A stretch of 49,641 bases of DNA from Prevotella sp. (GTDB taxonomy: Bacteria; Bacteroidota; Bacteroidia; Bacteroidales; Bacteroidaceae): positions 1 through 49,641 of the forward strand of contig JAFUEP010000043.1 in NCBI GenBank assembly GCA_017470345.1, written 5' to 3'. The translations under genes were made by a program, and so were the position numbers. The notes under the pieces are model-generated. The model was not told the origin of the DNA. It saw nothing but the letters and a program-made list of their open reading frames with translations, and did not search any database. Shown here piece after piece: positions 1 to 49,641 of the stretch (position 1 is the stretch's first letter; each line of letters begins with the position of its first letter).

Positions 1-772
1 TTCGACCGTTTACATAGATGAGCGGTGCGCCTTTACCTAAGATTTCGAAGCCCTCACCCCGTTTGGCAATCATCGGAACACGTGTAAGTACGTCTTCAGC
101 AGTACCTAACCGTTCCATCACTGTGCCCTCCACATTCATCACGAGCGAATTGCCTTGCAGGACTACCTTCGGACGTTCACCTTGCACAACCACACCATTC
201 AGCGTGTAGTTATCAGGCTGCATCTTTATTGTTCCCACTTCAGATTGGTTGCAAAGTTTGTAGATGGTCTTGTAGCCCACGTATGAGATACGGGCGAGGA
301 CGGTAGGCTGCTCGTAGGGGATGACAAAAACACCAGCCTCGTTGCTCACGCCTCCACCGATGACGGTTGAGTCTGATGGATGAAGCAGGTAAACATTGGC
401 GTAGGTCACGGGCTGGCGGTTCTCGTCGATGATGGTGCCAGTCAGATGGCGCTCAGTTTTATGGGTACACTCCACATAGATTTCGCTTTCACCACGCTTC
501 ACGACCCGGACGGGATAGAAGCCGACAATCTGCATGATGGCATCTGTGACGGTCTTGTGCTTGATGCTGGTAGTCACACGGAAGTTTTCCAGTTCGTCAT
601 AAATGAAGTTGATGGTATATGTCTGTTGCAAGTCGTTGAGTTCCATCAAAGCCTTCGACAGCGACACATTATCATATTGTCGGGTGATGCTCTGTGCATT
701 GCCAAGCATAGTAACGAGGCTGAAGACGATGGTGAGTACCAGTCGTTTGGAAAGAATAATCTGTCTTTTCAT
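1..772 (-). CDS. TonB-dependent receptor-like outer membrane protein, N-terminal part
   Basis: Open to the window edge: 257 codons are visible with no stop. A signal peptide (MKRQIILSKRLVLTIVFSL, then GNAQ) is followed by a secretin/TonB short N-terminal-like domain (about residues 25-105), a carboxypeptidase-regulatory-like beta-sandwich (about 110-190, with LTGTIIDENRQPVTYANVY) and the start of a plug domain (GNSLVMNVEGTVMERLGTAEDVLTRVP). This domain order fits outer-membrane receptors that signal through ECF sigma systems in Bacteroidetes. The start lies 2 bases after the stop of the FecR-like gene, so the three genes form one minus-strand operon. Substrate unknown. The barrel lies outside the window, so a non-transporting outer-membrane beta-barrel family member is possible. 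Confidence 0.8.
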   Translation of the reverse strand, partial: MKRQIILSKRLVLTIVFSLVTMLGNAQSITRQYDNVSLSKALMELNDLQQTYTINFIYDELENFRVTTSIKHKTVTDAIMQIVGFYPVRVVKRGESEIYVECTHKTERHLTGTIIDENRQPVTYANVYLLHPSDSTVIGGGVSNEAGVFVIPYEQPTVLARISYVGYKTIYKLCNQSEVGTIKMQPDNYTLNGVVVQGERPKVVLQGNSLVMNVEGTVMERLGTAEDVLTRVPMIAKRGEGFEILGKGAPLIYVNGR

Positions 773-774
773 AG

Positions 775-1419
775 TTACTCGGCAATAATCGTACTGTCGT
801 TCAACACCAAGTGAATGCGTTCAAACGTATTCAGCTGTTCCAACACTTTAGACGCTTCCTGTCGCTGATTCCACTGGAAGAACAGGCGCAGTGTCTTAGC
901 ATCCTCGTTTCTCAACTCCACGCGCAAGCGGTAGTATTCGCCCAAGTCGGTGAGAATCTTCTGGAGCGTGGCTTCGTCGTAACGGATAATCTTGGGTGCA
1001 ATGGTGTCGGTTTTGACAGTATCGACGGGCATCGTCGTGGATGGCTTGATTGGCACGGGTTGTTCGGTTTGTACGGTCTGAGACTTTTGGCTATTGACCA
1101 TCCGAACTATGTGAATAGCCGCAAAGGTGATACCCGACACAAACAAAACACCGAGGAATACGGAGGCAATCTTCAGCCATCTACTACGGGGCTTACTGTC
1201 GATGATATGCTGCCCGGCAAACCGCTGCCATTCGGTATCCACATTCACAGCGTTCTTTCTCGTATTCTCCCAAATCATAGCTTGCTTCAATAGCGCTGTG
1301 CCCTCCATGAGTTCGCACACTTCGGGGTCTTCGAGCATCGTCTTCAATTCCTGCTCCAAGTAGTTTTCGGGATGCTCCTGCATGTCAAGCAACATCTGAA
1401 TCTTTTCGTTCCTTTCCAT
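775..1419 (-). CDS. FecR-like anti-sigma factor
   Basis: 214 aa. The N-terminal part (1-90) is cytoplasmic and helical with a short acidic start (MERNEKIQMLLDMQEHPENY). One membrane segment follows (about 96-118, WLKIASVFLGVLFVSGITFA), then a Thr/Pro-rich linker. The periplasmic C-terminal domain (about 145-214) resembles the DUF4974/STN-like end of FecR proteins (ILTDLGEYYRLRVELRN). It lies 5 bases after the sigma gene and directly before the receptor gene. The family's role is to hold the ECF sigma factor until the receptor signals. The protein is shorter than usual FecR (about 300 aa) because the central FecR domain is reduced. The assignment rests on topology and context. Confidence 0.75.
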   Translation of the reverse strand: MERNEKIQMLLDMQEHPENYLEQELKTMLEDPEVCELMEGTALLKQAMIWENTRKNAVNVDTEWQRFAGQHIIDSKPRSRWLKIASVFLGVLFVSGITFAAIHIVRMVNSQKSQTVQTEQPVPIKPSTTMPVDTVKTDTIAPKIIRYDEATLQKILTDLGEYYRLRVELRNEDAKTLRLFFQWNQRQEASKVLEQLNTFERIHLVLNDSTIIAE

Positions 1420-1424
1420 CGTCC

Positions 1425-1928
1425 TTATATTATTTTGTCTTGATACTCTTTGATTATTGTCATCGCTTTTGTGAGATGTTTGTAAACCATCACCTTGCTA
1501 ATGCCCAGTTGTTCGGCTATTTCCTGATACTTCATGCCTTGCAAGTGTCGCATCTGAAAGACCATCAACGTCTGCTCCGTCAGTTGTTTCTTTGCGTAGG
1601 CAATGACCTGTTCATATTTGCGTTCAACTGCCATTGGTGAGAGATTATCTTCATCATCTACACTCCCTTGCTTCATCTCTGCCACATAAACCTGTTCAAA
1701 CTTCGCTCTCACGTCCTTATGCTCCAGCAGATTCCTGCATCTGTTCCTGACACTTGTCATCAGGTAGTTTTCAACGTTCCTCGGCATGATGTCTGTCTTT
1801 ACCAGCGCGGCAAACACCTCGCTCACCACGTCGCGCGATTCCTCGTCGTCGTAGAGCATCATTCTTGCCAACTGTATCATCTGATTATAGTGCTGGCGGA
1901 AAAGCCATTCTATCTCTTTTGTTTTCAT
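1425..1928 (-). CDS. RNA polymerase ECF-type sigma factor
   Basis: 167 aa, normal for ECF sigma factors. Region 2 covers about residues 8-75 (FRQHYNQMIQLARMMLYDDE, then VVSEVFAAL) and region 4 about 112-160 (LTEQTLMVFQMRHLQGMKYQEIAEQLGISKVM read as separate helices, with a helix-turn-helix EIAEQLGIS.VMVYKHL). First gene of the sigma / anti-sigma / receptor operon, it probably activates transcription of the receptor genes and itself. A good Bacteroidetes promoter lies 28-61 bases upstream of the start codon. Confidence 0.9.
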   Translation of the reverse strand: MKTKEIEWLFRQHYNQMIQLARMMLYDDEESRDVVSEVFAALVKTDIMPRNVENYLMTSVRNRCRNLLEHKDVRAKFEQVYVAEMKQGSVDDEDNLSPMAVERKYEQVIAYAKKQLTEQTLMVFQMRHLQGMKYQEIAEQLGISKVMVYKHLTKAMTIIKEYQDKII

Positions 1929-1955
1929 CTAATATAATAGACAGGAAAAGGGGCG

Positions 1956-1989
1956 CAAAAGCTAACCCCTATTAACAACTTTTTTCAAA
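1956..1989 (-). promoter_or_regulatory. Promoter of the sigma/anti-sigma/receptor operon
   Basis: On the minus strand, TTTG (1986-1989), a 21-base spacer, then TAGCTTTTG (1956-1964). This is close to the Bacteroidetes primary-sigma consensus TTTG-N19-21-TAnnTTTG. It lies just upstream of the ECF sigma start at 1928. Confidence 0.55.
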
Positions 1990-2184
1990 TAATCCGCAAA
2001 ACAATCTCAAATTCTACTATCCGACCTTGCCATGTGTGTTTCCTGCTTTGATTCCTGAAATCCGGACAGGACATGGTGCTGGGCGGGAGTGGATTCGCCA
2101 AATCCAGACTGTTAGGGCTGTACTGGCGTCATATCACTGCCACCGACGGCATCGTTCGCTCGGCATTCCGAAGGGTGACGCTTG

Positions 2185-2280
2185 CTATTGAAAGGACGCA
2201 AGAATCTGCTGTGTCGTGCCGTCGTGGTTGGCGTTGCTCAGCGCAGCCAGCCAGTTGGTAGGTAATGTCGGGTTCTCCAT
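2185..2280 (-). other. Possible 31-codon ORF in a 416-bp gap
   Basis: The gap 1929-2344 holds no convincing gene. One minus-strand reading frame of 31 codons begins MENPTLPTNWLAAL and ends at TAG 2185-2187, with an AAGGA-like ribosome site just upstream of the ATG at 2280. The sequence beyond the stop keeps protein-like composition in shifting frames, as expected of a decayed gene. I do not recognise the product; it could be a remnant or chance. Confidence 0.25.
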
Positions 2281-2344
2281 AATCCTTATTGTTTTTTTGA
2301 AAGTTTGACATAAAGTGAATGGGTCACGAGGGTTATTTGTTGAA

Positions 2345-3118
2345 TCATTCCGCTTCAGCCTCTTTGATCTTTGCTAACAATTCTTCGCGTTTCGTCTCAT
2401 TGGTGCCATGGACGGCGTGGCGGACGATGCCCTTCTTATCAACAACGATGGTGAGTGGGAAACCTTCGGTGCCAATCCACGCCATCATATCCTTCGCCTC
2501 AATGAGATGCGTCCATGTAAAGTGGTGCTTGTCTGTAATACGCTTGGTCGTCTCGGCATCGTGGTAGGTGGCTGAGAAGAATATCACGCCGGGCAATTGA
2601 GTCTTCCACTCGGAAAGGATGGGCATCTCTGCTCGGCAGGGTCCGCAGCCAGAGTACCATAGGTTAATCACCATGACGCGCCCCTTCACGTTGTTGTTCG
2701 TCCATGTGCGCCCATCCATGTCCTTTTCCGAGAACTGTGGGAACGGCTCACCCTCCTTGGGCGAATACCACGTGCCGTCGCCCTTCACGCCAGCCTGTGT
2801 CAGCGAGGTCACCGTGGCCATCATGTTCAGTCCGTTCAGGAACTGATCGGCGTTGTGAACTTGTTCGCGAGGGATAGCCTTGCGGATGAGTGACTTGGGC
2901 AGCGTGGCGTCAACGTTGATGACGATGACGCTGTTGCCCTCCTTGTCCTTCAGCCGCGACATGGTTTTCTCGCCGTCGGGCAGCGTAGGCATTTCACGGA
3001 AGAAATAGCCGTTGGAAAGGAATTTCGGAATCACAGTGTCGATGCGCTCTTCCTGTGCCTGTCCCGCCACTGCGACGAGGGCGAGCAGGATTGTAATAAT
3101 ACTTTTCTTCATAATCAT
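2345..3118 (-). CDS. TlpA/ResA-like periplasmic thioredoxin-fold protein
   Basis: 257 aa. Signal peptide (MIMKKSIITILLALVAVAGQ; the second Met at 3112 is an equally good start). An N-terminal domain of about 110 residues has no recognised fold. A thioredoxin domain occupies about residues 125-250 with the redox motif CGPC (NLWYSGCGPCRAEMP) and the cis-Pro region (GFPLTIVVDKKG). The family reduces or oxidises cysteines of exported proteins, and in Bacteroidetes often sits in respiratory or stress operons. A single gene with its own promoter; the Crp/Fnr gene upstream is separated from it by a terminator. The partner protein cannot be deduced. Confidence 0.85.
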   Translation of the reverse strand: MIMKKSIITILLALVAVAGQAQEERIDTVIPKFLSNGYFFREMPTLPDGEKTMSRLKDKEGNSVIVINVDATLPKSLIRKAIPREQVHNADQFLNGLNMMATVTSLTQAGVKGDGTWYSPKEGEPFPQFSEKDMDGRTWTNNNVKGRVMVINLWYSGCGPCRAEMPILSEWKTQLPGVIFFSATYHDAETTKRITDKHHFTWTHLIEAKDMMAWIGTEGFPLTIVVDKKGIVRHAVHGTNETKREELLAKIKEAEAE

Positions 3119-3143
3119 TTCGTTTTATTATCATTCCGAACCA

Positions 3144-3151
3144 CAAAGTTA
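3144..3151 (-). promoter_or_regulatory. -7 element of the thioredoxin gene
   Basis: TAACTTTG on the minus strand matches TAnnTTTG and lies 25 bases upstream of the start at 3118. No good -33 TTTG at the right spacing. Confidence 0.5.
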
Positions 3152-3161
3152 CAAAAAGGTA

Positions 3162-3206
3162 TAAAAATAGGCCCTTGGCTAAATCTGAAAAAAGAATGCC
3201 AAGGGC
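3162..3206 (-). terminator. Intrinsic terminator of the Crp/Fnr gene
   Basis: Nine-bp stem GCCCTTGGC (3171-3179) / GCCAAGGGC (3198-3206), followed on the minus strand by CTATTTTTAT. It lies 45 bases after the Crp/Fnr stop codon. Confidence 0.7.
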
Positions 3207-3250
3207 TAATGTCTCAACTTAGGATGAGAGTTTCTATCTGTTATAGGCTA

Positions 3251-3826
3251 TTATTTGCCGCCAAACGTAATATCACGCCGAATTTTGCTGACAGTATTGG
3301 GATGAACGTTCAAGAAAGAAGCGATGTCTTGCAAGTCAAGAAACTCCACAATACCGGGACAACGCTGCAGCAGCAACTCATAGCGTTCGCGAGCTGTGGC
3401 GCGGTGGAGGTCGAGGTAGCAGGCACGGGCCTGACTGAGTAAGTGCTCAGCTATGGCACTGCGAAACTCCATCTTTTCAGCGGCTTGACGGAAAAAGTCC
3501 ATCAGCTGCTCGCCGCTCACCCTGAGCAAGCGGCTGGGCATCATCGCCTTGATCGTGGTCTGCGATGGACGACCGTCGAGGCAAGCGGGATAGTCGCCAG
3601 CAAACTCACCCTCGAACGAGAACCATGTAATATGCTCCCTGTCGTCGCTGATGCCATACGTTACATACTTGAAGCACCCCTCGGTGACGAAGCCGAACCA
3701 ACGTGCGGGGTCGCCCTCGCGCTCCAGCTGTTCGCCCTTGCGGTAAGTCACCTCCTTCCCCTCGCGCTCGCAAAACTCGCGCAGCGTCTCAATGTCAATA
3801 CTGTTTTTCCCGAATTTCTGTTCCAT
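3251..3826 (-). CDS. Crp/Fnr-family transcriptional regulator
   Basis: 191 aa from the chosen start (MEQKFGKNSIDIETL). The N-terminal cyclic-nucleotide-binding-like beta-roll spans about residues 20-115 (GEQLEREGD, GFVTEGCFKY). The dimer helix is about 120-140, and the C-terminal helix-turn-helix (FLDLQDIASFLNVHPNTVSKIRR) about 160-187. The frame also opens at 3859, but a TAnnTTTG promoter element at 3847-3854 lies inside that extension, so the start at 3826 is preferred. No cysteine cluster for an FNR-type iron-sulfur centre is visible. The ligand is unknown. Confidence 0.88.
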   Translation of the reverse strand: MEQKFGKNSIDIETLREFCEREGKEVTYRKGEQLEREGDPARWFGFVTEGCFKYVTYGISDDREHITWFSFEGEFAGDYPACLDGRPSQTTIKAMMPSRLLRVSGEQLMDFFRQAAEKMEFRSAIAEHLLSQARACYLDLHRATARERYELLLQRCPGIVEFLDLQDIASFLNVHPNTVSKIRRDITFGGK

Positions 3827-3846
3827 ACGCCATGATGTTTTGGGTG

Positions 3847-3854
3847 CAAAGGTA
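3847..3854 (-). promoter_or_regulatory. -7 element of the Crp/Fnr gene
   Basis: TACCTTTG on the minus strand, 20 bases before the ATG at 3826. It decides the start codon, because the longer frame would begin upstream of the transcript. Confidence 0.6.
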
Positions 3855-3973
3855 CTCATTTATAAGCAAAAATTGTTTCTTTTGTTACAATCTTGCCTTG
3901 TTTTAGGCAAAAAATGCTTAAATTACGCGCGAAACTATTATAATAATGATACCTTAATTTCGATAATAATAAG

Positions 3974-3981
3974 TACCTTTG
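3974..3981 (+). promoter_or_regulatory. -7 element of a short transcription unit
   Basis: TACCTTTG, an exact TAnnTTTG match, 30 bases before a 26-codon ORF and about 115 bases before a strong terminator. No clear TTTG at -33. Confidence 0.5.
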
Positions 3982-4011
3982 CAATTGACAAGTTTCTATA
4001 TTTAGTAAATT

Positions 4012-4092
4012 ATGGCACTATATTTATCGGCAGAACAGAAAAATCTGAAATCATTGTTTTCCAATGACAATCGATTATTCATCGATAGCTAA
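4012..4092 (+). CDS. Possible 26-aa peptide or leader of a small RNA
   Basis: ATG to TAA, 26 codons, beginning MALYLSAEQKNLKSLF and ending FIDS. It lies exactly between a TAnnTTTG promoter element and a strong intrinsic terminator, with no other gene in the unit. The short run NLKSLFS loosely recalls the start of DUF262 proteins, so it may be what is left of a longer gene. It may equally be a non-coding RNA of about 140 nt with a chance ORF. No strong ribosome-binding site is visible. Confidence 0.3.
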   Translation: MALYLSAEQKNLKSLFSNDNRLFIDS

Positions 4093-4097
4093 TAATT

Positions 4098-4132
4098 GTG
4101 AGAGGCGCATAACCTGTGCCTCTCACTTTTTT
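4098..4132 (+). terminator. Strong intrinsic terminator of the short unit
   Basis: Stem GTGAGAGGCGC (4098-4108) / GTGCCTCTCAC (4116-4126), 7-base loop, then TTTTTT. It starts 6 bases after the TAA of the 26-codon ORF. Confidence 0.8.
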
Positions 4133-4197
4133 GCCCTCATATCATAAAAATATTTAAACCGCCAAATAACCGCCAAAAACACAATAACAATTCTGCT

Positions 4198-4233
4198 TAA
4201 AAATAAGAAAGTGGTTGATTTTCAGCCACTTTC
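4198..4233 (-). terminator. Intrinsic terminator of tRNA-Pro
   Basis: Stem GAAAGTGG (4207-4214) / CCACTTTC (4226-4233), followed on the minus strand by TTATTTTTAA. It lies 24 bases after the tRNA 3' end. Confidence 0.7.
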
Positions 4234-4256
4234 TTTGTTTTCCGACTTTGTGATTG

Positions 4257-4329
4257 TCGGGATGAGGCGACTCGAACGCCCGACCCCTACGTCCCGAACG
4301 TAGTGCGCTACCAACTGCGCTACATCCCG
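4257..4329 (-). tRNA. tRNA-Pro (anticodon CGG)
   Basis: 73-nt cloverleaf on the minus strand. The acceptor stem CGGGATG / CATCCCG carries discriminator A. The D arm is GCGCAGTTGGTAGCGC. The anticodon stem CTACG/CGTAG holds the loop TTCGGGA, giving anticodon CGG at 4296-4294. The T arm is GGGCG-TTCGAGT-CGCCT. CCA is not encoded. No repeat of its 3' end nearby suggests an integrated element. Confidence 0.95.
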
Positions 4330-4400
4330 CCTTTGCTCGTAAGCGGGTGCAAAGTTACAACTTTTTTGTGGAACGCGCAAATTTTTCCTTAAAAACTTTT

Positions 4401-6512
4401 CTATTGTTGTTTCTGGAACTGCTTGAGGATGTCGCAGCGCGAGACGTACGGGCTCAGGCTGGCGCTGTTCTGGCGGGCAAAGTCGCTGAGGCGCTTCATG
4501 GCGGCATATTCCTGCGTCTCCTTCATCGGGATGGCCACGAAGTCGTTCTTCTTGTCGCTCCACTTATACTCATGCCAGTTGTCGTAGGGGGCATAGGCCA
4601 GGGCGAAGATGGCGTGCTCGCGCAGGGCGTAGTCGCTGGCCTTGGCGGCCTCCTCGAGCAGCTCGCGGGCCTTGACGACGAAGGCCGGCTTGGGCTCGTC
4701 GGCCGCCGAGTAGGTGCTCTTGCCGTACTCGGTGAGATACCACGCATCGCCGTAGAGCGAGGCCTGATAGTAGCGCACGGCCAGCTCATAGGCCTGCTGC
4801 TGGCGTTCGGCGCCCTTGGCCTTGGCGTAGGCTTGTTCGGCCGCCATCATCTCGCGGGCGAAGTCGAGCTTCTGGTTCGTGGCGGGCCATGCGCTGCCTG
4901 GGCGCTGCAGTTCCTCCTTGATCCACTGTCGGGTGATCCATGGCTCGGTGGTGTAGTTGCGCTGTGCCATGAAGGGCGCGATGTTCATCTGGTGGACGAA
5001 GTCGAGCGACACCTGGCTGAGGTGCTCTATGGCCTTCTGCCACTCGCCCTCGCGCAGGTATTTCGTGCCGACAATCTCGTGCAGGAACTCAGCGTTGTGG
5101 GTTATGTGGCCCGTGAGCCATTTGCCGAGAGCCGACGACGCGGCGTCCTTACGCGTGACGAACTGCAGGTAGCGCTCGGCGTCGGCCGTCGATGCGGAGT
5201 CGATGAGCACGAAGAACTCCGTCGAGTAGTCGTCGTTCCATCCGTTGCATCCGAGGTCTTCGTTGGCGTAGCGCTTCTCGTAGAACCGCTCGGCCATCTC
5301 CGACTTGGCGGCCATGAGGGCGATGCTGAACTCGGGCTGGCCGCTGTTCTTGTAGCGGTCGACGAGCACCTGATGCACCAGACGGTCGTAGACGTGCGTG
5401 TAGTGGTTGTCGTAGTAGTCCTCGGGGGTGCGCATGGCGTCGGCCTGCTGCTCGATCCACGCGAGCTCCTGGGCGATGAAGTCGTCGTCGGCCTCCTGCG
5501 CTTTGATGTAGAGGCGCAGCACGCGGGCGTTGTCCATCGTGCGCTCCGAGCCCTTCAGCGTCATGGCCTCGGCGATGGCCTTCGAGGCTTTCTTATGGTC
5601 GCCGAAGAGGTATTCGAGCCAGGCCTCGAGCGACTTCCACAGTGCGGGCTCGCTCGTCTTGCCGTCCTTGACGACACGGCGTGCCAGCTCGCGCATCCGC
5701 TCGCACTCCTCCTTCTCGATGTTGCGGATGAAGAGCTTGCCGGGCCAGTTGCACTCCTCGAGCCCGTCGACGGCCTCCTGCGCGTTGTTGGCAAAGTCCT
5801 GCAGGAGGAAGGGCATGGCTGGCGAGTCGGGGTTCATGTTGTATTCGCGCTCGATGTCGTCGGCCGACCGCTTGTCATAATAATAGGTGTTGAGGCTGGC
5901 CGCGTCGCCCTGCTCGACGAAGATCTGCGTGGCCTCGTCTGTTCGGCCCGTCTTGAGCAGTGCGCCGGCATAGATGTTGCGCATCATGTCGCGATAGACG
6001 CTCTCGATGAGCTTGCTGCCCTTCTGCTCCCAGAAGCCGACGTTCGCCTCGTGGTCGCCCAGCAGCATGTTGCAGCGCATCAGGAGCAGGGCGTGCTGGC
6101 TGCGCAGGCGGCTGTCGAGCTTCGACGTGGCGTAGTCGCGAAGGCCCTCGAGGACGCTGCGACGGCTGTCGAGCTCCTCCCTCGTGGGATAGTCCCACGA
6201 CTCGCACTCCGAGTCGCGGGCGATATTGAGATAGGTGTCGAGATGCTCCAGATAGCTCACCATGAGCTGGTCGCCCTTGCGGCGTGCGGCAGCCATGATG
6301 GCGTCGGCCTCAAACCAGAAGAGGCGGTCCTCCTGTCCGAGGTAGACGCGCCAGTTGTCGAGCGTCTGCTCGTTGACACGCTGGGCAAAGTCGCCCTCGC
6401 GTACGACGCTGAACAGATACCAGTTGTGCGTGGGCGGTATGGCGCAGGCCATGGCCTCGGCTATGGCGGCCAGCAGGAGCAGGTTAATCGTGATAAATCG
6501 TTTCATAGTCAT
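4401..6512 (-). CDS. Uncharacterised exported helical-repeat protein
   Basis: 703 aa. Signal peptide (KRFITINLLLLAAIAEAMAC; start at 6512 or 6506). The cysteine at the end could make it a lipoprotein, but the lipobox is weak. The remainder is rich in Ala/Leu/Glu and aromatic residues, in regular helical hairpins that look like degenerate TPR or Sel1 repeats, for example around residues 140-330 and 480-620. No catalytic motif seen. It starts 29 bases inside the end of the upstream DUF3142-like gene, so the two are almost certainly co-translated and may work together at the cell envelope. Function unknown. Confidence 0.75.
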   Translation of the reverse strand: MTMKRFITINLLLLAAIAEAMACAIPPTHNWYLFSVVREGDFAQRVNEQTLDNWRVYLGQEDRLFWFEADAIMAAARRKGDQLMVSYLEHLDTYLNIARDSECESWDYPTREELDSRRSVLEGLRDYATSKLDSRLRSQHALLLMRCNMLLGDHEANVGFWEQKGSKLIESVYRDMMRNIYAGALLKTGRTDEATQIFVEQGDAASLNTYYYDKRSADDIEREYNMNPDSPAMPFLLQDFANNAQEAVDGLEECNWPGKLFIRNIEKEECERMRELARRVVKDGKTSEPALWKSLEAWLEYLFGDHKKASKAIAEAMTLKGSERTMDNARVLRLYIKAQEADDDFIAQELAWIEQQADAMRTPEDYYDNHYTHVYDRLVHQVLVDRYKNSGQPEFSIALMAAKSEMAERFYEKRYANEDLGCNGWNDDYSTEFFVLIDSASTADAERYLQFVTRKDAASSALGKWLTGHITHNAEFLHEIVGTKYLREGEWQKAIEHLSQVSLDFVHQMNIAPFMAQRNYTTEPWITRQWIKEELQRPGSAWPATNQKLDFAREMMAAEQAYAKAKGAERQQQAYELAVRYYQASLYGDAWYLTEYGKSTYSAADEPKPAFVVKARELLEEAAKASDYALREHAIFALAYAPYDNWHEYKWSDKKNDFVAIPMKETQEYAAMKRLSDFARQNSASLSPYVSRCDILKQFQKQQ

Positions 6513-7380
6513 CGGCGGTATAACGGTTGATATTCTGGGTTGACAGGTGGTAGGTCAGGATGAGCTGCGTGAGGTCGGGGCGGCGGGCCTCGACGGCCTT
6601 CTTCACGTCGAGGATGGTCTGCAGGTCGGCCTCATGGTCGATGGTGACGCCATGGACGACGCGTCGCCACTGGAACACGGGGTAGGCGGCGGCCAGTGGC
6701 AGCTCGTAGTCGGCCAGGTACTTCACGTAGGGCTTCACGTCGCGCAGGTCGAGGATGGGGTTGCGCTCCTCGAAGCGCTCGGGAGCGCCCGTGTTATAAA
6801 GCATCAGCACGCCGTAGTCGACGGGCGGGGCCGGCATCTGCAGCTGGTGGAGGCGGATGGTGGCCGAGAGGCGAATGTCGTGCTGCTGGCAGATCTGTCG
6901 CATGTCGCTGAGCAGGGCGTAGAACGTCTCGCGGCTGCGCTCCGTCCAGTCGCAGTCGATCTGGATCTCGCTGACGTCGCCCAGGCCGTTGGTGGCGTTC
7001 ATCTGCAGGATGCGGCTGACGATGCGTCGCGGCAGACTGTCCACCTCGTTGCCCCTGAGGCAGTTCTCAGTGATGAACACCGTGGGCACGATCTCCGTCG
7101 AGTCAGGCAGCTGCAGGCTGTCGCCGAACGTGATCGTGGCGTTGGGCATGGGCACGTCGGCGCCGCCCAGCACGACGTCGAAGTAGCGGCAGTAGATGCG
7201 GCTGACGTGGTGGTCGGCCATGAAGCCGCGCTCTGTGGAGTCGAGCTGCAGGCTGGTGCGCCAGTAGTAGACGGCGTTGCCCCGTACGGGCATCTCGCGC
7301 CATGGTGCCTGCTTCTCCGTGCAGGCCACGGCCGTGACGGCGAGCACGGCCATGAAGAACAATCTCGGAAGTTTAAACAT
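6484..7380 (-). CDS. DUF3142-like exported protein with a TIM-barrel-type sequence
   Basis: 298 aa. Signal sequence ending AVAC suggests a lipoprotein (MFKLPRLFFMAVLAVTAVAC). The middle carries EIQIDCDWTERSRETFYALL and then IRLSATIRLHQL. These resemble the conserved 'IDxD...fy..LL..lR......lS.T.l' strands of DUF3142, a family related to glycoside-hydrolase barrels. The segment VDYGVLMLYNTG would be the next strand. I recognise the family only tentatively. Its gene overlaps the 703-aa gene by 29 bases, forming a two-gene operon downstream of murF and separated from it by a palindromic repeat. Confidence 0.7.
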   Translation of the reverse strand: MFKLPRLFFMAVLAVTAVACTEKQAPWREMPVRGNAVYYWRTSLQLDSTERGFMADHHVSRIYCRYFDVVLGGADVPMPNATITFGDSLQLPDSTEIVPTVFITENCLRGNEVDSLPRRIVSRILQMNATNGLGDVSEIQIDCDWTERSRETFYALLSDMRQICQQHDIRLSATIRLHQLQMPAPPVDYGVLMLYNTGAPERFEERNPILDLRDVKPYVKYLADYELPLAAAYPVFQWRRVVHGVTIDHEADLQTILDVKKAVEARRPDLTQLILTYHLSTQNINRYTADDYETIYHD

Positions 7381-7466
7381 GGTAAAGTTTTTTTTGTTAC
7401 TGTTAGGGACGTAAATATATAGGATGGTGTCAAAATATTTAAGTGCAGGCTTGCAGGTCTAACTTT

Positions 7467-7586
7467 ACTCCCCTCCTTGGAAAGGAGGGGCTGGGGGTGG
7501 TTGATACACCACGGGCGGCATAACTATATGATAGTCAGAGTGCAGCAGTCAACCACCCCCGACCCCTCCTTTCCAAGGAGGGGAGT
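7467..7586. repeat. Large imperfect palindrome, interspersed repeat type 1
   Basis: Two 38-nt arms (7467-7504 and 7549-7586) match as inverted copies at 36 of 38 positions around a 44-base loop. Each arm starts ACTCCCCTCCTTGGAAAGG and contains its own smaller hairpin. The left flank (from 7448, GGCTTGCAGGTCTAAC) matches the flank of the second copy at 33326-33404. It fills the space between murF and the DUF3142-like gene. Confidence 0.85.
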
Positions 7587-7642
7587 AGCTGCGCCGTCAT
7601 TCCCGTCGGGCAGTGCGGTAGCCATTTCCAAAGACGATGAAG

Positions 7643-8977
7643 TCACAGCAGCGGGGGCAGCTCATAGAGCCGCATGCTGTTGCTGCCCTTGATGAGGATG
7701 AGCCGGCCCTCGGGCTGCTCCTGGGCGATGGCCGCCTTGACGTCGTCAGCGGAGTCGAAGTGGCGGAAGTGGTTGTCAGTCTTGGCAAACTCCTGTCCTA
7801 CGAGCCATACGTCGCTCAGGTCCTCCATCGTCTCGATGTAGTTGACGACGCCCTGGTGCTCCTCCTGGCTGGTGGGGCCCAGCTCGCGCATGTCGCCCAG
7901 GATGAGCATCTTGCGCTGTGCGGGAATCTGCGAGAAGTTCTCCAGTGCAGCTTGCATCGACGAGGGGTTGGCGTTGTAGGCGTCGACGATGAGGCGGTTG
8001 TGCTCCGTCTCGGTCAGCTGCGAGCGGTTGTTGGTCGGGTGGTATTCCTCGAGGGCCTGGCAGATCATCTTGCGGTCGACGCCGAAGTTGATGCCCACGG
8101 CGATGGCGGCCAGCGCGTTGTAGATGTTGTAGGCGCCGACGAGCTGCGTCTGCACCTTATGCCACTTCTGCGAGGCGCCCTCCTGCTCGAGCTCCATCAG
8201 CGGCTTGCGCCAGCGGAAACGCAGGTACATCCCGCCCTCCATCACTTCGCCCGAGATGCACGAATACTGCTTCTCGGGGTCAGTGGAGTAGGGGGTGCAC
8301 CAGAGGTCGTCCGTCAGCATGTCGACCAGCTCGTCGCTGTCCGCATTGATGAAGACGAGGCCGTCCTGGCGCGAGCGGAGGTAGTCGTAGAGCTCGCCCT
8401 TCGTGCGGCAGACGCCCTCGAAGGAGCCGAAGCCCTGCAGGTGGGCGCGCCCCACGTTGGTGATCAGTCCGCACGTCGGCTCGGCCGTCTCGGCCAGGGT
8501 CTTGATGTCGCCGGGATGGCTGGCCCCCATCTCGATGATGGCGATCTCGTGTTCGGGGCGCAGGCGCAGCAGCGTCTTGGGCACGCCCACGTCGTTGTTC
8601 AGGTTGCCCTCCGTGGCCAGCACGTTGTATTTCTTCGAGAGCACGGCGCGGATGAGCTCCTTCGTCGTCGTCTTGCCGTTGGTGCCGGTGATGCCGATGA
8701 CGGGGATGTCGAACTGGCGGCGGTGCTCGCGGGCGATGTCCTTAAACGTCTGCAGCGTGTCGTCGACGAGGATGCAGCGCGGGTCGGAAGCCGCCACGGC
8801 CGCGTCGTCGACGATGGCCAGGGCGCAGCCCTTCGCCAGGGCCTGTGCGGCAAAGCGGTTGCCGTCGAACTTGTCGCCCTTGAGGGCCAGGAAGATAGAG
8901 CCTTCGGGGCTTTCGCGCGAGTCGGTCGTGATCGTCGGATGCTGGCGGTAGAGCTCGTAGAGTTGCTTGATGTCCAT
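7643..8977 (-). CDS. murF: UDP-N-acetylmuramoyl-tripeptide--D-alanyl-D-alanine ligase
   Basis: 444 aa, typical length. It adds D-Ala-D-Ala to the UDP-MurNAc-tripeptide in the cytoplasm, the last soluble step of the peptidoglycan monomer. N-terminal substrate domain (TTDSRESPEGSIFLALKG, 17-34), central ATPase with P-loop GITGTNGKTTTKE (about 98-110), the Mur-ligase strand AIIEMGASHPGDI, and C-terminal domain with DAYNANPSSM. D-Ala-D-Ala ligase (ddl) is also in this window at 43910. It has its own promoter. Confidence 0.95.
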   Translation of the reverse strand: MDIKQLYELYRQHPTITTDSRESPEGSIFLALKGDKFDGNRFAAQALAKGCALAIVDDAAVAASDPRCILVDDTLQTFKDIAREHRRQFDIPVIGITGTNGKTTTKELIRAVLSKKYNVLATEGNLNNDVGVPKTLLRLRPEHEIAIIEMGASHPGDIKTLAETAEPTCGLITNVGRAHLQGFGSFEGVCRTKGELYDYLRSRQDGLVFINADSDELVDMLTDDLWCTPYSTDPEKQYSCISGEVMEGGMYLRFRWRKPLMELEQEGASQKWHKVQTQLVGAYNIYNALAAIAVGINFGVDRKMICQALEEYHPTNNRSQLTETEHNRLIVDAYNANPSSMQAALENFSQIPAQRKMLILGDMRELGPTSQEEHQGVVNYIETMEDLSDVWLVGQEFAKTDNHFRHFDSADDVKAAIAQEQPEGRLILIKGSNSMRLYELPPLL

Positions 8978-9001
8978 AATCGTTGATTGCTAATTTGCCT
9001 G

Positions 9002-9033
9002 CAAAGTTACGCCTTATTTCTGGTTCGGGCAAA
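9002..9033 (-). promoter_or_regulatory. murF promoter
   Basis: On the minus strand TTTG (9030-9033), a 20-base spacer, then TAACTTTG (9002-9009). A full match to the Bacteroidetes consensus, 24 bases before the murF start at 8977. Confidence 0.75.
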
Positions 9034-9084
9034 TAAAAACTCATAAAAGTTCTGCATAAAACGGCTGGAAAGCCGCCTGACAAC

Positions 9085-9168
9085 TATTTTCACGTCGTGG
9101 TTTATTATTTTCAAGCCTTGAAAATATATTTCCAAGCCATGAAAATCTATTTTCAAGCCTTGAAAATA
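9085..9168. repeat. Array of four 21-bp dyad units (locus A)
   Basis: Four contiguous 21-bp units: 9085-9105, 9106-9126, 9127-9147, 9148-9168. Units 2-4 carry the palindrome core TTTTCAAGCCTTGAAAA (unit 3 has two changes). Unit 1 is degenerate with core CACGTCGTG. The array is followed by GTTTT. It lies between divergent murF and folP. Locus B at 41854-41937 has the same geometry with a different core. Confidence 0.85.
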
Positions 9169-9170
9169 GT

Positions 9171-9207
9171 TTTCGGGCGTTTTTTGTCGACAAATCGCCG
9201 CCCGAAA
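9171..9207. repeat. Hairpin after the locus A array
   Basis: Nine-bp stem TTTCGGGCG (9171-9179) / CGCCCGAAA (9199-9207). The loop contains TTTTTTG and the small palindrome TTGTCGACAA. It could terminate read-through toward folP; no T-run follows on the plus strand, so this is uncertain. Confidence 0.4.
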
Positions 9208-9283
9208 TCTGCATTTGCTCCGATTTGACCCTTAAATTTGAAAAAAATACCGCCGGCAGACGGATTGTGTCGCGAAGATTTTG

Positions 9284-9291
9284 TAACTTTG
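9284..9291 (+). promoter_or_regulatory. -7 element of folP
   Basis: TAACTTTG, ending 9 bases before the folP ATG at 9301. Transcription would begin only a few bases before the start codon, giving a leaderless or nearly leaderless mRNA. It also rules out the TTG-initiated longer frame from 9225. Confidence 0.6.
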
Positions 9292-9300
9292 TCCGCTGTA

Positions 9301-10088
9301 TGGACTACACATTGAACATCCGGGGCCGACTGCTGGACCTCAGCGAGCCCCTCGTCATGGGCATCCTCAACGCCACGCCCGACTCCTTCTTCGCCTCCAG
9401 CCGACAGCTGACGGAGGCCGACATCGCCCGCCGCGCCAACCAGATCATCGCGGAGGGCGGACGCATCATCGACGTGGGCGCCTGCTCCACGCGGCCGGGC
9501 TCCGAGCCCGTCAGCGAGGCGGACGAGGCGGACCGCCTCAGGCGCGCCCTCACCGTCGTTCGGCGCGAGCAGCCCGATGCCGTCGTCTCCGTCGACACGT
9601 TCCGCCCCGACGTGGCCCGCATGGCCGTCGAGGAGCTGGGAGCCGACATCGTCAACGACGTCAGCGAGGGCTCGGAAGCCATGTTCCGGATGGTCAGCCG
9701 CCTGCGCGTGCCTTACGTCATGATGTCCGTGCAGCCCGACCTGCGCCAGACGCTCCTCGCCTTCGCCCGCAAGGTGCAGCAGCTGCGCTCCATGGGCCAG
9801 AAAGACATCATCCTCGACCCCGGCTTCGGCTTCGGCAAGTCGCTTCAGGAGAACTATCGCCTCATGGCCGAGATGGAGCGCCTCGAGGTCATGGGCCTCC
9901 CCCTGCTCGTCGGCGTCTCCCGTAAGTCGATGATATACAAGCTATTGAATTCGACGCCCGATGACTGTCTCAATGGTACAACGGTGCTCAACACCATCGC
10001 CCTGATGAAAGGCGCCTCAATTCTCCGCGTCCACGATGTCGCTCCTGCCTGCGAGGCAGTCAGGATATGGAGGAAGGTTGAAGGTTGA
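9301..10088 (+). CDS. folP: Dihydropteroate synthase
   Basis: 262 aa TIM-barrel enzyme joining p-aminobenzoate to dihydropterin pyrophosphate in folate synthesis, cytoplasmic. Signatures: LVMGILNATPDSF (17-29), the loop DVGACSTRPGSEPVSEADE, VSVDTFRPDVA, DIVNDVSEG, ILDPGFGFGKS and GVSRKSMIYKLL with the pterin/phosphate-binding Lys and Arg, ending RVHDVAPACEA. The start is set by the promoter at 9284-9291. Its last codons (KVEG, stop) are already made of the GGTTGAA repeat of the cassette that follows. cdaA, its usual neighbour in Bacteroidetes, comes after the cassette. Confidence 0.95.
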
Positions 10089-10648
10089 AGGATGATGTGT
10101 GCGCTTCGCGCAGGTTGAAGGAGGAAGTATGAAGGTGGAGGGTTGAAGGTGGAGGGTTGAAGGAGACTGGAACATTAATTATCTAAAAATATATAAGTAT
10201 AACTATGAGTGATTTTGGTGATGTGATGCAGGACAAGTGCTTGAATTTTGCAATTCGAGTGGTCAATCTGTGCCAGTTTCTCAACGACGAAAAGAAAGAA
10301 TTCAAAATCGCTGACCAACTCTATCGCAGTGGGACCAGCATTGGTGCGAACTATGCCGAGGCCCAGTGCGCCATCAGCCATAACGACTTCATTGCCAAGG
10401 TGTATATCTCGCTAAAGGAGTGCAACGAATCCCTCTACTGGCTCCAACTGCTACATAAAACCGGGAAACTGACCAAGCAGCAGTTTGAATCAATCTATGC
10501 CGATGCAGAAGAGCTGAAGCGAATGCTCATCTCAATCACGAAATCAGCACGTCAAAAGGCTTCTTCCGTCAGCCCCTAATCCTTCAACCCTCAACCTTCA
10601 ACCTCGGCGAAGCCGATACCTCAACCTTCAACCCTCATCCCTCATCCC
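10075..10648 (+). mobile_element. Cassette 1: inverted-repeat-flanked four-helix-bundle gene between folP and cdaA
   Basis: The left arm (about 10075-10167) consists of GGTTGAA-type heptamers. The right arm (about 10576-10648) is the inverted counterpart (CTTCAACC-type). Each arm carries a small GC hairpin at a matching place (TGCGCTTCGCGCA left, TCGGCGAAGCCGA right). The left arm begins on the folP stop codon, and the right arm ends about 8 bases before the cdaA ATG. The 4HB stop codon lies in the inner edge CTAATCC of the right arm. The only gene inside points the same way as the host genes. Confidence 0.75.
10205..10579 (+). CDS. Four-helix-bundle protein (23S rRNA IVS / S23 family)
   Basis: 124 aa, all alpha. 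Family hallmark RSGTSIGANYAEAQ (about 42-55), then SLKECNESLYWLQLL and a final helix EELKRMLISITKSA. This family is known from open reading frames in 23S rRNA intervening sequences, and its Avd relatives serve diversity-generating retroelements; no reverse transcriptase or template/variable repeats occur here. One of four paralogues in this window (others at 37656, 39223, 44959). Basic, so nucleic-acid binding is likely but unproven. Confidence 0.9.
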   Translation: MSDFGDVMQDKCLNFAIRVVNLCQFLNDEKKEFKIADQLYRSGTSIGANYAEAQCAISHNDFIAKVYISLKECNESLYWLQLLHKTGKLTKQQFESIYADAEELKRMLISITKSARQKASSVSP

Positions 10649-10655
10649 TTAAACT

Positions 10656-11432
10656 ATGATTAGTTTTGGCATAAAAGACTTCATCGATATCCTGCTGGTG
10701 GCCATGATGCTCTACTACATCTACCGGCTGATGCGCGAGACCCGCTCGCTCAACATCTTCGTGGGCATCATGATCTTCATCGTCGTATGGATATTCATGT
10801 CGCAGGTGCTCGAGATGCGCCTCATGGGCACCATCCTCGATAAACTCGTCTCCGTCGGCGCCATCGCCCTCATCATCCTCTTCCAGGAGGACATCCGCCG
10901 GTTCCTATATAATATAGGTACGCGACAGGGCGTCAGCCGCATGATCCACTTCTTCGTGCCACAGCGCCTGGGCAACGTCAGCCGCGAGCAGCTCAAGCGC
11001 GACATCATGCCCGTCGTCATGGCCTGCATGTCGATGTCGAAGCAGAAGGTCGGCGCCCTCATCGTTTGGGAGCGGTCGCAGAGCCTGCAGGACATCGTGG
11101 CCACGGGCGACGTCGTCGACGCGGCCATCAACCAGCGGCTCATCGAGAACATCTTCTTCAAGAACTCGCCCCTGCACGACGGCGCCATGATCATCCACGA
11201 CCACCGCATCCGCGCCGCCGGCTGCATCCTCCCCGTCAGCCACGACCTCAGCATCCCCAAGGAACTGGGCCTGCGCCATCGCGCCGCCCTCGGCATGAGC
11301 CAGGAGAGCGACGCCCTCTGCATCATCGTCTCCGAGGAGACGGGCGCCATCAGCGTCGCCCGCGGCGGCGACTTCCGCCTGCGCCTCTCGGCCGAGGAAC
11401 TCGAGTCGGTGCTGACCGAGGAACTGGGGTGA
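10656..11432 (+). CDS. cdaA: Diadenylate cyclase (c-di-AMP synthase), CdaA type
   Basis: 258 aa. N-terminal membrane part with about three hydrophobic segments (residues 1-75: FIDILLVAMMLYYIYRLM, IFVGIMIFIVVWIFMS, LVSVGAIALIILFQ). The DAC domain (about 90-240) carries the active-site motifs DGAMIIHDHRI and RHRAALG. It makes c-di-AMP from two ATP at the inner membrane; c-di-AMP controls potassium and cell-wall homeostasis. The cassette repeat now ends directly before its start codon. Confidence 0.93.
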   Translation: MISFGIKDFIDILLVAMMLYYIYRLMRETRSLNIFVGIMIFIVVWIFMSQVLEMRLMGTILDKLVSVGAIALIILFQEDIRRFLYNIGTRQGVSRMIHFFVPQRLGNVSREQLKRDIMPVVMACMSMSKQKVGALIVWERSQSLQDIVATGDVVDAAINQRLIENIFFKNSPLHDGAMIIHDHRIRAAGCILPVSHDLSIPKELGLRHRAALGMSQESDALCIIVSEETGAISVARGGDFRLRLSAEELESVLTEELG

Positions 11433-11453
11433 AGACAATTTATCTGAGATGTG

Positions 11454-13103
11454 ATGAAATGGGCTAATATTGTTATCACTTTACTTGTTTTGCCTTTCTT
11501 GCTGCCACAACGGCTGGTCTGTCAAGAGTATAAGACCACACAGCAAGCACTGTGGAAACAGATGTCGATGAGACAGCTGCAGAGTTTGTCAGATGACTAT
11601 TACTACAAGCGGGATATGCTCGACAGTGCATTGCTGGGCTACTCCATTCTGGCCAATGCCTGTTTTGAACGCAAACTGGAGGGCGACGATCTGGGTATGA
11701 GCACCTATGGCAACTATATGCTGGGTGTGTTCTATTCAGAAAAGCTTCAGGACTACCCAAAAGCAATGGGCTACTTCCTTCAGGCTAACGACATGGCCGA
11801 ACAGGCCGGTTTCAAGCATATTGGCGCACACATCAAGCAGGATATCGCCAATATTGAGCACATCTACCAATTGATGACCAATTTGGGTAACGACACCCTC
11901 TCACTTCAGCGGCAGAAGGAAGTTTTCAAGGCTGCTTACGAAGCCAGGGAGTGGGATGCCTTTGTGCCTGCCTTTGCCAACATGCTCTCTGACGCCACCG
12001 CCACGTCGACGACCACTGGACTGGAAGAGGAAATTGAACTTTTCCTGAAAGCGGAAATACCCGACACCACGCATGGTTTGCACTTTGCTCGGAAAACCAT
12101 GGAAGCCTATCGGTCGATATGTAGTGAAGACTACGAGCATGCCCTGCAATGCTTCACCGAACTGACTCACTACACCGAAAGCAATTGTTATAAACACAAA
12201 CAGTACGGGCAGATGGCTCTGCGCAACAAACTTAATTTGTACTACAGGCTAAACCGTACAGAGGATGCTCTGGCCCTGATGGATACTATCATAGAGGTAG
12301 GCAAGCGCGATAATGACCATGAAGCCCTGTTCAACTCCTTCTTGCGCTTGTTTCAGTACTATGACAAGATTGGCGACACCATTGCGGCAAAGGAGTACAT
12401 GCTGCTGACTTACATTGAGAAAGATAATCTGATGCAGGGCAGCAACATTAAGGACGTAGGGCTCGTGAAGTTTGCCCACAAGCTGCATAGGGCTAACGAG
12501 GAAATCAGACTGTTGGCCTACAAGCGCCGCATGCAGCAGCGCGTGCTTTGGAGTGTGGTGGCTTTCGCTGTCATCGTCATCGGCTTTGCGCTGGCGCTCT
12601 GCTACAACTACCGTCAGGTGAAGCGCAAGAACCGTGAGCTCTACCAGAGAAACCTCGACTTGCTGGCTTCTGACGACGAAAAACACTTACTTCTGTCAAA
12701 AGCCAGGAAGCAGAACGTGACGGATGAGAACACCCCCGGCATGACAGACGATGCCCGGCGGCAAGATCTGTTACTCAGTATCATCACCGTCATGGAAAGC
12801 AGCGAAGAGGTCTACACTGACTCTTTCACGCTCGACCGTTTGTCCGAACTCGTAGGCGAGCGGCCCTATCTCGTCTCGCAGGTCATCAATGAGCAACGCC
12901 ATTGCAACTTCTATGCGCTGCTCGGCGAGTATCGTGTCAAAGAGGCCTGTCGCCGGCTTAACGATCACGAACACTACGGACAACTCACCATCGAGGCCAT
13001 CGCTCAGAGCGTAGGTTTCAAAAGCCGCAGCAACTTTGTCACTACGTTCAAGAAGTTCACGGGACTGACACCCTCGGTATACCAACGAATGGGACGCAAA
13101 TAG
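11454..13103 (+). CDS. Membrane-anchored AraC-type regulator with TPR sensor
   Basis: 549 aa. The frame opens one codon earlier with GTG; ATG at 11454 is preferred. Hydrophobic start/signal (ANIVITLLVLPFLLPQRLVC), a periplasmic helical-repeat region (about 25-350, TPR-like), one membrane segment (about 363-385, VVAFAVIVIGFALALCYNY), a basic and coiled linker, and a C-terminal AraC/XylS helix-turn-helix domain (about 437-545, with YLVSQVINEQRHCNFYALL and IAQSVGFKSRSNFVTTFKKF). Such one-protein transducers are common in Bacteroidetes. The next gene, a secreted protein with its own promoter, is the obvious candidate target (inference). Confidence 0.85.
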   Translation: MKWANIVITLLVLPFLLPQRLVCQEYKTTQQALWKQMSMRQLQSLSDDYYYKRDMLDSALLGYSILANACFERKLEGDDLGMSTYGNYMLGVFYSEKLQDYPKAMGYFLQANDMAEQAGFKHIGAHIKQDIANIEHIYQLMTNLGNDTLSLQRQKEVFKAAYEAREWDAFVPAFANMLSDATATSTTTGLEEEIELFLKAEIPDTTHGLHFARKTMEAYRSICSEDYEHALQCFTELTHYTESNCYKHKQYGQMALRNKLNLYYRLNRTEDALALMDTIIEVGKRDNDHEALFNSFLRLFQYYDKIGDTIAAKEYMLLTYIEKDNLMQGSNIKDVGLVKFAHKLHRANEEIRLLAYKRRMQQRVLWSVVAFAVIVIGFALALCYNYRQVKRKNRELYQRNLDLLASDDEKHLLLSKARKQNVTDENTPGMTDDARRQDLLLSIITVMESSEEVYTDSFTLDRLSELVGERPYLVSQVINEQRHCNFYALLGEYRVKEACRRLNDHEHYGQLTIEAIAQSVGFKSRSNFVTTFKKFTGLTPSVYQRMGRK

Positions 13104-13178
13104 CGTGTTTTTTGTACTTTTAGGCTTAAAAGAACAAAGCGGTGGAAGAAGTCACCCCTACCGACTGATATTTTTTTA

Positions 13179-13186
13179 TACTTTTG
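13179..13186 (+). promoter_or_regulatory. -7 element of the secreted-protein gene
   Basis: TACTTTTG, 42 bases before the start at 13229, after the AraC-type gene. No -33 TTTG at standard spacing, which would suit an activator-dependent promoter. Confidence 0.5.
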
Positions 13187-13228
13187 CGGTGTCAATTCAT
13201 ATTATTAACACCCTAAAAAAAGTAATCC

Positions 13229-15394
13229 ATGAAAAAGTTTAAACGAACATTGGCTACGGCCGTCTTGACGTCACTGTGTGCTATGCTGCAGGCTCAGACG
13301 CTAATTGTTGAAAACCACACGCGAGAAGCTGGTGAGACGGCACTGCAAGTCCCTGACATGAAAGACTATAGGCTCGTGCGTGAACAGGGCAACCGCAAAA
13401 CGTATGTACCTGCCAGCCAAAAGCCACGTCCGGCGGAGGTTGGCACCGTTACCGTGACCTGCCAGATGGAGGCTCACGAAACCGAACTCGAATACAGCCC
13501 TGACATGGTCACGGTCATTAGCAATGGCCTCAACAGTGAGATTGACGGGGAGGAAGGCTCGGTAGTGCTCACCCTGCCAAAAGGCTGCTACGACTTTCTG
13601 ACACATGCATACCGCACCGATGGCGCCATGGCGTTGGTCCTCAAGGAACAAATAGATGTCAACACCGACACCACGTTGGTCTTCAACCTTGACGACGCCA
13701 CCATCCCCTACAGCACAAAGACCTATAAGCCGAACGGCGAACTGTGCGAGGTGGATGTGATGAGGCTCTATTACGGTGAACGCGACGATGAGGTAGTGAC
13801 GCCAGGCAATGTGCAAAACATAAGTGGCTTCACCTCGCTTGTCAGTAAGGAAGAAGGAGATGTCTTTGGATTGATCTATTCGAGGAGCTTCTGCGAAGCC
13901 GACTCCAGAGACGAAAGCTATAGCAACATTATCTTCATGAACCCCATCAGCGACAGATACCGCTTTGTCGACGCTCGCCTTGTCATCGACGATGAAGCCA
14001 ACACATGGTATGTGGTCAAAAGCGAAAACAAGTCGATGGCTGAGCAGACGCTGAGCAACACCCCCGACCTCTTTGTAGAACTGGAGCAACAATTTGAAGA
14101 TACACCCGGCGGCAACTTCGACAAGGGTAATCACAGTTTCCTGATGCTCCGTGCTGCCGTCAAAAACAAGGAGGTTCCCATAGCCTACACGATGCCCAAG
14201 TTCAGTTCTGCCCGTGGCTCGATGAAAGCCTTTATCGATGCTCCGAAGAACACCGACGACAGTTCCGCGCATATCGACATCTATACTTACATGTGCTACG
14301 CCGACCATGAAAGAGCCGACACCACCGTCTTCGAATGGTACGACGAAAACGGACAACTGCAACGGTTCGAGGCCATCAACTATATTGTTCAGAGGACAGA
14401 ATCGAACCCCATCGTGCAGACGGGCAGCTCTTTACGAAGCATTTGCTCAGGGCGTGCCCTATACGACCCCCGCAATATTGGCTTGCCCATCACAGAATAT
14501 CCAGCATTCTCGTTCGGTCTGGACCAACAGCGCCAGCCTTTGGGGAGCGGGTGCCCGGTCAACGTGGTGCAAGTGTACAACGGCCTGATAGGCAACGTCT
14601 CGCGCCTAGAGTCCTATTTCATCGGTCGTCACGGAGAGTGGCGGATGGTCGACAATCTAAGATCGAAGGTCAACATGAAATACGATGGTGAGACGGTAGG
14701 AGAGGGAACCATGAACTCTGTAGGATACGAAGTACCAGGAGAGCATGAAGGAGGGTTGTTTGAAGTGACAATCACTGACTCTAACGTGCTTGTAGACGGT
14801 CTTGCCGGACAGAACGTCACCACCATGGCCTATCGCCACGGCCTGGACGACTGGACACCGCCTGTGCTGCAGATGTTGCAATTCCGCAGTATCGACGACA
14901 ACGTGACCGACCGTTTCTCGCAGCCTGCCGACGGTCTGCTGACGTTTGCGGGTGGCGACTTCTATGTGTCGGCAAACGAAAGTTATCCCGTGTTCGACGT
15001 CAATGCCCAGGTGGCAGAAGTGTGGTATGCACCTTATGGCACGGTCAACTGGACAACCCTCGAGGTTGAGGAGGTTCCCGAAAACTTCTTCATGCCTGGC
15101 TTCGGTTACTTCTACCGTGGTGCTTTAGCCAACGTGCAGGGCTCGGCTGAGAATGGTTGGTTCGACCTGAAGATACGCCTCACTGACGCCGTCGGCAATT
15201 GGCAGGAGCAGATTATCAGCCCTGCATTCCGCATCGACGAACTTGTGGCCACGGGCATCGAGGATGTGAGGTGCGAGTCGGCTGATTCTGGGAAACACTT
15301 CTACTCCATTGACGGCAAACAACTAAGTCATCCCCAGCCGGGGCTCAACGTGGTGAAGGCATCCGACGGCTCGGTGCGCAAGATAATATGGTGA
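13229..15394 (+). CDS. Large secreted protein of unknown function with Prevotella-type C-terminal tail
   Basis: 721 aa. Signal peptide (MKKFKRTLATAVLTSLCAML, then QAQ). Mostly beta-strand sequence with no recognised catalytic site. Residues about 560-680 (VWYAPYGTVNWTTLEVEEV, LKIRLTDAVGNWQEQ) look like an Ig/fibronectin-like sandwich of the kind following subtilisin-like proteases in this group. The C-terminus FYSIDGKQLSHPQPGLNVVK then RKIIW is a version of the 'YDLQGR...GVYV...RKI' tail also found on the CotH and Cthe_2159-like proteins here. Protease or adhesin accessory roles are both possible. Confidence 0.75.
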   Translation: MKKFKRTLATAVLTSLCAMLQAQTLIVENHTREAGETALQVPDMKDYRLVREQGNRKTYVPASQKPRPAEVGTVTVTCQMEAHETELEYSPDMVTVISNGLNSEIDGEEGSVVLTLPKGCYDFLTHAYRTDGAMALVLKEQIDVNTDTTLVFNLDDATIPYSTKTYKPNGELCEVDVMRLYYGERDDEVVTPGNVQNISGFTSLVSKEEGDVFGLIYSRSFCEADSRDESYSNIIFMNPISDRYRFVDARLVIDDEANTWYVVKSENKSMAEQTLSNTPDLFVELEQQFEDTPGGNFDKGNHSFLMLRAAVKNKEVPIAYTMPKFSSARGSMKAFIDAPKNTDDSSAHIDIYTYMCYADHERADTTVFEWYDENGQLQRFEAINYIVQRTESNPIVQTGSSLRSICSGRALYDPRNIGLPITEYPAFSFGLDQQRQPLGSGCPVNVVQVYNGLIGNVSRLESYFIGRHGEWRMVDNLRSKVNMKYDGETVGEGTMNSVGYEVPGEHEGGLFEVTITDSNVLVDGLAGQNVTTMAYRHGLDDWTPPVLQMLQFRSIDDNVTDRFSQPADGLLTFAGGDFYVSANESYPVFDVNAQVAEVWYAPYGTVNWTTLEVEEVPENFFMPGFGYFYRGALANVQGSAENGWFDLKIRLTDAVGNWQEQIISPAFRIDELVATGIEDVRCESADSGKHFYSIDGKQLSHPQPGLNVVKASDGSVRKIIW

Positions 15395-15447
15395 AATAGT
15401 CAGGGAAAAAGACATTTTTGGCATACTTTTACCTCATAATACTTAAA

Positions 15448-15485
15448 AATATCCGAAGGCTTACACGTCGTTCGGATATTTTTTT
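15448..15485 (+). terminator. Intrinsic terminator, copy of the one before pta
   Basis: Stem AATATCCGAA (15448-15457) / TTCGGATATT (15471-15480) and a T-run. It ends the secreted-protein transcript and is part of the duplicated pta leader. Confidence 0.7.
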
Positions 15486-15486
15486 G

Positions 15487-15494
15487 TACTTTTG
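15487..15494 (+). promoter_or_regulatory. -7 element of the duplicated pta leader
   Basis: TACTTTTG, equivalent to TAATTTTG at 19569-19576 before intact pta. Probably still active, and would transcribe the pta fragment. Confidence 0.5.
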
Positions 15495-15532
15495 CAGGCA
15501 TATTACTTTTAACATCATCAACAAAACAAACT

Positions 15533-15628
15533 ATGGGTTTAATTGAACAAATCATAGCGCGTGCGAAGTTGAGCAAGCAGCGCATCGTGCTCCCCGCACT
15601 CAGCGGCGTAGCCAAACGAATGGTTTGA
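15533..15628 (+). pseudogene. Truncated pta 5' fragment
   Basis: ATG then GLIEQIIARAKLSKQRIVLP identical in pattern to the N-terminus of intact pta at 19615 (two substitutions), then ten unrelated codons and TGA. It is a partial duplication, not a functional enzyme. A 31-aa peptide could be made from the retained promoter and start. Confidence 0.85.
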
Positions 15629-15649
15629 CGCTTCAAATGTCAGGTTTTA

Positions 15650-16048
15650 TTACAGCAACGCGTCTATCTCCTTTATGAATTGCTGGGCTTTTGGATAGAG
15701 TTCGTCAACTTCCTCGCGAGTAGAATATACAAACTCATCATAGTCTCCTCGTTGCCTACTGTCAAACAAATTAGCGAAGGCCCGGCCACTTTCTTTTGAA
15801 ATGAGTCCGGTTGAAACAAAATGCATGCCAAGCATGGTCTTTACGCCAGCGTGTGTCGATGCAGAAATATGGTGCTTTGTCAAGAGCGCAACAGCTGCGT
15901 AATAGCAAGCATAATACAGACGGTTGACGGCAGTATTGTAGTAGCCTTGTTCCCGTAGGTAGGGAATTTCTGCAAGCGTCTCATGAGCACGCTCTTGGCG
16001 ATAACGTGACAGAGCTTCGTAGTTTTCGTCTGTAAGTTCAGTGTTCAT
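15650..16048 (-). CDS. HEPN-domain protein of a HEPN/MNT pair
   Basis: 132 aa, all alpha. HEPN family signs: RERAHETLAEIPYLREQGYY then NRLYYACYYAAVALL (about 40-56) and the end helix DSRQRGDYDEFVYSTREEV. It overlaps the nucleotidyltransferase gene by 4 bases (ATGA). Such pairs act as toxin-antitoxin or phage-defence modules, with the HEPN protein as the RNase and the MNT protein as an adenylyltransferase antidote. The classic RX4-6H RNase motif is not evident in this copy, so enzymatic activity is uncertain. Confidence 0.85.
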   Translation of the reverse strand: MNTELTDENYEALSRYRQERAHETLAEIPYLREQGYYNTAVNRLYYACYYAAVALLTKHHISASTHAGVKTMLGMHFVSTGLISKESGRAFANLFDSRQRGDYDEFVYSTREEVDELYPKAQQFIKEIDALL

Positions 16049-16359
16049 AGTGTGATACCTTCTTTAATTACATTGTGCTGAAAGGGCGTAAGGAACGGGC
16101 GATTTTCCCATTCCTTCCGAGGTATTATCAGCGTACTGATGATGATGCCTGAGTCAAGTTCTATGTCGTAGAATGGCGCAATGATGCGGTCTTTATCGCT
16201 ATAAGTAAGTTTGTCCGTATCGACCAGCATCAGGAGGTCGATGTCAGAGTCGGGCCGCGAATCTCCCCTCGCCTCCGAGCCATAAAGGATGGTCTGGACT
16301 TTAGGGCGCAGTTTTTGTGCCTCTTGCTTGATCCTGTTCACTGTTTCTGTCCGCGTCAT
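16045..16359 (-). CDS. MNT-type nucleotidyltransferase of a HEPN/MNT pair
   Basis: 104 aa minimal nucleotidyltransferase. Active-site motif LYGSEARGDSRPDSDIDLL (GSx10DxD) at about 27-45. Paired by a 4-base overlap with the HEPN gene downstream. Family members transfer AMP to the HEPN toxin to silence it. AT-richer than the flanking core genes, and the module lies inside the pta leader duplication, which suggests acquisition. Confidence 0.88.
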   Translation of the reverse strand: MTRTETVNRIKQEAQKLRPKVQTILYGSEARGDSRPDSDIDLLMLVDTDKLTYSDKDRIIAPFYDIELDSGIIISTLIIPRKEWENRPFLTPFQHNVIKEGITL

Positions 16360-16386
16360 AGAGATTGCATGATGTTGTTATGACTG

Positions 16387-16394
16387 CAAAATTA
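16387..16394 (-). promoter_or_regulatory. -7 element of the HEPN/MNT operon
   Basis: TAATTTTG on the minus strand, 27 bases before the MNT start at 16359. Confidence 0.5.
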
Positions 16395-16519
16395 CGTTTT
16401 TTATTTTAGATAACGGCACAAATCAGTAAAAAAACATCATTTGCTGATGGGAAAAATATAAAATCTATCTGTAAATCACTTTATTTGCGATGTTTGGTTC
16501 GTATTCGGAAAATTATTAG

Positions 16520-16527
16520 TACCTTTG
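16520..16527 (+). promoter_or_regulatory. -7 element of the small lipoprotein gene
   Basis: TACCTTTG ending 8 bases before the ATG at 16536. It implies a very short leader and excludes the longer frame from TTG 16485. Confidence 0.55.
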
Positions 16528-16535
16528 CAGCGGCT

Positions 16536-16982
16536 ATGAGAATCGTGCGCTATATATGGTTGATCGTGACGGTGCTGCTGCTTGGGTGCAGCAGGACGGG
16601 CGACGGCGTGGCCCTGCTGACGGCAAAGGCCGACAGGGGCATGGACGTGACGGTTCTCGCCGACGGACAGCGCCCGGAGCCGGCGACCGGCTGCATCAAC
16701 GGCCGGCGGTCAGCGGACGTGCCGCCTGTGGCCACGCTGAGCGACGCCACGCAGGGCTATCGCCTCTCGACGACGCGGCCGCAGCGCGTGGTGCCGTCGC
16801 AGGTGGCCAAGAGCCCGCGCACGCTGGGCAAGACGGGCGGCTCGGGCCAGAGCCGGCTGGCGTGCCCGCAGTATTCACGCTTTAAGACCTTTGGCGGCTG
16901 GCGCTGCCGTATGGGCTCGCCGTTCCGCCCTTTCGTCTCGCGCTTCTACTACATCATTGCGCTGAGGCGAATCCTTTGTTAG
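16536..16982 (+). CDS. Small putative lipoprotein
   Basis: 148 aa. Lipoprotein signal MRIVRYIWLIVTVLLLGCSR with lipobox LLGC. The rest is Arg/Gly/Ser-rich, low in predicted structure, and ends RFYYIIALRRILC. I do not recognise a domain. The start was chosen because of the promoter element 8 bases upstream. Its composition resembles a translated GC-rich frame, so the protein is less certain than its signal sequence. Confidence 0.55.
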   Translation: MRIVRYIWLIVTVLLLGCSRTGDGVALLTAKADRGMDVTVLADGQRPEPATGCINGRRSADVPPVATLSDATQGYRLSTTRPQRVVPSQVAKSPRTLGKTGGSGQSRLACPQYSRFKTFGGWRCRMGSPFRPFVSRFYYIIALRRILC

Positions 16983-17052
16983 ACGATGTTGATGCACACG
17001 GCTTTATCAAGAATCAACATACGTCAAACAAAACACATTATTTATTATCATT

Positions 17053-17448
17053 ATGTCAAATATCAAGAATCTGGAGATGGCTGAGGCCATCGCCAACTGT
17101 CAGCATATTGTCGTCAAGAAATCACTGTTCAGCCATAAGGTCGTCTATCAGCCCACGGGCAGCGACGTGGAAGTCATCGTCAACGAGTATTCGCAGGCCG
17201 AGGGCGACCGCCTGGAGCGCCTGATGCACCTGCCCCTCGACAAGATGGCCGCTGAGGTGAAGCAGAACGGCCGGCCCAAGTCGACGGCCGTCGGGCCGCT
17301 GCGCATGGAGGCACTCCGCTCGAAGGATGGGCAGTTCTGCGCCGTCCAGCTGTTCCGCTTCGGCGACTTCAAGTATCATGCCGTCAGCGAGTGGATCTCG
17401 TCGGAGGGCAGCGACGCCGCCGTGCTGGCCGAGGTGATTGACCGCTAA
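17053..17448 (+). CDS. Conserved hypothetical protein
   Basis: 131 aa, no signal peptide, mixed alpha/beta (MSNIKNLEMAEAIANCQHIV, VVYQPTGSDVEVIVNEYSQ, FCAVQLFRFGDFKYHAVSEW). Codon use fits the neighbouring core genes. No domain recognised. Followed by a repeat region and an SLC13 transporter on the same strand. Confidence 0.65.
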   Translation: MSNIKNLEMAEAIANCQHIVVKKSLFSHKVVYQPTGSDVEVIVNEYSQAEGDRLERLMHLPLDKMAAEVKQNGRPKSTAVGPLRMEALRSKDGQFCAVQLFRFGDFKYHAVSEWISSEGSDAAVLAEVIDR

Positions 17449-17482
17449 AGAATTAATGTTATGTATACAAGTTTCGCATGTT

Positions 17483-17613
17483 TGGAGTGAAAGGGTAGTG
17501 AAAAGGAAGTGAAAGGGTAATGAAGTGGACGTTATTCTCAGCTTTGATGCCTGCGATAGGACTGACGTCACCTTCACTCCCCCTCACTCCCCCCTTTTAT
17601 CCTCTTTACTCCC
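17483..17613. repeat. Inverted pair of short tandem repeats without a gene
   Basis: The left part (17483-17533) holds four 11-base units of the type AGTGAAAGGGT. The right part (17564-17613) is a degenerate inverted counterpart (TTCACTCCCCCTCACTCC). The centre of about 30 bases has no gene. It may be an eroded empty shell of the cassette family, though period and match differ. Confidence 0.45.
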
Positions 17614-17641
17614 GGCAAGCAAAGCTTTCGAAAGTTGAATT

Positions 17642-19492
17642 ATGTACTTCACCCTGATCCTTCTGGCCGTCACGGCCGTCATGTTCGCCGTCGGACGCGT
17701 GCGCTCCGACATTGTGGCGCTGTGCGCCCTGATCGCCCTGCTCCTGGCGGGCATCCTGACGCCTCAGGAAGCGCTGTCGGGATTCTCTAACTCCGTGGTC
17801 ATCATGATGGCGGGCCTCTTCATCGTGGGCGGCGGCGTGCTGCAGACGGGACTGGCCAAGATGCTGTCGTCGCGCCTGCTGCGGCTGGCCGGCGGCAGCG
17901 AGCTGGGCCTGTTTCTGCTCGTCATGCTGGGCACGGCCTCGATAGGCGCTTTCGTCAGCAACACGGGCACGGTGGCGCTGATGCTGCCCATCGTCGTGTC
18001 GATGGCGGCCAGTACGGGCACCAGTCCGCGGCGGCTGCTCATGCCGCTGGCCTTCGCCAGTTCGCTGGGCATCCTGACTCTCATCAGCACACCGCCCAAC
18101 CTGGTCATCGACGAGACGCTGCGCGAGGCCGGCTACGAGGGCCTCTCGTTCTTCTCGTTCCTGCCCGTGGGACTGGTGTGTCTGGCGGTGGGCATCGTGG
18201 TGTTGCTGCCCCTGTCGCGTCTGTTCCTTAGCGACAAGAGCGGGCAGGGCGACGAGGGCTCGCAGCAGGGCAAGACGCTGAAGCAACTGGTCAGGGAGTA
18301 TCGGCTGACCGACGACGTGTCGCGACTGACGGTGACCCACGGCTCGCCCATCATCGGGCGCACCATCGGCGAGCTCGACGTGCGCCAGCGCTACGGGCTG
18401 ACGGTGATGGAGGTGCGCCGTGAGCGGAAGCACATCGGCGGCGGACTGGTGCCGGGCAAGCTGATGAAGGACATCTCGCAGAGCCTGGCAACGGGCGACG
18501 TGAGCCTGCAGGAGGGCGACATCGTGCTGCTGTCGGGCCCTGCCGACGGTGCAGCCCGGCTGGCCAAGGAGTATGCGCTGAGCATCTCGTTTGACGCCAC
18601 GGAGCTGGAGTTCTACGACATCGGCCTGGCCGAGCTGGTGCTGCTGCGCCAGTCGAAGTTCGTGGGGCGCCGGCTGAGCGAGACGGGCTTTCGCTCGAAG
18701 TATAGCATCAACGTGCTGGGCATACGGCGCGGCTCAATGATCATCCGCGACCGTCTGGCTGAGCTGCGGCTGCAGGACGGCGACGTGCTGCTGGTGCAGG
18801 GCTCATGGACCAACATCGGGCGCCTGAAGGACGACGAGGAATACTTCGTCGTGCTGGGTCAGCCACTGGAGGCGGCCGCCCACGTGACGCTCGACTACAA
18901 GGCGCCGCTGGCCGCCCTCATCATGCTCGCCATGGTCTGCATGATGGTGTTCGACTTCATCCCCGTGGCGCCCGTGACGGCGGTGCTCATCGCGGCGGTG
19001 CTGATGATCCTGACGCGCTGCTTCCGCACTGTCGAGGCGGCTTATAAGACGATCAACTGGGAGTCGGTGGTCCTCATCGCGGCCATGATGCCCATGTCGG
19101 TGGCACTGGAGAAGACGGGCGGCTCGCGCCTCATCTCCGAGTCGCTGGTCGACCTGCTCGGCGGCAGCAGTCCGCTGCTGCTCCTCGGCGGCATCTACTT
19201 CACCACCTCGCTGCTCACCATGTTCATCTCCAACACGGCGACGGCCGTCCTCATGGCCCCCATCGCCATGTCGGCGGCCCAGTCGGTGGGCGTCAGTCCG
19301 CTGCCGATGCTCTTCGGCGTGGCCGTCGGGGCCAGCATGTGCTTCGCCTCGCCCTTCGCGACGCCGCCCAACGCCCTGGTGATGCGTGCCGGCCGCTACA
19401 CGTTCATGGACTACGTGCGCGTCGGCCTGCCCCTGCAGATCGTCATGGGCGTCGTCATGACGTTTGTGCTGCCGTTGCTGTTCCCCTTCTGA
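17642..19492 (+). CDS. SLC13-family transporter with two TrkA-C domains
   Basis: 616 aa inner-membrane protein. The N-terminal half has about six membrane segments (MYFTLILLAVTAVMFAVGRV, ...VVIMMAGLFIVGGG..., FVSNTGTVALMLPIVVSMA). A cytoplasmic insert (about 225-395) has two RCK_C/TrkA-C repeats (ELDVRQRYGLTVMEVRRE; FRSKYSINVLGIRRG). A second membrane half carries the matching SNTATAVLMAPIA motif. These are carboxylate/sulfate-type sodium symporters; the substrate cannot be read. It lies immediately before the pta leader. Confidence 0.88.
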   Translation: MYFTLILLAVTAVMFAVGRVRSDIVALCALIALLLAGILTPQEALSGFSNSVVIMMAGLFIVGGGVLQTGLAKMLSSRLLRLAGGSELGLFLLVMLGTASIGAFVSNTGTVALMLPIVVSMAASTGTSPRRLLMPLAFASSLGILTLISTPPNLVIDETLREAGYEGLSFFSFLPVGLVCLAVGIVVLLPLSRLFLSDKSGQGDEGSQQGKTLKQLVREYRLTDDVSRLTVTHGSPIIGRTIGELDVRQRYGLTVMEVRRERKHIGGGLVPGKLMKDISQSLATGDVSLQEGDIVLLSGPADGAARLAKEYALSISFDATELEFYDIGLAELVLLRQSKFVGRRLSETGFRSKYSINVLGIRRGSMIIRDRLAELRLQDGDVLLVQGSWTNIGRLKDDEEYFVVLGQPLEAAAHVTLDYKAPLAALIMLAMVCMMVFDFIPVAPVTAVLIAAVLMILTRCFRTVEAAYKTINWESVVLIAAMMPMSVALEKTGGSRLISESLVDLLGGSSPLLLLGGIYFTTSLLTMFISNTATAVLMAPIAMSAAQSVGVSPLPMLFGVAVGASMCFASPFATPPNALVMRAGRYTFMDYVRVGLPLQIVMGVVMTFVLPLLFPF

Positions 19493-19530
19493 GCGCGACG
19501 CCTGGCGGCGCAATGCCAAAAATACATTAA

Positions 19531-19567
19531 AATATCCGAATAGTGACGTCTGTTCGGATATTTTTTT
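19531..19567 (+). terminator. Terminator between SLC13 gene and pta
   Basis: Stem AATATCCGAA (19531-19540) / TTCGGATATT (19553-19562) followed by a T-run. The pta promoter begins on its last T. Confidence 0.75.
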
Positions 19568-19568
19568 G

Positions 19569-19576
19569 TAATTTTG
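19569..19576 (+). promoter_or_regulatory. -7 element of pta
   Basis: TAATTTTG directly after the terminator T-run, 38 bases before the pta start. Confidence 0.55.
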
Positions 19577-19614
19577 CACGCATATTATCTTTTAACATTA
19601 TTATAAAACAAACT

Positions 19615-20625
19615 ATGGGTTTAATTGAACAAATCATTGCGCGTGCGAAGTCGAACAAGCAGCGCATCGTGCTCCCCGAAGCTGAGGAGGAGCGCACACT
19701 CACGGCGGCCGACCGCGTGCTGACCGACGACGTGGCCGACCTGATCCTGATCGGCAATCCTGAGAAGGTACATGCATTGGCAAAGGAGAAGGGCCTGACC
19801 CACATCGACAAGGCCACACTCATCGACCCCGAGAACTACGAGCGGAGCGAGGAGATGGCCCAGCTGCTGCAGAAGCTGCGCGAGAAGAAGGGCATGACCA
19901 TCGAGAAGGCCCGCGAGCTGGTGAAGGACCCGCTCTACCTGGGCTGCATGATCATCAAGACGGAGGGTGCCGACGGTCAGATCTCTGGTGCCCTGTCGAC
20001 GACGGGCGAGACGCTGCGTCCCGCCCTGCAGATCATCAAGTGTGCCCCCGGCATCACGTGCGTCAGCGGCGCCATGCTGATGATCACCAACAAGCCGGAG
20101 TACGGCGAGAACGGCGTGCTCGTCGTGGGCGACGTGGCCGTGACGCCCATGCCCGATGCCAACCAGCTGTCGCAGATCGCTGTCTGCACAGCTCAGACGG
20201 CCCGTTCGGTGGCCGGCTTCGAGGATCCGCGCGTAGCCATGCTGAGCTTCTCGACGAAGGGATCGGCCACGCACGAGGTGGTCGACAAGGTCATCGAGGC
20301 CACCCGTCTGGCTCATGAGCTCGACCCCGAGCTGAAGATCGACGGCGAGCTGCAGGCCGACGCCGCCCTCGTGCCCTCCGTGGGCAAGAAGAAGGCCCCG
20401 GGCAGCGCCATCGCCGGCCAGGCCAACGTGCTCGTCTTCCCCAACCTCGAGGTGGGCAACATCGCCTACAAGCTCGTCCAGCGTCTGGGCGACGCCATCG
20501 CCGTAGGCCCCATCCTGCAGGGCATCGCCCGCCCCGTCAACGACCTCTCGCGCGGCTGCTCCGTCGACGACATCTACTACCTCGTCGCCATCACCGCCTG
20601 CCAGGCCATGGACGCCAAGAAGTAA
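19615..20625 (+). CDS. pta: Phosphate acetyltransferase
   Basis: 336 aa, the short form without the N-terminal DRTGG domain. It interconverts acetyl-CoA and acetyl phosphate in the cytoplasm; with AckA it makes ATP and acetate during fermentation. Start MGLIEQIIARAKSNKQRIVLP, the acyl-CoA-binding SGALSTTGETLRPALQII, and C-terminal RPVNDLSRGCSVDDIYY. The frame extends upstream to 19543, but the promoter at 19569-19576 sets the start at 19615. ackA follows only after a GxxExxY cassette. Confidence 0.95.
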   Translation: MGLIEQIIARAKSNKQRIVLPEAEEERTLTAADRVLTDDVADLILIGNPEKVHALAKEKGLTHIDKATLIDPENYERSEEMAQLLQKLREKKGMTIEKARELVKDPLYLGCMIIKTEGADGQISGALSTTGETLRPALQIIKCAPGITCVSGAMLMITNKPEYGENGVLVVGDVAVTPMPDANQLSQIAVCTAQTARSVAGFEDPRVAMLSFSTKGSATHEVVDKVIEATRLAHELDPELKIDGELQADAALVPSVGKKKAPGSAIAGQANVLVFPNLEVGNIAYKLVQRLGDAIAVGPILQGIARPVNDLSRGCSVDDIYYLVAITACQAMDAKK

Positions 20626-20651
20626 GTGAAGAGTGATTAATTATTAATAAA

Positions 20652-21152
20652 AAGGACAGAAATTATTATAATTAATATAATTTAATGACGCGAGAGGAAT
20701 ATCGGGATATCTACGACATTGTGGGAGTAGCGCAGGAAGTCCACAAGACCTTAGGCCGCGGATTGTCTGAACCTATTTATCAGGAAGCAATGGCTATTGA
20801 GATGAAAGAGCAAGGTATGGATTTTGAACGAGAAAAGTTGCTCAATCTATACTACAAAAATCATCTGATGGTGAAAACATATTATGCCGATTTCTTCTAT
20901 AAAGGAATCATTGTTGAACTTAAGGCTGTAGAGGCTATATTGTCTGAACACCGCTCTCAGTTGTTCAACTATATGAGAATTACTCGCGTTAACAGGGGCG
21001 TGCTGATCAATTTCTGCGAGAAGAGTCTGAGAGCAGAACGTTACCTATACGTTCCTGACAATGATAAATTTGTCTTGCTGACGCAGGCCAATTACAAATT
21101 CTATATCGATGAACCATAAAAAATTATAATAATTATAATAATTTCTGTTCTT
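20652..21152 (+). mobile_element. Cassette 5: inverted-repeat-flanked GxxExxY gene between pta and ackA
   Basis: Arms 20652-20683 and 21121-21152 (32 nt each) match as inverted copies at 30 of 32 positions. They are AT-rich (start AAGGACAGAAATTATTATAA). The single gene inside is co-oriented with pta and ackA. The right arm ends 16 bases before the ackA ATG. Confidence 0.8.
20685..21119 (+). CDS. GxxExxY protein (PD-(D/E)XK-like)
   Basis: 144 aa. Name motif GLSEPIYQEA at about 27-36. A nuclease-like core follows: ADFFYKGIIVELKAVEAI (about 68-85) with Asp, Glu-x-Lys as in the PD-(D/E)XK fold, then QLFNYMRITRVNRGVLINF. The family is widespread in Bacteroidetes with no assigned function. Clearly AT-richer than pta and ackA on either side, and its stop codon touches the right arm of the cassette. 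Confidence 0.88.
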   Translation: MTREEYRDIYDIVGVAQEVHKTLGRGLSEPIYQEAMAIEMKEQGMDFEREKLLNLYYKNHLMVKTYYADFFYKGIIVELKAVEAILSEHRSQLFNYMRITRVNRGVLINFCEKSLRAERYLYVPDNDKFVLLTQANYKFYIDEP

Positions 21153-21168
21153 ATAAACTTAAAGCAAA

Positions 21169-22359
21169 ATGAAGATTTTAGTTCTTAACTGTGGCAGCAG
21201 TTCTATTAAATATGCATTGTACAACATGGACGACAAGTCGGTGATGACCTCGGGCGGCGCTGAGCGCGTCGGCATGGAGGGCGCCTTCGTGAAGGTCAAG
21301 CTGGCCAACGGCGAGAAGAAGCAGATCATGCACGACATCCCTGAGCACACCGAGGGCGTGAAGTTCATCTTCTCACTGCTCACCGACCCCGAGATCGGCG
21401 TCATCAAGAGCCTCGACGAGATCGACGCCGTCGGCCACCGCATGGTGCACGGCGGCGAGAAGTTCAACAAGTCGGTGGTGCTGACCCAGGAGGTGCTCGA
21501 CGTCTTCGAGCAGTGCATCGACCTGGCCCCGCTGCACAACCCCGCCAACCTGAAGGGTGTGCACGCCGTCAGCGAGCTGATGCCCGGCCTGCCCCAGGTG
21601 GGCGTGTTCGACACCGCCTTCCATCAGACGATGCCCCCCAAGGCCTACATGTATGCCATCCCCTATAACCTCTACAAGCAGTACGGCGTGCGCCGCTATG
21701 GCTTCCACGGCACCTCTCACCGCTACGTCTCGGCCCGCGTCTGCGAGTTCCTCGACGTCAACCCTAAGGGCAAGCGCATCATCACCTGCCACATCGGCAA
21801 TGGCGGCTCCATCGCTGCCGTCGTCGACGGCCAGTGCGTCGACACGACGATGGGCCTGACGCCCCTTGAGGGCCTCATGATGGGCACCCGCTCGGGCGAC
21901 ATCGACGGCGGCGCCATCACCTTCCTCGAGAAGAAGCTCGACCTCGACGCCGACGGCATGTCGAACCTGCTGAACAAGCAGAGCGGCGTGCTCGGCATCA
22001 CGGGTGAGTCGAGCGACATGCGCGACGTGGAGAGCGCTGCTCAGGCTGGCAATGAGCGTGCCCGCCTGGCCCTCGACATGTATTTCTATCGCATCAAGAA
22101 GTACATCGGTGCCTACGCTGCCGCCATGGGTGGCGTCGACATCATCGTCTTCACCGCCGGCGTGGGCGAGAATCAGGTCGGCATGCGCCGCGAGGTGTGC
22201 GAGGGCCTGGAGTTCCTCGGCGTGAAGATCGACGACGAGAAGAACAAGGTGCGTGGCGAGGAAGCCGTCATCTCGACTGACGACTCGCGCGTGAAGGTCT
22301 GCGTCATCCCCACCGACGAGGAGCTGATGATTGCCACCGACACGATGAACCTGCTCTGA
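21169..22359 (+). CDS. ackA: Acetate kinase
   Basis: 396 aa, full length. Converts acetyl phosphate + ADP to acetate + ATP in the cytoplasm. Signatures: NCGSSSIKYALY (7-18), FDTAFHQTMPPKAY, RYGFHGTSHRYVS, CHIGNGGSIAAV, TRSGDIDGG, FTAGVGENQ. Natural partner of pta, from which it is separated by the cassette. With the arm ending just upstream, its translation-initiation region (ATAAACTTAAAGCAAA) lies between arm and ATG. Confidence 0.96.
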   Translation: MKILVLNCGSSSIKYALYNMDDKSVMTSGGAERVGMEGAFVKVKLANGEKKQIMHDIPEHTEGVKFIFSLLTDPEIGVIKSLDEIDAVGHRMVHGGEKFNKSVVLTQEVLDVFEQCIDLAPLHNPANLKGVHAVSELMPGLPQVGVFDTAFHQTMPPKAYMYAIPYNLYKQYGVRRYGFHGTSHRYVSARVCEFLDVNPKGKRIITCHIGNGGSIAAVVDGQCVDTTMGLTPLEGLMMGTRSGDIDGGAITFLEKKLDLDADGMSNLLNKQSGVLGITGESSDMRDVESAAQAGNERARLALDMYFYRIKKYIGAYAAAMGGVDIIVFTAGVGENQVGMRREVCEGLEFLGVKIDDEKNKVRGEEAVISTDDSRVKVCVIPTDEELMIATDTMNLL

Positions 22360-22375
22360 ATACTACTCAATAATC

Positions 22376-22434
22376 AAAGTGCCGCTTCTTCCATCGAGAA
22401 GCGGCACTTTATGCCCCTTAAAGCGGCACTTCTC
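22376..22434. repeat. Inverted arm plus 22-bp-period repeats after ackA
   Basis: AAAGTGCCGCTTCTT (22376-22390) pairs with AGAAGCGGCACTTT (22397-22410). A third arm AAGCGGCACTT starts at 22421, exactly 22 bases after its equivalent at 22399. The first hairpin can serve as the ackA terminator. Related elements: 36753-36832 and 49574-49629. Confidence 0.75.
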
Positions 22435-22503
22435 CCATGACGAACGACCGCTTCCGTCACACGAGACTGTCGCATAGTCTTTCCTTAACGAACAATTGTC
22501 GAT

Positions 22504-25500
22504 ATGATACCAAAGCTTACGAGACGCATCTGCGCCCGATTCTTATTTCTGTTGTGCATCCTCCTGACGGGAACGACCACCATGCAGGCTCAGGAGAACT
22601 ATACCAGCTACGTGGCTGGCGCGGCCGGCGATGATGCCCAATACTGGTCGATCACCACCGAGGGGCACAACGGCGTGCTCGTCTGCGACACGTGGTCAGT
22701 GCGTGGCGGCTCCGACGGCACCAGCATGACGCCGCCCTTCATGGAGGTGACCACCGACGGCCAGCGCACGCCCCTGGCCGACATGCAGATCCGCCATCAG
22801 CCGATCACGGGCCTGCCGCAGGGGCAGTATCGCCTGACGATGCGCATCCGCTGCTACGACGAGAGTGCGCAGCGGCTGCCCAGCGGCGCCACGGCGACGG
22901 CCAACGGCGTGACGGTCAGCGCCCACGACGGGGCCCTGACGGGCATCTATAATGGTCAGCAGTACACCTATAAGGTGGTCGAGCTGTCATTCCCCGTCGG
23001 CGACGACGGACGTCTCGACTTCGGCATCAACATCGAGAACGCCAACTTCAACTGGGTGGCATGGAAGGACGTCACCCTCATCCGCACCGACGGGCCGCTC
23101 GTCAGCGGCGACTACGTCGTGCGCCATCGCCAGACTGGCGTCTACTTCGACGCCGGCGCCATGTGGGGCACACAGCTTGTCGGCGGCCAGCACCCCCGTC
23201 TGGTCAGCCTTGAGCCCATCGGCAACGATCTGTTCTACATCCGCATGGGCTTCGACCACTATGGCTCGTCTGCCGGCCTGAGGGTTGTCGACGACGCCGC
23301 ATGGGTCGACGAGGCCGCCACGCCCTGGCTCATCAGCCGCTCGGCCGACGGATGCTATACTATCCAGTCGGCCAACGAGGGCACCTATCTCGGCTACTAC
23401 GACGGCGAGCGCCTCGTGGACGTCAGCCTGACCGACCCTGCCGATGAGGCCGCCCAGTGGGAGATCATCTCGCGTCGCCAGATGCTCGACCGCCTCATCG
23501 CCGCCAACCCGCAGTCGACCGCCGACGCCACTTTCCTCATCTCCGACGCCCGCTACGACCGCAATGCTTACAGCGACGCCTGGATCTTCGAAACCTCTAA
23601 CCACAACATCAGCGGCGAGGACGGCAGCTGGAACGGCGAGGGCAACTACTGCGCCGAGTCGTGGAACACGTCGTTCAACGTCTATCAGCGCCTGGAGAAC
23701 ATCCCCAACGGCCGCTATCGCCTCCGCGTCCAGGGACTCTACCGCTATAATTACACATGGGACAACGTCAACACGGCGGCCCTCGAGGCACATGAGGGCG
23801 GCTTCGAGCAGCTCTATGCCAAGCTCTATGCCAACGACGTCGAGACGCCCCTGCAGAGCATCGCCGACGAGCGCGACCGCATCGCCGAGCTGGGCATCCA
23901 GGTCAGCAGCGACCCCAACGGCGGCGGCATGCCTTACTCCATGGCCGACGCCTCCCACTGCTTCTCGGCCGGACTCTATGCCGACAACGAGCTGGAGGTC
24001 AGCGTCACCAACCATCAGCTGACCATCGGCCTGCGCAAATACGATCAGGACGGCTGCGACTGGACCATCTGGGACAACTTCGAGCTCGAGATGCTCCAGG
24101 CCGGCGACAACTCCGACTATAACTACGGCGAGCAGCCTCGGGACACGACGGACTATAGCGGCGTCACGCCCGACCACCCGATGGACATGACCAGCCGCAT
24201 CCAGAACGCCGACTGCGAGTCGTCGTCAGGATGGCGCGGCAACCCGACTTACGGCGGCGATTGGGAGAACCGCAACGCCGAGAGGTGGTTTGCCGAATTC
24301 GACGTCTATCAGGAGCTCAAGGGCCTGCCCGACGGCTGGTATCGGCTGACGGCACAGGGCTTCTATCGCTACGGCGACTGGAAGGAGCAGCAGGACCTGA
24401 CCTACAACGGCTGGGGCGAGATGCGCGACGAGAACGTGGCCAACAACGTCTATGCCATGGCCACCGTGCCCTGGGCCGTCATCAGCCGCCGCATCGGCCA
24501 GGAGAAGCTCTACGCCATGCTCTATGCCAACGAGGCTGAGACGCCCCTGCCCTCCATCTTCGACTTTGCCCATGACGAGCAGCTGCACTACGACGATGTC
24601 GAGACTGAGTTCGGCTGGATTCCCAACACCATGTCGGCCGCCTCGCGCGCCTTCACCGACGGCGAATATCCCGCCGAGCTGACGGTCTACGTCCACGACG
24701 GCACGCTGCGCCTCGGCGTGCGCAAGTCGCTCGGCTATAAGAACGACTGGGCCATCTGGGACAACTTCCACCTTTATTACTTAGGCAATCAGGCGCCTGA
24801 CAATCCCCGCGCGGAGTCGATTGCCATCACTGCCGACGGCGGGCTGCGACTCGACGTCGGCGAGACGCTGCAGCTCAGCGCCGTCGTCAGCCCCGCCCTC
24901 GATGGCTATACGCCCGTCAGCTGGGCCACGCGCAACTCCGCCGTGGCCATGGTGACGCCGCAGGGCGTGGTCACGGCCATAGCCCCCGGCCGCACCACGA
25001 TCGAGGCCTCACTCTACGGCCTCGACCGCGCGCTCGGCACCATCGACATCGAGGTCTGCGACCCGACGGGCTCGCCGCGCGACATCATCATCAACGAGAT
25101 CCAGGTCGCGAACGTCGACATGTTCCTCGACCCCTCGCATAACTATGGCGGCTACGTCGAGCTCTACAACCCGACCGACAAGTCGATACCCCTTGACGGC
25201 CTCTGGCTCAGCATCGACCCCGCCAACCCGATGCAGAAACAGCTGACCCGCGCCAATGGCTATGTCAAGGCCCACGGCTATGCCCTGCTCTGGTTCGACC
25301 ACGCCCAGGACTGCCCCACGCAGCATCCTGACCGCATGGATATGGACGGCGGCATGGTCAGCCTCAGCGACGCCTCGGGCCAGCTCATCGCCAGCCAGAC
25401 CTTCCCGCCGGCCGTGACCCGCACGTCGTATGCCCGCCTGACCGACGGTGCCAACGCGTGGGCCATCACATCGTATCCCACGCCCGGCCGCAACAACGCC

Positions 25501-28500
25501 GAGAGCCGCGAGTACCTCTCGGCCACGGCCTACGAGCGCCTCGCCATGCCCGAGGTGAGCCATGAGTCGCAGCTGTTCACGTCCGACTTCACCCTCGAGG
25601 TCACCATCCCCCAAGGCGCCAAGCTGTTCTACACCCGCGACGGCTCCACGCCCGTGGCCTACGCCTCGCCGATGTCCGCCAGCGGGCGCCTCACCGTCAA
25701 CAAGACCACCGTGCTGCGCCTGCTCCTCGTCCAGGACGGCCTGCTCAACAGCCCCGTGAAGACCCTCACGTTCATCAAGTCCGACCGCGACTACACGCTG
25801 CCCGTGCTCTCCATCGTCTCCGACCAGGCCAACTTCTACGACGACGAGATCGGCGTCTTCGTCACGGGCGTCAACGGCAAGCCCGGCAGCGGCCAGAGCT
25901 TCCGTTGCAACTGGAACATGGAGTGGGACCGCCCCGTCGCCTTCAACTACTTCACTCCCACCGGCGACGACCGCTACGACCAGGAGGCCTCGCTCGAGCG
26001 CTTCGGCGGATGGAGCCGCGCCTACTATCCCTACAACTTCAAGCTCAAGGCCCAGAAGCAATATGAGGGCCTGAACTACATCGGCCATCAGTTCTTCCCC
26101 CGGAAGGACTACCTCAAGCACAAGACGCTGCAGGTGCGCAACGGCGGCAACGACCTGCTCTGCCGCATCAAGGACGTGGCCGTGCAGCAGATCATCATGA
26201 CCACCAACTTCCATCTCGACTGTCAGGACTACCGTGCCGTCCACACCTTCGTCAACGGCTCGTATCTCGGCATGCTCAACATCCGCGAGCCGAGCAACAA
26301 GCACTTCGGTGTGGCCAACTACGGACTCGACACCGACCTGATGGACGCCATGGAGCTCGGCGGCGGCGTCGGCGTGACGGCCGGCGATGCCGACGACTTC
26401 TGGCAGTGGCACGACCTGGCCTATTCGGCCTTCGACGACGAGACCTACCGCCAGATCGGCGAGCTGGTCGACATCGACGAGTTCATCAACTACATGGCCG
26501 CTGAGCTCTATCTCGGCGGCGACGACTGGCCCGGCAACAACTGCAAGGCCTTCAAGGGCGACGACGGCAAGTTCCACATCGTCTTCTTCGACGTCGACCA
26601 GGCCTTCCGCTACGACAGCAACGCCCTGCGCCACATGACCGATAACAGCGGCTGTCCCCTGGTGCAGATATTCCTCAACATGCTCAACAATAACAAATTC
26701 CGCAAGCAGTTCGTCGACACCTACTGCCTCTTCGACGGCAGCATCTTCACCACCGACCGCAGCCATGAGATCATCGACCGCATCGCGGCCGAGATGGACC
26801 CCGCTCTGGCCCTCGAAGGCCTGTCGACCGAGCCCACGGCCGGCTACATGAAGCAGGTGCTCACCGACGAGCGCCGCGCGAAGATGATCCGCTCGCTGCG
26901 CAACTGGTCGTATGTCCGGCTGAACGACGACGGCAGCCATGTGGCCCTCCAGAGCAACGTCGAGGGCGTGGCCCTGCGCGTCAATGGCATCGAGGTGCCC
27001 ACTGGCCGCTTCGACGGCACCCTCTTCGCCCCCACGGTCCTGACGGCCGTGGCCCCCGAGGGCTATCAGTTCCGCGGCTGGCAGGATGCTGACGGCATCG
27101 TCTACAGCGAGAACGAGACCTACGACATCTCCGACATGGGCGACATCTTCCTCACTGCCGTCTATGAGCCGCTGCCCGGCGACAGGGAGCAGCTGGCCGA
27201 CCTCCACATGCCGCTCAAGGTCAACGAGGTGAGCGCCGGCAACACCGTCTTCGTCAACGAGCAGTTCAAGAAGAACGACTGGATAGAGCTCTACAACCCC
27301 ACCGACACCGACCTCGACGCCGCCGGCCTCTACCTGAGCGACGATCCCGACCAGCCGATGAAGTATCAGGTGCCGCAGAGCGACGGACTCATCAACACCA
27401 TCGTGCCCGCCGGCGGCCACCTCGTGCTCTGGGCCGACAAGCTGGAGAGCGTCACGCAGCTCCACACGGGCTTCAAGCTCGGCAACAACGACGGCGAGAT
27501 GGTGCTCCTGACGAGCAGCGACGCCTTCGTGGCCAACAACCCGGCCTACTTCAACCGTCATCCCGGCATGCGGGCCTTCGTCGACGGCCTGGTCTATACG
27601 GCCCATCGCGGCGACCAGACCGTAGGACGCTATCCTGACGGCGGCCGACAGTTCTACAGCATGTGGCGCCCCACCATCGACCGCCGCAACACGCTCCAGC
27701 CTTCCGATCAGCTTGTCGGCGAGGATCAGTCGTGGATGATTCCCCAGACGGAGTCGTTCGCGCTCAACCTGGCTGAGGGCTGGAACTGGGTGTCGCATCT
27801 CTTGGACGAGCCCATCAGCCGCGACGACCTCTCGGCCCATGCCCAGCGCATCGTAGGCTTCGACAGCGAGGCCTATCGCGACGCCAACCGCGGGCTCGTC
27901 GGCTCGCTCAGCCGGCTCGAGGCGGGCCAGCTCTACAAGGTGCAGATGTCGCAGGCCGATGTCTTCACCGCCGACGCCCCGCTCTGCGACAGTCGCATGC
28001 CCATCGGCCTGATGCCCGGCTGGAACTGGATCGGCTACACCGCCAACGGCACGCAGACGCTCAGTAGCGCACTGGCCGGCAACCTGCTCGACAACGGCGA
28101 CGTCGTGATGGGTCAGGACGGCTTCTCGACCTATCGCAACGGCACGTGGACCGGCACCCTCTCGACCATCGAGACGGGCAAGGGCTACCTCTTCAAGACG
28201 ACGAAGACCAAGACGCTCCGCTTCAGTGAGCCCGTCGTCCAGGTGCGCATGTACCGCCGCAACCTCTCTGCTCTCAGCTCTCAGCTCTCACTCCTCAAGA
28301 CGGCCTATCCCAACCAGATGGGCGTCATCGCCCAGCTCAGCGTCGACGGCCGCTACGTGACTGATCCCGACCGCTATGTCGTTCAGGCCTACAGCGGCGA
28401 GGAGCTCCGCGGCCAGGCCCAGTGGGCCGACGACCTGCTGTGGCTCTCGGTCTACGGCAACGGCGGCGAGGCGGTCAGCTATCGCGTCGTCGACCAGTAC

Positions 28501-28761
28501 GACGGCTCCGTCTACGTGGCCAGCGAGAAGAGCGTCTTCGCTCCGGACCTGTTCGGCACCGTCGACGAGCCCTTCCTGCTGACGCTGACCACCGAGCTGC
28601 TGCCCACGTCGGTGCCCGCCGTCGGCAGTGCTGCGCTGGCCGTCAGCCAATACTACGACCTGCAGGGCCGTCCGGTCGGTGCCCACACCGTGGCGCTGCC
28701 TGCCGGCGTCTACGTAGCCAAGATGAGCGACGGCTCCTATCGTAAGATTCACATTCAGTAA
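22504..28761 (+). CDS. Giant CotH-kinase-domain surface protein
   Basis: 2085 aa, signal peptide (FLFLLCILLTGTTTMQAQ). In order: N-terminal beta-sandwich modules with two related repeats (about 370-540 and 575-760, each ending ...GCDWTIWDNFELE / KNDWAIWDNFHLY); a Big_2 Ig-like domain (about 770-850); a lamin-tail-like domain (860-960, NEIQVANVDMFLD, YVELYNPTDKS); a chitobiase-C-like module (1036-1092); the CotH kinase-like domain (about 1110-1480, HTFVNGSYLGMLNIREP, FKGDDGKFHIVFFDVDQAF); a second lamin-tail domain (1570-1700, DWIELYNPTDTDL); and the C-terminal tail YYDLQGRPVG, then GVYVAKMSDGSYRKI. CotH proteins are atypical kinases acting on exported proteins in spores. Residues about 1919-1930 are encoded by a GCTCTCA heptamer run. 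Probably one operon with the next gene. Confidence 0.88.
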   Translation: MIPKLTRRICARFLFLLCILLTGTTTMQAQENYTSYVAGAAGDDAQYWSITTEGHNGVLVCDTWSVRGGSDGTSMTPPFMEVTTDGQRTPLADMQIRHQPITGLPQGQYRLTMRIRCYDESAQRLPSGATATANGVTVSAHDGALTGIYNGQQYTYKVVELSFPVGDDGRLDFGINIENANFNWVAWKDVTLIRTDGPLVSGDYVVRHRQTGVYFDAGAMWGTQLVGGQHPRLVSLEPIGNDLFYIRMGFDHYGSSAGLRVVDDAAWVDEAATPWLISRSADGCYTIQSANEGTYLGYYDGERLVDVSLTDPADEAAQWEIISRRQMLDRLIAANPQSTADATFLISDARYDRNAYSDAWIFETSNHNISGEDGSWNGEGNYCAESWNTSFNVYQRLENIPNGRYRLRVQGLYRYNYTWDNVNTAALEAHEGGFEQLYAKLYANDVETPLQSIADERDRIAELGIQVSSDPNGGGMPYSMADASHCFSAGLYADNELEVSVTNHQLTIGLRKYDQDGCDWTIWDNFELEMLQAGDNSDYNYGEQPRDTTDYSGVTPDHPMDMTSRIQNADCESSSGWRGNPTYGGDWENRNAERWFAEFDVYQELKGLPDGWYRLTAQGFYRYGDWKEQQDLTYNGWGEMRDENVANNVYAMATVPWAVISRRIGQEKLYAMLYANEAETPLPSIFDFAHDEQLHYDDVETEFGWIPNTMSAASRAFTDGEYPAELTVYVHDGTLRLGVRKSLGYKNDWAIWDNFHLYYLGNQAPDNPRAESIAITADGGLRLDVGETLQLSAVVSPALDGYTPVSWATRNSAVAMVTPQGVVTAIAPGRTTIEASLYGLDRALGTIDIEVCDPTGSPRDIIINEIQVANVDMFLDPSHNYGGYVELYNPTDKSIPLDGLWLSIDPANPMQKQLTRANGYVKAHGYALLWFDHAQDCPTQHPDRMDMDGGMVSLSDASGQLIASQTFPPAVTRTSYARLTDGANAWAITSYPTPGRNNAESREYLSATAYERLAMPEVSHESQLFTSDFTLEVTIPQGAKLFYTRDGSTPVAYASPMSASGRLTVNKTTVLRLLLVQDGLLNSPVKTLTFIKSDRDYTLPVLSIVSDQANFYDDEIGVFVTGVNGKPGSGQSFRCNWNMEWDRPVAFNYFTPTGDDRYDQEASLERFGGWSRAYYPYNFKLKAQKQYEGLNYIGHQFFPRKDYLKHKTLQVRNGGNDLLCRIKDVAVQQIIMTTNFHLDCQDYRAVHTFVNGSYLGMLNIREPSNKHFGVANYGLDTDLMDAMELGGGVGVTAGDADDFWQWHDLAYSAFDDETYRQIGELVDIDEFINYMAAELYLGGDDWPGNNCKAFKGDDGKFHIVFFDVDQAFRYDSNALRHMTDNSGCPLVQIFLNMLNNNKFRKQFVDTYCLFDGSIFTTDRSHEIIDRIAAEMDPALALEGLSTEPTAGYMKQVLTDERRAKMIRSLRNWSYVRLNDDGSHVALQSNVEGVALRVNGIEVPTGRFDGTLFAPTVLTAVAPEGYQFRGWQDADGIVYSENETYDISDMGDIFLTAVYEPLPGDREQLADLHMPLKVNEVSAGNTVFVNEQFKKNDWIELYNPTDTDLDAAGLYLSDDPDQPMKYQVPQSDGLINTIVPAGGHLVLWADKLESVTQLHTGFKLGNNDGEMVLLTSSDAFVANNPAYFNRHPGMRAFVDGLVYTAHRGDQTVGRYPDGGRQFYSMWRPTIDRRNTLQPSDQLVGEDQSWMIPQTESFALNLAEGWNWVSHLLDEPISRDDLSAHAQRIVGFDSEAYRDANRGLVGSLSRLEAGQLYKVQMSQADVFTADAPLCDSRMPIGLMPGWNWIGYTANGTQTLSSALAGNLLDNGDVVMGQDGFSTYRNGTWTGTLSTIETGKGYLFKTTKTKTLRFSEPVVQVRMYRRNLSALSSQLSLLKTAYPNQMGVIAQLSVDGRYVTDPDRYVVQAYSGEELRGQAQWADDLLWLSVYGNGGEAVSYRVVDQYDGSVYVASEKSVFAPDLFGTVDEPFLLTLTTELLPTSVPAVGSAALAVSQYYDLQGRPVGAHTVALPAGVYVAKMSDGSYRKIHIQ
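28270..28290 (+). repeat. In-frame heptamer repeat inside the CotH gene
   Basis: Three perfect GCTCTCA units (28270-28276, 28277-28283, 28284-28290), with related CT-rich bases on both sides. They encode ALSSQLS between two structured regions, and read in frame. Confidence 0.8.
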
Positions 28762-28774
28762 GCCAGATGCAATA

Positions 28775-30403
28775 ATGAAGAAAACGTTTCTAAGCCTGAT
28801 TTTCAGTCTTGCCCTCGTCGCCACGGCGCCGGCCCAGGGGCTTGTGGATATCCGCTTCAGCGGCTCGACGGCCACGGTCGACATCCCGGCGACCGTCGTC
28901 GGCGTCAGCCACACGGTCCAGGGGGCCGACGTCATCATCAACTCGACGACCGTCGACACGGAATACACCTATCACGTCAGCGGCTCGTCGAACAACGGCT
29001 CGCTCACGATCAACGGACAGTATAAGCTCACCCTCCAGCTCGACGGACTCTCGCTGACCAACTCGCACGGCGGAGCGGCCATCGACGTGGAGTGCGGCAA
29101 GCGCATCGCCGTGGAGCTGGTCGACGGCACGGTCAACACGCTCTCCGACATCGCGACCGGCGGCCAGAAGGCGGCCCTCTACTTCAAGGGCCATCCCGAG
29201 TTTCGCGGCGGCGGCACGCTCAACGTCACCGGCCGGCTGAAGCATGCCATCGCGGCCAAGGAGTACATTGAGCTCAAGCCCTCGCTCGGCACGATCAATA
29301 TCCTCTCTGCTGCGGGCGACGGCATCCACTGCGGCCGCGGTCTTCAGGACCCTGAGAAGAACTACTTCCTCATGCGGGGTGGCTCGGTCAACATCTGGGA
29401 TGCAGTCGACGAGGGCATCGACGCCGACGACTACGGGGCCGTGCGCATCCTCGACGGCGGCGTCAGCATCACCGTCGGCGACGGCGCCACGGGCATCAAG
29501 GCCGACAGCACGCTCAGCGTCATGGGCGGACTGCTCAACATCCGCGTTGCCGGGCGCGATGCCACCGGCATCCTCTCGCGTTACGCCACGACCATCAGCG
29601 GCGGCCGCCTCGACCTCAGCGTCGAGGGCGACGGCTCGAAGGGCATCAAGACGAAGAACAACACCGACGCCGACGCCACCGTGCGCGACGGCGGTCGGCT
29701 CACGATCAGCGGCGGACGGCTGCACGTCACGGCCTCGGGCGGCACAATCGTCGATGAGGCCACGGGCGACACCGACCGCTGCATGGCCGTCAGCACCGAT
29801 GCCGACCTGCTGCAGACGGGTGGCGACGTCGCCATCAGCGTCCAGGGCCTCGAGGCCGCCAGTCACAACGTCAAGGGCACAGAGCAGCACCTGGGCGGCA
29901 CGTGGCAGCTGAGCCGCCAGCCCTGGGTGGTCGACGCGCGCAGCTCCCACTACGACATGACGCTCTTCGTCCGTCTCGTCGTCGACGGCCAGCCTGTCAG
30001 CGACTACACACAGCTGGCCGTTGGCGCCTTCGTCGGCGACCAGTGCACGGGCTGCGCCGACCTCTCCGCCGCGCCCGACTATGCCATCCTGCGAGTCCGC
30101 AACAGCTCACAGCTCGCCACGCCCGTCAGCTTCCGCCTCTACGACTACGCCGCGGCCACCGAGTATGCCCTCGTGCCCGCCCAGCCCGTCAGCTTCGCCG
30201 CGGACGCCGTCGTCGGTACCCCCTCCGAGCCTTTCGTGCTTTCCGTGACCACGGGAAGCGAGGGCATCGCCGACGTGCGCGCCACGTCGTCAGCCGATGG
30301 TCCTTGCTACGACCTGCAGGGCCGTCGCCTCGCTCCGTCGGCCACCCATCCTGGCGTCTACGTCAGCAATCAGCGTAAGCTGATCCGCAACCCCAAACGC
30401 TGA
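28775..30403 (+). CDS. Cthe_2159-like (DUF4353) exported beta-helix protein
   Basis: 542 aa. Signal peptide (MKKTFLSLIFSLALVATAPA). Residues about 20-360 form a repetitive parallel beta-helix-like region (GVSHTVQGADVIINST, SLTNSHGGAAIDVECGKRIA, ILSAAGDGIHCGRG, DEGIDADDYGAVRILDGGV, GDGSKGIKTKNN), typical of the Cthe_2159 family, described as a calcium-binding polysaccharide-binding beta-helix. A tail CYDLQGRRLAP, then GVYVSNQRKLIRN, ends the protein. Only 13 bases separate it from the CotH gene. CotH and Cthe_2159 proteins are also neighbours elsewhere, in clusters with VTC and DUF4956 proteins; neither of those is present here. Confidence 0.85.
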   Translation: MKKTFLSLIFSLALVATAPAQGLVDIRFSGSTATVDIPATVVGVSHTVQGADVIINSTTVDTEYTYHVSGSSNNGSLTINGQYKLTLQLDGLSLTNSHGGAAIDVECGKRIAVELVDGTVNTLSDIATGGQKAALYFKGHPEFRGGGTLNVTGRLKHAIAAKEYIELKPSLGTINILSAAGDGIHCGRGLQDPEKNYFLMRGGSVNIWDAVDEGIDADDYGAVRILDGGVSITVGDGATGIKADSTLSVMGGLLNIRVAGRDATGILSRYATTISGGRLDLSVEGDGSKGIKTKNNTDADATVRDGGRLTISGGRLHVTASGGTIVDEATGDTDRCMAVSTDADLLQTGGDVAISVQGLEAASHNVKGTEQHLGGTWQLSRQPWVVDARSSHYDMTLFVRLVVDGQPVSDYTQLAVGAFVGDQCTGCADLSAAPDYAILRVRNSSQLATPVSFRLYDYAAATEYALVPAQPVSFAADAVVGTPSEPFVLSVTTGSEGIADVRATSSADGPCYDLQGRRLAPSATHPGVYVSNQRKLIRNPKR

Positions 30404-30434
30404 CCATGTGATACAAGAAGACTACGAAATACGA

Positions 30435-30519
30435 TTTTCTTTTTCAAACCACGAATTGAACGAATTAAACGAATTTCATGACTCGGCAGAATTCGTTTAA
30501 TTCGTGGTAGAAAAAGAAA
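30435..30519. repeat. Empty inverted repeat between the Cthe_2159-like gene and PAP2 gene
   Basis: The left arm 30435-30475 contains ACCACGAATTGAACGAATT in 9-base units. The right arm 30490-30519 is the inverted copy with one unit fewer. The loop is only 14 bases. It resembles the cassette arms without a gene, or a terminator. Confidence 0.65.
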
Positions 30520-30559
30520 CAATGGAAAAATTTAATCACTAATTATGCAATAAACAGCA

Positions 30560-31411
30560 ATGAAGAAGTTTGTCTTAATGGCTGCAGCCGCCATGATGGC
30601 TGCAATGAGTGCGTATGCACAGGAAGACACCGTGGAACCCTACATCCAGCTCAGCGAGATGCCCCGTCTGATCGACATCATGCCCGCACCGCCCGCCTTC
30701 GACAGCCCCGAGTTTGCCAACGACGTCGTGCGCTATGGCTGGGGCAAGCAGCAGCGGCAGGACGCCGACCGCCTCGCACTGGCCATCGCCGATGCCGAGT
30801 GGGACGATCACGCCAAGCTCTTCCTCCAGTGGAAGGATGCCTTCGGACTGGCCATCAACGAGACGGAGACGCCTGAGATATGGAAGGTCATGGAGACCAG
30901 CCTCGCCACGACCGACCCCATGCGCAAGGAGACCAAGGCCTACTATCATCGCCAGCGCCCCTTCGAGCGCTTCGACGACACGATGCCCTCGCACGAGGAG
31001 GACGAGCTGCGCGGCGAGGGCAGCTATCCCTCGGGCCACAGCCTGCGCGGATGGACCATCTCGATGCTCCTGGCTCAGATAGCCCCCGAGCGCGCCACCC
31101 AGATCTTCAGCCGCGGATGGGACTACTGCAACAGCCGCGTCATCCTGGGTGCCCACTGGCAGAGCGACGTCGACGCCAGCCGCACCGCCGCCAGCATCGG
31201 CTTCTGTGCCCTTCAGAGCAGCGACGCCTTCGTTGCCCAGATGAAGAAGGCCCGTCAGGAATACCAGGAGAAGATGGGTCAGACCGTCGGCGTGAGCTCC
31301 GCCCCCGTCGTCGAGCATCCCGCCGCGCAGGCCTACCGCCTCAACGGCACCCCCGCCACTGACGAGAGCCGCGGCGTCGTCATCGAGCAGGGCCAGAAGG
31401 TCGTCAGGTGA
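30560..31411 (+). CDS. PAP2-superfamily acid phosphatase (class A, PhoN-like)
   Basis: 283 aa. Signal peptide (MKKFVLMAAAAMMAAMSAYA). Vanadium-haloperoxidase/PAP2 active site in three parts: KAYYHRQRPF (about 130-139), SYPSGHSLRG (155-164) and SRVILGAHWQSDVDA (about 193-207), giving the Lys/Arg, Ser-Gly-His and Arg/His/Asp set of class A non-specific acid phosphatases. Periplasmic or surface release of phosphate from organic esters is likely. The last about 60 residues are a family-external extension. Confidence 0.9.
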   Translation: MKKFVLMAAAAMMAAMSAYAQEDTVEPYIQLSEMPRLIDIMPAPPAFDSPEFANDVVRYGWGKQQRQDADRLALAIADAEWDDHAKLFLQWKDAFGLAINETETPEIWKVMETSLATTDPMRKETKAYYHRQRPFERFDDTMPSHEEDELRGEGSYPSGHSLRGWTISMLLAQIAPERATQIFSRGWDYCNSRVILGAHWQSDVDASRTAASIGFCALQSSDAFVAQMKKARQEYQEKMGQTVGVSSAPVVEHPAAQAYRLNGTPATDESRGVVIEQGQKVVR

Positions 31412-31475
31412 TTCCCCCCCGTCCGTCAGCACCGCAGTGCCCCCTGAGCACCTCCCCCTGACGGCATCAAAAACA

Positions 31476-31535
31476 GCGAAACGGCGCTTTTCGATAGTAA
31501 TATACCCCTATATTACCTTCGAAAAGCGCCGTTTC
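31476..31535. repeat. Palindrome, left copy of a 30-bp direct repeat
   Basis: GAAACGGCGCTTTTCGA (31478-31494) pairs with TCGAAAAGCGCCGTTTC (31519-31535); the inner part ATAGTAATATA / TATATTACC also pairs. The segment 31502-31531 recurs at 32347-32376 with one mismatch. May terminate the PAP2 transcript. Confidence 0.75.
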
Positions 31536-31587
31536 TTCGTTTCAGCCCTGCCGGTTTGTCCTCGGAGAACGTCCACTTTATGATGGC

Positions 31588-31950
31588 CTAATCTTGGAAA
31601 AGATCATTTAGGAAGAACGAGATGGCCTTACCCAAAGAGGGAATGTCCTCTTTCAGTATGTTAAACACAGCTTCTGCATCAATCTGGAAGTAGCGGTGAG
31701 CAATGATATCCCTTACACCCATGAGGCCTCTCCAGTCAATTTCAGGATAGGTTGGCAGCAATTCCTTGTTTGTCAGTTTGTCAAGATTCTTAATGCTTTC
31801 ACCGATAGCCATAATCACCATGCAGGCTGCATCAAGTTTCTCCATCCCCTGGGGAGACGATATGAAGTCGTCCGCAGAGCTTACTGAAGCAGTGCGCTCT
31901 TGCAGGGTCGTAATAGCACGCGCTATGTTCGTCAGGGTCTAGTAGACCAT
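31588..31950 (-). pseudogene. hepT: HepT-like HEPN toxin with an early stop codon
   Basis: The frame carries a complete HepT-type protein: TLTNIARAITTLQERT, DDFISSPQGMEKLDAACMVI, GMRD-like GVRDIIAHRYF with the RNase motif RX4HXY, ending FFLNDLFQD. However, TAG at 31939-31941 interrupts it three codons after the likely start (MVY, 31950). The next ATG in frame is 31845, which would lack the first 35 residues. Family length (about 115 aa) fits the interrupted frame. It follows mntA at 10 bases. Either inactivated, or expressed as the 85-aa short form that still has the RX4HXY site. Confidence 0.65.
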
Positions 31951-31960
31951 TGCCAGATTT

Positions 31961-32254
31961 TCAGAAGACCCGTATTCCATACTTGACGATTTGTTGTTTA
32001 AATACGGGAGGAAGAGTGTCGTGCATCCGAACGACGTCGACATTGCAGCCCAGCAAGTCCTCAAGGTAGACTTTCACACCGGCTTGCTTGAACAAGTTCG
32101 GAGTCATTTCTACGCAGACGTCCACATCGCTGCCCTCCTTTTGGTCGCCCCTTGCGAGAGAACCAAAAAGCATCAGCGAACGCACACCGTACTTCTCACT
32201 AAGATATGCCTTCGTCGTCTTCAGCTTGTCGATACATTCTTCTCTGTCTGTCAT
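31961..32254 (-). CDS. mntA: MntA-like minimal nucleotidyltransferase antitoxin
   Basis: 97 aa. Active-site motif LFGSLARGDQKEGSDVDVCV (GSx9-10SDxDV, about 29-48). MntA proteins add AMP to HepT and neutralise it. Promoter TTTG-N19-TAAATTTG lies just upstream. The gene is intact while its partner is interrupted, as expected if the toxin were lost first. AT-richer than the surroundings. Confidence 0.9.
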   Translation of the reverse strand: MTDREECIDKLKTTKAYLSEKYGVRSLMLFGSLARGDQKEGSDVDVCVEMTPNLFKQAGVKVYLEDLLGCNVDVVRMHDTLPPVFKQQIVKYGIRVF

Positions 32255-32280
32255 CGCGATGATGATAATCGTTATGTCTG

Positions 32281-32311
32281 CAAATTTACGATTATTATCT
32301 TAATGCACAAA
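32281..32311 (-). promoter_or_regulatory. mntA-hepT promoter
   Basis: On the minus strand TTTG (32308-32311), 19-base spacer, TAAATTTG (32281-32288). A full consensus match, 26 bases before the mntA start. Confidence 0.75.
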
Positions 32312-32346
32312 ATTTTTGCCCCTCTTTTTTGTCGTTTCACGGATTC

Positions 32347-32376
32347 ATACCCCTATATGACCTTCGAAAAGCGCCG
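32347..32376. repeat. Right copy of the 30-bp direct repeat flanking hepT-mntA
   Basis: ATACCCCTATATGACC then TTCGAAAAGCGCCG, identical to 31502-31531 except one base, same orientation. Only this half of the left palindrome is present. Confidence 0.8.
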
Positions 32377-32395
32377 GTTTGCCCCCGGAGATTCG

Positions 32396-33253
32396 TCAAT
32401 AGGCATAGACCAGCCCGTACTTCTCGTGGAGGCGGCGGAGGGTGCCGTCGGACTTCATCTTGCGGATGACGGCGTTGACGGCCTGCATGAGGTCGTCCTG
32501 GCCCTTCTGCATGAGGACGCCGATCTGGCCGTGGGTGAAGGGCTGGCTGAGCAGCGGGGCAGCGAGGCGGGGATCGGCCTGGACGTAGTAGGGGGCCTCG
32601 GTGATCTCCGTGATCATCACGTCGGCCTTGCCCTCGGCGATGAGGGTGGGGATCTCCTCGTTCTTCTGATGGACGACGATTGTGGCGTGCGTCAGGTTCT
32701 CGTTGGCAAACTTCTCGTTGAGTCCGCCGGGATTCACCATCACCGTCACCTCGGGCCGGTCGAGGTCGGATAGCGACTGGTATCGGCTGCTCTCCGTGGC
32801 CCGGCAGAGGATGGTCTTGCCGTTGGCCAGGTAGCCTTCGCTCATGAGCATGACCTGCTGGCGGGCGTCGGTGATGGTGATGCCGCCGATGGCCATGTCG
32901 AACGTCTGCGGCTCGGCCATGACGTCGGCCGTCAGCGTCGGCCATGAGGTCTGGACGAAGGCGGGCTTGACGCCGAGGCTGCCGGCGATCTCGCCGGCCA
33001 CTTCGATGCCGAAGCCCCAGTAGGTGCCGTCGCTCTCGCGGAAGGAGAGCGGCCGATAGTCGCCTGTCGTGCCTACGAGGAGGGTGCCTCGGCTGACGAT
33101 CTTGGCCACCTTCCCCTTGCCGTCCTGCCCTGTCGGGTCGTCGCTGCTGCCGCAGGCTGCCAGGACGGTGGTGCTGCACAGCGTGAGTATGACGGTCAGC
33201 AGACGGAGCTGTCTCCTGATCCGTTCTGTCATTTCTTTGGTCTGATGTTTCAT
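32396..33253 (-). CDS. PheC-like periplasmic solute-binding-fold protein (possible cyclohexadienyl dehydratase)
   Basis: 285 aa from ATG 33253; the longer frame from 33274 starts upstream of the promoter element. Lipoprotein signal (LLTVILTLCSTTVLAAC). Type-3 periplasmic binding fold. Its motifs closely follow PheC: GTTGDYRPLSFRESDG, QTSWPTLTADV, GGITITDARQQ, GKTILCRATES, VMVNPGGLNEKFANENL, ADVMITEITEA (catalytic Glu region). PheC converts prephenate or arogenate to phenylpyruvate or phenylalanine. A plain amino-acid-binding lipoprotein is the alternative; no ABC permease genes are adjacent, which favours the enzyme. Confidence 0.8.
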   Translation of the reverse strand: MKHQTKEMTERIRRQLRLLTVILTLCSTTVLAACGSSDDPTGQDGKGKVAKIVSRGTLLVGTTGDYRPLSFRESDGTYWGFGIEVAGEIAGSLGVKPAFVQTSWPTLTADVMAEPQTFDMAIGGITITDARQQVMLMSEGYLANGKTILCRATESSRYQSLSDLDRPEVTVMVNPGGLNEKFANENLTHATIVVHQKNEEIPTLIAEGKADVMITEITEAPYYVQADPRLAAPLLSQPFTHGQIGVLMQKGQDDLMQAVNAVIRKMKSDGTLRRLHEKYGLVYAY

Positions 33254-33261
33254 AACGGGGA

Positions 33262-33269
33262 CAAAATTA
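33262..33269 (-). promoter_or_regulatory. -7 element of the PheC-like gene
   Basis: TAATTTTG on the minus strand, ending 8 bases before ATG 33253. It implies an almost leaderless mRNA and decides the start. Confidence 0.55.
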
Positions 33270-33325
33270 CTCATTATATTTCAATTGGCCGCAAGAAATG
33301 GCATTTATTTAGCTTTTAGATGAAG

Positions 33326-33404
33326 GCTTGCAGGTCTGACCAGACTCCCCTCCTTGGAAAGGTCAGACCTTTCCAAGGAGGGGAGTAAAGTCAGGCCTGC
33401 AAGC
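33326..33404. repeat. Large palindrome, second copy of interspersed repeat type 1
   Basis: Two 39-nt arms (33326-33364, 33366-33404) around a single central base, 35 of 39 positions paired. Shares GCTTGCAGGTCT and ACTCCCCTCCTTGGAAAGG with the copy at 7467-7586 but lacks its GGGGGTGGTTGA portion. Lies between the ends of the BspA-like gene and the PheC-like gene. Confidence 0.85.
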
Positions 33405-33409
33405 GAGTT

Positions 33410-36400
33410 TTATTCCCTTTCGAGGATCTTGTCGACGAGCTTCGTCACGTCGGCGATAGTCACGCGGCCGTCGCAGTTCACGTCGCCATCATTAGTCTTC
33501 TCAGCTTCCACAATATCCTTGAAGTATCCGCCATCTTCAAGCGTCTTCCATCCTGCGCTAAGATATGCCTCTTTCGCTCCTCTTGGTACGATAAGTACGC
33601 AATTGGCTATTTCAGGCAGAGTTTCAGAATTCTGTCTAAAGAAGTATGTTCTGAATGTGATAGGTTCACGACGTTCCATCACCAATGAGTCTAATATGTT
33701 GTTAAAGAATGAGAGAGTTCCAATAGACGACACCGTTTCTGGAATAATCACCTTTGTCAATCCAGTACTGTAGAAAGCCTGATTATAGATATTTGTCACT
33801 CCCTTAGGTATAACGCTATTCTTGCATCCATACAACAGGGTGGCTGAATTTTGTCCTTTCTTAATAATTGCAGAGCAGTTATTGCGTGAGTCGTAGGTCT
33901 GGTTTTCTTCATCTACCGCAATATTAGCGAGTTTCTTACAAGAAGTAAAGATATTTGCACCACCTCCGTATGTAATACTATCCACATTTTTGGGAATGAA
34001 GATGTTTTTAATTGCAGTATAAGCGAAGGCATGGTAACCGATAGTTGTCAGACTTTCAGGCAAATCAATTTGTTCCAAATATATACAATCGTAAAAAGAC
34101 CTCTCACCGATGGTAGTCACACCTTCAGGTATTCTAATACTCCTAATGGTTGTACGACGAAATGCGTCATTATCAATAACTGTAATATTTGGTGGTAAGA
34201 CAATGCTCTTAAGACTATCGTTATAGAATGCATATCTTTCCACAGTTGTCAGGCCTGTGAAAAATTGGAATTCATCAAAAGACGTAATAGACTTTTTCAG
34301 ATCCCTGAACACAGACTGACTGGTTTCGGCGTCAATTAATGTTGTCACTGCTGCCGCCTCTTCATAACTGAGTTCCCCGTCACCGTTCGTGTCCCAGTTC
34401 TCTACGCAGATAGCCTTGACCGCTGCGTCGGCAAACTCGATGATGTCATTCGTCTGCTCGAAGATCAGAGTCCAGACGGACGACTGCCGGTAATGCTCCG
34501 TATTCTGGTCGAAGCTATAAGCATACTGATTGTTGTAATTAACTGGTATGAAATCGTCTGTCACGTCTACGCCGTCGCGATATGCCGTGAACTTCTCACC
34601 GGGCACCTTGTCGACGTATAAACTAGCATAAGTGCAGTCATCGCTGTTGTAATCCGGGAGGGTGATCGTCGTTGTTCCAATCTCAATATCCGGGTCATAG
34701 TCACCGCTGTTCTCCTCGTAGTTCAAGGAAACACTTCCTGTTCCGCCATATCGGGCGAAGGTCTGTGTGTTGGTGTCGGACGCTCCATTGTCTAAATCCA
34801 CGAATACCACATAATCGCCGCTGCTCCATTCCATATAATTCTGAAAGGCATCGACGATGAACGAATAGCTGCCGTCGGCATTCTGCGTCATCGAAACATC
34901 CTCTTCCATCGTCAGTTGCGGTGTCCCGGTATCAGAATCATAGGTATAGCGGCCTATCATGAAGTTCCTCACCGTTCCCCCTGGCTGGGGCCTCACATTC
35001 ACTTCGAACCCCCAGTATTCGCCATCGCCGTCGGGCGACATTGTGGGCAATGGTATGGTGACGTCTGTGACTGCGTCTCGACAGATTACTTCTTCAGTAT
35101 TGTACCAGGTCTCCCCGTCCCAATCCCACATGCCAGTGAGTTCCACGTCGCCCTCGCCTGTTCTTATCACTTTCACGACGGGAATGCTCTCAGGATGAGT
35201 GGGTATCTCGGTATACCACTCGTAGGTGACACTCTGTTGCACGTTGAGCTCATTGTAGTAGGCATAGTGGATGTCGCCCCGCGTCAGGTTGTTCAGCGTC
35301 ACTTCTACGTCATTGCGCTTCAAGTGTGGGATGTAGTTGTTGTTGCCATAAACATAGACCGTCGAGTAGTTGCCGCCGGCAAACAGGCCGTCGGTCGTCT
35401 GTCCGTTGGTGGTCGAGTACATGTAAGGAATCGTGTTCGTAGCCCCCGCATCGGCAAAGCTCGTCTTGTCGCCAAGGTCAGTTATGAAGACCATGCCATG
35501 GGTCTGGTTCTTCAGCACACACTCCCATGTGGCTATCGACGGGAAACTGACGTCTAAGACCACATCGCCTTGCACCGTTATCTGGCAAAAGGCAATGTTA
35601 TAGTGCGGAGTCATTGGGTACTCCAGGCCGTTAACGATTACGTGTGGCTCAACCTTGTTGTGATTGTAGTCGGCAACCACCAGATAACGCTGGAACTTGT
35701 TAACCTCAAACTGCCCTGCGCTCGACATATCAACAGGGGTGAGGTTGTTCAGATTGTAGTCGGCATCAGAGAACGTTTCGTAATCGCCAAGGCTGTACAA
35801 CGCTACATTTGCATTTATATCCACCGGACTAAATGCCAGATTCAAAGTCAGGGTCTGTTTAACTGGCCGATAGTTGACAGAGTGGAACTGATTCCACGGA
35901 GCATTGCGCTTCAGTTCTGCTATCTGGCTCTCTGTTTTGTCGGCAAGGTAAACATCTACCCATCCGACTGAATTCTTGAAATACTCCGTGTAATCTCCGT
36001 CGAAAGGATAGCTGTAGCCTTCAAAAATAAGAGTGGTAAAGCCTGTCATTCCAGACCAAAAGTTCACAGGAGAGTCCCATGAGATTACATCACCTTTGAA
36101 TGTGAGGCTTCCCACGTTCTGCACGTCAGAGTAAACTGTACTGGCACTGCCAAAACCTCTAACGTAATAAGTGTGGTTGCCATAAGTTACAGCCTCGGGG
36201 ATGGTGGCAAAACCGATGGTAGGCGTAACCTTCTGGATGGTGGCATAATAAGTCTCCATCCATTTCCCACCATAACCATTGGAGTAATAGGAATAGTAGA
36301 GATTATAAATCGCAGCATTATCCTGGGTCGTACCCATCGACTGCACTGTCTGCCCAAAGGCCGTACCTGCCCATCCCGCCAAGAGCAAGACGAGCAATAA

Positions 36401-36427
36401 TAGTTTTTTGACTAACTTTTTCATCAT
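33410..36427 (-). CDS. BspA-like leucine-rich-repeat surface protein with dockerin
   Basis: 1005 aa from ATG 36427 (frame opens at 36520, but the signal peptide MMKKLVKKLLLLVLLLAGWA starts here). Residues about 30-670 are beta-rich with no named domain. An EF-hand-like loop DTNGDGELSYEEA (about 680) leads into BspA-type (LRR_5) repeats (about 710-965: SIRIPEGVTTIGERSFYDC, IDLPESLTTIGYHAFAY, VIIPETVSSIGTLSFF). The C-terminus GDVNCDGRVTIADVTKLVDK is a type I dockerin-like calcium-binding module. BspA repeats mediate adhesion to host matrix or other bacteria. AT-richer than the neighbours. Confidence 0.88.
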   Translation of the reverse strand: MMKKLVKKLLLLVLLLAGWAGTAFGQTVQSMGTTQDNAAIYNLYYSYYSNGYGGKWMETYYATIQKVTPTIGFATIPEAVTYGNHTYYVRGFGSASTVYSDVQNVGSLTFKGDVISWDSPVNFWSGMTGFTTLIFEGYSYPFDGDYTEYFKNSVGWVDVYLADKTESQIAELKRNAPWNQFHSVNYRPVKQTLTLNLAFSPVDINANVALYSLGDYETFSDADYNLNNLTPVDMSSAGQFEVNKFQRYLVVADYNHNKVEPHVIVNGLEYPMTPHYNIAFCQITVQGDVVLDVSFPSIATWECVLKNQTHGMVFITDLGDKTSFADAGATNTIPYMYSTTNGQTTDGLFAGGNYSTVYVYGNNNYIPHLKRNDVEVTLNNLTRGDIHYAYYNELNVQQSVTYEWYTEIPTHPESIPVVKVIRTGEGDVELTGMWDWDGETWYNTEEVICRDAVTDVTIPLPTMSPDGDGEYWGFEVNVRPQPGGTVRNFMIGRYTYDSDTGTPQLTMEEDVSMTQNADGSYSFIVDAFQNYMEWSSGDYVVFVDLDNGASDTNTQTFARYGGTGSVSLNYEENSGDYDPDIEIGTTTITLPDYNSDDCTYASLYVDKVPGEKFTAYRDGVDVTDDFIPVNYNNQYAYSFDQNTEHYRQSSVWTLIFEQTNDIIEFADAAVKAICVENWDTNGDGELSYEEAAAVTTLIDAETSQSVFRDLKKSITSFDEFQFFTGLTTVERYAFYNDSLKSIVLPPNITVIDNDAFRRTTIRSIRIPEGVTTIGERSFYDCIYLEQIDLPESLTTIGYHAFAYTAIKNIFIPKNVDSITYGGGANIFTSCKKLANIAVDEENQTYDSRNNCSAIIKKGQNSATLLYGCKNSVIPKGVTNIYNQAFYSTGLTKVIIPETVSSIGTLSFFNNILDSLVMERREPITFRTYFFRQNSETLPEIANCVLIVPRGAKEAYLSAGWKTLEDGGYFKDIVEAEKTNDGDVNCDGRVTIADVTKLVDKILERE

Positions 36428-36577
36428 GGTTATAGGTTTTTGTTTGTTTAGTGGCCGCCTCAGTCGGTGGCGGCGGATTGTGGCTTTAGGTCGTATCGTC
36501 TGGCGCCTGATGGCCAGCATGAGAGGGCTTCCCGGGCTCCTTCGTCAGGAAAGAGCACGCAATGTCTGATTTTTCCG

Positions 36578-36609
36578 CAAATATAGGAAATTATTCTTAT
36601 ACTACCAAA
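36578..36609 (-). promoter_or_regulatory. Promoter of the BspA-like gene
   Basis: On the minus strand TTTG (36606-36609), 20-base spacer, TATATTTG (36578-36585). A perfect consensus match; leaves a leader of about 145 nt before the start. The rest of the gap 36610-36750 shows nothing I recognise. Confidence 0.8.
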
Positions 36610-36752
36610 CTTTTAAGAGGAAAAGTGTGCCTGCCTCGTGCAATTCCTGTCTGGCGTGAATAAGGATGCAGTGGTGATGCAATGTATTGATATACAGTTT
36701 TTTGCGTATATCTGGCGTCGTGGCCTATAGCGATGATGACTGCTCTGACGGA

Positions 36753-36832
36753 GAAGTGCCCCTTTGAGGACGTCAAAGGGGCACTTCGCGTGGGTCAAAG
36801 GGGCGCTTTGCGGTGGTCAAAGGGGCACTTCG
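36753..36832. repeat. Inverted arm plus three 22-bp-period repeats beside lpxH
   Basis: GAAGTGCCCCTTTGA (36753-36767) is inverted to TCAAAGGGGCACTTC (36773-36787). Further copies begin at 36795 and 36817, each 22 bases on; the middle one reads GGGGCGCTTTG. The last copy runs almost into the lpxH stop codon. Same layout as 22376-22434 and 49574-49629. Confidence 0.8.
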
Positions 36833-36839
36833 CCGTGGG

Positions 36840-37604
36840 TCAGAGCTGGCTCTCGCCCTCGATGTACTGCGACATGAAGAGGTGCTCGCCGTCCCAGACG
36901 ACGTAGGAGAAATGCGAGATCCAGTCGCCGAGGATGATGACGCGGGCCTTGCGCGTCAGCTGTAGGTCGACCTCGATGTGGCGGTGGCCATAGATGAAGC
37001 AGTCGACGTTGGAGTGATACTGGATGTACTTCTTCGTATATAATATAAGGTGCTCGCGGTCTTCGCCCATGTAGGGGGGCTCCTCGCCGCCGGGGCGCTT
37101 CATGCGCGAGTGCTTGGCCCAGGTCTGTCCGAACCATACGCCCCAGCGGGGATGGACGGCGGCGAAGAGGCGCTGGCAGATGCGGTTGTGGAACATGGCG
37201 CGTATGACCTTGAACTTCGGGTCGGGGTCGCCCAGCCCGTCGCCGTGGGCCAGATAGAAGATGCGGCCGTAGAGCTCCGTGGTCAGCGGCTGGCGGTGGA
37301 TGATGACGCCGCACTCGCGCTCCAGGTAGTCGAAGGCCCAGATGTCGTGGTTGCCCGTGAAGTAGTGCACCTCGACGCCCATGTCTGTCAGTTCGGAGAT
37401 CTTGCCGAGGAAGCGCGTGTAGCCCTTTGGCACCACGTATTTATATTCGAACCAGAAGTCGAACATGTCGCCCAGCAGATAGACGGCAGCCGCCTTCGTC
37501 TTGATGGAGTCAAGGAAGCGTACGAGTCGCCGCTCCTGCATCCGCTTGTGCTCGAGTGCCCATGATCCGAGGTGGGCGTCGCTCAAAAAGTATATATTCT
37601 TCAT
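36840..37604 (-). CDS. lpxH: UDP-2,3-diacylglucosamine diphosphatase
   Basis: 254 aa metallophosphoesterase. Metal-binding motifs FLSDAHLGS (5-13), LLGDMFDFW (43-51), FTGNHDIWAF (about 79-88), and LAHGDGLGD (about 118-126). Length and the WFGQTWAKHSR insertion fit LpxH of Bacteroidetes. It hydrolyses UDP-2,3-diacylglucosamine to lipid X at the inner face of the inner membrane in lipid A synthesis. The cassette arm ends 5 bases before its ATG, so its upstream region is repeat-derived. Confidence 0.9.
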   Translation of the reverse strand: MKNIYFLSDAHLGSWALEHKRMQERRLVRFLDSIKTKAAAVYLLGDMFDFWFEYKYVVPKGYTRFLGKISELTDMGVEVHYFTGNHDIWAFDYLERECGVIIHRQPLTTELYGRIFYLAHGDGLGDPDPKFKVIRAMFHNRICQRLFAAVHPRWGVWFGQTWAKHSRMKRPGGEEPPYMGEDREHLILYTKKYIQYHSNVDCFIYGHRHIEVDLQLTRKARVIILGDWISHFSYVVWDGEHLFMSQYIEGESQL

Positions 37605-37608
37605 TTTA

Positions 37609-38082
37609 GATGAGAGATGAAAAGTGAAAGATGAAAGATATGATTACATTTTGCCCTACAACTTCCCAATCTTTTGTTTGAGGGTCTTAACCGACGTGAC
37701 GAGCATCTTGACAAGTTCCTCGCAGTCGCCGTTGATGGAATGGTATTCTTTTTCATTCAGGTAGTCTCCTTCATATAGTTTTTTCAACCAGTACTTTGTT
37801 TCGTCAGCTTCTTTTAGGGCAATATTCTGTTTACTTAAATAGTCTGCTGTGCTTTGGGCATTTCGGCTCTCGGCCAGATTGGCACCGATGCTTGTGCCGC
37901 TTCGAAGAACCTGTTTTGATAAAACAAACTCTTTCCTGTGTTCAGTCAGGATGTGATACATCTTGATGATTCTGCTAGAGAACTGATCAGATTTCTCTAA
38001 CAGAATGTTTGGCTTCCTTTGCATGATGGTTCAGCTTAAAGGTCTAATCATATCTTTCATCTTTCATTTCTCATCTCTCATC
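37609..38082 (-). mobile_element. Cassette 2: inverted-repeat-flanked four-helix-bundle gene between DUF59 gene and lpxH
   Basis: Arms 37609-37646 and 38045-38082 (38 nt each) match as inverted copies at 36 of 38 positions. They are built from heptamers such as GATGAAA and end inward in TATGATTA / TAATCATA. The outer end on one side is 2 bases from the DUF59 stop, on the other 5 bases from the lpxH start. The gene inside has the same direction as both host genes. Confidence 0.85.
37656..38024 (-). CDS. Four-helix-bundle protein (23S rRNA IVS / S23 family)
   Basis: 122 aa. Hallmark RSGTSIGANLAESRNAQ (about 42-58) and IALKEADETKYWLKKLY; the final helix is EELVKMLVTSVKTLKQKIG. Paralogue of the products at 10205, 39223 and 44959, but only moderately similar to them outside the motif, so the copies are not recent duplicates. 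Lies inside cassette 2. Likely binds nucleic acid as an oligomeric helical bundle (family inference). Confidence 0.9.
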   Translation of the reverse strand: MQRKPNILLEKSDQFSSRIIKMYHILTEHRKEFVLSKQVLRSGTSIGANLAESRNAQSTADYLSKQNIALKEADETKYWLKKLYEGDYLNEKEYHSINGDCEELVKMLVTSVKTLKQKIGKL

Positions 38083-38084
38083 CC

Positions 38085-38405
38085 TTACTCAAATCCCAGC
38101 TCCACGCGGGCTTCTTCGCTCATCATGGACTGGTCCCAGGCGGGTTCGAAGACGAGATTGACGTTGGCCGACTTGATGCCGTCGAGACCTTCGAGCTTGG
38201 TGCGCACGTCCTCGAGGATGAAGTCGGCGGCGGGGCAGTTGGGGGCGGTGAAGGTCATGTCGACCTCGACGGCGGCGTCGTCCTTGACGTCGATGCGGTA
38301 GATCATGCCGAGGTCGTAGATGTTGACGGGAATCTCAGGGTCGTAGACCGTCTTGAGCACATCGACGATGCGCTCCTCGAGTGTTGTTTTCTGTTCTTGA
38401 GTCAT
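38085..38405 (-). CDS. DUF59/MIP18-type metal-sulfur cluster assembly factor
   Basis: 106 aa. LKTVYDPEIPVNIYDLGMIY (about 13-32) and TFTAPNCPAADFILEDV with the conserved Cys of the SufT/PaaD family. The family helps maturation of iron-sulfur proteins. In the minus-strand series radC - DUF59 - cassette - lpxH; its stop codon lies 2 bases from the cassette arm. Confidence 0.88.
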   Translation of the reverse strand: MTQEQKTTLEERIVDVLKTVYDPEIPVNIYDLGMIYRIDVKDDAAVEVDMTFTAPNCPAADFILEDVRTKLEGLDGIKSANVNLVFEPAWDQSMMSEEARVELGFE

Positions 38406-38468
38406 TATCTTTGCGTTTTATGTGCTTGCAAAGATAATGTAATTTTGGCAAACGGCAAAATAAAACGC

Positions 38469-39236
38469 CTACAATTTGCCCTGTTCGTGGTAGGAGTAGT
38501 AGCGGCCGTCGCTGACGATGACGTGGTCCATCAGCCGCAGCCGCATGACGTCGCAGGCCTGCTTGACCGTCCTGGTCAGCGCGTCGTCCTGGCGGCTGGG
38601 GGTGATGTTGCCGCTGGGGTGGTTGTGGCAGACGATGAGGAGCGTGGCGTTCGACAGGACGGCCTCGCGGATGATGATGCGCACGTCGACCGTCACCTCC
38701 GAGATGCCGCCGTGGGCTATCCTGACCTGCTTGATGAGGCGCTGGTCCTGGTTGAGGTAGAGCACCCAGAACTCCTCGACGTCGAGGTCCTGCATCTGTG
38801 GGTGCATGTGGTTGTAGACGCGTGTGGCCGTCGACAGCTGTGGGCGCTCCTCGGGCGTCTCCATCTGGCGGCGCTTGCCCAGCTCGCAGGCGGCGAGGAT
38901 GGTGATGGCCTTGGCCTCGCCGATCCCGTTGTATTGGCATAGGTCGTGGATGGTCAGCTTGCCCAGTGTGTTGAGGCTCCCCCGGCAGTCGTTGAGCACG
39001 CGCTTCATCAGGTCGACGGCGCTCTCCTTCGTCGAGCCCGACCCGATGAGGATGGCCAGCAGCTCGGCGCTGCTGAGTGCCTGAGCCCCCAGCCGCTCCA
39101 GCTTCTCGCGTGGGCGGTCCTCCTCGGCCCAGTTGGCTATGGTCAGCTTCTGGAGTGTAGAATGTAGAGTGTTGAGTGTAGAGTTTGCTACCGCCGTCTC
39201 ATTATTCTCTGCTTCTTTGTTGTCATTCTTTTTCAT
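38469..39236 (-). CDS. radC: RadC-family JAB/MPN protein with repeat-derived N-terminus
   Basis: 255 aa from ATG 39236. UPF0758/RadC: helix-hairpin-helix region (LTIANWAEEDRPREKL, LLAILIGSGSTKES, YNGIGEAKAITILAA) and a C-terminal metal-dependent JAB domain (HGGISEVTVDVR, CHNHPSGNITPSRQD, VSDGRYYSYHEQG). The usual RadC start lies near KLTIANWAEED. Here the preceding residues AVANSTLNTLHSTLQ are encoded by the arm of cassette 3, and the start codon overlaps the end of the four-helix-bundle gene by 14 bases. No later Met could serve, so translation depends on the cassette. DNA-repair role of RadC is unproven. Confidence 0.85.
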   Translation of the reverse strand: MKKNDNKEAENNETAVANSTLNTLHSTLQKLTIANWAEEDRPREKLERLGAQALSSAELLAILIGSGSTKESAVDLMKRVLNDCRGSLNTLGKLTIHDLCQYNGIGEAKAITILAACELGKRRQMETPEERPQLSTATRVYNHMHPQMQDLDVEEFWVLYLNQDQRLIKQVRIAHGGISEVTVDVRIIIREAVLSNATLLIVCHNHPSGNITPSRQDDALTRTVKQACDVMRLRLMDHVIVSDGRYYSYHEQGKL

Positions 39237-39600
39237 CGTTTTCCAAGTTTCTTCTGGCTGTTTTGATGGAACTGACAAGTAATTTGATGATTTCTTCGTT
39301 GTCGTTGTTTATCGAGTTAAATCCTCGTTGGTCGATGAGTCCGGCTTGGTGGCACATCTTTATCCAATATTGCGTCTCGTTAGCTTCTTTCAAAGCAATG
39401 CTCAGTTTGGTGATGAAGTCGGCTTTCGTTTGTGCGTTGATGCTTTCTGCTACATTAGCTCCGATGCTTGTTCCGCTACGATAGAGCTGTTTTGCCATGA
39501 CAACCTCATGCATTTCCCTCGTCAAGTATTGGTGAAGTTTTATAACTCGTAAAGCGAAGGTTTCCGTTTTGGTTTTAAGAATACTGTCTTTTCTCGGCAT
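39223..39600 (-). CDS. Four-helix-bundle protein (23S rRNA IVS / S23 family)
   Basis: 125 aa. Hallmark RSGTSIGANVAESINAQ and SIALKEANETQYWIKMC; the C-terminus NLENDEKE overlaps the start of radC by 14 bases, so the two are translationally coupled. Closest in sequence to the copy at 44959 (AKQLYRSGTSIGAN / AKQIYRSGTSIGAN). Inside cassette 3. Confidence 0.9.
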   Translation of the reverse strand: MPRKDSILKTKTETFALRVIKLHQYLTREMHEVVMAKQLYRSGTSIGANVAESINAQTKADFITKLSIALKEANETQYWIKMCHQAGLIDQRGFNSINNDNEEIIKLLVSSIKTARRNLENDEKE

Positions 39601-39608
39601 GTGTCATA

Positions 39609-39684
39609 AATTAAAAAGAAGCGCGGTAACAAACTCTACATTCTCCAATTAAAAAGAAGTGCGGTAGCAAACTCTACATTCTAC
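39609..39684. repeat. Tandem 38-bp duplication in the arm of cassette 3
   Basis: 39609-39646 and 39647-39684 are direct copies with 3 differences, each starting AATTAAAAAGAAG and including CGGTA-CAAACTCTACATTCT. The arm has been partly doubled on this side only. Confidence 0.85.
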
Positions 39685-39699
39685 ATTCTACACTCTACA

Positions 39700-40752
39700 C
39701 TAAGAATAGAAGTTCTTCTCGAATGCCTGGAATTCGTCCTTCTTGAGCACGCAGCGCTTCCACCACGACTCGATGAAGCCGAGCCCGTAGCCCATCAGCT
39801 GCGTGAAGGCGGCGGGGACGCTGAGCAGTCCGACCTTCAGGCTCTTGTTCTTCAGCGACGAGTCGACGAGGATCACACCACTATATAATAAGATAGGCAG
39901 CCAGGGCGTGAGGCAGAGCCAGCGCCACTCATCGTTGTCGACGTAGTACATCAGCAGGCGCCCTGCGGCCGAGATGAGCACGAGGGCGATGACGCCGAGG
40001 GTGAAGACGGTGGGCAGCAGGTGGACGAGCTTCATCGTTCCCGGGTGGCGCTTCTCGAGGTTGATGCGTGCGATGCCGCTGTTGTAGACCTGGCGGAAGA
40101 ACTTCTTCAGGTCGGTGCGCCGCTTGTGCCACACCCATGCCTCGGGCAGCAGGGCGGTCTTGTAGCCGGCCTCGACGATGCGATAGGAGAAGTCGATGTC
40201 CTCGCCGAAGCGCATCTTCGAGAATCCGCCCAGCTGGCTGTAGACGTCGCGGCGTATGCCCATGTTGTAGGAGCGGGGATAGAACTTGTCCATCTTCTTG
40301 CCCTTGCCGCCGCGGATGCCGCCCGTGGTGAAGAATGAGGTCATGGCGTAGGAGATGGCCTTCTGCACGGGCGTGAAGTCCGGGTGGGCAGCGTCGGGGC
40401 CGCCCCAGGCGGCGATCTCCGAGGTGGAAGATGAAAGATGGAATCTTTCGTTTACGGCCACAAGATAGCCATCTGGCAGCACCACGTCAGAGTCGAGCAC
40501 GATGAGCCACTGGCCCCGGGCGCGCTCCGCGCCGTAGTTGCGGCTCTGGCCGGGGCCGCTGTTGGGCTTCATGAAGTATTTCAGGTCGAGCCGGTCAGCG
40601 TATTTGCGGCATACGTCTTCGCAGGGGGTCTGCGAGCCGTCCTCGACAATGATGACTTCGAAATCTTTCTCCTGCTGTGTGCAAAGGCTCTGGAGCAGCT
40701 CGTCGACCTCGTCGGGCCGGTTGTAGACGGGCACTATAATGGAATACTTCAT
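39700..40752 (-). CDS. Family 2 glycosyltransferase
   Basis: 350 aa. GT-A domain with SIIVPVYNRPDEVDELLQSL (4-23), VEDGS, the metal-binding LDSDVVLPDGYL (about 91-102) and GEDIDFSYRIVEAG. Two or three C-terminal membrane segments (about 245-310) anchor it to the inner membrane. GGPDAAHPDFTPVQKAISYAMTS separated as GGPDAAH and KAISYAMTS is typical of a Bacteroidetes subgroup of unknown acceptor. Residues FHLSSSTSEI before GGPDAAH are encoded by a heptamer run like the cassette arms (40423-40443). The stop codon overlaps cassette 3. Confidence 0.88.
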   Translation of the reverse strand: MKYSIIVPVYNRPDEVDELLQSLCTQQEKDFEVIIVEDGSQTPCEDVCRKYADRLDLKYFMKPNSGPGQSRNYGAERARGQWLIVLDSDVVLPDGYLVAVNERFHLSSSTSEIAAWGGPDAAHPDFTPVQKAISYAMTSFFTTGGIRGGKGKKMDKFYPRSYNMGIRRDVYSQLGGFSKMRFGEDIDFSYRIVEAGYKTALLPEAWVWHKRRTDLKKFFRQVYNSGIARINLEKRHPGTMKLVHLLPTVFTLGVIALVLISAAGRLLMYYVDNDEWRWLCLTPWLPILLYSGVILVDSSLKNKSLKVGLLSVPAAFTQLMGYGLGFIESWWKRCVLKKDEFQAFEKNFYS

Positions 40753-40860
40753 GCGGTCAATAGGCTTATTGTTAATAGAAAAAGTGAAGAATCGGCCCGC
40801 CCGCCTGATGGTGTGGCGAGAGCAAATTCTTCACTTGTCAGTTCTGCTTTTCCCCTTCGC

Positions 40861-41427
40861 TTACTCCTTGGCGCGGGCCAGGTAGGAGCCGTCGCGGGTG
40901 TCGACCTGGATGAGGTCGCCCTCGTTGATGAACAGGGGCACGCGAACCTCGACGCCAGTCTCCAGCGTGGCGGGCTTCAGCGTGTTCGTGGCCGTGTCGC
41001 CCTTGATGCCGGGCTCCGAGTGGGTCACGCGCAGGATGGTCTTCACGGGCATCTCGGCGTAGAGGATGGTGCCGTCGGTCGTGTCAGTGACCACGTCGAC
41101 GATGTCGCTCTCCTTCATGTACTCATGGCCGATGACGAGGTCGTTGGCGATGGGAATCTGCTCGAAGGTCTCCTGGTTCATGAAGATGCGGCCTTCCTGG
41201 TCCTCATAGAGGTACTGGTAGGGACGGCGCTCGATGATGACGTCCTCGAGCTTCTCGCCGATGTTGTAGCGGCGCTCCAGCACGCGGCCGTCGCTGACGT
41301 TCTTCAACTTGATGTTCATGATGGTGTTGCCCTTGCCCGGCTTGCGGTGCTGGAAGTCGATGCACACCCAAATGGCGCCGTCCATGCGAATGGCGGTGCC
41401 CTTCTTGATGTCTTGTGAGTTGATCAT
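40861..41427 (-). CDS. efp: Elongation factor P
   Basis: 188 aa, three beta-barrel domains. Domain I has the loop FQHRKPGKGNTIMNIKLKN with the conserved Lys at the tip (about 33), domain II GHEYMKESDIVDVV, and domain III ends PLFINEGDLIQVDTRDGSYL. It relieves ribosome stalling at polyproline stretches. A single gene with a promoter at 41475-41482. No modification enzyme is visible nearby. Confidence 0.95.
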   Translation of the reverse strand: MINSQDIKKGTAIRMDGAIWVCIDFQHRKPGKGNTIMNIKLKNVSDGRVLERRYNIGEKLEDVIIERRPYQYLYEDQEGRIFMNQETFEQIPIANDLVIGHEYMKESDIVDVVTDTTDGTILYAEMPVKTILRVTHSEPGIKGDTATNTLKPATLETGVEVRVPLFINEGDLIQVDTRDGSYLARAKE

Positions 41428-41474
41428 AACTGAATTTTATATATAATAATATTGAAAAAGGCGCTTTTGCGCTG

Positions 41475-41482
41475 CAAAGGTA
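41475..41482 (-). promoter_or_regulatory. -7 element of efp
   Basis: TACCTTTG on the minus strand, 47 bases before the efp start. Confidence 0.5.
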
Positions 41483-41533
41483 CGCATTTTTCCGAAAAAA
41501 ACATAAAATATTTAGCTAAATTTCTTAGTTTTC

Positions 41534-41564
41534 TTGCTTATTTAAAAAGATTTGTGTAATTTTG
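41534..41564 (+). promoter_or_regulatory. rpmH promoter
   Basis: TTG (41534-41536), 20-base spacer, TAATTTTG (41557-41564), 44 bases before the rpmH start. Confidence 0.65.
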
Positions 41565-41608
41565 CAGCCCGAAACGCTTGAATAAACTCAAATAAAAGTG
41601 ATATAACG

Positions 41609-41764
41609 ATGAAAAGAACATTTCAGCCCCACAATCGCCGCCGCGTGAACAAGCATGGTTTCCGCGAGCGCATGGCCACGAAGAATGGCCGTCGCGTCCT
41701 GGCTGCTCGCCGCGCCAAGGGTCGCAAGAAGTTGACCGTTTCCGACGAGAACCACGGGAAGTGA
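41609..41764 (+). CDS. rpmH: Ribosomal protein L34
   Basis: 51 aa, very basic: [38 protein letters not shown]. Component of the large ribosomal subunit. Too short for a length-limited ORF search, but the sequence is unmistakable. A strong terminator follows 20 bases downstream. In many bacteria rpmH lies near the chromosome origin with dnaA and rnpA; neither is here, as is common in Bacteroidetes. Confidence 0.96.
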
Positions 41765-41783
41765 TTTCCTACGCGCCACGACG

Positions 41784-41834
41784 AAGGACTGGCGGACGGA
41801 TGCCGAAAGGCGCCCGTCCGCCAGTCCTTTTTTG
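41784..41834 (+). terminator. rpmH terminator
   Basis: Sixteen-bp stem AAGGACTGGCGGACGG (41784-41799) / CCGTCCGCCAGTCCTT (41814-41829), then TTTTTG. Confidence 0.9.
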
Positions 41835-41853
41835 TCGGCGTGCGCCGCATGCT

Positions 41854-41937
41854 TATTTCGCCGTCGCGAAACACTATTTCAGCGCCGCCGAAATATATTT
41901 CAGCGCCGCTGCGATATATTTCAGCGCCGCTGAAATA
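41854..41937. repeat. Array of four 21-bp dyad units (locus B)
   Basis: Contiguous units 41854-41874, 41875-41895, 41896-41916, 41917-41937. Units 2-4 share the palindrome core TTTCAGCGCCGCTGAAA (unit 2 has one change, unit 3 two or three). Unit 1 is degenerate with TTTCGCCGTCGCGAAA. Followed by GTTTT, as in locus A at 9085-9168. Lies between the rpmH terminator and the PASTA gene promoter. Confidence 0.85.
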
Positions 41938-42009
41938 GTTTTATCCCCAAAAAGCGGCCCCTTTGAACATTTATTTGCGCAAACCTGCCGCGGCTTCATT
42001 TTTTTTTTG

Positions 42010-42017
42010 TAATTTTG
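42010..42017 (+). promoter_or_regulatory. -7 element of the PASTA-rluD-ddl operon
   Basis: TAATTTTG after a T-run, 24 bases before the start at 42042; it lies upstream of the chosen start and overlaps the longer frame from 42015. Confidence 0.5.
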
Positions 42018-42041
42018 CCGAGAATACAGAAGCAGAACGCA

Positions 42042-42707
42042 ATGAACGTGAAAGAATTCAAACGGAAAATAACGTCGCCGCTCATCTGGGGCAACCTGCT
42101 GGCCATGGCCCTCGTCGTCGTCGCATTGTTCCTCGGGCTGCGCTGGTGGCTGGCCGTCTATACGCACCACGGCGACAGCGTCGAGGTGCCCGACGTCTAC
42201 GGCATGGACCTCCCGACGGCCCGTGAGCGGCTGAAGGCCGAGGGCCTGTCGCTGCTCGTCACTGACTCCGCCTACAGCAAGAAACTGCCGGCCGGCAGCG
42301 TCATGCTGCAGCAGCCGGCCAAAGGGGCACGGGTGAAGGAGGGGCGCGTGGTCTACGTGACGATCAACTCGACGACCCTCTCGAAGCTGGCCATACCTGA
42401 CCTGATCGACAACAGCTCCTTCCGCGAGGCGCGCGCCAAGCTGCAGGCCATGGGCTTCCGCGTGGGCGAGCCGCGCTTCATCGAGGGCGAGAAAGACTGG
42501 GTCTACGGCATCCAGCACGAGGGCCACAACCTGATAGCCGGCGACATGGTGGCGCGCGAGTCGCTGCTGACGCTCGTCATCGGCAGCGGCTACTCGACAG
42601 AGGAGGAAGACCTCATGACCGACAGCCTCGTGCTCAGCGGATTCATGAGCACGGGCGAGGAGGCCGACGAGGTGGACGATTTCCTGGAAGTAACGGATGA
42701 GGAATGA
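42042..42707 (+). CDS. Membrane-anchored PASTA-domain protein
   Basis: 221 aa. Short cytoplasmic N-terminus, one membrane segment (about 16-36, LLAMALVVVALFLGLRWWLA), then two or three PASTA repeats in the periplasm (VEVPDVYGMDLPTARERLKA; IPDLIDNSSFREARAKLQAM), with an acidic tail. PASTA domains bind peptidoglycan or its fragments. No kinase domain is attached, as usual for this Bacteroidetes family, which is encoded with rluD and ddl. Its stop overlaps the rluD start (ATGA). Confidence 0.88.
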   Translation: MNVKEFKRKITSPLIWGNLLAMALVVVALFLGLRWWLAVYTHHGDSVEVPDVYGMDLPTARERLKAEGLSLLVTDSAYSKKLPAGSVMLQQPAKGARVKEGRVVYVTINSTTLSKLAIPDLIDNSSFREARAKLQAMGFRVGEPRFIEGEKDWVYGIQHEGHNLIAGDMVARESLLTLVIGSGYSTEEEDLMTDSLVLSGFMSTGEEADEVDDFLEVTDEE

Positions 42708-43813
42708 TGGACGTGACTGACGACGAACTGCTCGACGACGAGCTGGAACAACTGCTCGACGATGACGCTGAGGCACAGGCGGACGGCGAGGCGCAGACGC
42801 TCTTTGAGCATCTGAGGCTCGAGGTCGACCGCGGACAGGTGCCCCTGCGCATCGACAAGTACCTGGCCGAGCACACACAGCACTCCTCGCGCAACCGCAT
42901 CCAGCAGGCGGCCGAGGCCGGATTCCTCTTTGTCAACGACCGCCCCGTCAAGAGCAACTATAAGGTGCGCTCGGGCGACGTCATCACGCTGATGCTCGAC
43001 AGGCCCCACTACGACTCGACCATCGTGCCCGAGGAGATGCCCCTCGACGTGCGCTATGAGGACGACCAGCTCATGGTGGTCTACAAGCCCGCAGGCCTCG
43101 TCGTCCATCCCGGCTGTGGCAATTTCCACGGCACGCTCGTCCATGCCGTCGCATGGCACCTGCGCAATCTGCCCACTTATGACCCCAACGACCCGCAGGT
43201 GGGACTCGTCCATCGCATCGATAAGGACACCAGCGGACTGCTCGTCGTGGCCAAGACGCCCGAGGCGAAGTCGTCGCTCGGCAAGCAGTTCTTCAATCAC
43301 GACACGCATCGCTCCTACGTGGCCCTCGTCTGGGGCAACATCACCGACGACGAAGGCCGCATCGAGGGTAACATCGGCCGCGACCAGCGCGACCGCCTGC
43401 GCATGGCGGTCTATCCGCCAGGCTCCGACATCGGCAAGCCCGCCGTCACCCACTATCGCGTGCTCGAGCGCTTTGGCTACACCACGCTCGTGGAATGTCG
43501 GCTCGAGACGGGCCGCACCCATCAGATCCGCGCCCACATGACCCACATCGGCCATCCCCTCTTTGCCGACGAGCGCTACGGGGGCTGCGAGATACGCCGC
43601 GGCGAGCGCACAGCCTCGTATAAGGCCTACATCCAGAATTGCTTCAAGCTCTGCCCGCGCCAGGCGCTCCACGCCCAGACGCTGGGCTTCCGCCATCCCT
43701 CGACCGGCCGCCAGATGGACTTCACCAGCCCCCTGCCCGACGACATGCAGGCCCTCATCGAAAAATGGCGCAAGCTGACCCGCAATAACGAAAATGTCGA
43801 AATAACGTTATAA
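42704..43813 (+). CDS. rluD: RluA/RluD-family 23S rRNA pseudouridine synthase
   Basis: 369 aa. N-terminal acidic stretch (about 1-30), S4 RNA-binding domain (about 40-100, LRIDKYLAEHTQHSSRNRIQ read in parts), catalytic domain with HRIDKDTSGLLVVAKT (the Asp nucleophile, about 168-183) and LETGRTHQIRAHM. Overlaps the PASTA gene by 4 bases. Its last codons (NNENVEITL, stop) fall in an octamer repeat (43798-43885), so the natural C-terminus has been altered by the repeat. Confidence 0.93.
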   Translation: MMDVTDDELLDDELEQLLDDDAEAQADGEAQTLFEHLRLEVDRGQVPLRIDKYLAEHTQHSSRNRIQQAAEAGFLFVNDRPVKSNYKVRSGDVITLMLDRPHYDSTIVPEEMPLDVRYEDDQLMVVYKPAGLVVHPGCGNFHGTLVHAVAWHLRNLPTYDPNDPQVGLVHRIDKDTSGLLVVAKTPEAKSSLGKQFFNHDTHRSYVALVWGNITDDEGRIEGNIGRDQRDRLRMAVYPPGSDIGKPAVTHYRVLERFGYTTLVECRLETGRTHQIRAHMTHIGHPLFADERYGGCEIRRGERTASYKAYIQNCFKLCPRQALHAQTLGFRHPSTGRQMDFTSPLPDDMQALIEKWRKLTRNNENVEITL

Positions 43814-43885
43814 CGAAATATCGAAATAACGTTATAACGAAATATCGAAATCACGAAACATCGAAATAACGAAATCACGAAATAG
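43798..43885. repeat. Eleven tandem octamers spanning the rluD stop codon
   Basis: Contiguous 8-base units starting CG: CGAAATAA, CGTTATAA, CGAAATAT, and so on to CGAAATAG at 43878-43885. The rluD stop codon is inside the second unit; ddl starts 24 bases after the array. No gene and no clear inverted partner. Confidence 0.85.
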
Positions 43886-43909
43886 AACGAAATAAAATAA
43901 GAAAGAAAA

Positions 43910-44911
43910 ATGAAACCCGCTAAACGCACCATTGCCATCGTCTGCGGTGGCGACTCCTCCGAGCACGACGTCTCGCTCCGCTCCGCTCAGGGCCTCTACG
44001 GCTTCTTCGACAAAGACCGCTACAACGTATATATCGTCGACGTCAAGGGCACCAGCTGGCAGGTGGAACTGCCCGACGGCACCCTGACGCCCATCGACAA
44101 GAACGACTTCTCGTTCCGTATGAACGGCCGCCGACGCTTCTTCGACTATGCCTACATCACCATCCACGGCACACCCGGCGAGAACGGCATCCTGCAGGGA
44201 TACTTCGACCTGCTCCACCTGCCTTACTCGACGAGCGGCGTGCTCGTCGAGGCCATGACGTTCGATAAGTTCGTGCTCAACCAGTACCTGCGCGGATTCG
44301 GCGTCCGCGTGGCCGAGAGCATCCTCGTGCGGCGCGGTCAGGAGCAGCAGCTCGACGAGCAGAAGGTGCTCGAGACCATCGGCATGCCCTGCTTCGTCAA
44401 GCCCGCCAACGACGGCTCGTCGTTCGGTGTGTCGAAGGTGAAGAACATCGACAAGCTGGCCCCCGCACTGCGCATCGCCATGATGGAGAGCGACGAGGTG
44501 ATGATCGAGTCGTTCCTCGACGGCACGGAGATCACCGTCGGCTGCTACAAGACGAAGGACAAGCAGGTCGTCTTCCCCGTCACTGAGGTGGTCACGAAGA
44601 ACGAGTTCTTCGACTACGACGCCAAGTATAACGGTCAGGTCGACGAGATCACTCCCGCCCGCATCCCCGCCGAGCTGGCCAAGCGCGCCCAGGACCTGAC
44701 GTCGGCCATCTACGACATCCTCCACTGCAACGGCATCATCCGCATCGACTACATCATCACCCGTGGCGACGACGGCCACGACAAACTCAACATGCTCGAG
44801 GTGAACACCACGCCCGGCATGACCCCCACCAGCTTCATCCCCCAGCAGGTGCGCGCCGCCGGCCTGTCGATGACCGACGTGCTGACCGACATCGTGGAGA
44901 ACCAGTTCTAG
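43910..44911 (+). CDS. ddl: D-alanine--D-alanine ligase
   Basis: 333 aa ATP-grasp enzyme making D-Ala-D-Ala for MurF. N-terminal AIVCGGDSSEHDVSLRSAQ (with the Glu of the first D-Ala site), IHGTPGENGILQGYFDLL, central CFVKPANDGSSFGVSKV, and C-terminal IIRIDYI, MLEVNTTPGMTPTSFIPQQ. Third gene of the PASTA-rluD-ddl-acyltransferase series. The stop codon TAG is shared with the first repeat of cassette 4. Confidence 0.96.
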   Translation: MKPAKRTIAIVCGGDSSEHDVSLRSAQGLYGFFDKDRYNVYIVDVKGTSWQVELPDGTLTPIDKNDFSFRMNGRRRFFDYAYITIHGTPGENGILQGYFDLLHLPYSTSGVLVEAMTFDKFVLNQYLRGFGVRVAESILVRRGQEQQLDEQKVLETIGMPCFVKPANDGSSFGVSKVKNIDKLAPALRIAMMESDEVMIESFLDGTEITVGCYKTKDKQVVFPVTEVVTKNEFFDYDAKYNGQVDEITPARIPAELAKRAQDLTSAIYDILHCNGIIRIDYIITRGDDGHDKLNMLEVNTTPGMTPTSFIPQQVRAAGLSMTDVLTDIVENQF

Positions 44912-45374
44912 TGAATAGTTTACAGTGAATAGTGAATAGTTATGATTACCTTCTGCCTATGAAGCGGCCTGATAGTCCATTGCAGAGAAAGTCTGAAGCC
45001 TATTCTGGAAGAATAGTACGTCTGTATCGCTATTTGCTGAATACTAAGAAAGAAACGGTCATGGCCAAGCAGATTTATCGGAGTGGAACCAGCATTGGGG
45101 CTAATATTGCTGAAAGTCGGTACGCGCAAAGTGGGCCAGACTTTATCAGTAAGTTGAGTATTGCCCTGAAAGAGGCAGGTGAGACGGAGTATTGGTTGGG
45201 ATGCATTTATTCATCTGGACTGATAGATGAAAAGGGGTATGAGTCAATGCTCTCGGACAATACTGAAATCATGAAGATGCTTACGGCTTCGATTAATACA
45301 ATGAAGAAAAAATTAGGGATATAATAGATTCGGGACCAAGTCTAATCATAACTATTCACTATTCACTGTTCACT
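44910..45374 (+). mobile_element. Cassette 4: inverted-repeat-flanked four-helix-bundle gene between ddl and acyltransferase
   Basis: Left arm 44910-44948; right arm 45343-45374. The last 32 bases of the left arm match the right arm as an inverted copy at 30 of 32 positions. Units are GTGAATA heptamers; the inner ends are TATGATTA / TAATCATA as in cassette 2. The left arm begins on the ddl stop codon; the right ends 11 bases before the acyltransferase start. Gene inside co-oriented. Confidence 0.87.
44959..45324 (+). CDS. Four-helix-bundle protein (23S rRNA IVS / S23 family)
   Basis: 121 aa from ATG 44959 (MKRPDSPLQRKSEAYSGRIV); the frame is open from 44932, but that extension is repeat arm. 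Hallmark RSGTSIGANIAESRYAQ, SIALKEAGETEYWLGCIY, final helix EIMKMLTASINTMKKKLG. Basic, all-helical. Lies inside cassette 4. Confidence 0.9.
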   Translation: MKRPDSPLQRKSEAYSGRIVRLYRYLLNTKKETVMAKQIYRSGTSIGANIAESRYAQSGPDFISKLSIALKEAGETEYWLGCIYSSGLIDEKGYESMLSDNTEIMKMLTASINTMKKKLGI

Positions 45375-45384
45375 GACAACTAAA

Positions 45385-46521
45385 ATGACAGAGTTTGACG
45401 ACATCCGGCCATACGAGCCGCAGGAGATGAAGGAGGCATTCGGCGAACTGCTTGCCGACCGACATTTTAATGCCGTGATGAAAGGGCTGGCACCGTGGCT
45501 GCCGAAGGGCGTGCGCAACTGGCTGCTGCGGCTGGCCTTCACGGGCGTCAGGACGCCGCTCGACTTCCAGAAGCGCTTCATGAAGCCCGTCGTGAAGCAT
45601 ATCATCCGCAAACATTCCGACGGCTGCTCGTTCGACGACGCTGCGTTGCCCGCGGACAAGAGCCAGCGCTATACGTTCATCTCCAACCATCGCGACATCG
45701 TCCTCGACTCGGCCTTCCTCGACGTCATGCTCGTCGAGGCCGGCTATCCGACGACCGTCGAGATTGGCATCGGCAACAACCTGCTCATCTATCCCTGGAT
45801 CGAGCGGCTGGTGCGCATGAACAAGGCGTTCATCGTGCGCCGCGGCCTCTCACTGCGCGAGACGCTCGAGGCCAGCCAGCACATGAGCCGCTATATCCAC
45901 CATGCCGTCACCCGCAAGCACGAGAACATCTGGCTGGCGCAGCGCGAGGGCCGCGCCAAGGACTCGAGCGACCACACCCAGGAGGCCGTGCTCAAGATGC
46001 TGGCCATGGGGGGCGACCTCAGCGAGCTGAACATCGTGCCGCTGACCATCAGCTACGAGTATGACCCCTGCGACTACCTGAAGGCGCAGGAGTTCCAGCA
46101 GAAACGCGACAATCCGGCCTTCAAGAAGAGCAAGCAGGACGACCTCGACAACATGCGCACGGGCATCCTGGGCTATAAGGGCCGCGTGGCCTACCGCTGC
46201 TCTGCCCCTGTCAACACATGGCTCGGCGAGCTGAAGGACCTGCCCAAGAACGAGTTCTACAGCGCCCTGGCACAGCGCATCGACCGCGCCATCCATAGCG
46301 CTTACGTGCTCTATCCCGGCAACTACGTGGCGGCCGACCTGCTCAGCGGCACCGACGACTATGCCGACCACTACACCCCCGCCGACCGCCAGCGATTCGA
46401 GGCCTACCTGCAGCAGCAGCTCGACAAGATCACGCTGCCCGGGAAGGACGAGCCTTTCCTCCGCGAGCGCATGCTCACGATGTATGCCAACCCCCTACGT
46501 AACTATCTCGCCGCCCAATGA
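45385..46521 (+). CDS. 1-acyl-sn-glycerol-3-phosphate acyltransferase-family protein
   Basis: 378 aa. PlsC-like core with FISNHRDIVLDSAFLDVML (about 95-113) and the later blocks IERLVRMNKAFIVRRG and LAQREGRAKDSSDHTQ. The His to Asp spacing reads HX5D rather than the usual HX4D unless the first Asp serves. No clear membrane segment, so probably peripheral to the inner membrane. It would acylate a glycerophospholipid or a related lipid. Ends with a 4-base overlap (ATGA) with the next gene. Confidence 0.8.
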   Translation: MTEFDDIRPYEPQEMKEAFGELLADRHFNAVMKGLAPWLPKGVRNWLLRLAFTGVRTPLDFQKRFMKPVVKHIIRKHSDGCSFDDAALPADKSQRYTFISNHRDIVLDSAFLDVMLVEAGYPTTVEIGIGNNLLIYPWIERLVRMNKAFIVRRGLSLRETLEASQHMSRYIHHAVTRKHENIWLAQREGRAKDSSDHTQEAVLKMLAMGGDLSELNIVPLTISYEYDPCDYLKAQEFQQKRDNPAFKKSKQDDLDNMRTGILGYKGRVAYRCSAPVNTWLGELKDLPKNEFYSALAQRIDRAIHSAYVLYPGNYVAADLLSGTDDYADHYTPADRQRFEAYLQQQLDKITLPGKDEPFLRERMLTMYANPLRNYLAAQ

Positions 46522-47180
46522 AAACCGTCAAGTATGTTGCGATGTTATCGCAACTCGCAATCCTTCTGCTCGCTGCCTGCACCACCGATGCCTACGAAAA
46601 GGGCGAGGGCGAATACTCTGGTCTGCGGGGCGACCTGGCTGACCTGCAGGTCAACGCCGAGAAACAGGCTGAGACGGCCGTCACCGACGAGGACGACCGC
46701 CTGACGTTTGTCAACCCCTTCGCCACGAACTGGATTCAGAAGGGCGACACGACCTATCGGGCCTACATCTATTATAATAAGGAGGAGGGCGGGGCGGCCC
46801 GCGTGGTCAGTGCCGGGCAGGTGCTGGTGCTGCGCCCGCGGCGTGAGGACAAGCCGATGACCGACCCGACGGGGCTGGAGAGCATCTGGCTGAGTACGAA
46901 CAAGCGCTACCTCAACATGGCGCTGCTGCTCAAGGTGGGGCAGGACGGCAGCGACGACCTGCACCACGTGCTCGGTGCCACCTTCGACACCATCATGACC
47001 AACCCTGACCGCACGCGGACGATGCATCTGCGGCTTTACCACGACCAGGGTGGCGTCCCGGAATACTACACGCAGCGCTCCTACGCCAGCATTCCCCTCG
47101 ACGGCCTGCCCGTCGACTCCGTCTGCCTGCGAGTCAATACTTACGACGGGTGGCGCGAGCGGAGGTTCTCTGTTAAATGA
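46518..47180 (+). CDS. NigD-like lipoprotein
   Basis: 220 aa. Lipoprotein signal (YVAMLSQLAILLLAACTTD). N-terminal small barrel (about 55-110, DDRLTFVNPFATNWIQKGDT) and C-terminal beta-sandwich (about 120-215, ESIWLSTNKRYLNMALLLKV), the layout of Bacteroidetes NigD-like proteins; function unknown. Translationally coupled to the acyltransferase. Its stop codon TGA is the first repeat of the empty shell downstream. Confidence 0.8.
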   Translation: MKTVKYVAMLSQLAILLLAACTTDAYEKGEGEYSGLRGDLADLQVNAEKQAETAVTDEDDRLTFVNPFATNWIQKGDTTYRAYIYYNKEEGGAARVVSAGQVLVLRPRREDKPMTDPTGLESIWLSTNKRYLNMALLLKVGQDGSDDLHHVLGATFDTIMTNPDRTRTMHLRLYHDQGGVPEYYTQRSYASIPLDGLPVDSVCLRVNTYDGWRERRFSVK

Positions 47181-47270
47181 AAAATGAAAGATGAAAAGTG
47201 AAAGATATGATTAGACTTGTTGGTGGAATTAACTAATCATATCTTTCATCTCTCATCTCTCATCTTTCAC
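47177..47270. mobile_element. Empty cassette shell (arms without a gene)
   Basis: Arms 47177-47214 and 47233-47270 (38 nt) match as inverted copies at 32 of 38 positions around an 18-base spacer. The heptamers (ATGAAAG, GTGAAAG, ATGAGAG) and the inner ends ATATGATTAG / CTAATCATAT are the same as in cassette 2. The left arm includes the NigD-like stop codon, and the right arm the stop codon of the convergent dehydrogenase gene. Confidence 0.85.
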
Positions 47271-48223
47271 TTCCTCAGTTTCACGGCCAGCTTCTCGAGC
47301 ATGTCCTTTGTCATTTCGCGGAGGTTATATTCATGCTGCCAGCCCCATTCCTCGCGGGCGCAGCTGTCGTCCATGATGTCGGGCCACGACTCGGCTATCG
47401 ACTGCTTCAGCGGATCCACCTGATACTCCATCTCGAACGTGGGGCAGTGGCGCTTGATCTCATTGTAGATCATGTCCGGGTCGAAGCTCATGGCGGCCAC
47501 GTTGAAGCCGTTGTGATGGATCAGCCGCGTCGGGTCGGCTTCCATCAGCTCCATGGCGGCGCGCAGCGCGTCGGGCATGTACATCATGTCCATGCGCGTG
47601 CCGGCCTTGATGGGGCACGTGAACTTCTCGCCGCGCACGGCGTAGTAGTAGATGTCGACGGCATAGTCCGTCGTGCCGCCGCCCGGAGGCGTCACGTAGC
47701 TGATGATGCCGGGGAAGCGCACCGAGCGCGTGTCGACGCCATACTTATGATGGAACCAGTCGCTGAGCAGCTCCGTCGTCACCTTCGACACACCGTAGAT
47801 CGTGCGCGGCCGCTGGATGGTGTCCTGTGGGGTGGGGTCGTGGGGCGTCTCGACGCCGAACGAGCCGATGGAGCTGGGCGTGAAGACGGCGCACTGGTTC
47901 TCGCGGGCCACCTCGAGGATGTTCCACAGGCCGTCGATGCCGATCTTCCAGGCCAGCCGGGGCTTCGATTCGGCCACGACGGAGAGCAGCGCGGCCAGGT
48001 TGTAGATCGTGTCGATGTTGTATTTCTTGACGATGTCGGCGATGCCGGCGCCGTCGGTCACGTCGGCAATGGCCGACGGCCCGCTTTCGGCCAGTTCGCC
48101 CTTAGGCTCTGCGCCGACGATGTAGCCGGCCACGATGTGTTCGTTTCCATAGCGCTTCCTCAGTGCCATTGTCAGCTCCGAGCCAATCTGGCCCGTTGAG
48201 CCAATTACCAAGACATTTTTCAT
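47267..48223 (-). CDS. NAD-dependent L-threonine 3-dehydrogenase (SDR/epimerase type)
   Basis: 318 aa Rossmann-fold protein of the extended SDR family. NAD-binding VLVIGSTGQIGSELTMAL (4-21), catalytic TPSSIGSFG and YGVSKVTTELL (Tyr-x3-Lys, about 143-153), SVRFPGIISY, and ending LREMTKDMLEKLAVKLRK. It oxidises L-threonine to 2-amino-3-ketobutyrate, the substrate of Kbl encoded divergently at 48364. The pairing strongly supports the specificity over a sugar epimerase. Confidence 0.92.
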   Translation of the reverse strand: MKNVLVIGSTGQIGSELTMALRKRYGNEHIVAGYIVGAEPKGELAESGPSAIADVTDGAGIADIVKKYNIDTIYNLAALLSVVAESKPRLAWKIGIDGLWNILEVARENQCAVFTPSSIGSFGVETPHDPTPQDTIQRPRTIYGVSKVTTELLSDWFHHKYGVDTRSVRFPGIISYVTPPGGGTTDYAVDIYYYAVRGEKFTCPIKAGTRMDMMYMPDALRAAMELMEADPTRLIHHNGFNVAAMSFDPDMIYNEIKRHCPTFEMEYQVDPLKQSIAESWPDIMDDSCAREEWGWQHEYNLREMTKDMLEKLAVKLRK

Positions 48224-48254
48224 TCTGATTCTATAGATTTTAGATTTACGCGTG

Positions 48255-48262
48255 CAAAATTA
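48255..48262 (-). promoter_or_regulatory. -7 element of the threonine dehydrogenase gene
   Basis: TAATTTTG on the minus strand, 31 bases before the start at 48223. Confidence 0.5.
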
Positions 48263-48306
48263 CAAAATTATTCTTAATAATTGCACCATGTTTCGCGAAA
48301 AATTTC

Positions 48307-48314
48307 TATCTTTG
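48307..48314 (+). promoter_or_regulatory. -7 element of kbl
   Basis: TATCTTTG, 49 bases before the kbl start. The two divergent promoters are 45 bases apart and could share a regulator site (TTTCGCGAAA at 48291-48300 is a palindrome between them). Confidence 0.5.
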
Positions 48315-48363
48315 CACTTAATAATTCTAAAACTAATAAACGTAAATCGTAAATCTTTTACTT

Positions 48364-49551
48364 ATGTACGGAAAAATGAAGGAACATCTCAGCCAGACGC
48401 TTGCTGAGATTCGTGAAGCAGGGCTCTACAAGGAGGAACGACTCATCTGCAGCCCGCAGCGTGCTGCCATCGAGGTGGCCGGTAAGGAAGTGCTCAACTT
48501 CTGTGCTAACAACTATCTGGGCCTGTCAGACCATCCGCGGCTCATCGAGGCTTCGAAGCGGATGATGGACCGCCGCGGCTTCGGCATGTCGTCGGTGCGA
48601 TTCATCTGTGGCACGCAGGACATCCACAAGGAGCTCGAGGCTGCCATCTCGGACTACTTCAAGACGGAGGACACCATCCTATATGCCGCCTGCTTCGATG
48701 CCAACGGCGGCGTCTTCGAACCCCTCTTCACCGAGGAGGACGCCATCATCTCGGACGCCCTCAACCACGCCTCGATCATCGACGGCGTGCGCCTCTGCAA
48801 GGCCAAGCGCTATCGCTACGCCAACGCCGACATGGAGGAGCTCGAGAAGTGCCTGCAGGAGGCTCAGGCCCAGCGCTTCCGCATCATCGTCACCGACGGC
48901 GTCTTCTCGATGGACGGCAACGTCGCCCCGATCGACAAGATCTGCGACCTGGCCGAGAAGTACGATGCACTCGTCATGGTCGACGAGAGCCACTCGGCAG
49001 GCGTCGTCGGCCGCACGGGCCACGGCGTCAGCGAGTTCTACGGCACCTACGGCCGCGTCGACATCTATACCGGCACGCTCGGCAAGTCGTTCGGCGGTGC
49101 CCTCGGCGGCTTCACCACGGGCCGCAAGGAGATCATCGACCTGCTGCGCCAGCGTTCGCGCCCCTACCTCTTCTCCAACTCGCTGGCCCCCGCCATCATC
49201 GGCGCCTCGCTCGAGGTGTTCAAGATGCTGAAGGAGTCGAACGAGATCCACGACCGCCTCGTCGAGAACGTCGAGTATTTCCGCTCGAAGATGATGGCTG
49301 CCGGATTCGACATCAAGCCCACGCAGAGCGCCATCTGCGCCGTCATGCTCTACGACGCCAAGCTCTCGCAGGTCTATGCCGCCAAGATGCAGGAAGAGGG
49401 CATCTACGTGACGGGCTTCTACTATCCCGTCGTGCCCAAGGGCCAGGCCCGCATCCGCGTCCAGATCTCGGCCGGCCACAACCGCGAGCAGCTCGACCGC
49501 TGCATCGAGGCCTTCATCAAGGTGGGTCGCGAGCTCGGCGTGCTGAAATAA
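48364..49551 (+). CDS. kbl: Glycine C-acetyltransferase (2-amino-3-ketobutyrate CoA ligase)
   Basis: 395 aa PLP-dependent alpha-oxoamine synthase. Signatures: NFCANNYLGLSDHPRLIEA, GFGMSSVRFICGTQ, DGVFSMDGNVAPID, MVDESHSAGVVGRTG, and the PLP-lysine segment TGTLGKSFGGALGGF. It splits 2-amino-3-ketobutyrate with CoA into glycine and acetyl-CoA. Divergent from the threonine dehydrogenase gene; together they form the two-step threonine degradation route. Confidence 0.95.
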   Translation: MYGKMKEHLSQTLAEIREAGLYKEERLICSPQRAAIEVAGKEVLNFCANNYLGLSDHPRLIEASKRMMDRRGFGMSSVRFICGTQDIHKELEAAISDYFKTEDTILYAACFDANGGVFEPLFTEEDAIISDALNHASIIDGVRLCKAKRYRYANADMEELEKCLQEAQAQRFRIIVTDGVFSMDGNVAPIDKICDLAEKYDALVMVDESHSAGVVGRTGHGVSEFYGTYGRVDIYTGTLGKSFGGALGGFTTGRKEIIDLLRQRSRPYLFSNSLAPAIIGASLEVFKMLKESNEIHDRLVENVEYFRSKMMAAGFDIKPTQSAICAVMLYDAKLSQVYAAKMQEEGIYVTGFYYPVVPKGQARIRVQISAGHNREQLDRCIEAFIKVGRELGVLK

Positions 49552-49573
49552 CAGGATTCTAAAAAAGTTTTAC

Positions 49574-49629
49574 AAGCGGCACCTCTTCTCCGGAAGAAGT
49601 GCCGCTTCTTCGTCAGAGAAGTGCCGCTT
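49574..49629. repeat. Inverted arm plus 22-bp-period repeats after kbl
   Basis: AAGCGGCACCTCTTCT (49574-49589) is inverted to AGAAGTGCCGCTT (49595-49607), which recurs at 49617-49629, 22 bases on. The first hairpin may end the kbl transcript. The element may continue beyond the window. Same layout as 22376-22434 and 36753-36832. Confidence 0.7.
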
Positions 49630-49641
49630 TTCGACCCGAAA

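What the first reader, a model, noticed from the sequence alone, without database searches (positions are those of the whole stretch)
10075..47270. A family of one-gene cassettes with locus-specific inverted repeats inside housekeeping gene series
Five small genes (four-helix-bundle at 10205, 37656, 39223, 44959; GxxExxY at 20685) are each enclosed by inverted arms: 36/38, 36/40, 30/32 and 30/32 matches where I could align cleanly, and a longer, looser pair at 10075. The arm sequence is unrelated between most loci, yet the construction is the same: mostly 7-bp tandem units, single passenger gene, passenger always co-oriented with the host genes, arms abutting the upstream stop codon and downstream start. 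No transposase is present. Four-helix-bundle proteins of this family are known from 23S rRNA intervening sequences, which are also bounded by inverted repeats that pair and are cut out. The cassettes may be the equivalent in mRNA: the arms pair, RNase III cuts, host messages are separated. Alternatively they are mobile elements moved in trans. Arms that differ per locus while staying paired imply selection for pairing.
Basis: partly seen in the sequence, partly recalled or inferred. Interest (0 to 1): 0.93.

Follow-up and report, generated by a model that had tools for sequence, protein, structure and literature searches.

The report
Hairpin-armed mobile genes inside operons
Small one-gene DNA elements with paired, repeat-built arms lie between the working genes of a gut-type bacterium, and gene-less relatives of them lie even inside genes; the same design turns up in many bacterial phyla and may be the wider family behind a protein known from inserts in ribosomal RNA.

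Summary
The cassettes are real. All five window genes, and 16 of the 18 family genes found in this draft genome (10 four-helix "IVP", 8 GxxExxY), have paired flanks scoring above 200 shuffles. Of 80 IVP loci from public genomes of several phyla, 64 have arms scoring 16 or more, against 1 of 518 control placements. IVP arms are mostly 7-bp arrays (92 of 107). Arm sequence follows the passenger's kinship even between sites that share neither neighbour (r 0.326, 0 of 999), so arms plus gene appear to move as one unit. Within a site, arms diverge between species yet stay paired within each cassette. One arm core occurs 64 times in this genome (reversed control 0); one IVP gene lies between two such cores. 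Of 35 gene-less clusters, 14 are spanned by an ORF, ten in one same frame; for pyrG, 23 of 29 relatives lack any insert. The layout matches 23S rRNA intervening sequences, including heptamers reported in Coxiella. Selection for pairing in the sense RNA was tested and not seen. Best reading: a mobile hairpin element with MITE-like derivatives; RNase III cutting of host mRNA is plausible but unshown.

The parts
10069..10164 (.). 5' arm region of cassette 1, heptamers of the type GAAGGTT
   Evidence: 74 nt, 74%; inner 24 nt, 96%; period 7; one search score 21, highest of 200 shuffles 10
10205..10579 (+). IVP (23S_rRNA_IVP, four-helix bundle) gene, 124 aa, between folP-like and dacA-like genes (neighbour names recalled from sequence)
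   Evidence: PF05635 E 2.8e-25, TIGR02436
10574..10647 (.). 3' arm region of cassette 1 (begins in the passenger's last codons)
20652..20683 (.). 5' arm of cassette 2, 9-bp AATTATAAT-like units
20685..21119 (+). GxxExxY (PD-(D/E)XK_3) gene, 144 aa, between pta-like and ackA-like genes (names recalled)
   Evidence: PF13366 E 8.8e-33, TIGR04256
21121..21152 (.). 3' arm of cassette 2
   Evidence: 94% of 32
37609..37646 (.). 3' arm (gene sense is -) of cassette 3, heptamers plus ATGATTA core
   Evidence: 95% of 38
37656..38024 (-). IVP gene, 122 aa
   Evidence: PF05635 E 8.8e-26
38045..38082 (.). 5' arm of cassette 3
39154..39194 (.). 3' arm (gene sense is -) of cassette 4, heptamers GTGTAGA plus core TTTGCTACCGC
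   Evidence: lies in the start region of the radC-like ORF (name recalled)
39223..39600 (-). IVP gene, 125 aa
   Evidence: PF05635 E 2.8e-25
39661..39701 (.). 5' arm of cassette 4; 39609-39682 holds a 38-bp tandem duplication that repeats part of the arm
44906..44948 (.). 5' arm of cassette 5, heptamers GTGAATA plus ATGATTA core
44959..45324 (+). IVP gene (ATG 44959; GTG 44932 lies inside the arm), between ddl-like and acyltransferase-like genes (names recalled)
   Evidence: PF05635 E 3.4e-24
45343..45385 (.). 3' arm of cassette 5
   Evidence: inner 27 nt perfect
47175..47214 (.). left arm of an empty hairpin (18-nt loop, no gene), core ATGATTA
47233..47272 (.). right arm of the empty hairpin; the arms overlap the stop codons of two convergent ORFs
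30441..30515 (.). empty hairpin of the 9-bp type (ACGAATTAA units), same pattern by eye as the arms of GxxExxY cassette L015 elsewhere in the genome

Best explanation
Each cassette is one copy of a mobile hairpin element. The element is a pair of inverted arms built of short tandem units (7 bp around an IVP gene; looser, perhaps 9-bp units around a GxxExxY gene), often with a conserved inner core, around a single gene. Arms and gene move together as a unit (inferred from kinship). Copies that have lost the gene, and single left-over arms, are MITE-like derivatives that multiplied to dozens in some genomes, including copies that run in frame through coding genes (ten ORFs in one frame; insertion checked against relatives only for pyrG). 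The arms stay complementary because one arm is re-copied from the other at the DNA level (fold-back template switching plus slippage of the 7-bp array; inferred from concerted change without a wobble signature). Insertions persist where they do least harm: in gaps of operons, co-oriented so that host transcription reads the passenger, or in the one open frame inside genes (inferred). Once transcribed the arms should form a stem that RNase III may cut, as in 23S rRNA intervening sequences (inferred, not shown). The passenger is the best candidate for the element's own factor, but which protein moves it is unknown.
For: Arms follow the passenger: over 3218 pairs not grouped as one site, arm 6-mer similarity rises with passenger identity (Mantel r 0.371, 0 of 999), and over 2969 pairs with no similarity of either flank it still does (r 0.326, 0 of 999). 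At two sites a clade with GTGTAGA units and TTTGCTACCGC core lies beside clades with other units. The L009-type passenger (74-100% identity, nine genomes) stands in six gene contexts as read by eye, eight of nine with GTGAAWA..TTTGCTNCCGC arms. Site comparison: 30 pta-ackA loci hold GxxExxY in 5 (by eye), IVP in 2, and otherwise other hairpins, single heptamer arrays or short gaps. Derivatives: 64 exact cores versus 0 reversed in the own genome; 32 of 150 genomes have 10 or more; 14 of 35 clusters are spanned by an ORF; 23 of 29 relatives' pyrG loci have no extra sequence at the insert. Nine of nine genomes with the L009-type gene have 10 or more core copies versus 23 of 141 others, p 3e-7 (cut-off chosen after the fact; at 67% identity 9 of 11 versus 23 of 139, p 1e-5). 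Concerted arms: within-cassette arm score exceeds the between-orthologue score in 137 of 149 same-site pairs.
Against: No precise empty site with target duplication was found; the pyrG insert seems to replace a few codons. No transposase-like protein was identified, and the passenger's activity is untested. G034 (59 core copies, 93% complete) and G018 (15 copies) have no IVP match, and 23 of 32 core-rich genomes lack the L009-type gene. Passengers mostly stay at their sites over speciation (18 label changes versus 47 in shuffles), so movement is rare. The within-versus-between arm comparison favours 'within' because arms were chosen as the best pair, and low-identity same-site pairs may be separate insertions. 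16 of 80 cross-phylum IVP loci, 7 of 20 plasmid and viral IVP loci and 41 of 67 GxxExxY loci scored below 16. Only 14 of the 35 core clusters show opposed cores; 16 show a single exact core and 5 same-direction tandem cores.
Confidence: 0.75

Rival explanations
1. mRNA intervening sequences: the arms are kept paired by selection because the stem is cut by RNase III in the polycistronic transcript, releasing the passenger and separating host messages.
For: Same family and layout as 23S IVSs, for which RNase III excision is reported (PMC4990558); four of five window cassettes fold arm to arm; co-orientation 69 ++ versus 0 -- among 88.
Against: G.U 99 versus A.C 149 mismatches, the wrong direction; inverted arms would pair in either orientation, so co-orientation speaks for expression rather than for pairing; gene-less copies inside coding genes would expose the host's own message to cutting.
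Confidence: 0.3
2. Neutral low-complexity DNA: 7-bp arrays grow by slippage, hairpins form by quasi-palindrome template switching, and the genes are unrelated bystanders.
For: Single arrays without partner or gene exist at the same sites; arrays vary in copy number between Planktothrix plasmids of 96-97% identity.
Against: All 7 hairpins with 390-470-nt loops found in 443 kb of this genome hold one of just two gene families; 64 of 80 versus 1 of 518 across phyla; arm type follows passenger kinship across sites.
Confidence: 0.07
3. Retro-mobility: IVP resembles Avd, the accessory protein of diversity-generating retroelements; a reverse transcriptase copies the hairpin RNA, self-primed by fold-back, which remakes paired arms in each round.
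For: PF05635 resembles Avd (PMC10053308, passage read); the model would explain concerted arms and orientation with transcription.
Against: No reverse transcriptase match in the own 62%-complete genome, and no association of reverse transcriptase with core-rich genomes: 15 of 32 versus 55 of 118, p 1.0.
Confidence: 0.08

Closest known systems
23S rRNA intervening sequences (IVS) with S23/IVP ORF
   Same: Same protein family in the loop between inverted arms, about 430 nt; heptameric tandem repeats and RNase III cutting are reported for the Coxiella IVS (PMC4990558, passages); gene-less forms also exist (recalled)
   Different: Here in intergenic gaps and, without the gene, in coding genes, not in rRNA; many copies per genome; cutting not shown
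MITEs, and Rickettsia palindromic elements (RPE) in particular
   Same: Short palindromes in many copies; a large share lie in frame inside genes and encode a recurrent peptide (RPE as described in PMC10969869, passages read)
   Different: Arms are 7-bp arrays with a core; here a gene-bearing relative with the same arms is known; sequence kinship was not tested
TAACTGA direct repeats of Beggiatoaceae; short tandem heptamers of cyanobacteria (the latter recalled)
   Same: 7-bp intergenic tandem arrays; the TAACTGA unit also forms the arms of a Verrucomicrobia IVP locus (L170)
   Different: Reported mostly as intergenic direct repeats, regulatory role suggested (PMC4679880, passages); the terms S23, four-helix and intervening do not occur in its main text
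BrickBuilt MITE of Porphyromonas gingivalis
   Same: A Bacteroidota MITE containing a minisatellite (PMC4596501, listing and start of abstract only)
   Different: Described as strictly intergenic (PMC10969869, passage); no relation tested
Foldback transposons of eukaryotes (recalled)
   Same: Long inverted ends made of short tandem repeats
   Different: Eukaryotic; different size and genes

Membership tests
23S rRNA IVS | S23/IVP-family ORF between terminal inverted repeats | tested here: met
   (four of the five window cassettes; the fifth holds GxxExxY)
23S rRNA IVS | lies inside an rRNA gene | tested here: not met
   window cassettes lie between protein ORFs; the only Rfam hit in the window at gathering threshold is a tRNA at 4257-4329
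23S rRNA IVS | excised by RNase III | not testable with these tools
   needs RNA ends
MITE | short inverted-repeat element without a gene, in many copies | tested here: met
   64 cores in own genome; 14 of 35 clusters with opposed cores and no gene
MITE | ends shared with an autonomous element | tested here: inconclusive
   same arms as the IVP-bearing copy L009, but that the gene product moves them is unknown
MITE | target-site duplication | tested here: inconclusive
   pyrG comparison shows no clean duplication; divergence too great
Rickettsia palindromic element | in-frame insertion in conserved genes with a recurrent peptide | tested here: met
   ten ORFs read ..KVKSEEFAAA.. and/or ..AAANSSLFTLHSSL.. 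in one frame; insertion shown against relatives for pyrG only
Rickettsia palindromic element | sequence kinship with RPE families | not tested
   analogy only
Classical insertion sequence | encodes a recognised transposase | tested here: not met
   the window passengers match only IVP or GxxExxY models at significant score
Diversity-generating retroelement (Avd) | reverse transcriptase in the genome | tested here: not met
   no PF00078 match in the own genome, which is 62% complete

The most novel reading that the evidence does not exclude
A class of bacterial mobile elements spread over many phyla in which a small four-helix protein (or a GxxExxY nuclease) moves a hairpin whose arms are remade by self-copying in each cycle, so that the ends have no fixed sequence, only a period and a pairing; rRNA intervening sequences, RPE-like palindromes in coding genes and the unexplained heptamer arrays of several phyla would be its forms and remains.
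Probability: 0.3. Interest if true: 0.95.

Novelty: new variant of a known kind. Interest (0 to 1): 0.82.

Why it matters
IVP/S23 proteins are described as having no known function (PMC4990558, passage). Finding that they commonly ride on heptamer-armed hairpins in many phyla, with gene-less relatives that run in frame through coding genes, turns that old question into a concrete one: does this protein move hairpins? It also offers one possible origin for several unexplained repeat families, and a natural source of new peptide loops in essential enzymes such as CTP synthase. Arms that change sequence while staying paired would be an unusual kind of transposon end.

Tried and rejected
RNA-selection test by mismatch type: gave the opposite direction; the excess fits a general preference for A on the sense strand (A.A 65 versus U.U 35). 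Reverse-transcriptase link: no association. Idea that the 3' arm is an inverted copy of a local target array: rejected as the general rule because arms follow the passenger across sites. Near-identical filled and empty DNA: the three Planktothrix plasmids found all carry the cassette; the viral loci were only tested for arms, not followed to empty partners (L224, a fragment, not tested). Exact boundaries: not obtained. GxxExxY arms: weaker (26 of 67 score 16 or more) and a 9-bp period in only 2 of those 26, none clear in 21, so the 9-bp pattern rests on the window copy and on reading by eye. Structure prediction was not run; relatives with solved structures are 2rld and 2gsc. Rfam: nothing at the cassettes at gathering threshold. 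Rows dropped or picked: L069 (same as L004) and L086 were left out; the 12 'other' IVP loci (11 with arms) had been picked from the 20 mainly because they had arms, so the unpicked figure there is 96 of 118, and 13 of 20; one search removed four duplicates. Literature: searches (open-access library only). I saw titles and starts of abstracts; none of the listed ones announces these cassettes outside rRNA. I read passages of PMC4990558, PMC10969869, PMC4679880, PMC11270868 and PMC10053308, and no whole paper. Gene names of neighbours and host genes (pta, ackA, ddl, radC, lpxH, folP, dacA, pyrG, RNase R and others) are recalled from the protein sequences, except those printed.
Full report
WHAT IS THERE. 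The window is one contig (C42) of a 2.67-Mb, 62%-complete draft genome. Relatives found by its IVP proteins include many records titled Prevotella and allied Bacteroidales, so it is probably a Prevotella-type organism (inference). Four small genes are PF05635 / TIGR02436 four-helix 'IVP' proteins and one is PF13366 / TIGR04256 GxxExxY, a predicted PD-(D/E)XK nuclease. Each sits between inverted arms. With the upstream flank aligned to the reverse complement of the downstream flank, 16 of the 18 family genes found in the genome (10 IVP, 8 GxxExxY) score above all 200 shuffles; L001 ties with the best shuffle and L007 fails. A sixth hairpin of the same style, without gene, lies at 47175-47272.

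NOT A LOCAL ODDITY. In 443 kb of this genome an ungapped census found 25 hairpins with a stem score of 18 or more; the seven with loops of 392-466 nt are all IVP or GxxExxY cassettes, and the other 18 have loops of 0-116 nt (the census misses cassettes with weaker or gapped arms, such as L010 and L017). Of these 80, 64 have arms scoring 16 or more, against 1 of 518 random placements in the same loci; that one control scored 47. At least two of the 80 (L133, L143) repeat loci of the genus set. Of 107 IVP arms of 16 or more, the best period is 7 or 14 in 92, 8 in 5 and none in 10 (96 of 118 unpicked loci plus 11 of 12 picked ones). In plasmid and viral records 13 of 20 IVP loci reach 16. GxxExxY arms are weaker: 26 of 67 reach 16, and a 9-bp period shows in only 2 of those, although units such as ACCACAGAGGNCACAGAG recur by eye.

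ARMS AND GENE MOVE TOGETHER. Among 101 IVP cassettes of the genus (83 with arms of 16 or more), sites were grouped by both flanking genes. The passenger tree follows site (18 changes of site label, 47 in shuffles), so many cassettes are inherited in place, but the two largest sites hold more than one clade. Over 3218 pairs not grouped as one site, arm similarity rises with passenger identity (r 0.371, 0 of 999). Because some ungrouped pairs may share a site, I repeated this with pairs that show no similarity of either flank: 2969 pairs, r 0.326, 0 of 999. The L009-type passenger stands in six gene contexts, read by eye, in nine genomes, with the same arms in eight; two more distant relatives (67% and 72%), with heptamers but without the core, come from genomes with no core copies. 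At pta-ackA 30 loci show five GxxExxY (by eye), two IVP, several gene-less hairpins, lone heptamer arrays and short plain gaps. At ddl the script measured the gap in 12 relatives of 29: 0-180 bp, no passenger gene, one with a lone arm (L103); 5 lacked the motif for the end of ddl, in 12 the next gene was not recognised (one of these, L112, also begins with a lone arm), and three further relatives do carry IVP cassettes there (site S04).

HOW THE ARMS EVOLVE. Cassettes at one site keep well-paired arms while the unit sequence changes: within-cassette arm scores exceed between-orthologue scores in 63 of 63 pairs at 55-65% passenger identity, 36 of 38 at 65-75%, 31 of 35 at 75-85% and 7 of 13 above (biased towards 'within', since arms were picked as the best pair). 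If pairing were selected in the sense RNA, surviving mismatches should favour G.U over A.C; in 157 cassettes there are 99 G.U-type and 149 A.C-type (p 0.002), and 95 versus 147 in 153 without duplicates (p 0.001). The direction is wrong for sense-RNA selection.

GENE-LESS COPIES AND ENTRY INTO GENES. The core AATTTGCTNCCGC occurs 64 times in this draft genome and 0 times reversed. In the genus search it occurs 10 or more times in 32 of 150 genomes and not at all in 75; the reversed control reached at most 4 in any genome. Of the ten IVP genes, one (L009, C58) lies between two such exact cores. Of 35 other clusters examined, 14 show opposed cores, 16 a single exact core and 5 same-direction tandem cores; clusters near locus ends were skipped, and the C58:13415 hairpin was seen only. 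Fourteen are spanned by an ORF. Ten of these read KVKSEEFAAA-like and/or AAANSSLFTLHSSL-like peptides in one same frame; four (L368, L378, L384, L391) use other frames and may not be real genes. In the consensus hairpin only that frame is free of stops. Insertion was checked against relatives for CTP synthase alone: of 29 relatives' loci 23 have no extra sequence there; L399, L400, L401 and L413 have other heptamer arrays at the same loop, and L398 and L410 other extra residues, so this loop seems to have been entered repeatedly. The insert seems to replace a few codons, and I could not define a target duplication.

HOW IT MOST LIKELY WORKS. Shown: arms, period of IVP arms, spread, linkage of arm type to passenger, gene-less copies, an in-frame insertion in pyrG and nine further ORFs read through in the same frame. 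Inferred: movement as a unit, fold-back copying of arms, and use of host transcription (69 ++, 0 --, 13 -+, 2 +-, 4 undecided among 88 cassettes; cross-phylum 47 ++, 3 --, 8 -+, 4 +-, 6 undecided among 68). Unknown: the enzyme. Nine of nine genomes with the L009-type gene (74% or more) are rich in the core, against 23 of 141 others; the cut-off was chosen after the fact, and at 67% the figures are 9 of 11 and 23 of 139. This fits movement in trans by the IVP element, but G034 and G018 are rich in the core without any IVP match. Reverse transcriptase genes show no association.

COMPARISON WITH THE KNOWN. The Coxiella 23S IVS has a 28-bp stem, the S23 ORF in the loop, RNase III cutting inside the stem and tandem heptamers before the ORF (PMC4990558; passages). 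IVP ORFs are also reported in inserts of 16S and 23S rRNA genes of CPR bacteria (PMC11270868; passage). The cassettes share the IVS design but lie outside rRNA, so they are not 23S IVSs; they may be the wider class from which IVSs come. The gene-less copies resemble Rickettsia palindromic elements (PMC10969869, passages), with no kinship tested. TAACTGA arrays of Beggiatoaceae (PMC4679880, passages) have the same unit as the arms of locus L170, a lead only.

VERDICT. Observation confirmed and much extended; interpretation partly supported. Interest 0.82; new variant of a known kind, with a bolder reading left open.

Noticed in passing
window 7466-7587 and 33326-33404; L048, L055, L058, L060, L062, L064, L068 (pta-ackA gap): A second palindrome family with CCCCTCC...GGAGGGG arms, no gene, recurrent in this genome and at the pta-ackA gap of relatives; the RNase R-like ORF of L364 seems, by eye, to hold one in frame beside the heptamer hairpin.
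   Followed up: partly
L225, L226 (Planktothrix plasmids): An IVP cassette with heptamer arms sits between drmD and a gene annotated as MmeI-type enzyme in a DISARM-type defence region; array copy number differs between strains at 96-97% identity.
   Followed up: partly
L230 (Bacteroides finegoldii plasmid): GxxExxY gene between radA and an FAD-dependent protein gene with ACCACAGAGGACACAGAG-like arms, a repeat pattern also seen around other GxxExxY genes.
   Followed up: partly
window 9106-9168, 36772-36842, 41867-41937, 43784-43895: Other locus-specific tandem or palindromic arrays with 21-24-bp units and no passenger gene.
   Followed up: no
L170 (Verrucomicrobia IVP locus): Arms made of AACTGAT units, the same heptamer as the TAACTGA repeats described in Beggiatoaceae.
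   Followed up: no
L007 and several relatives: Some IVP genes carry an internal stop, so passengers seem to decay in place.
   Followed up: no
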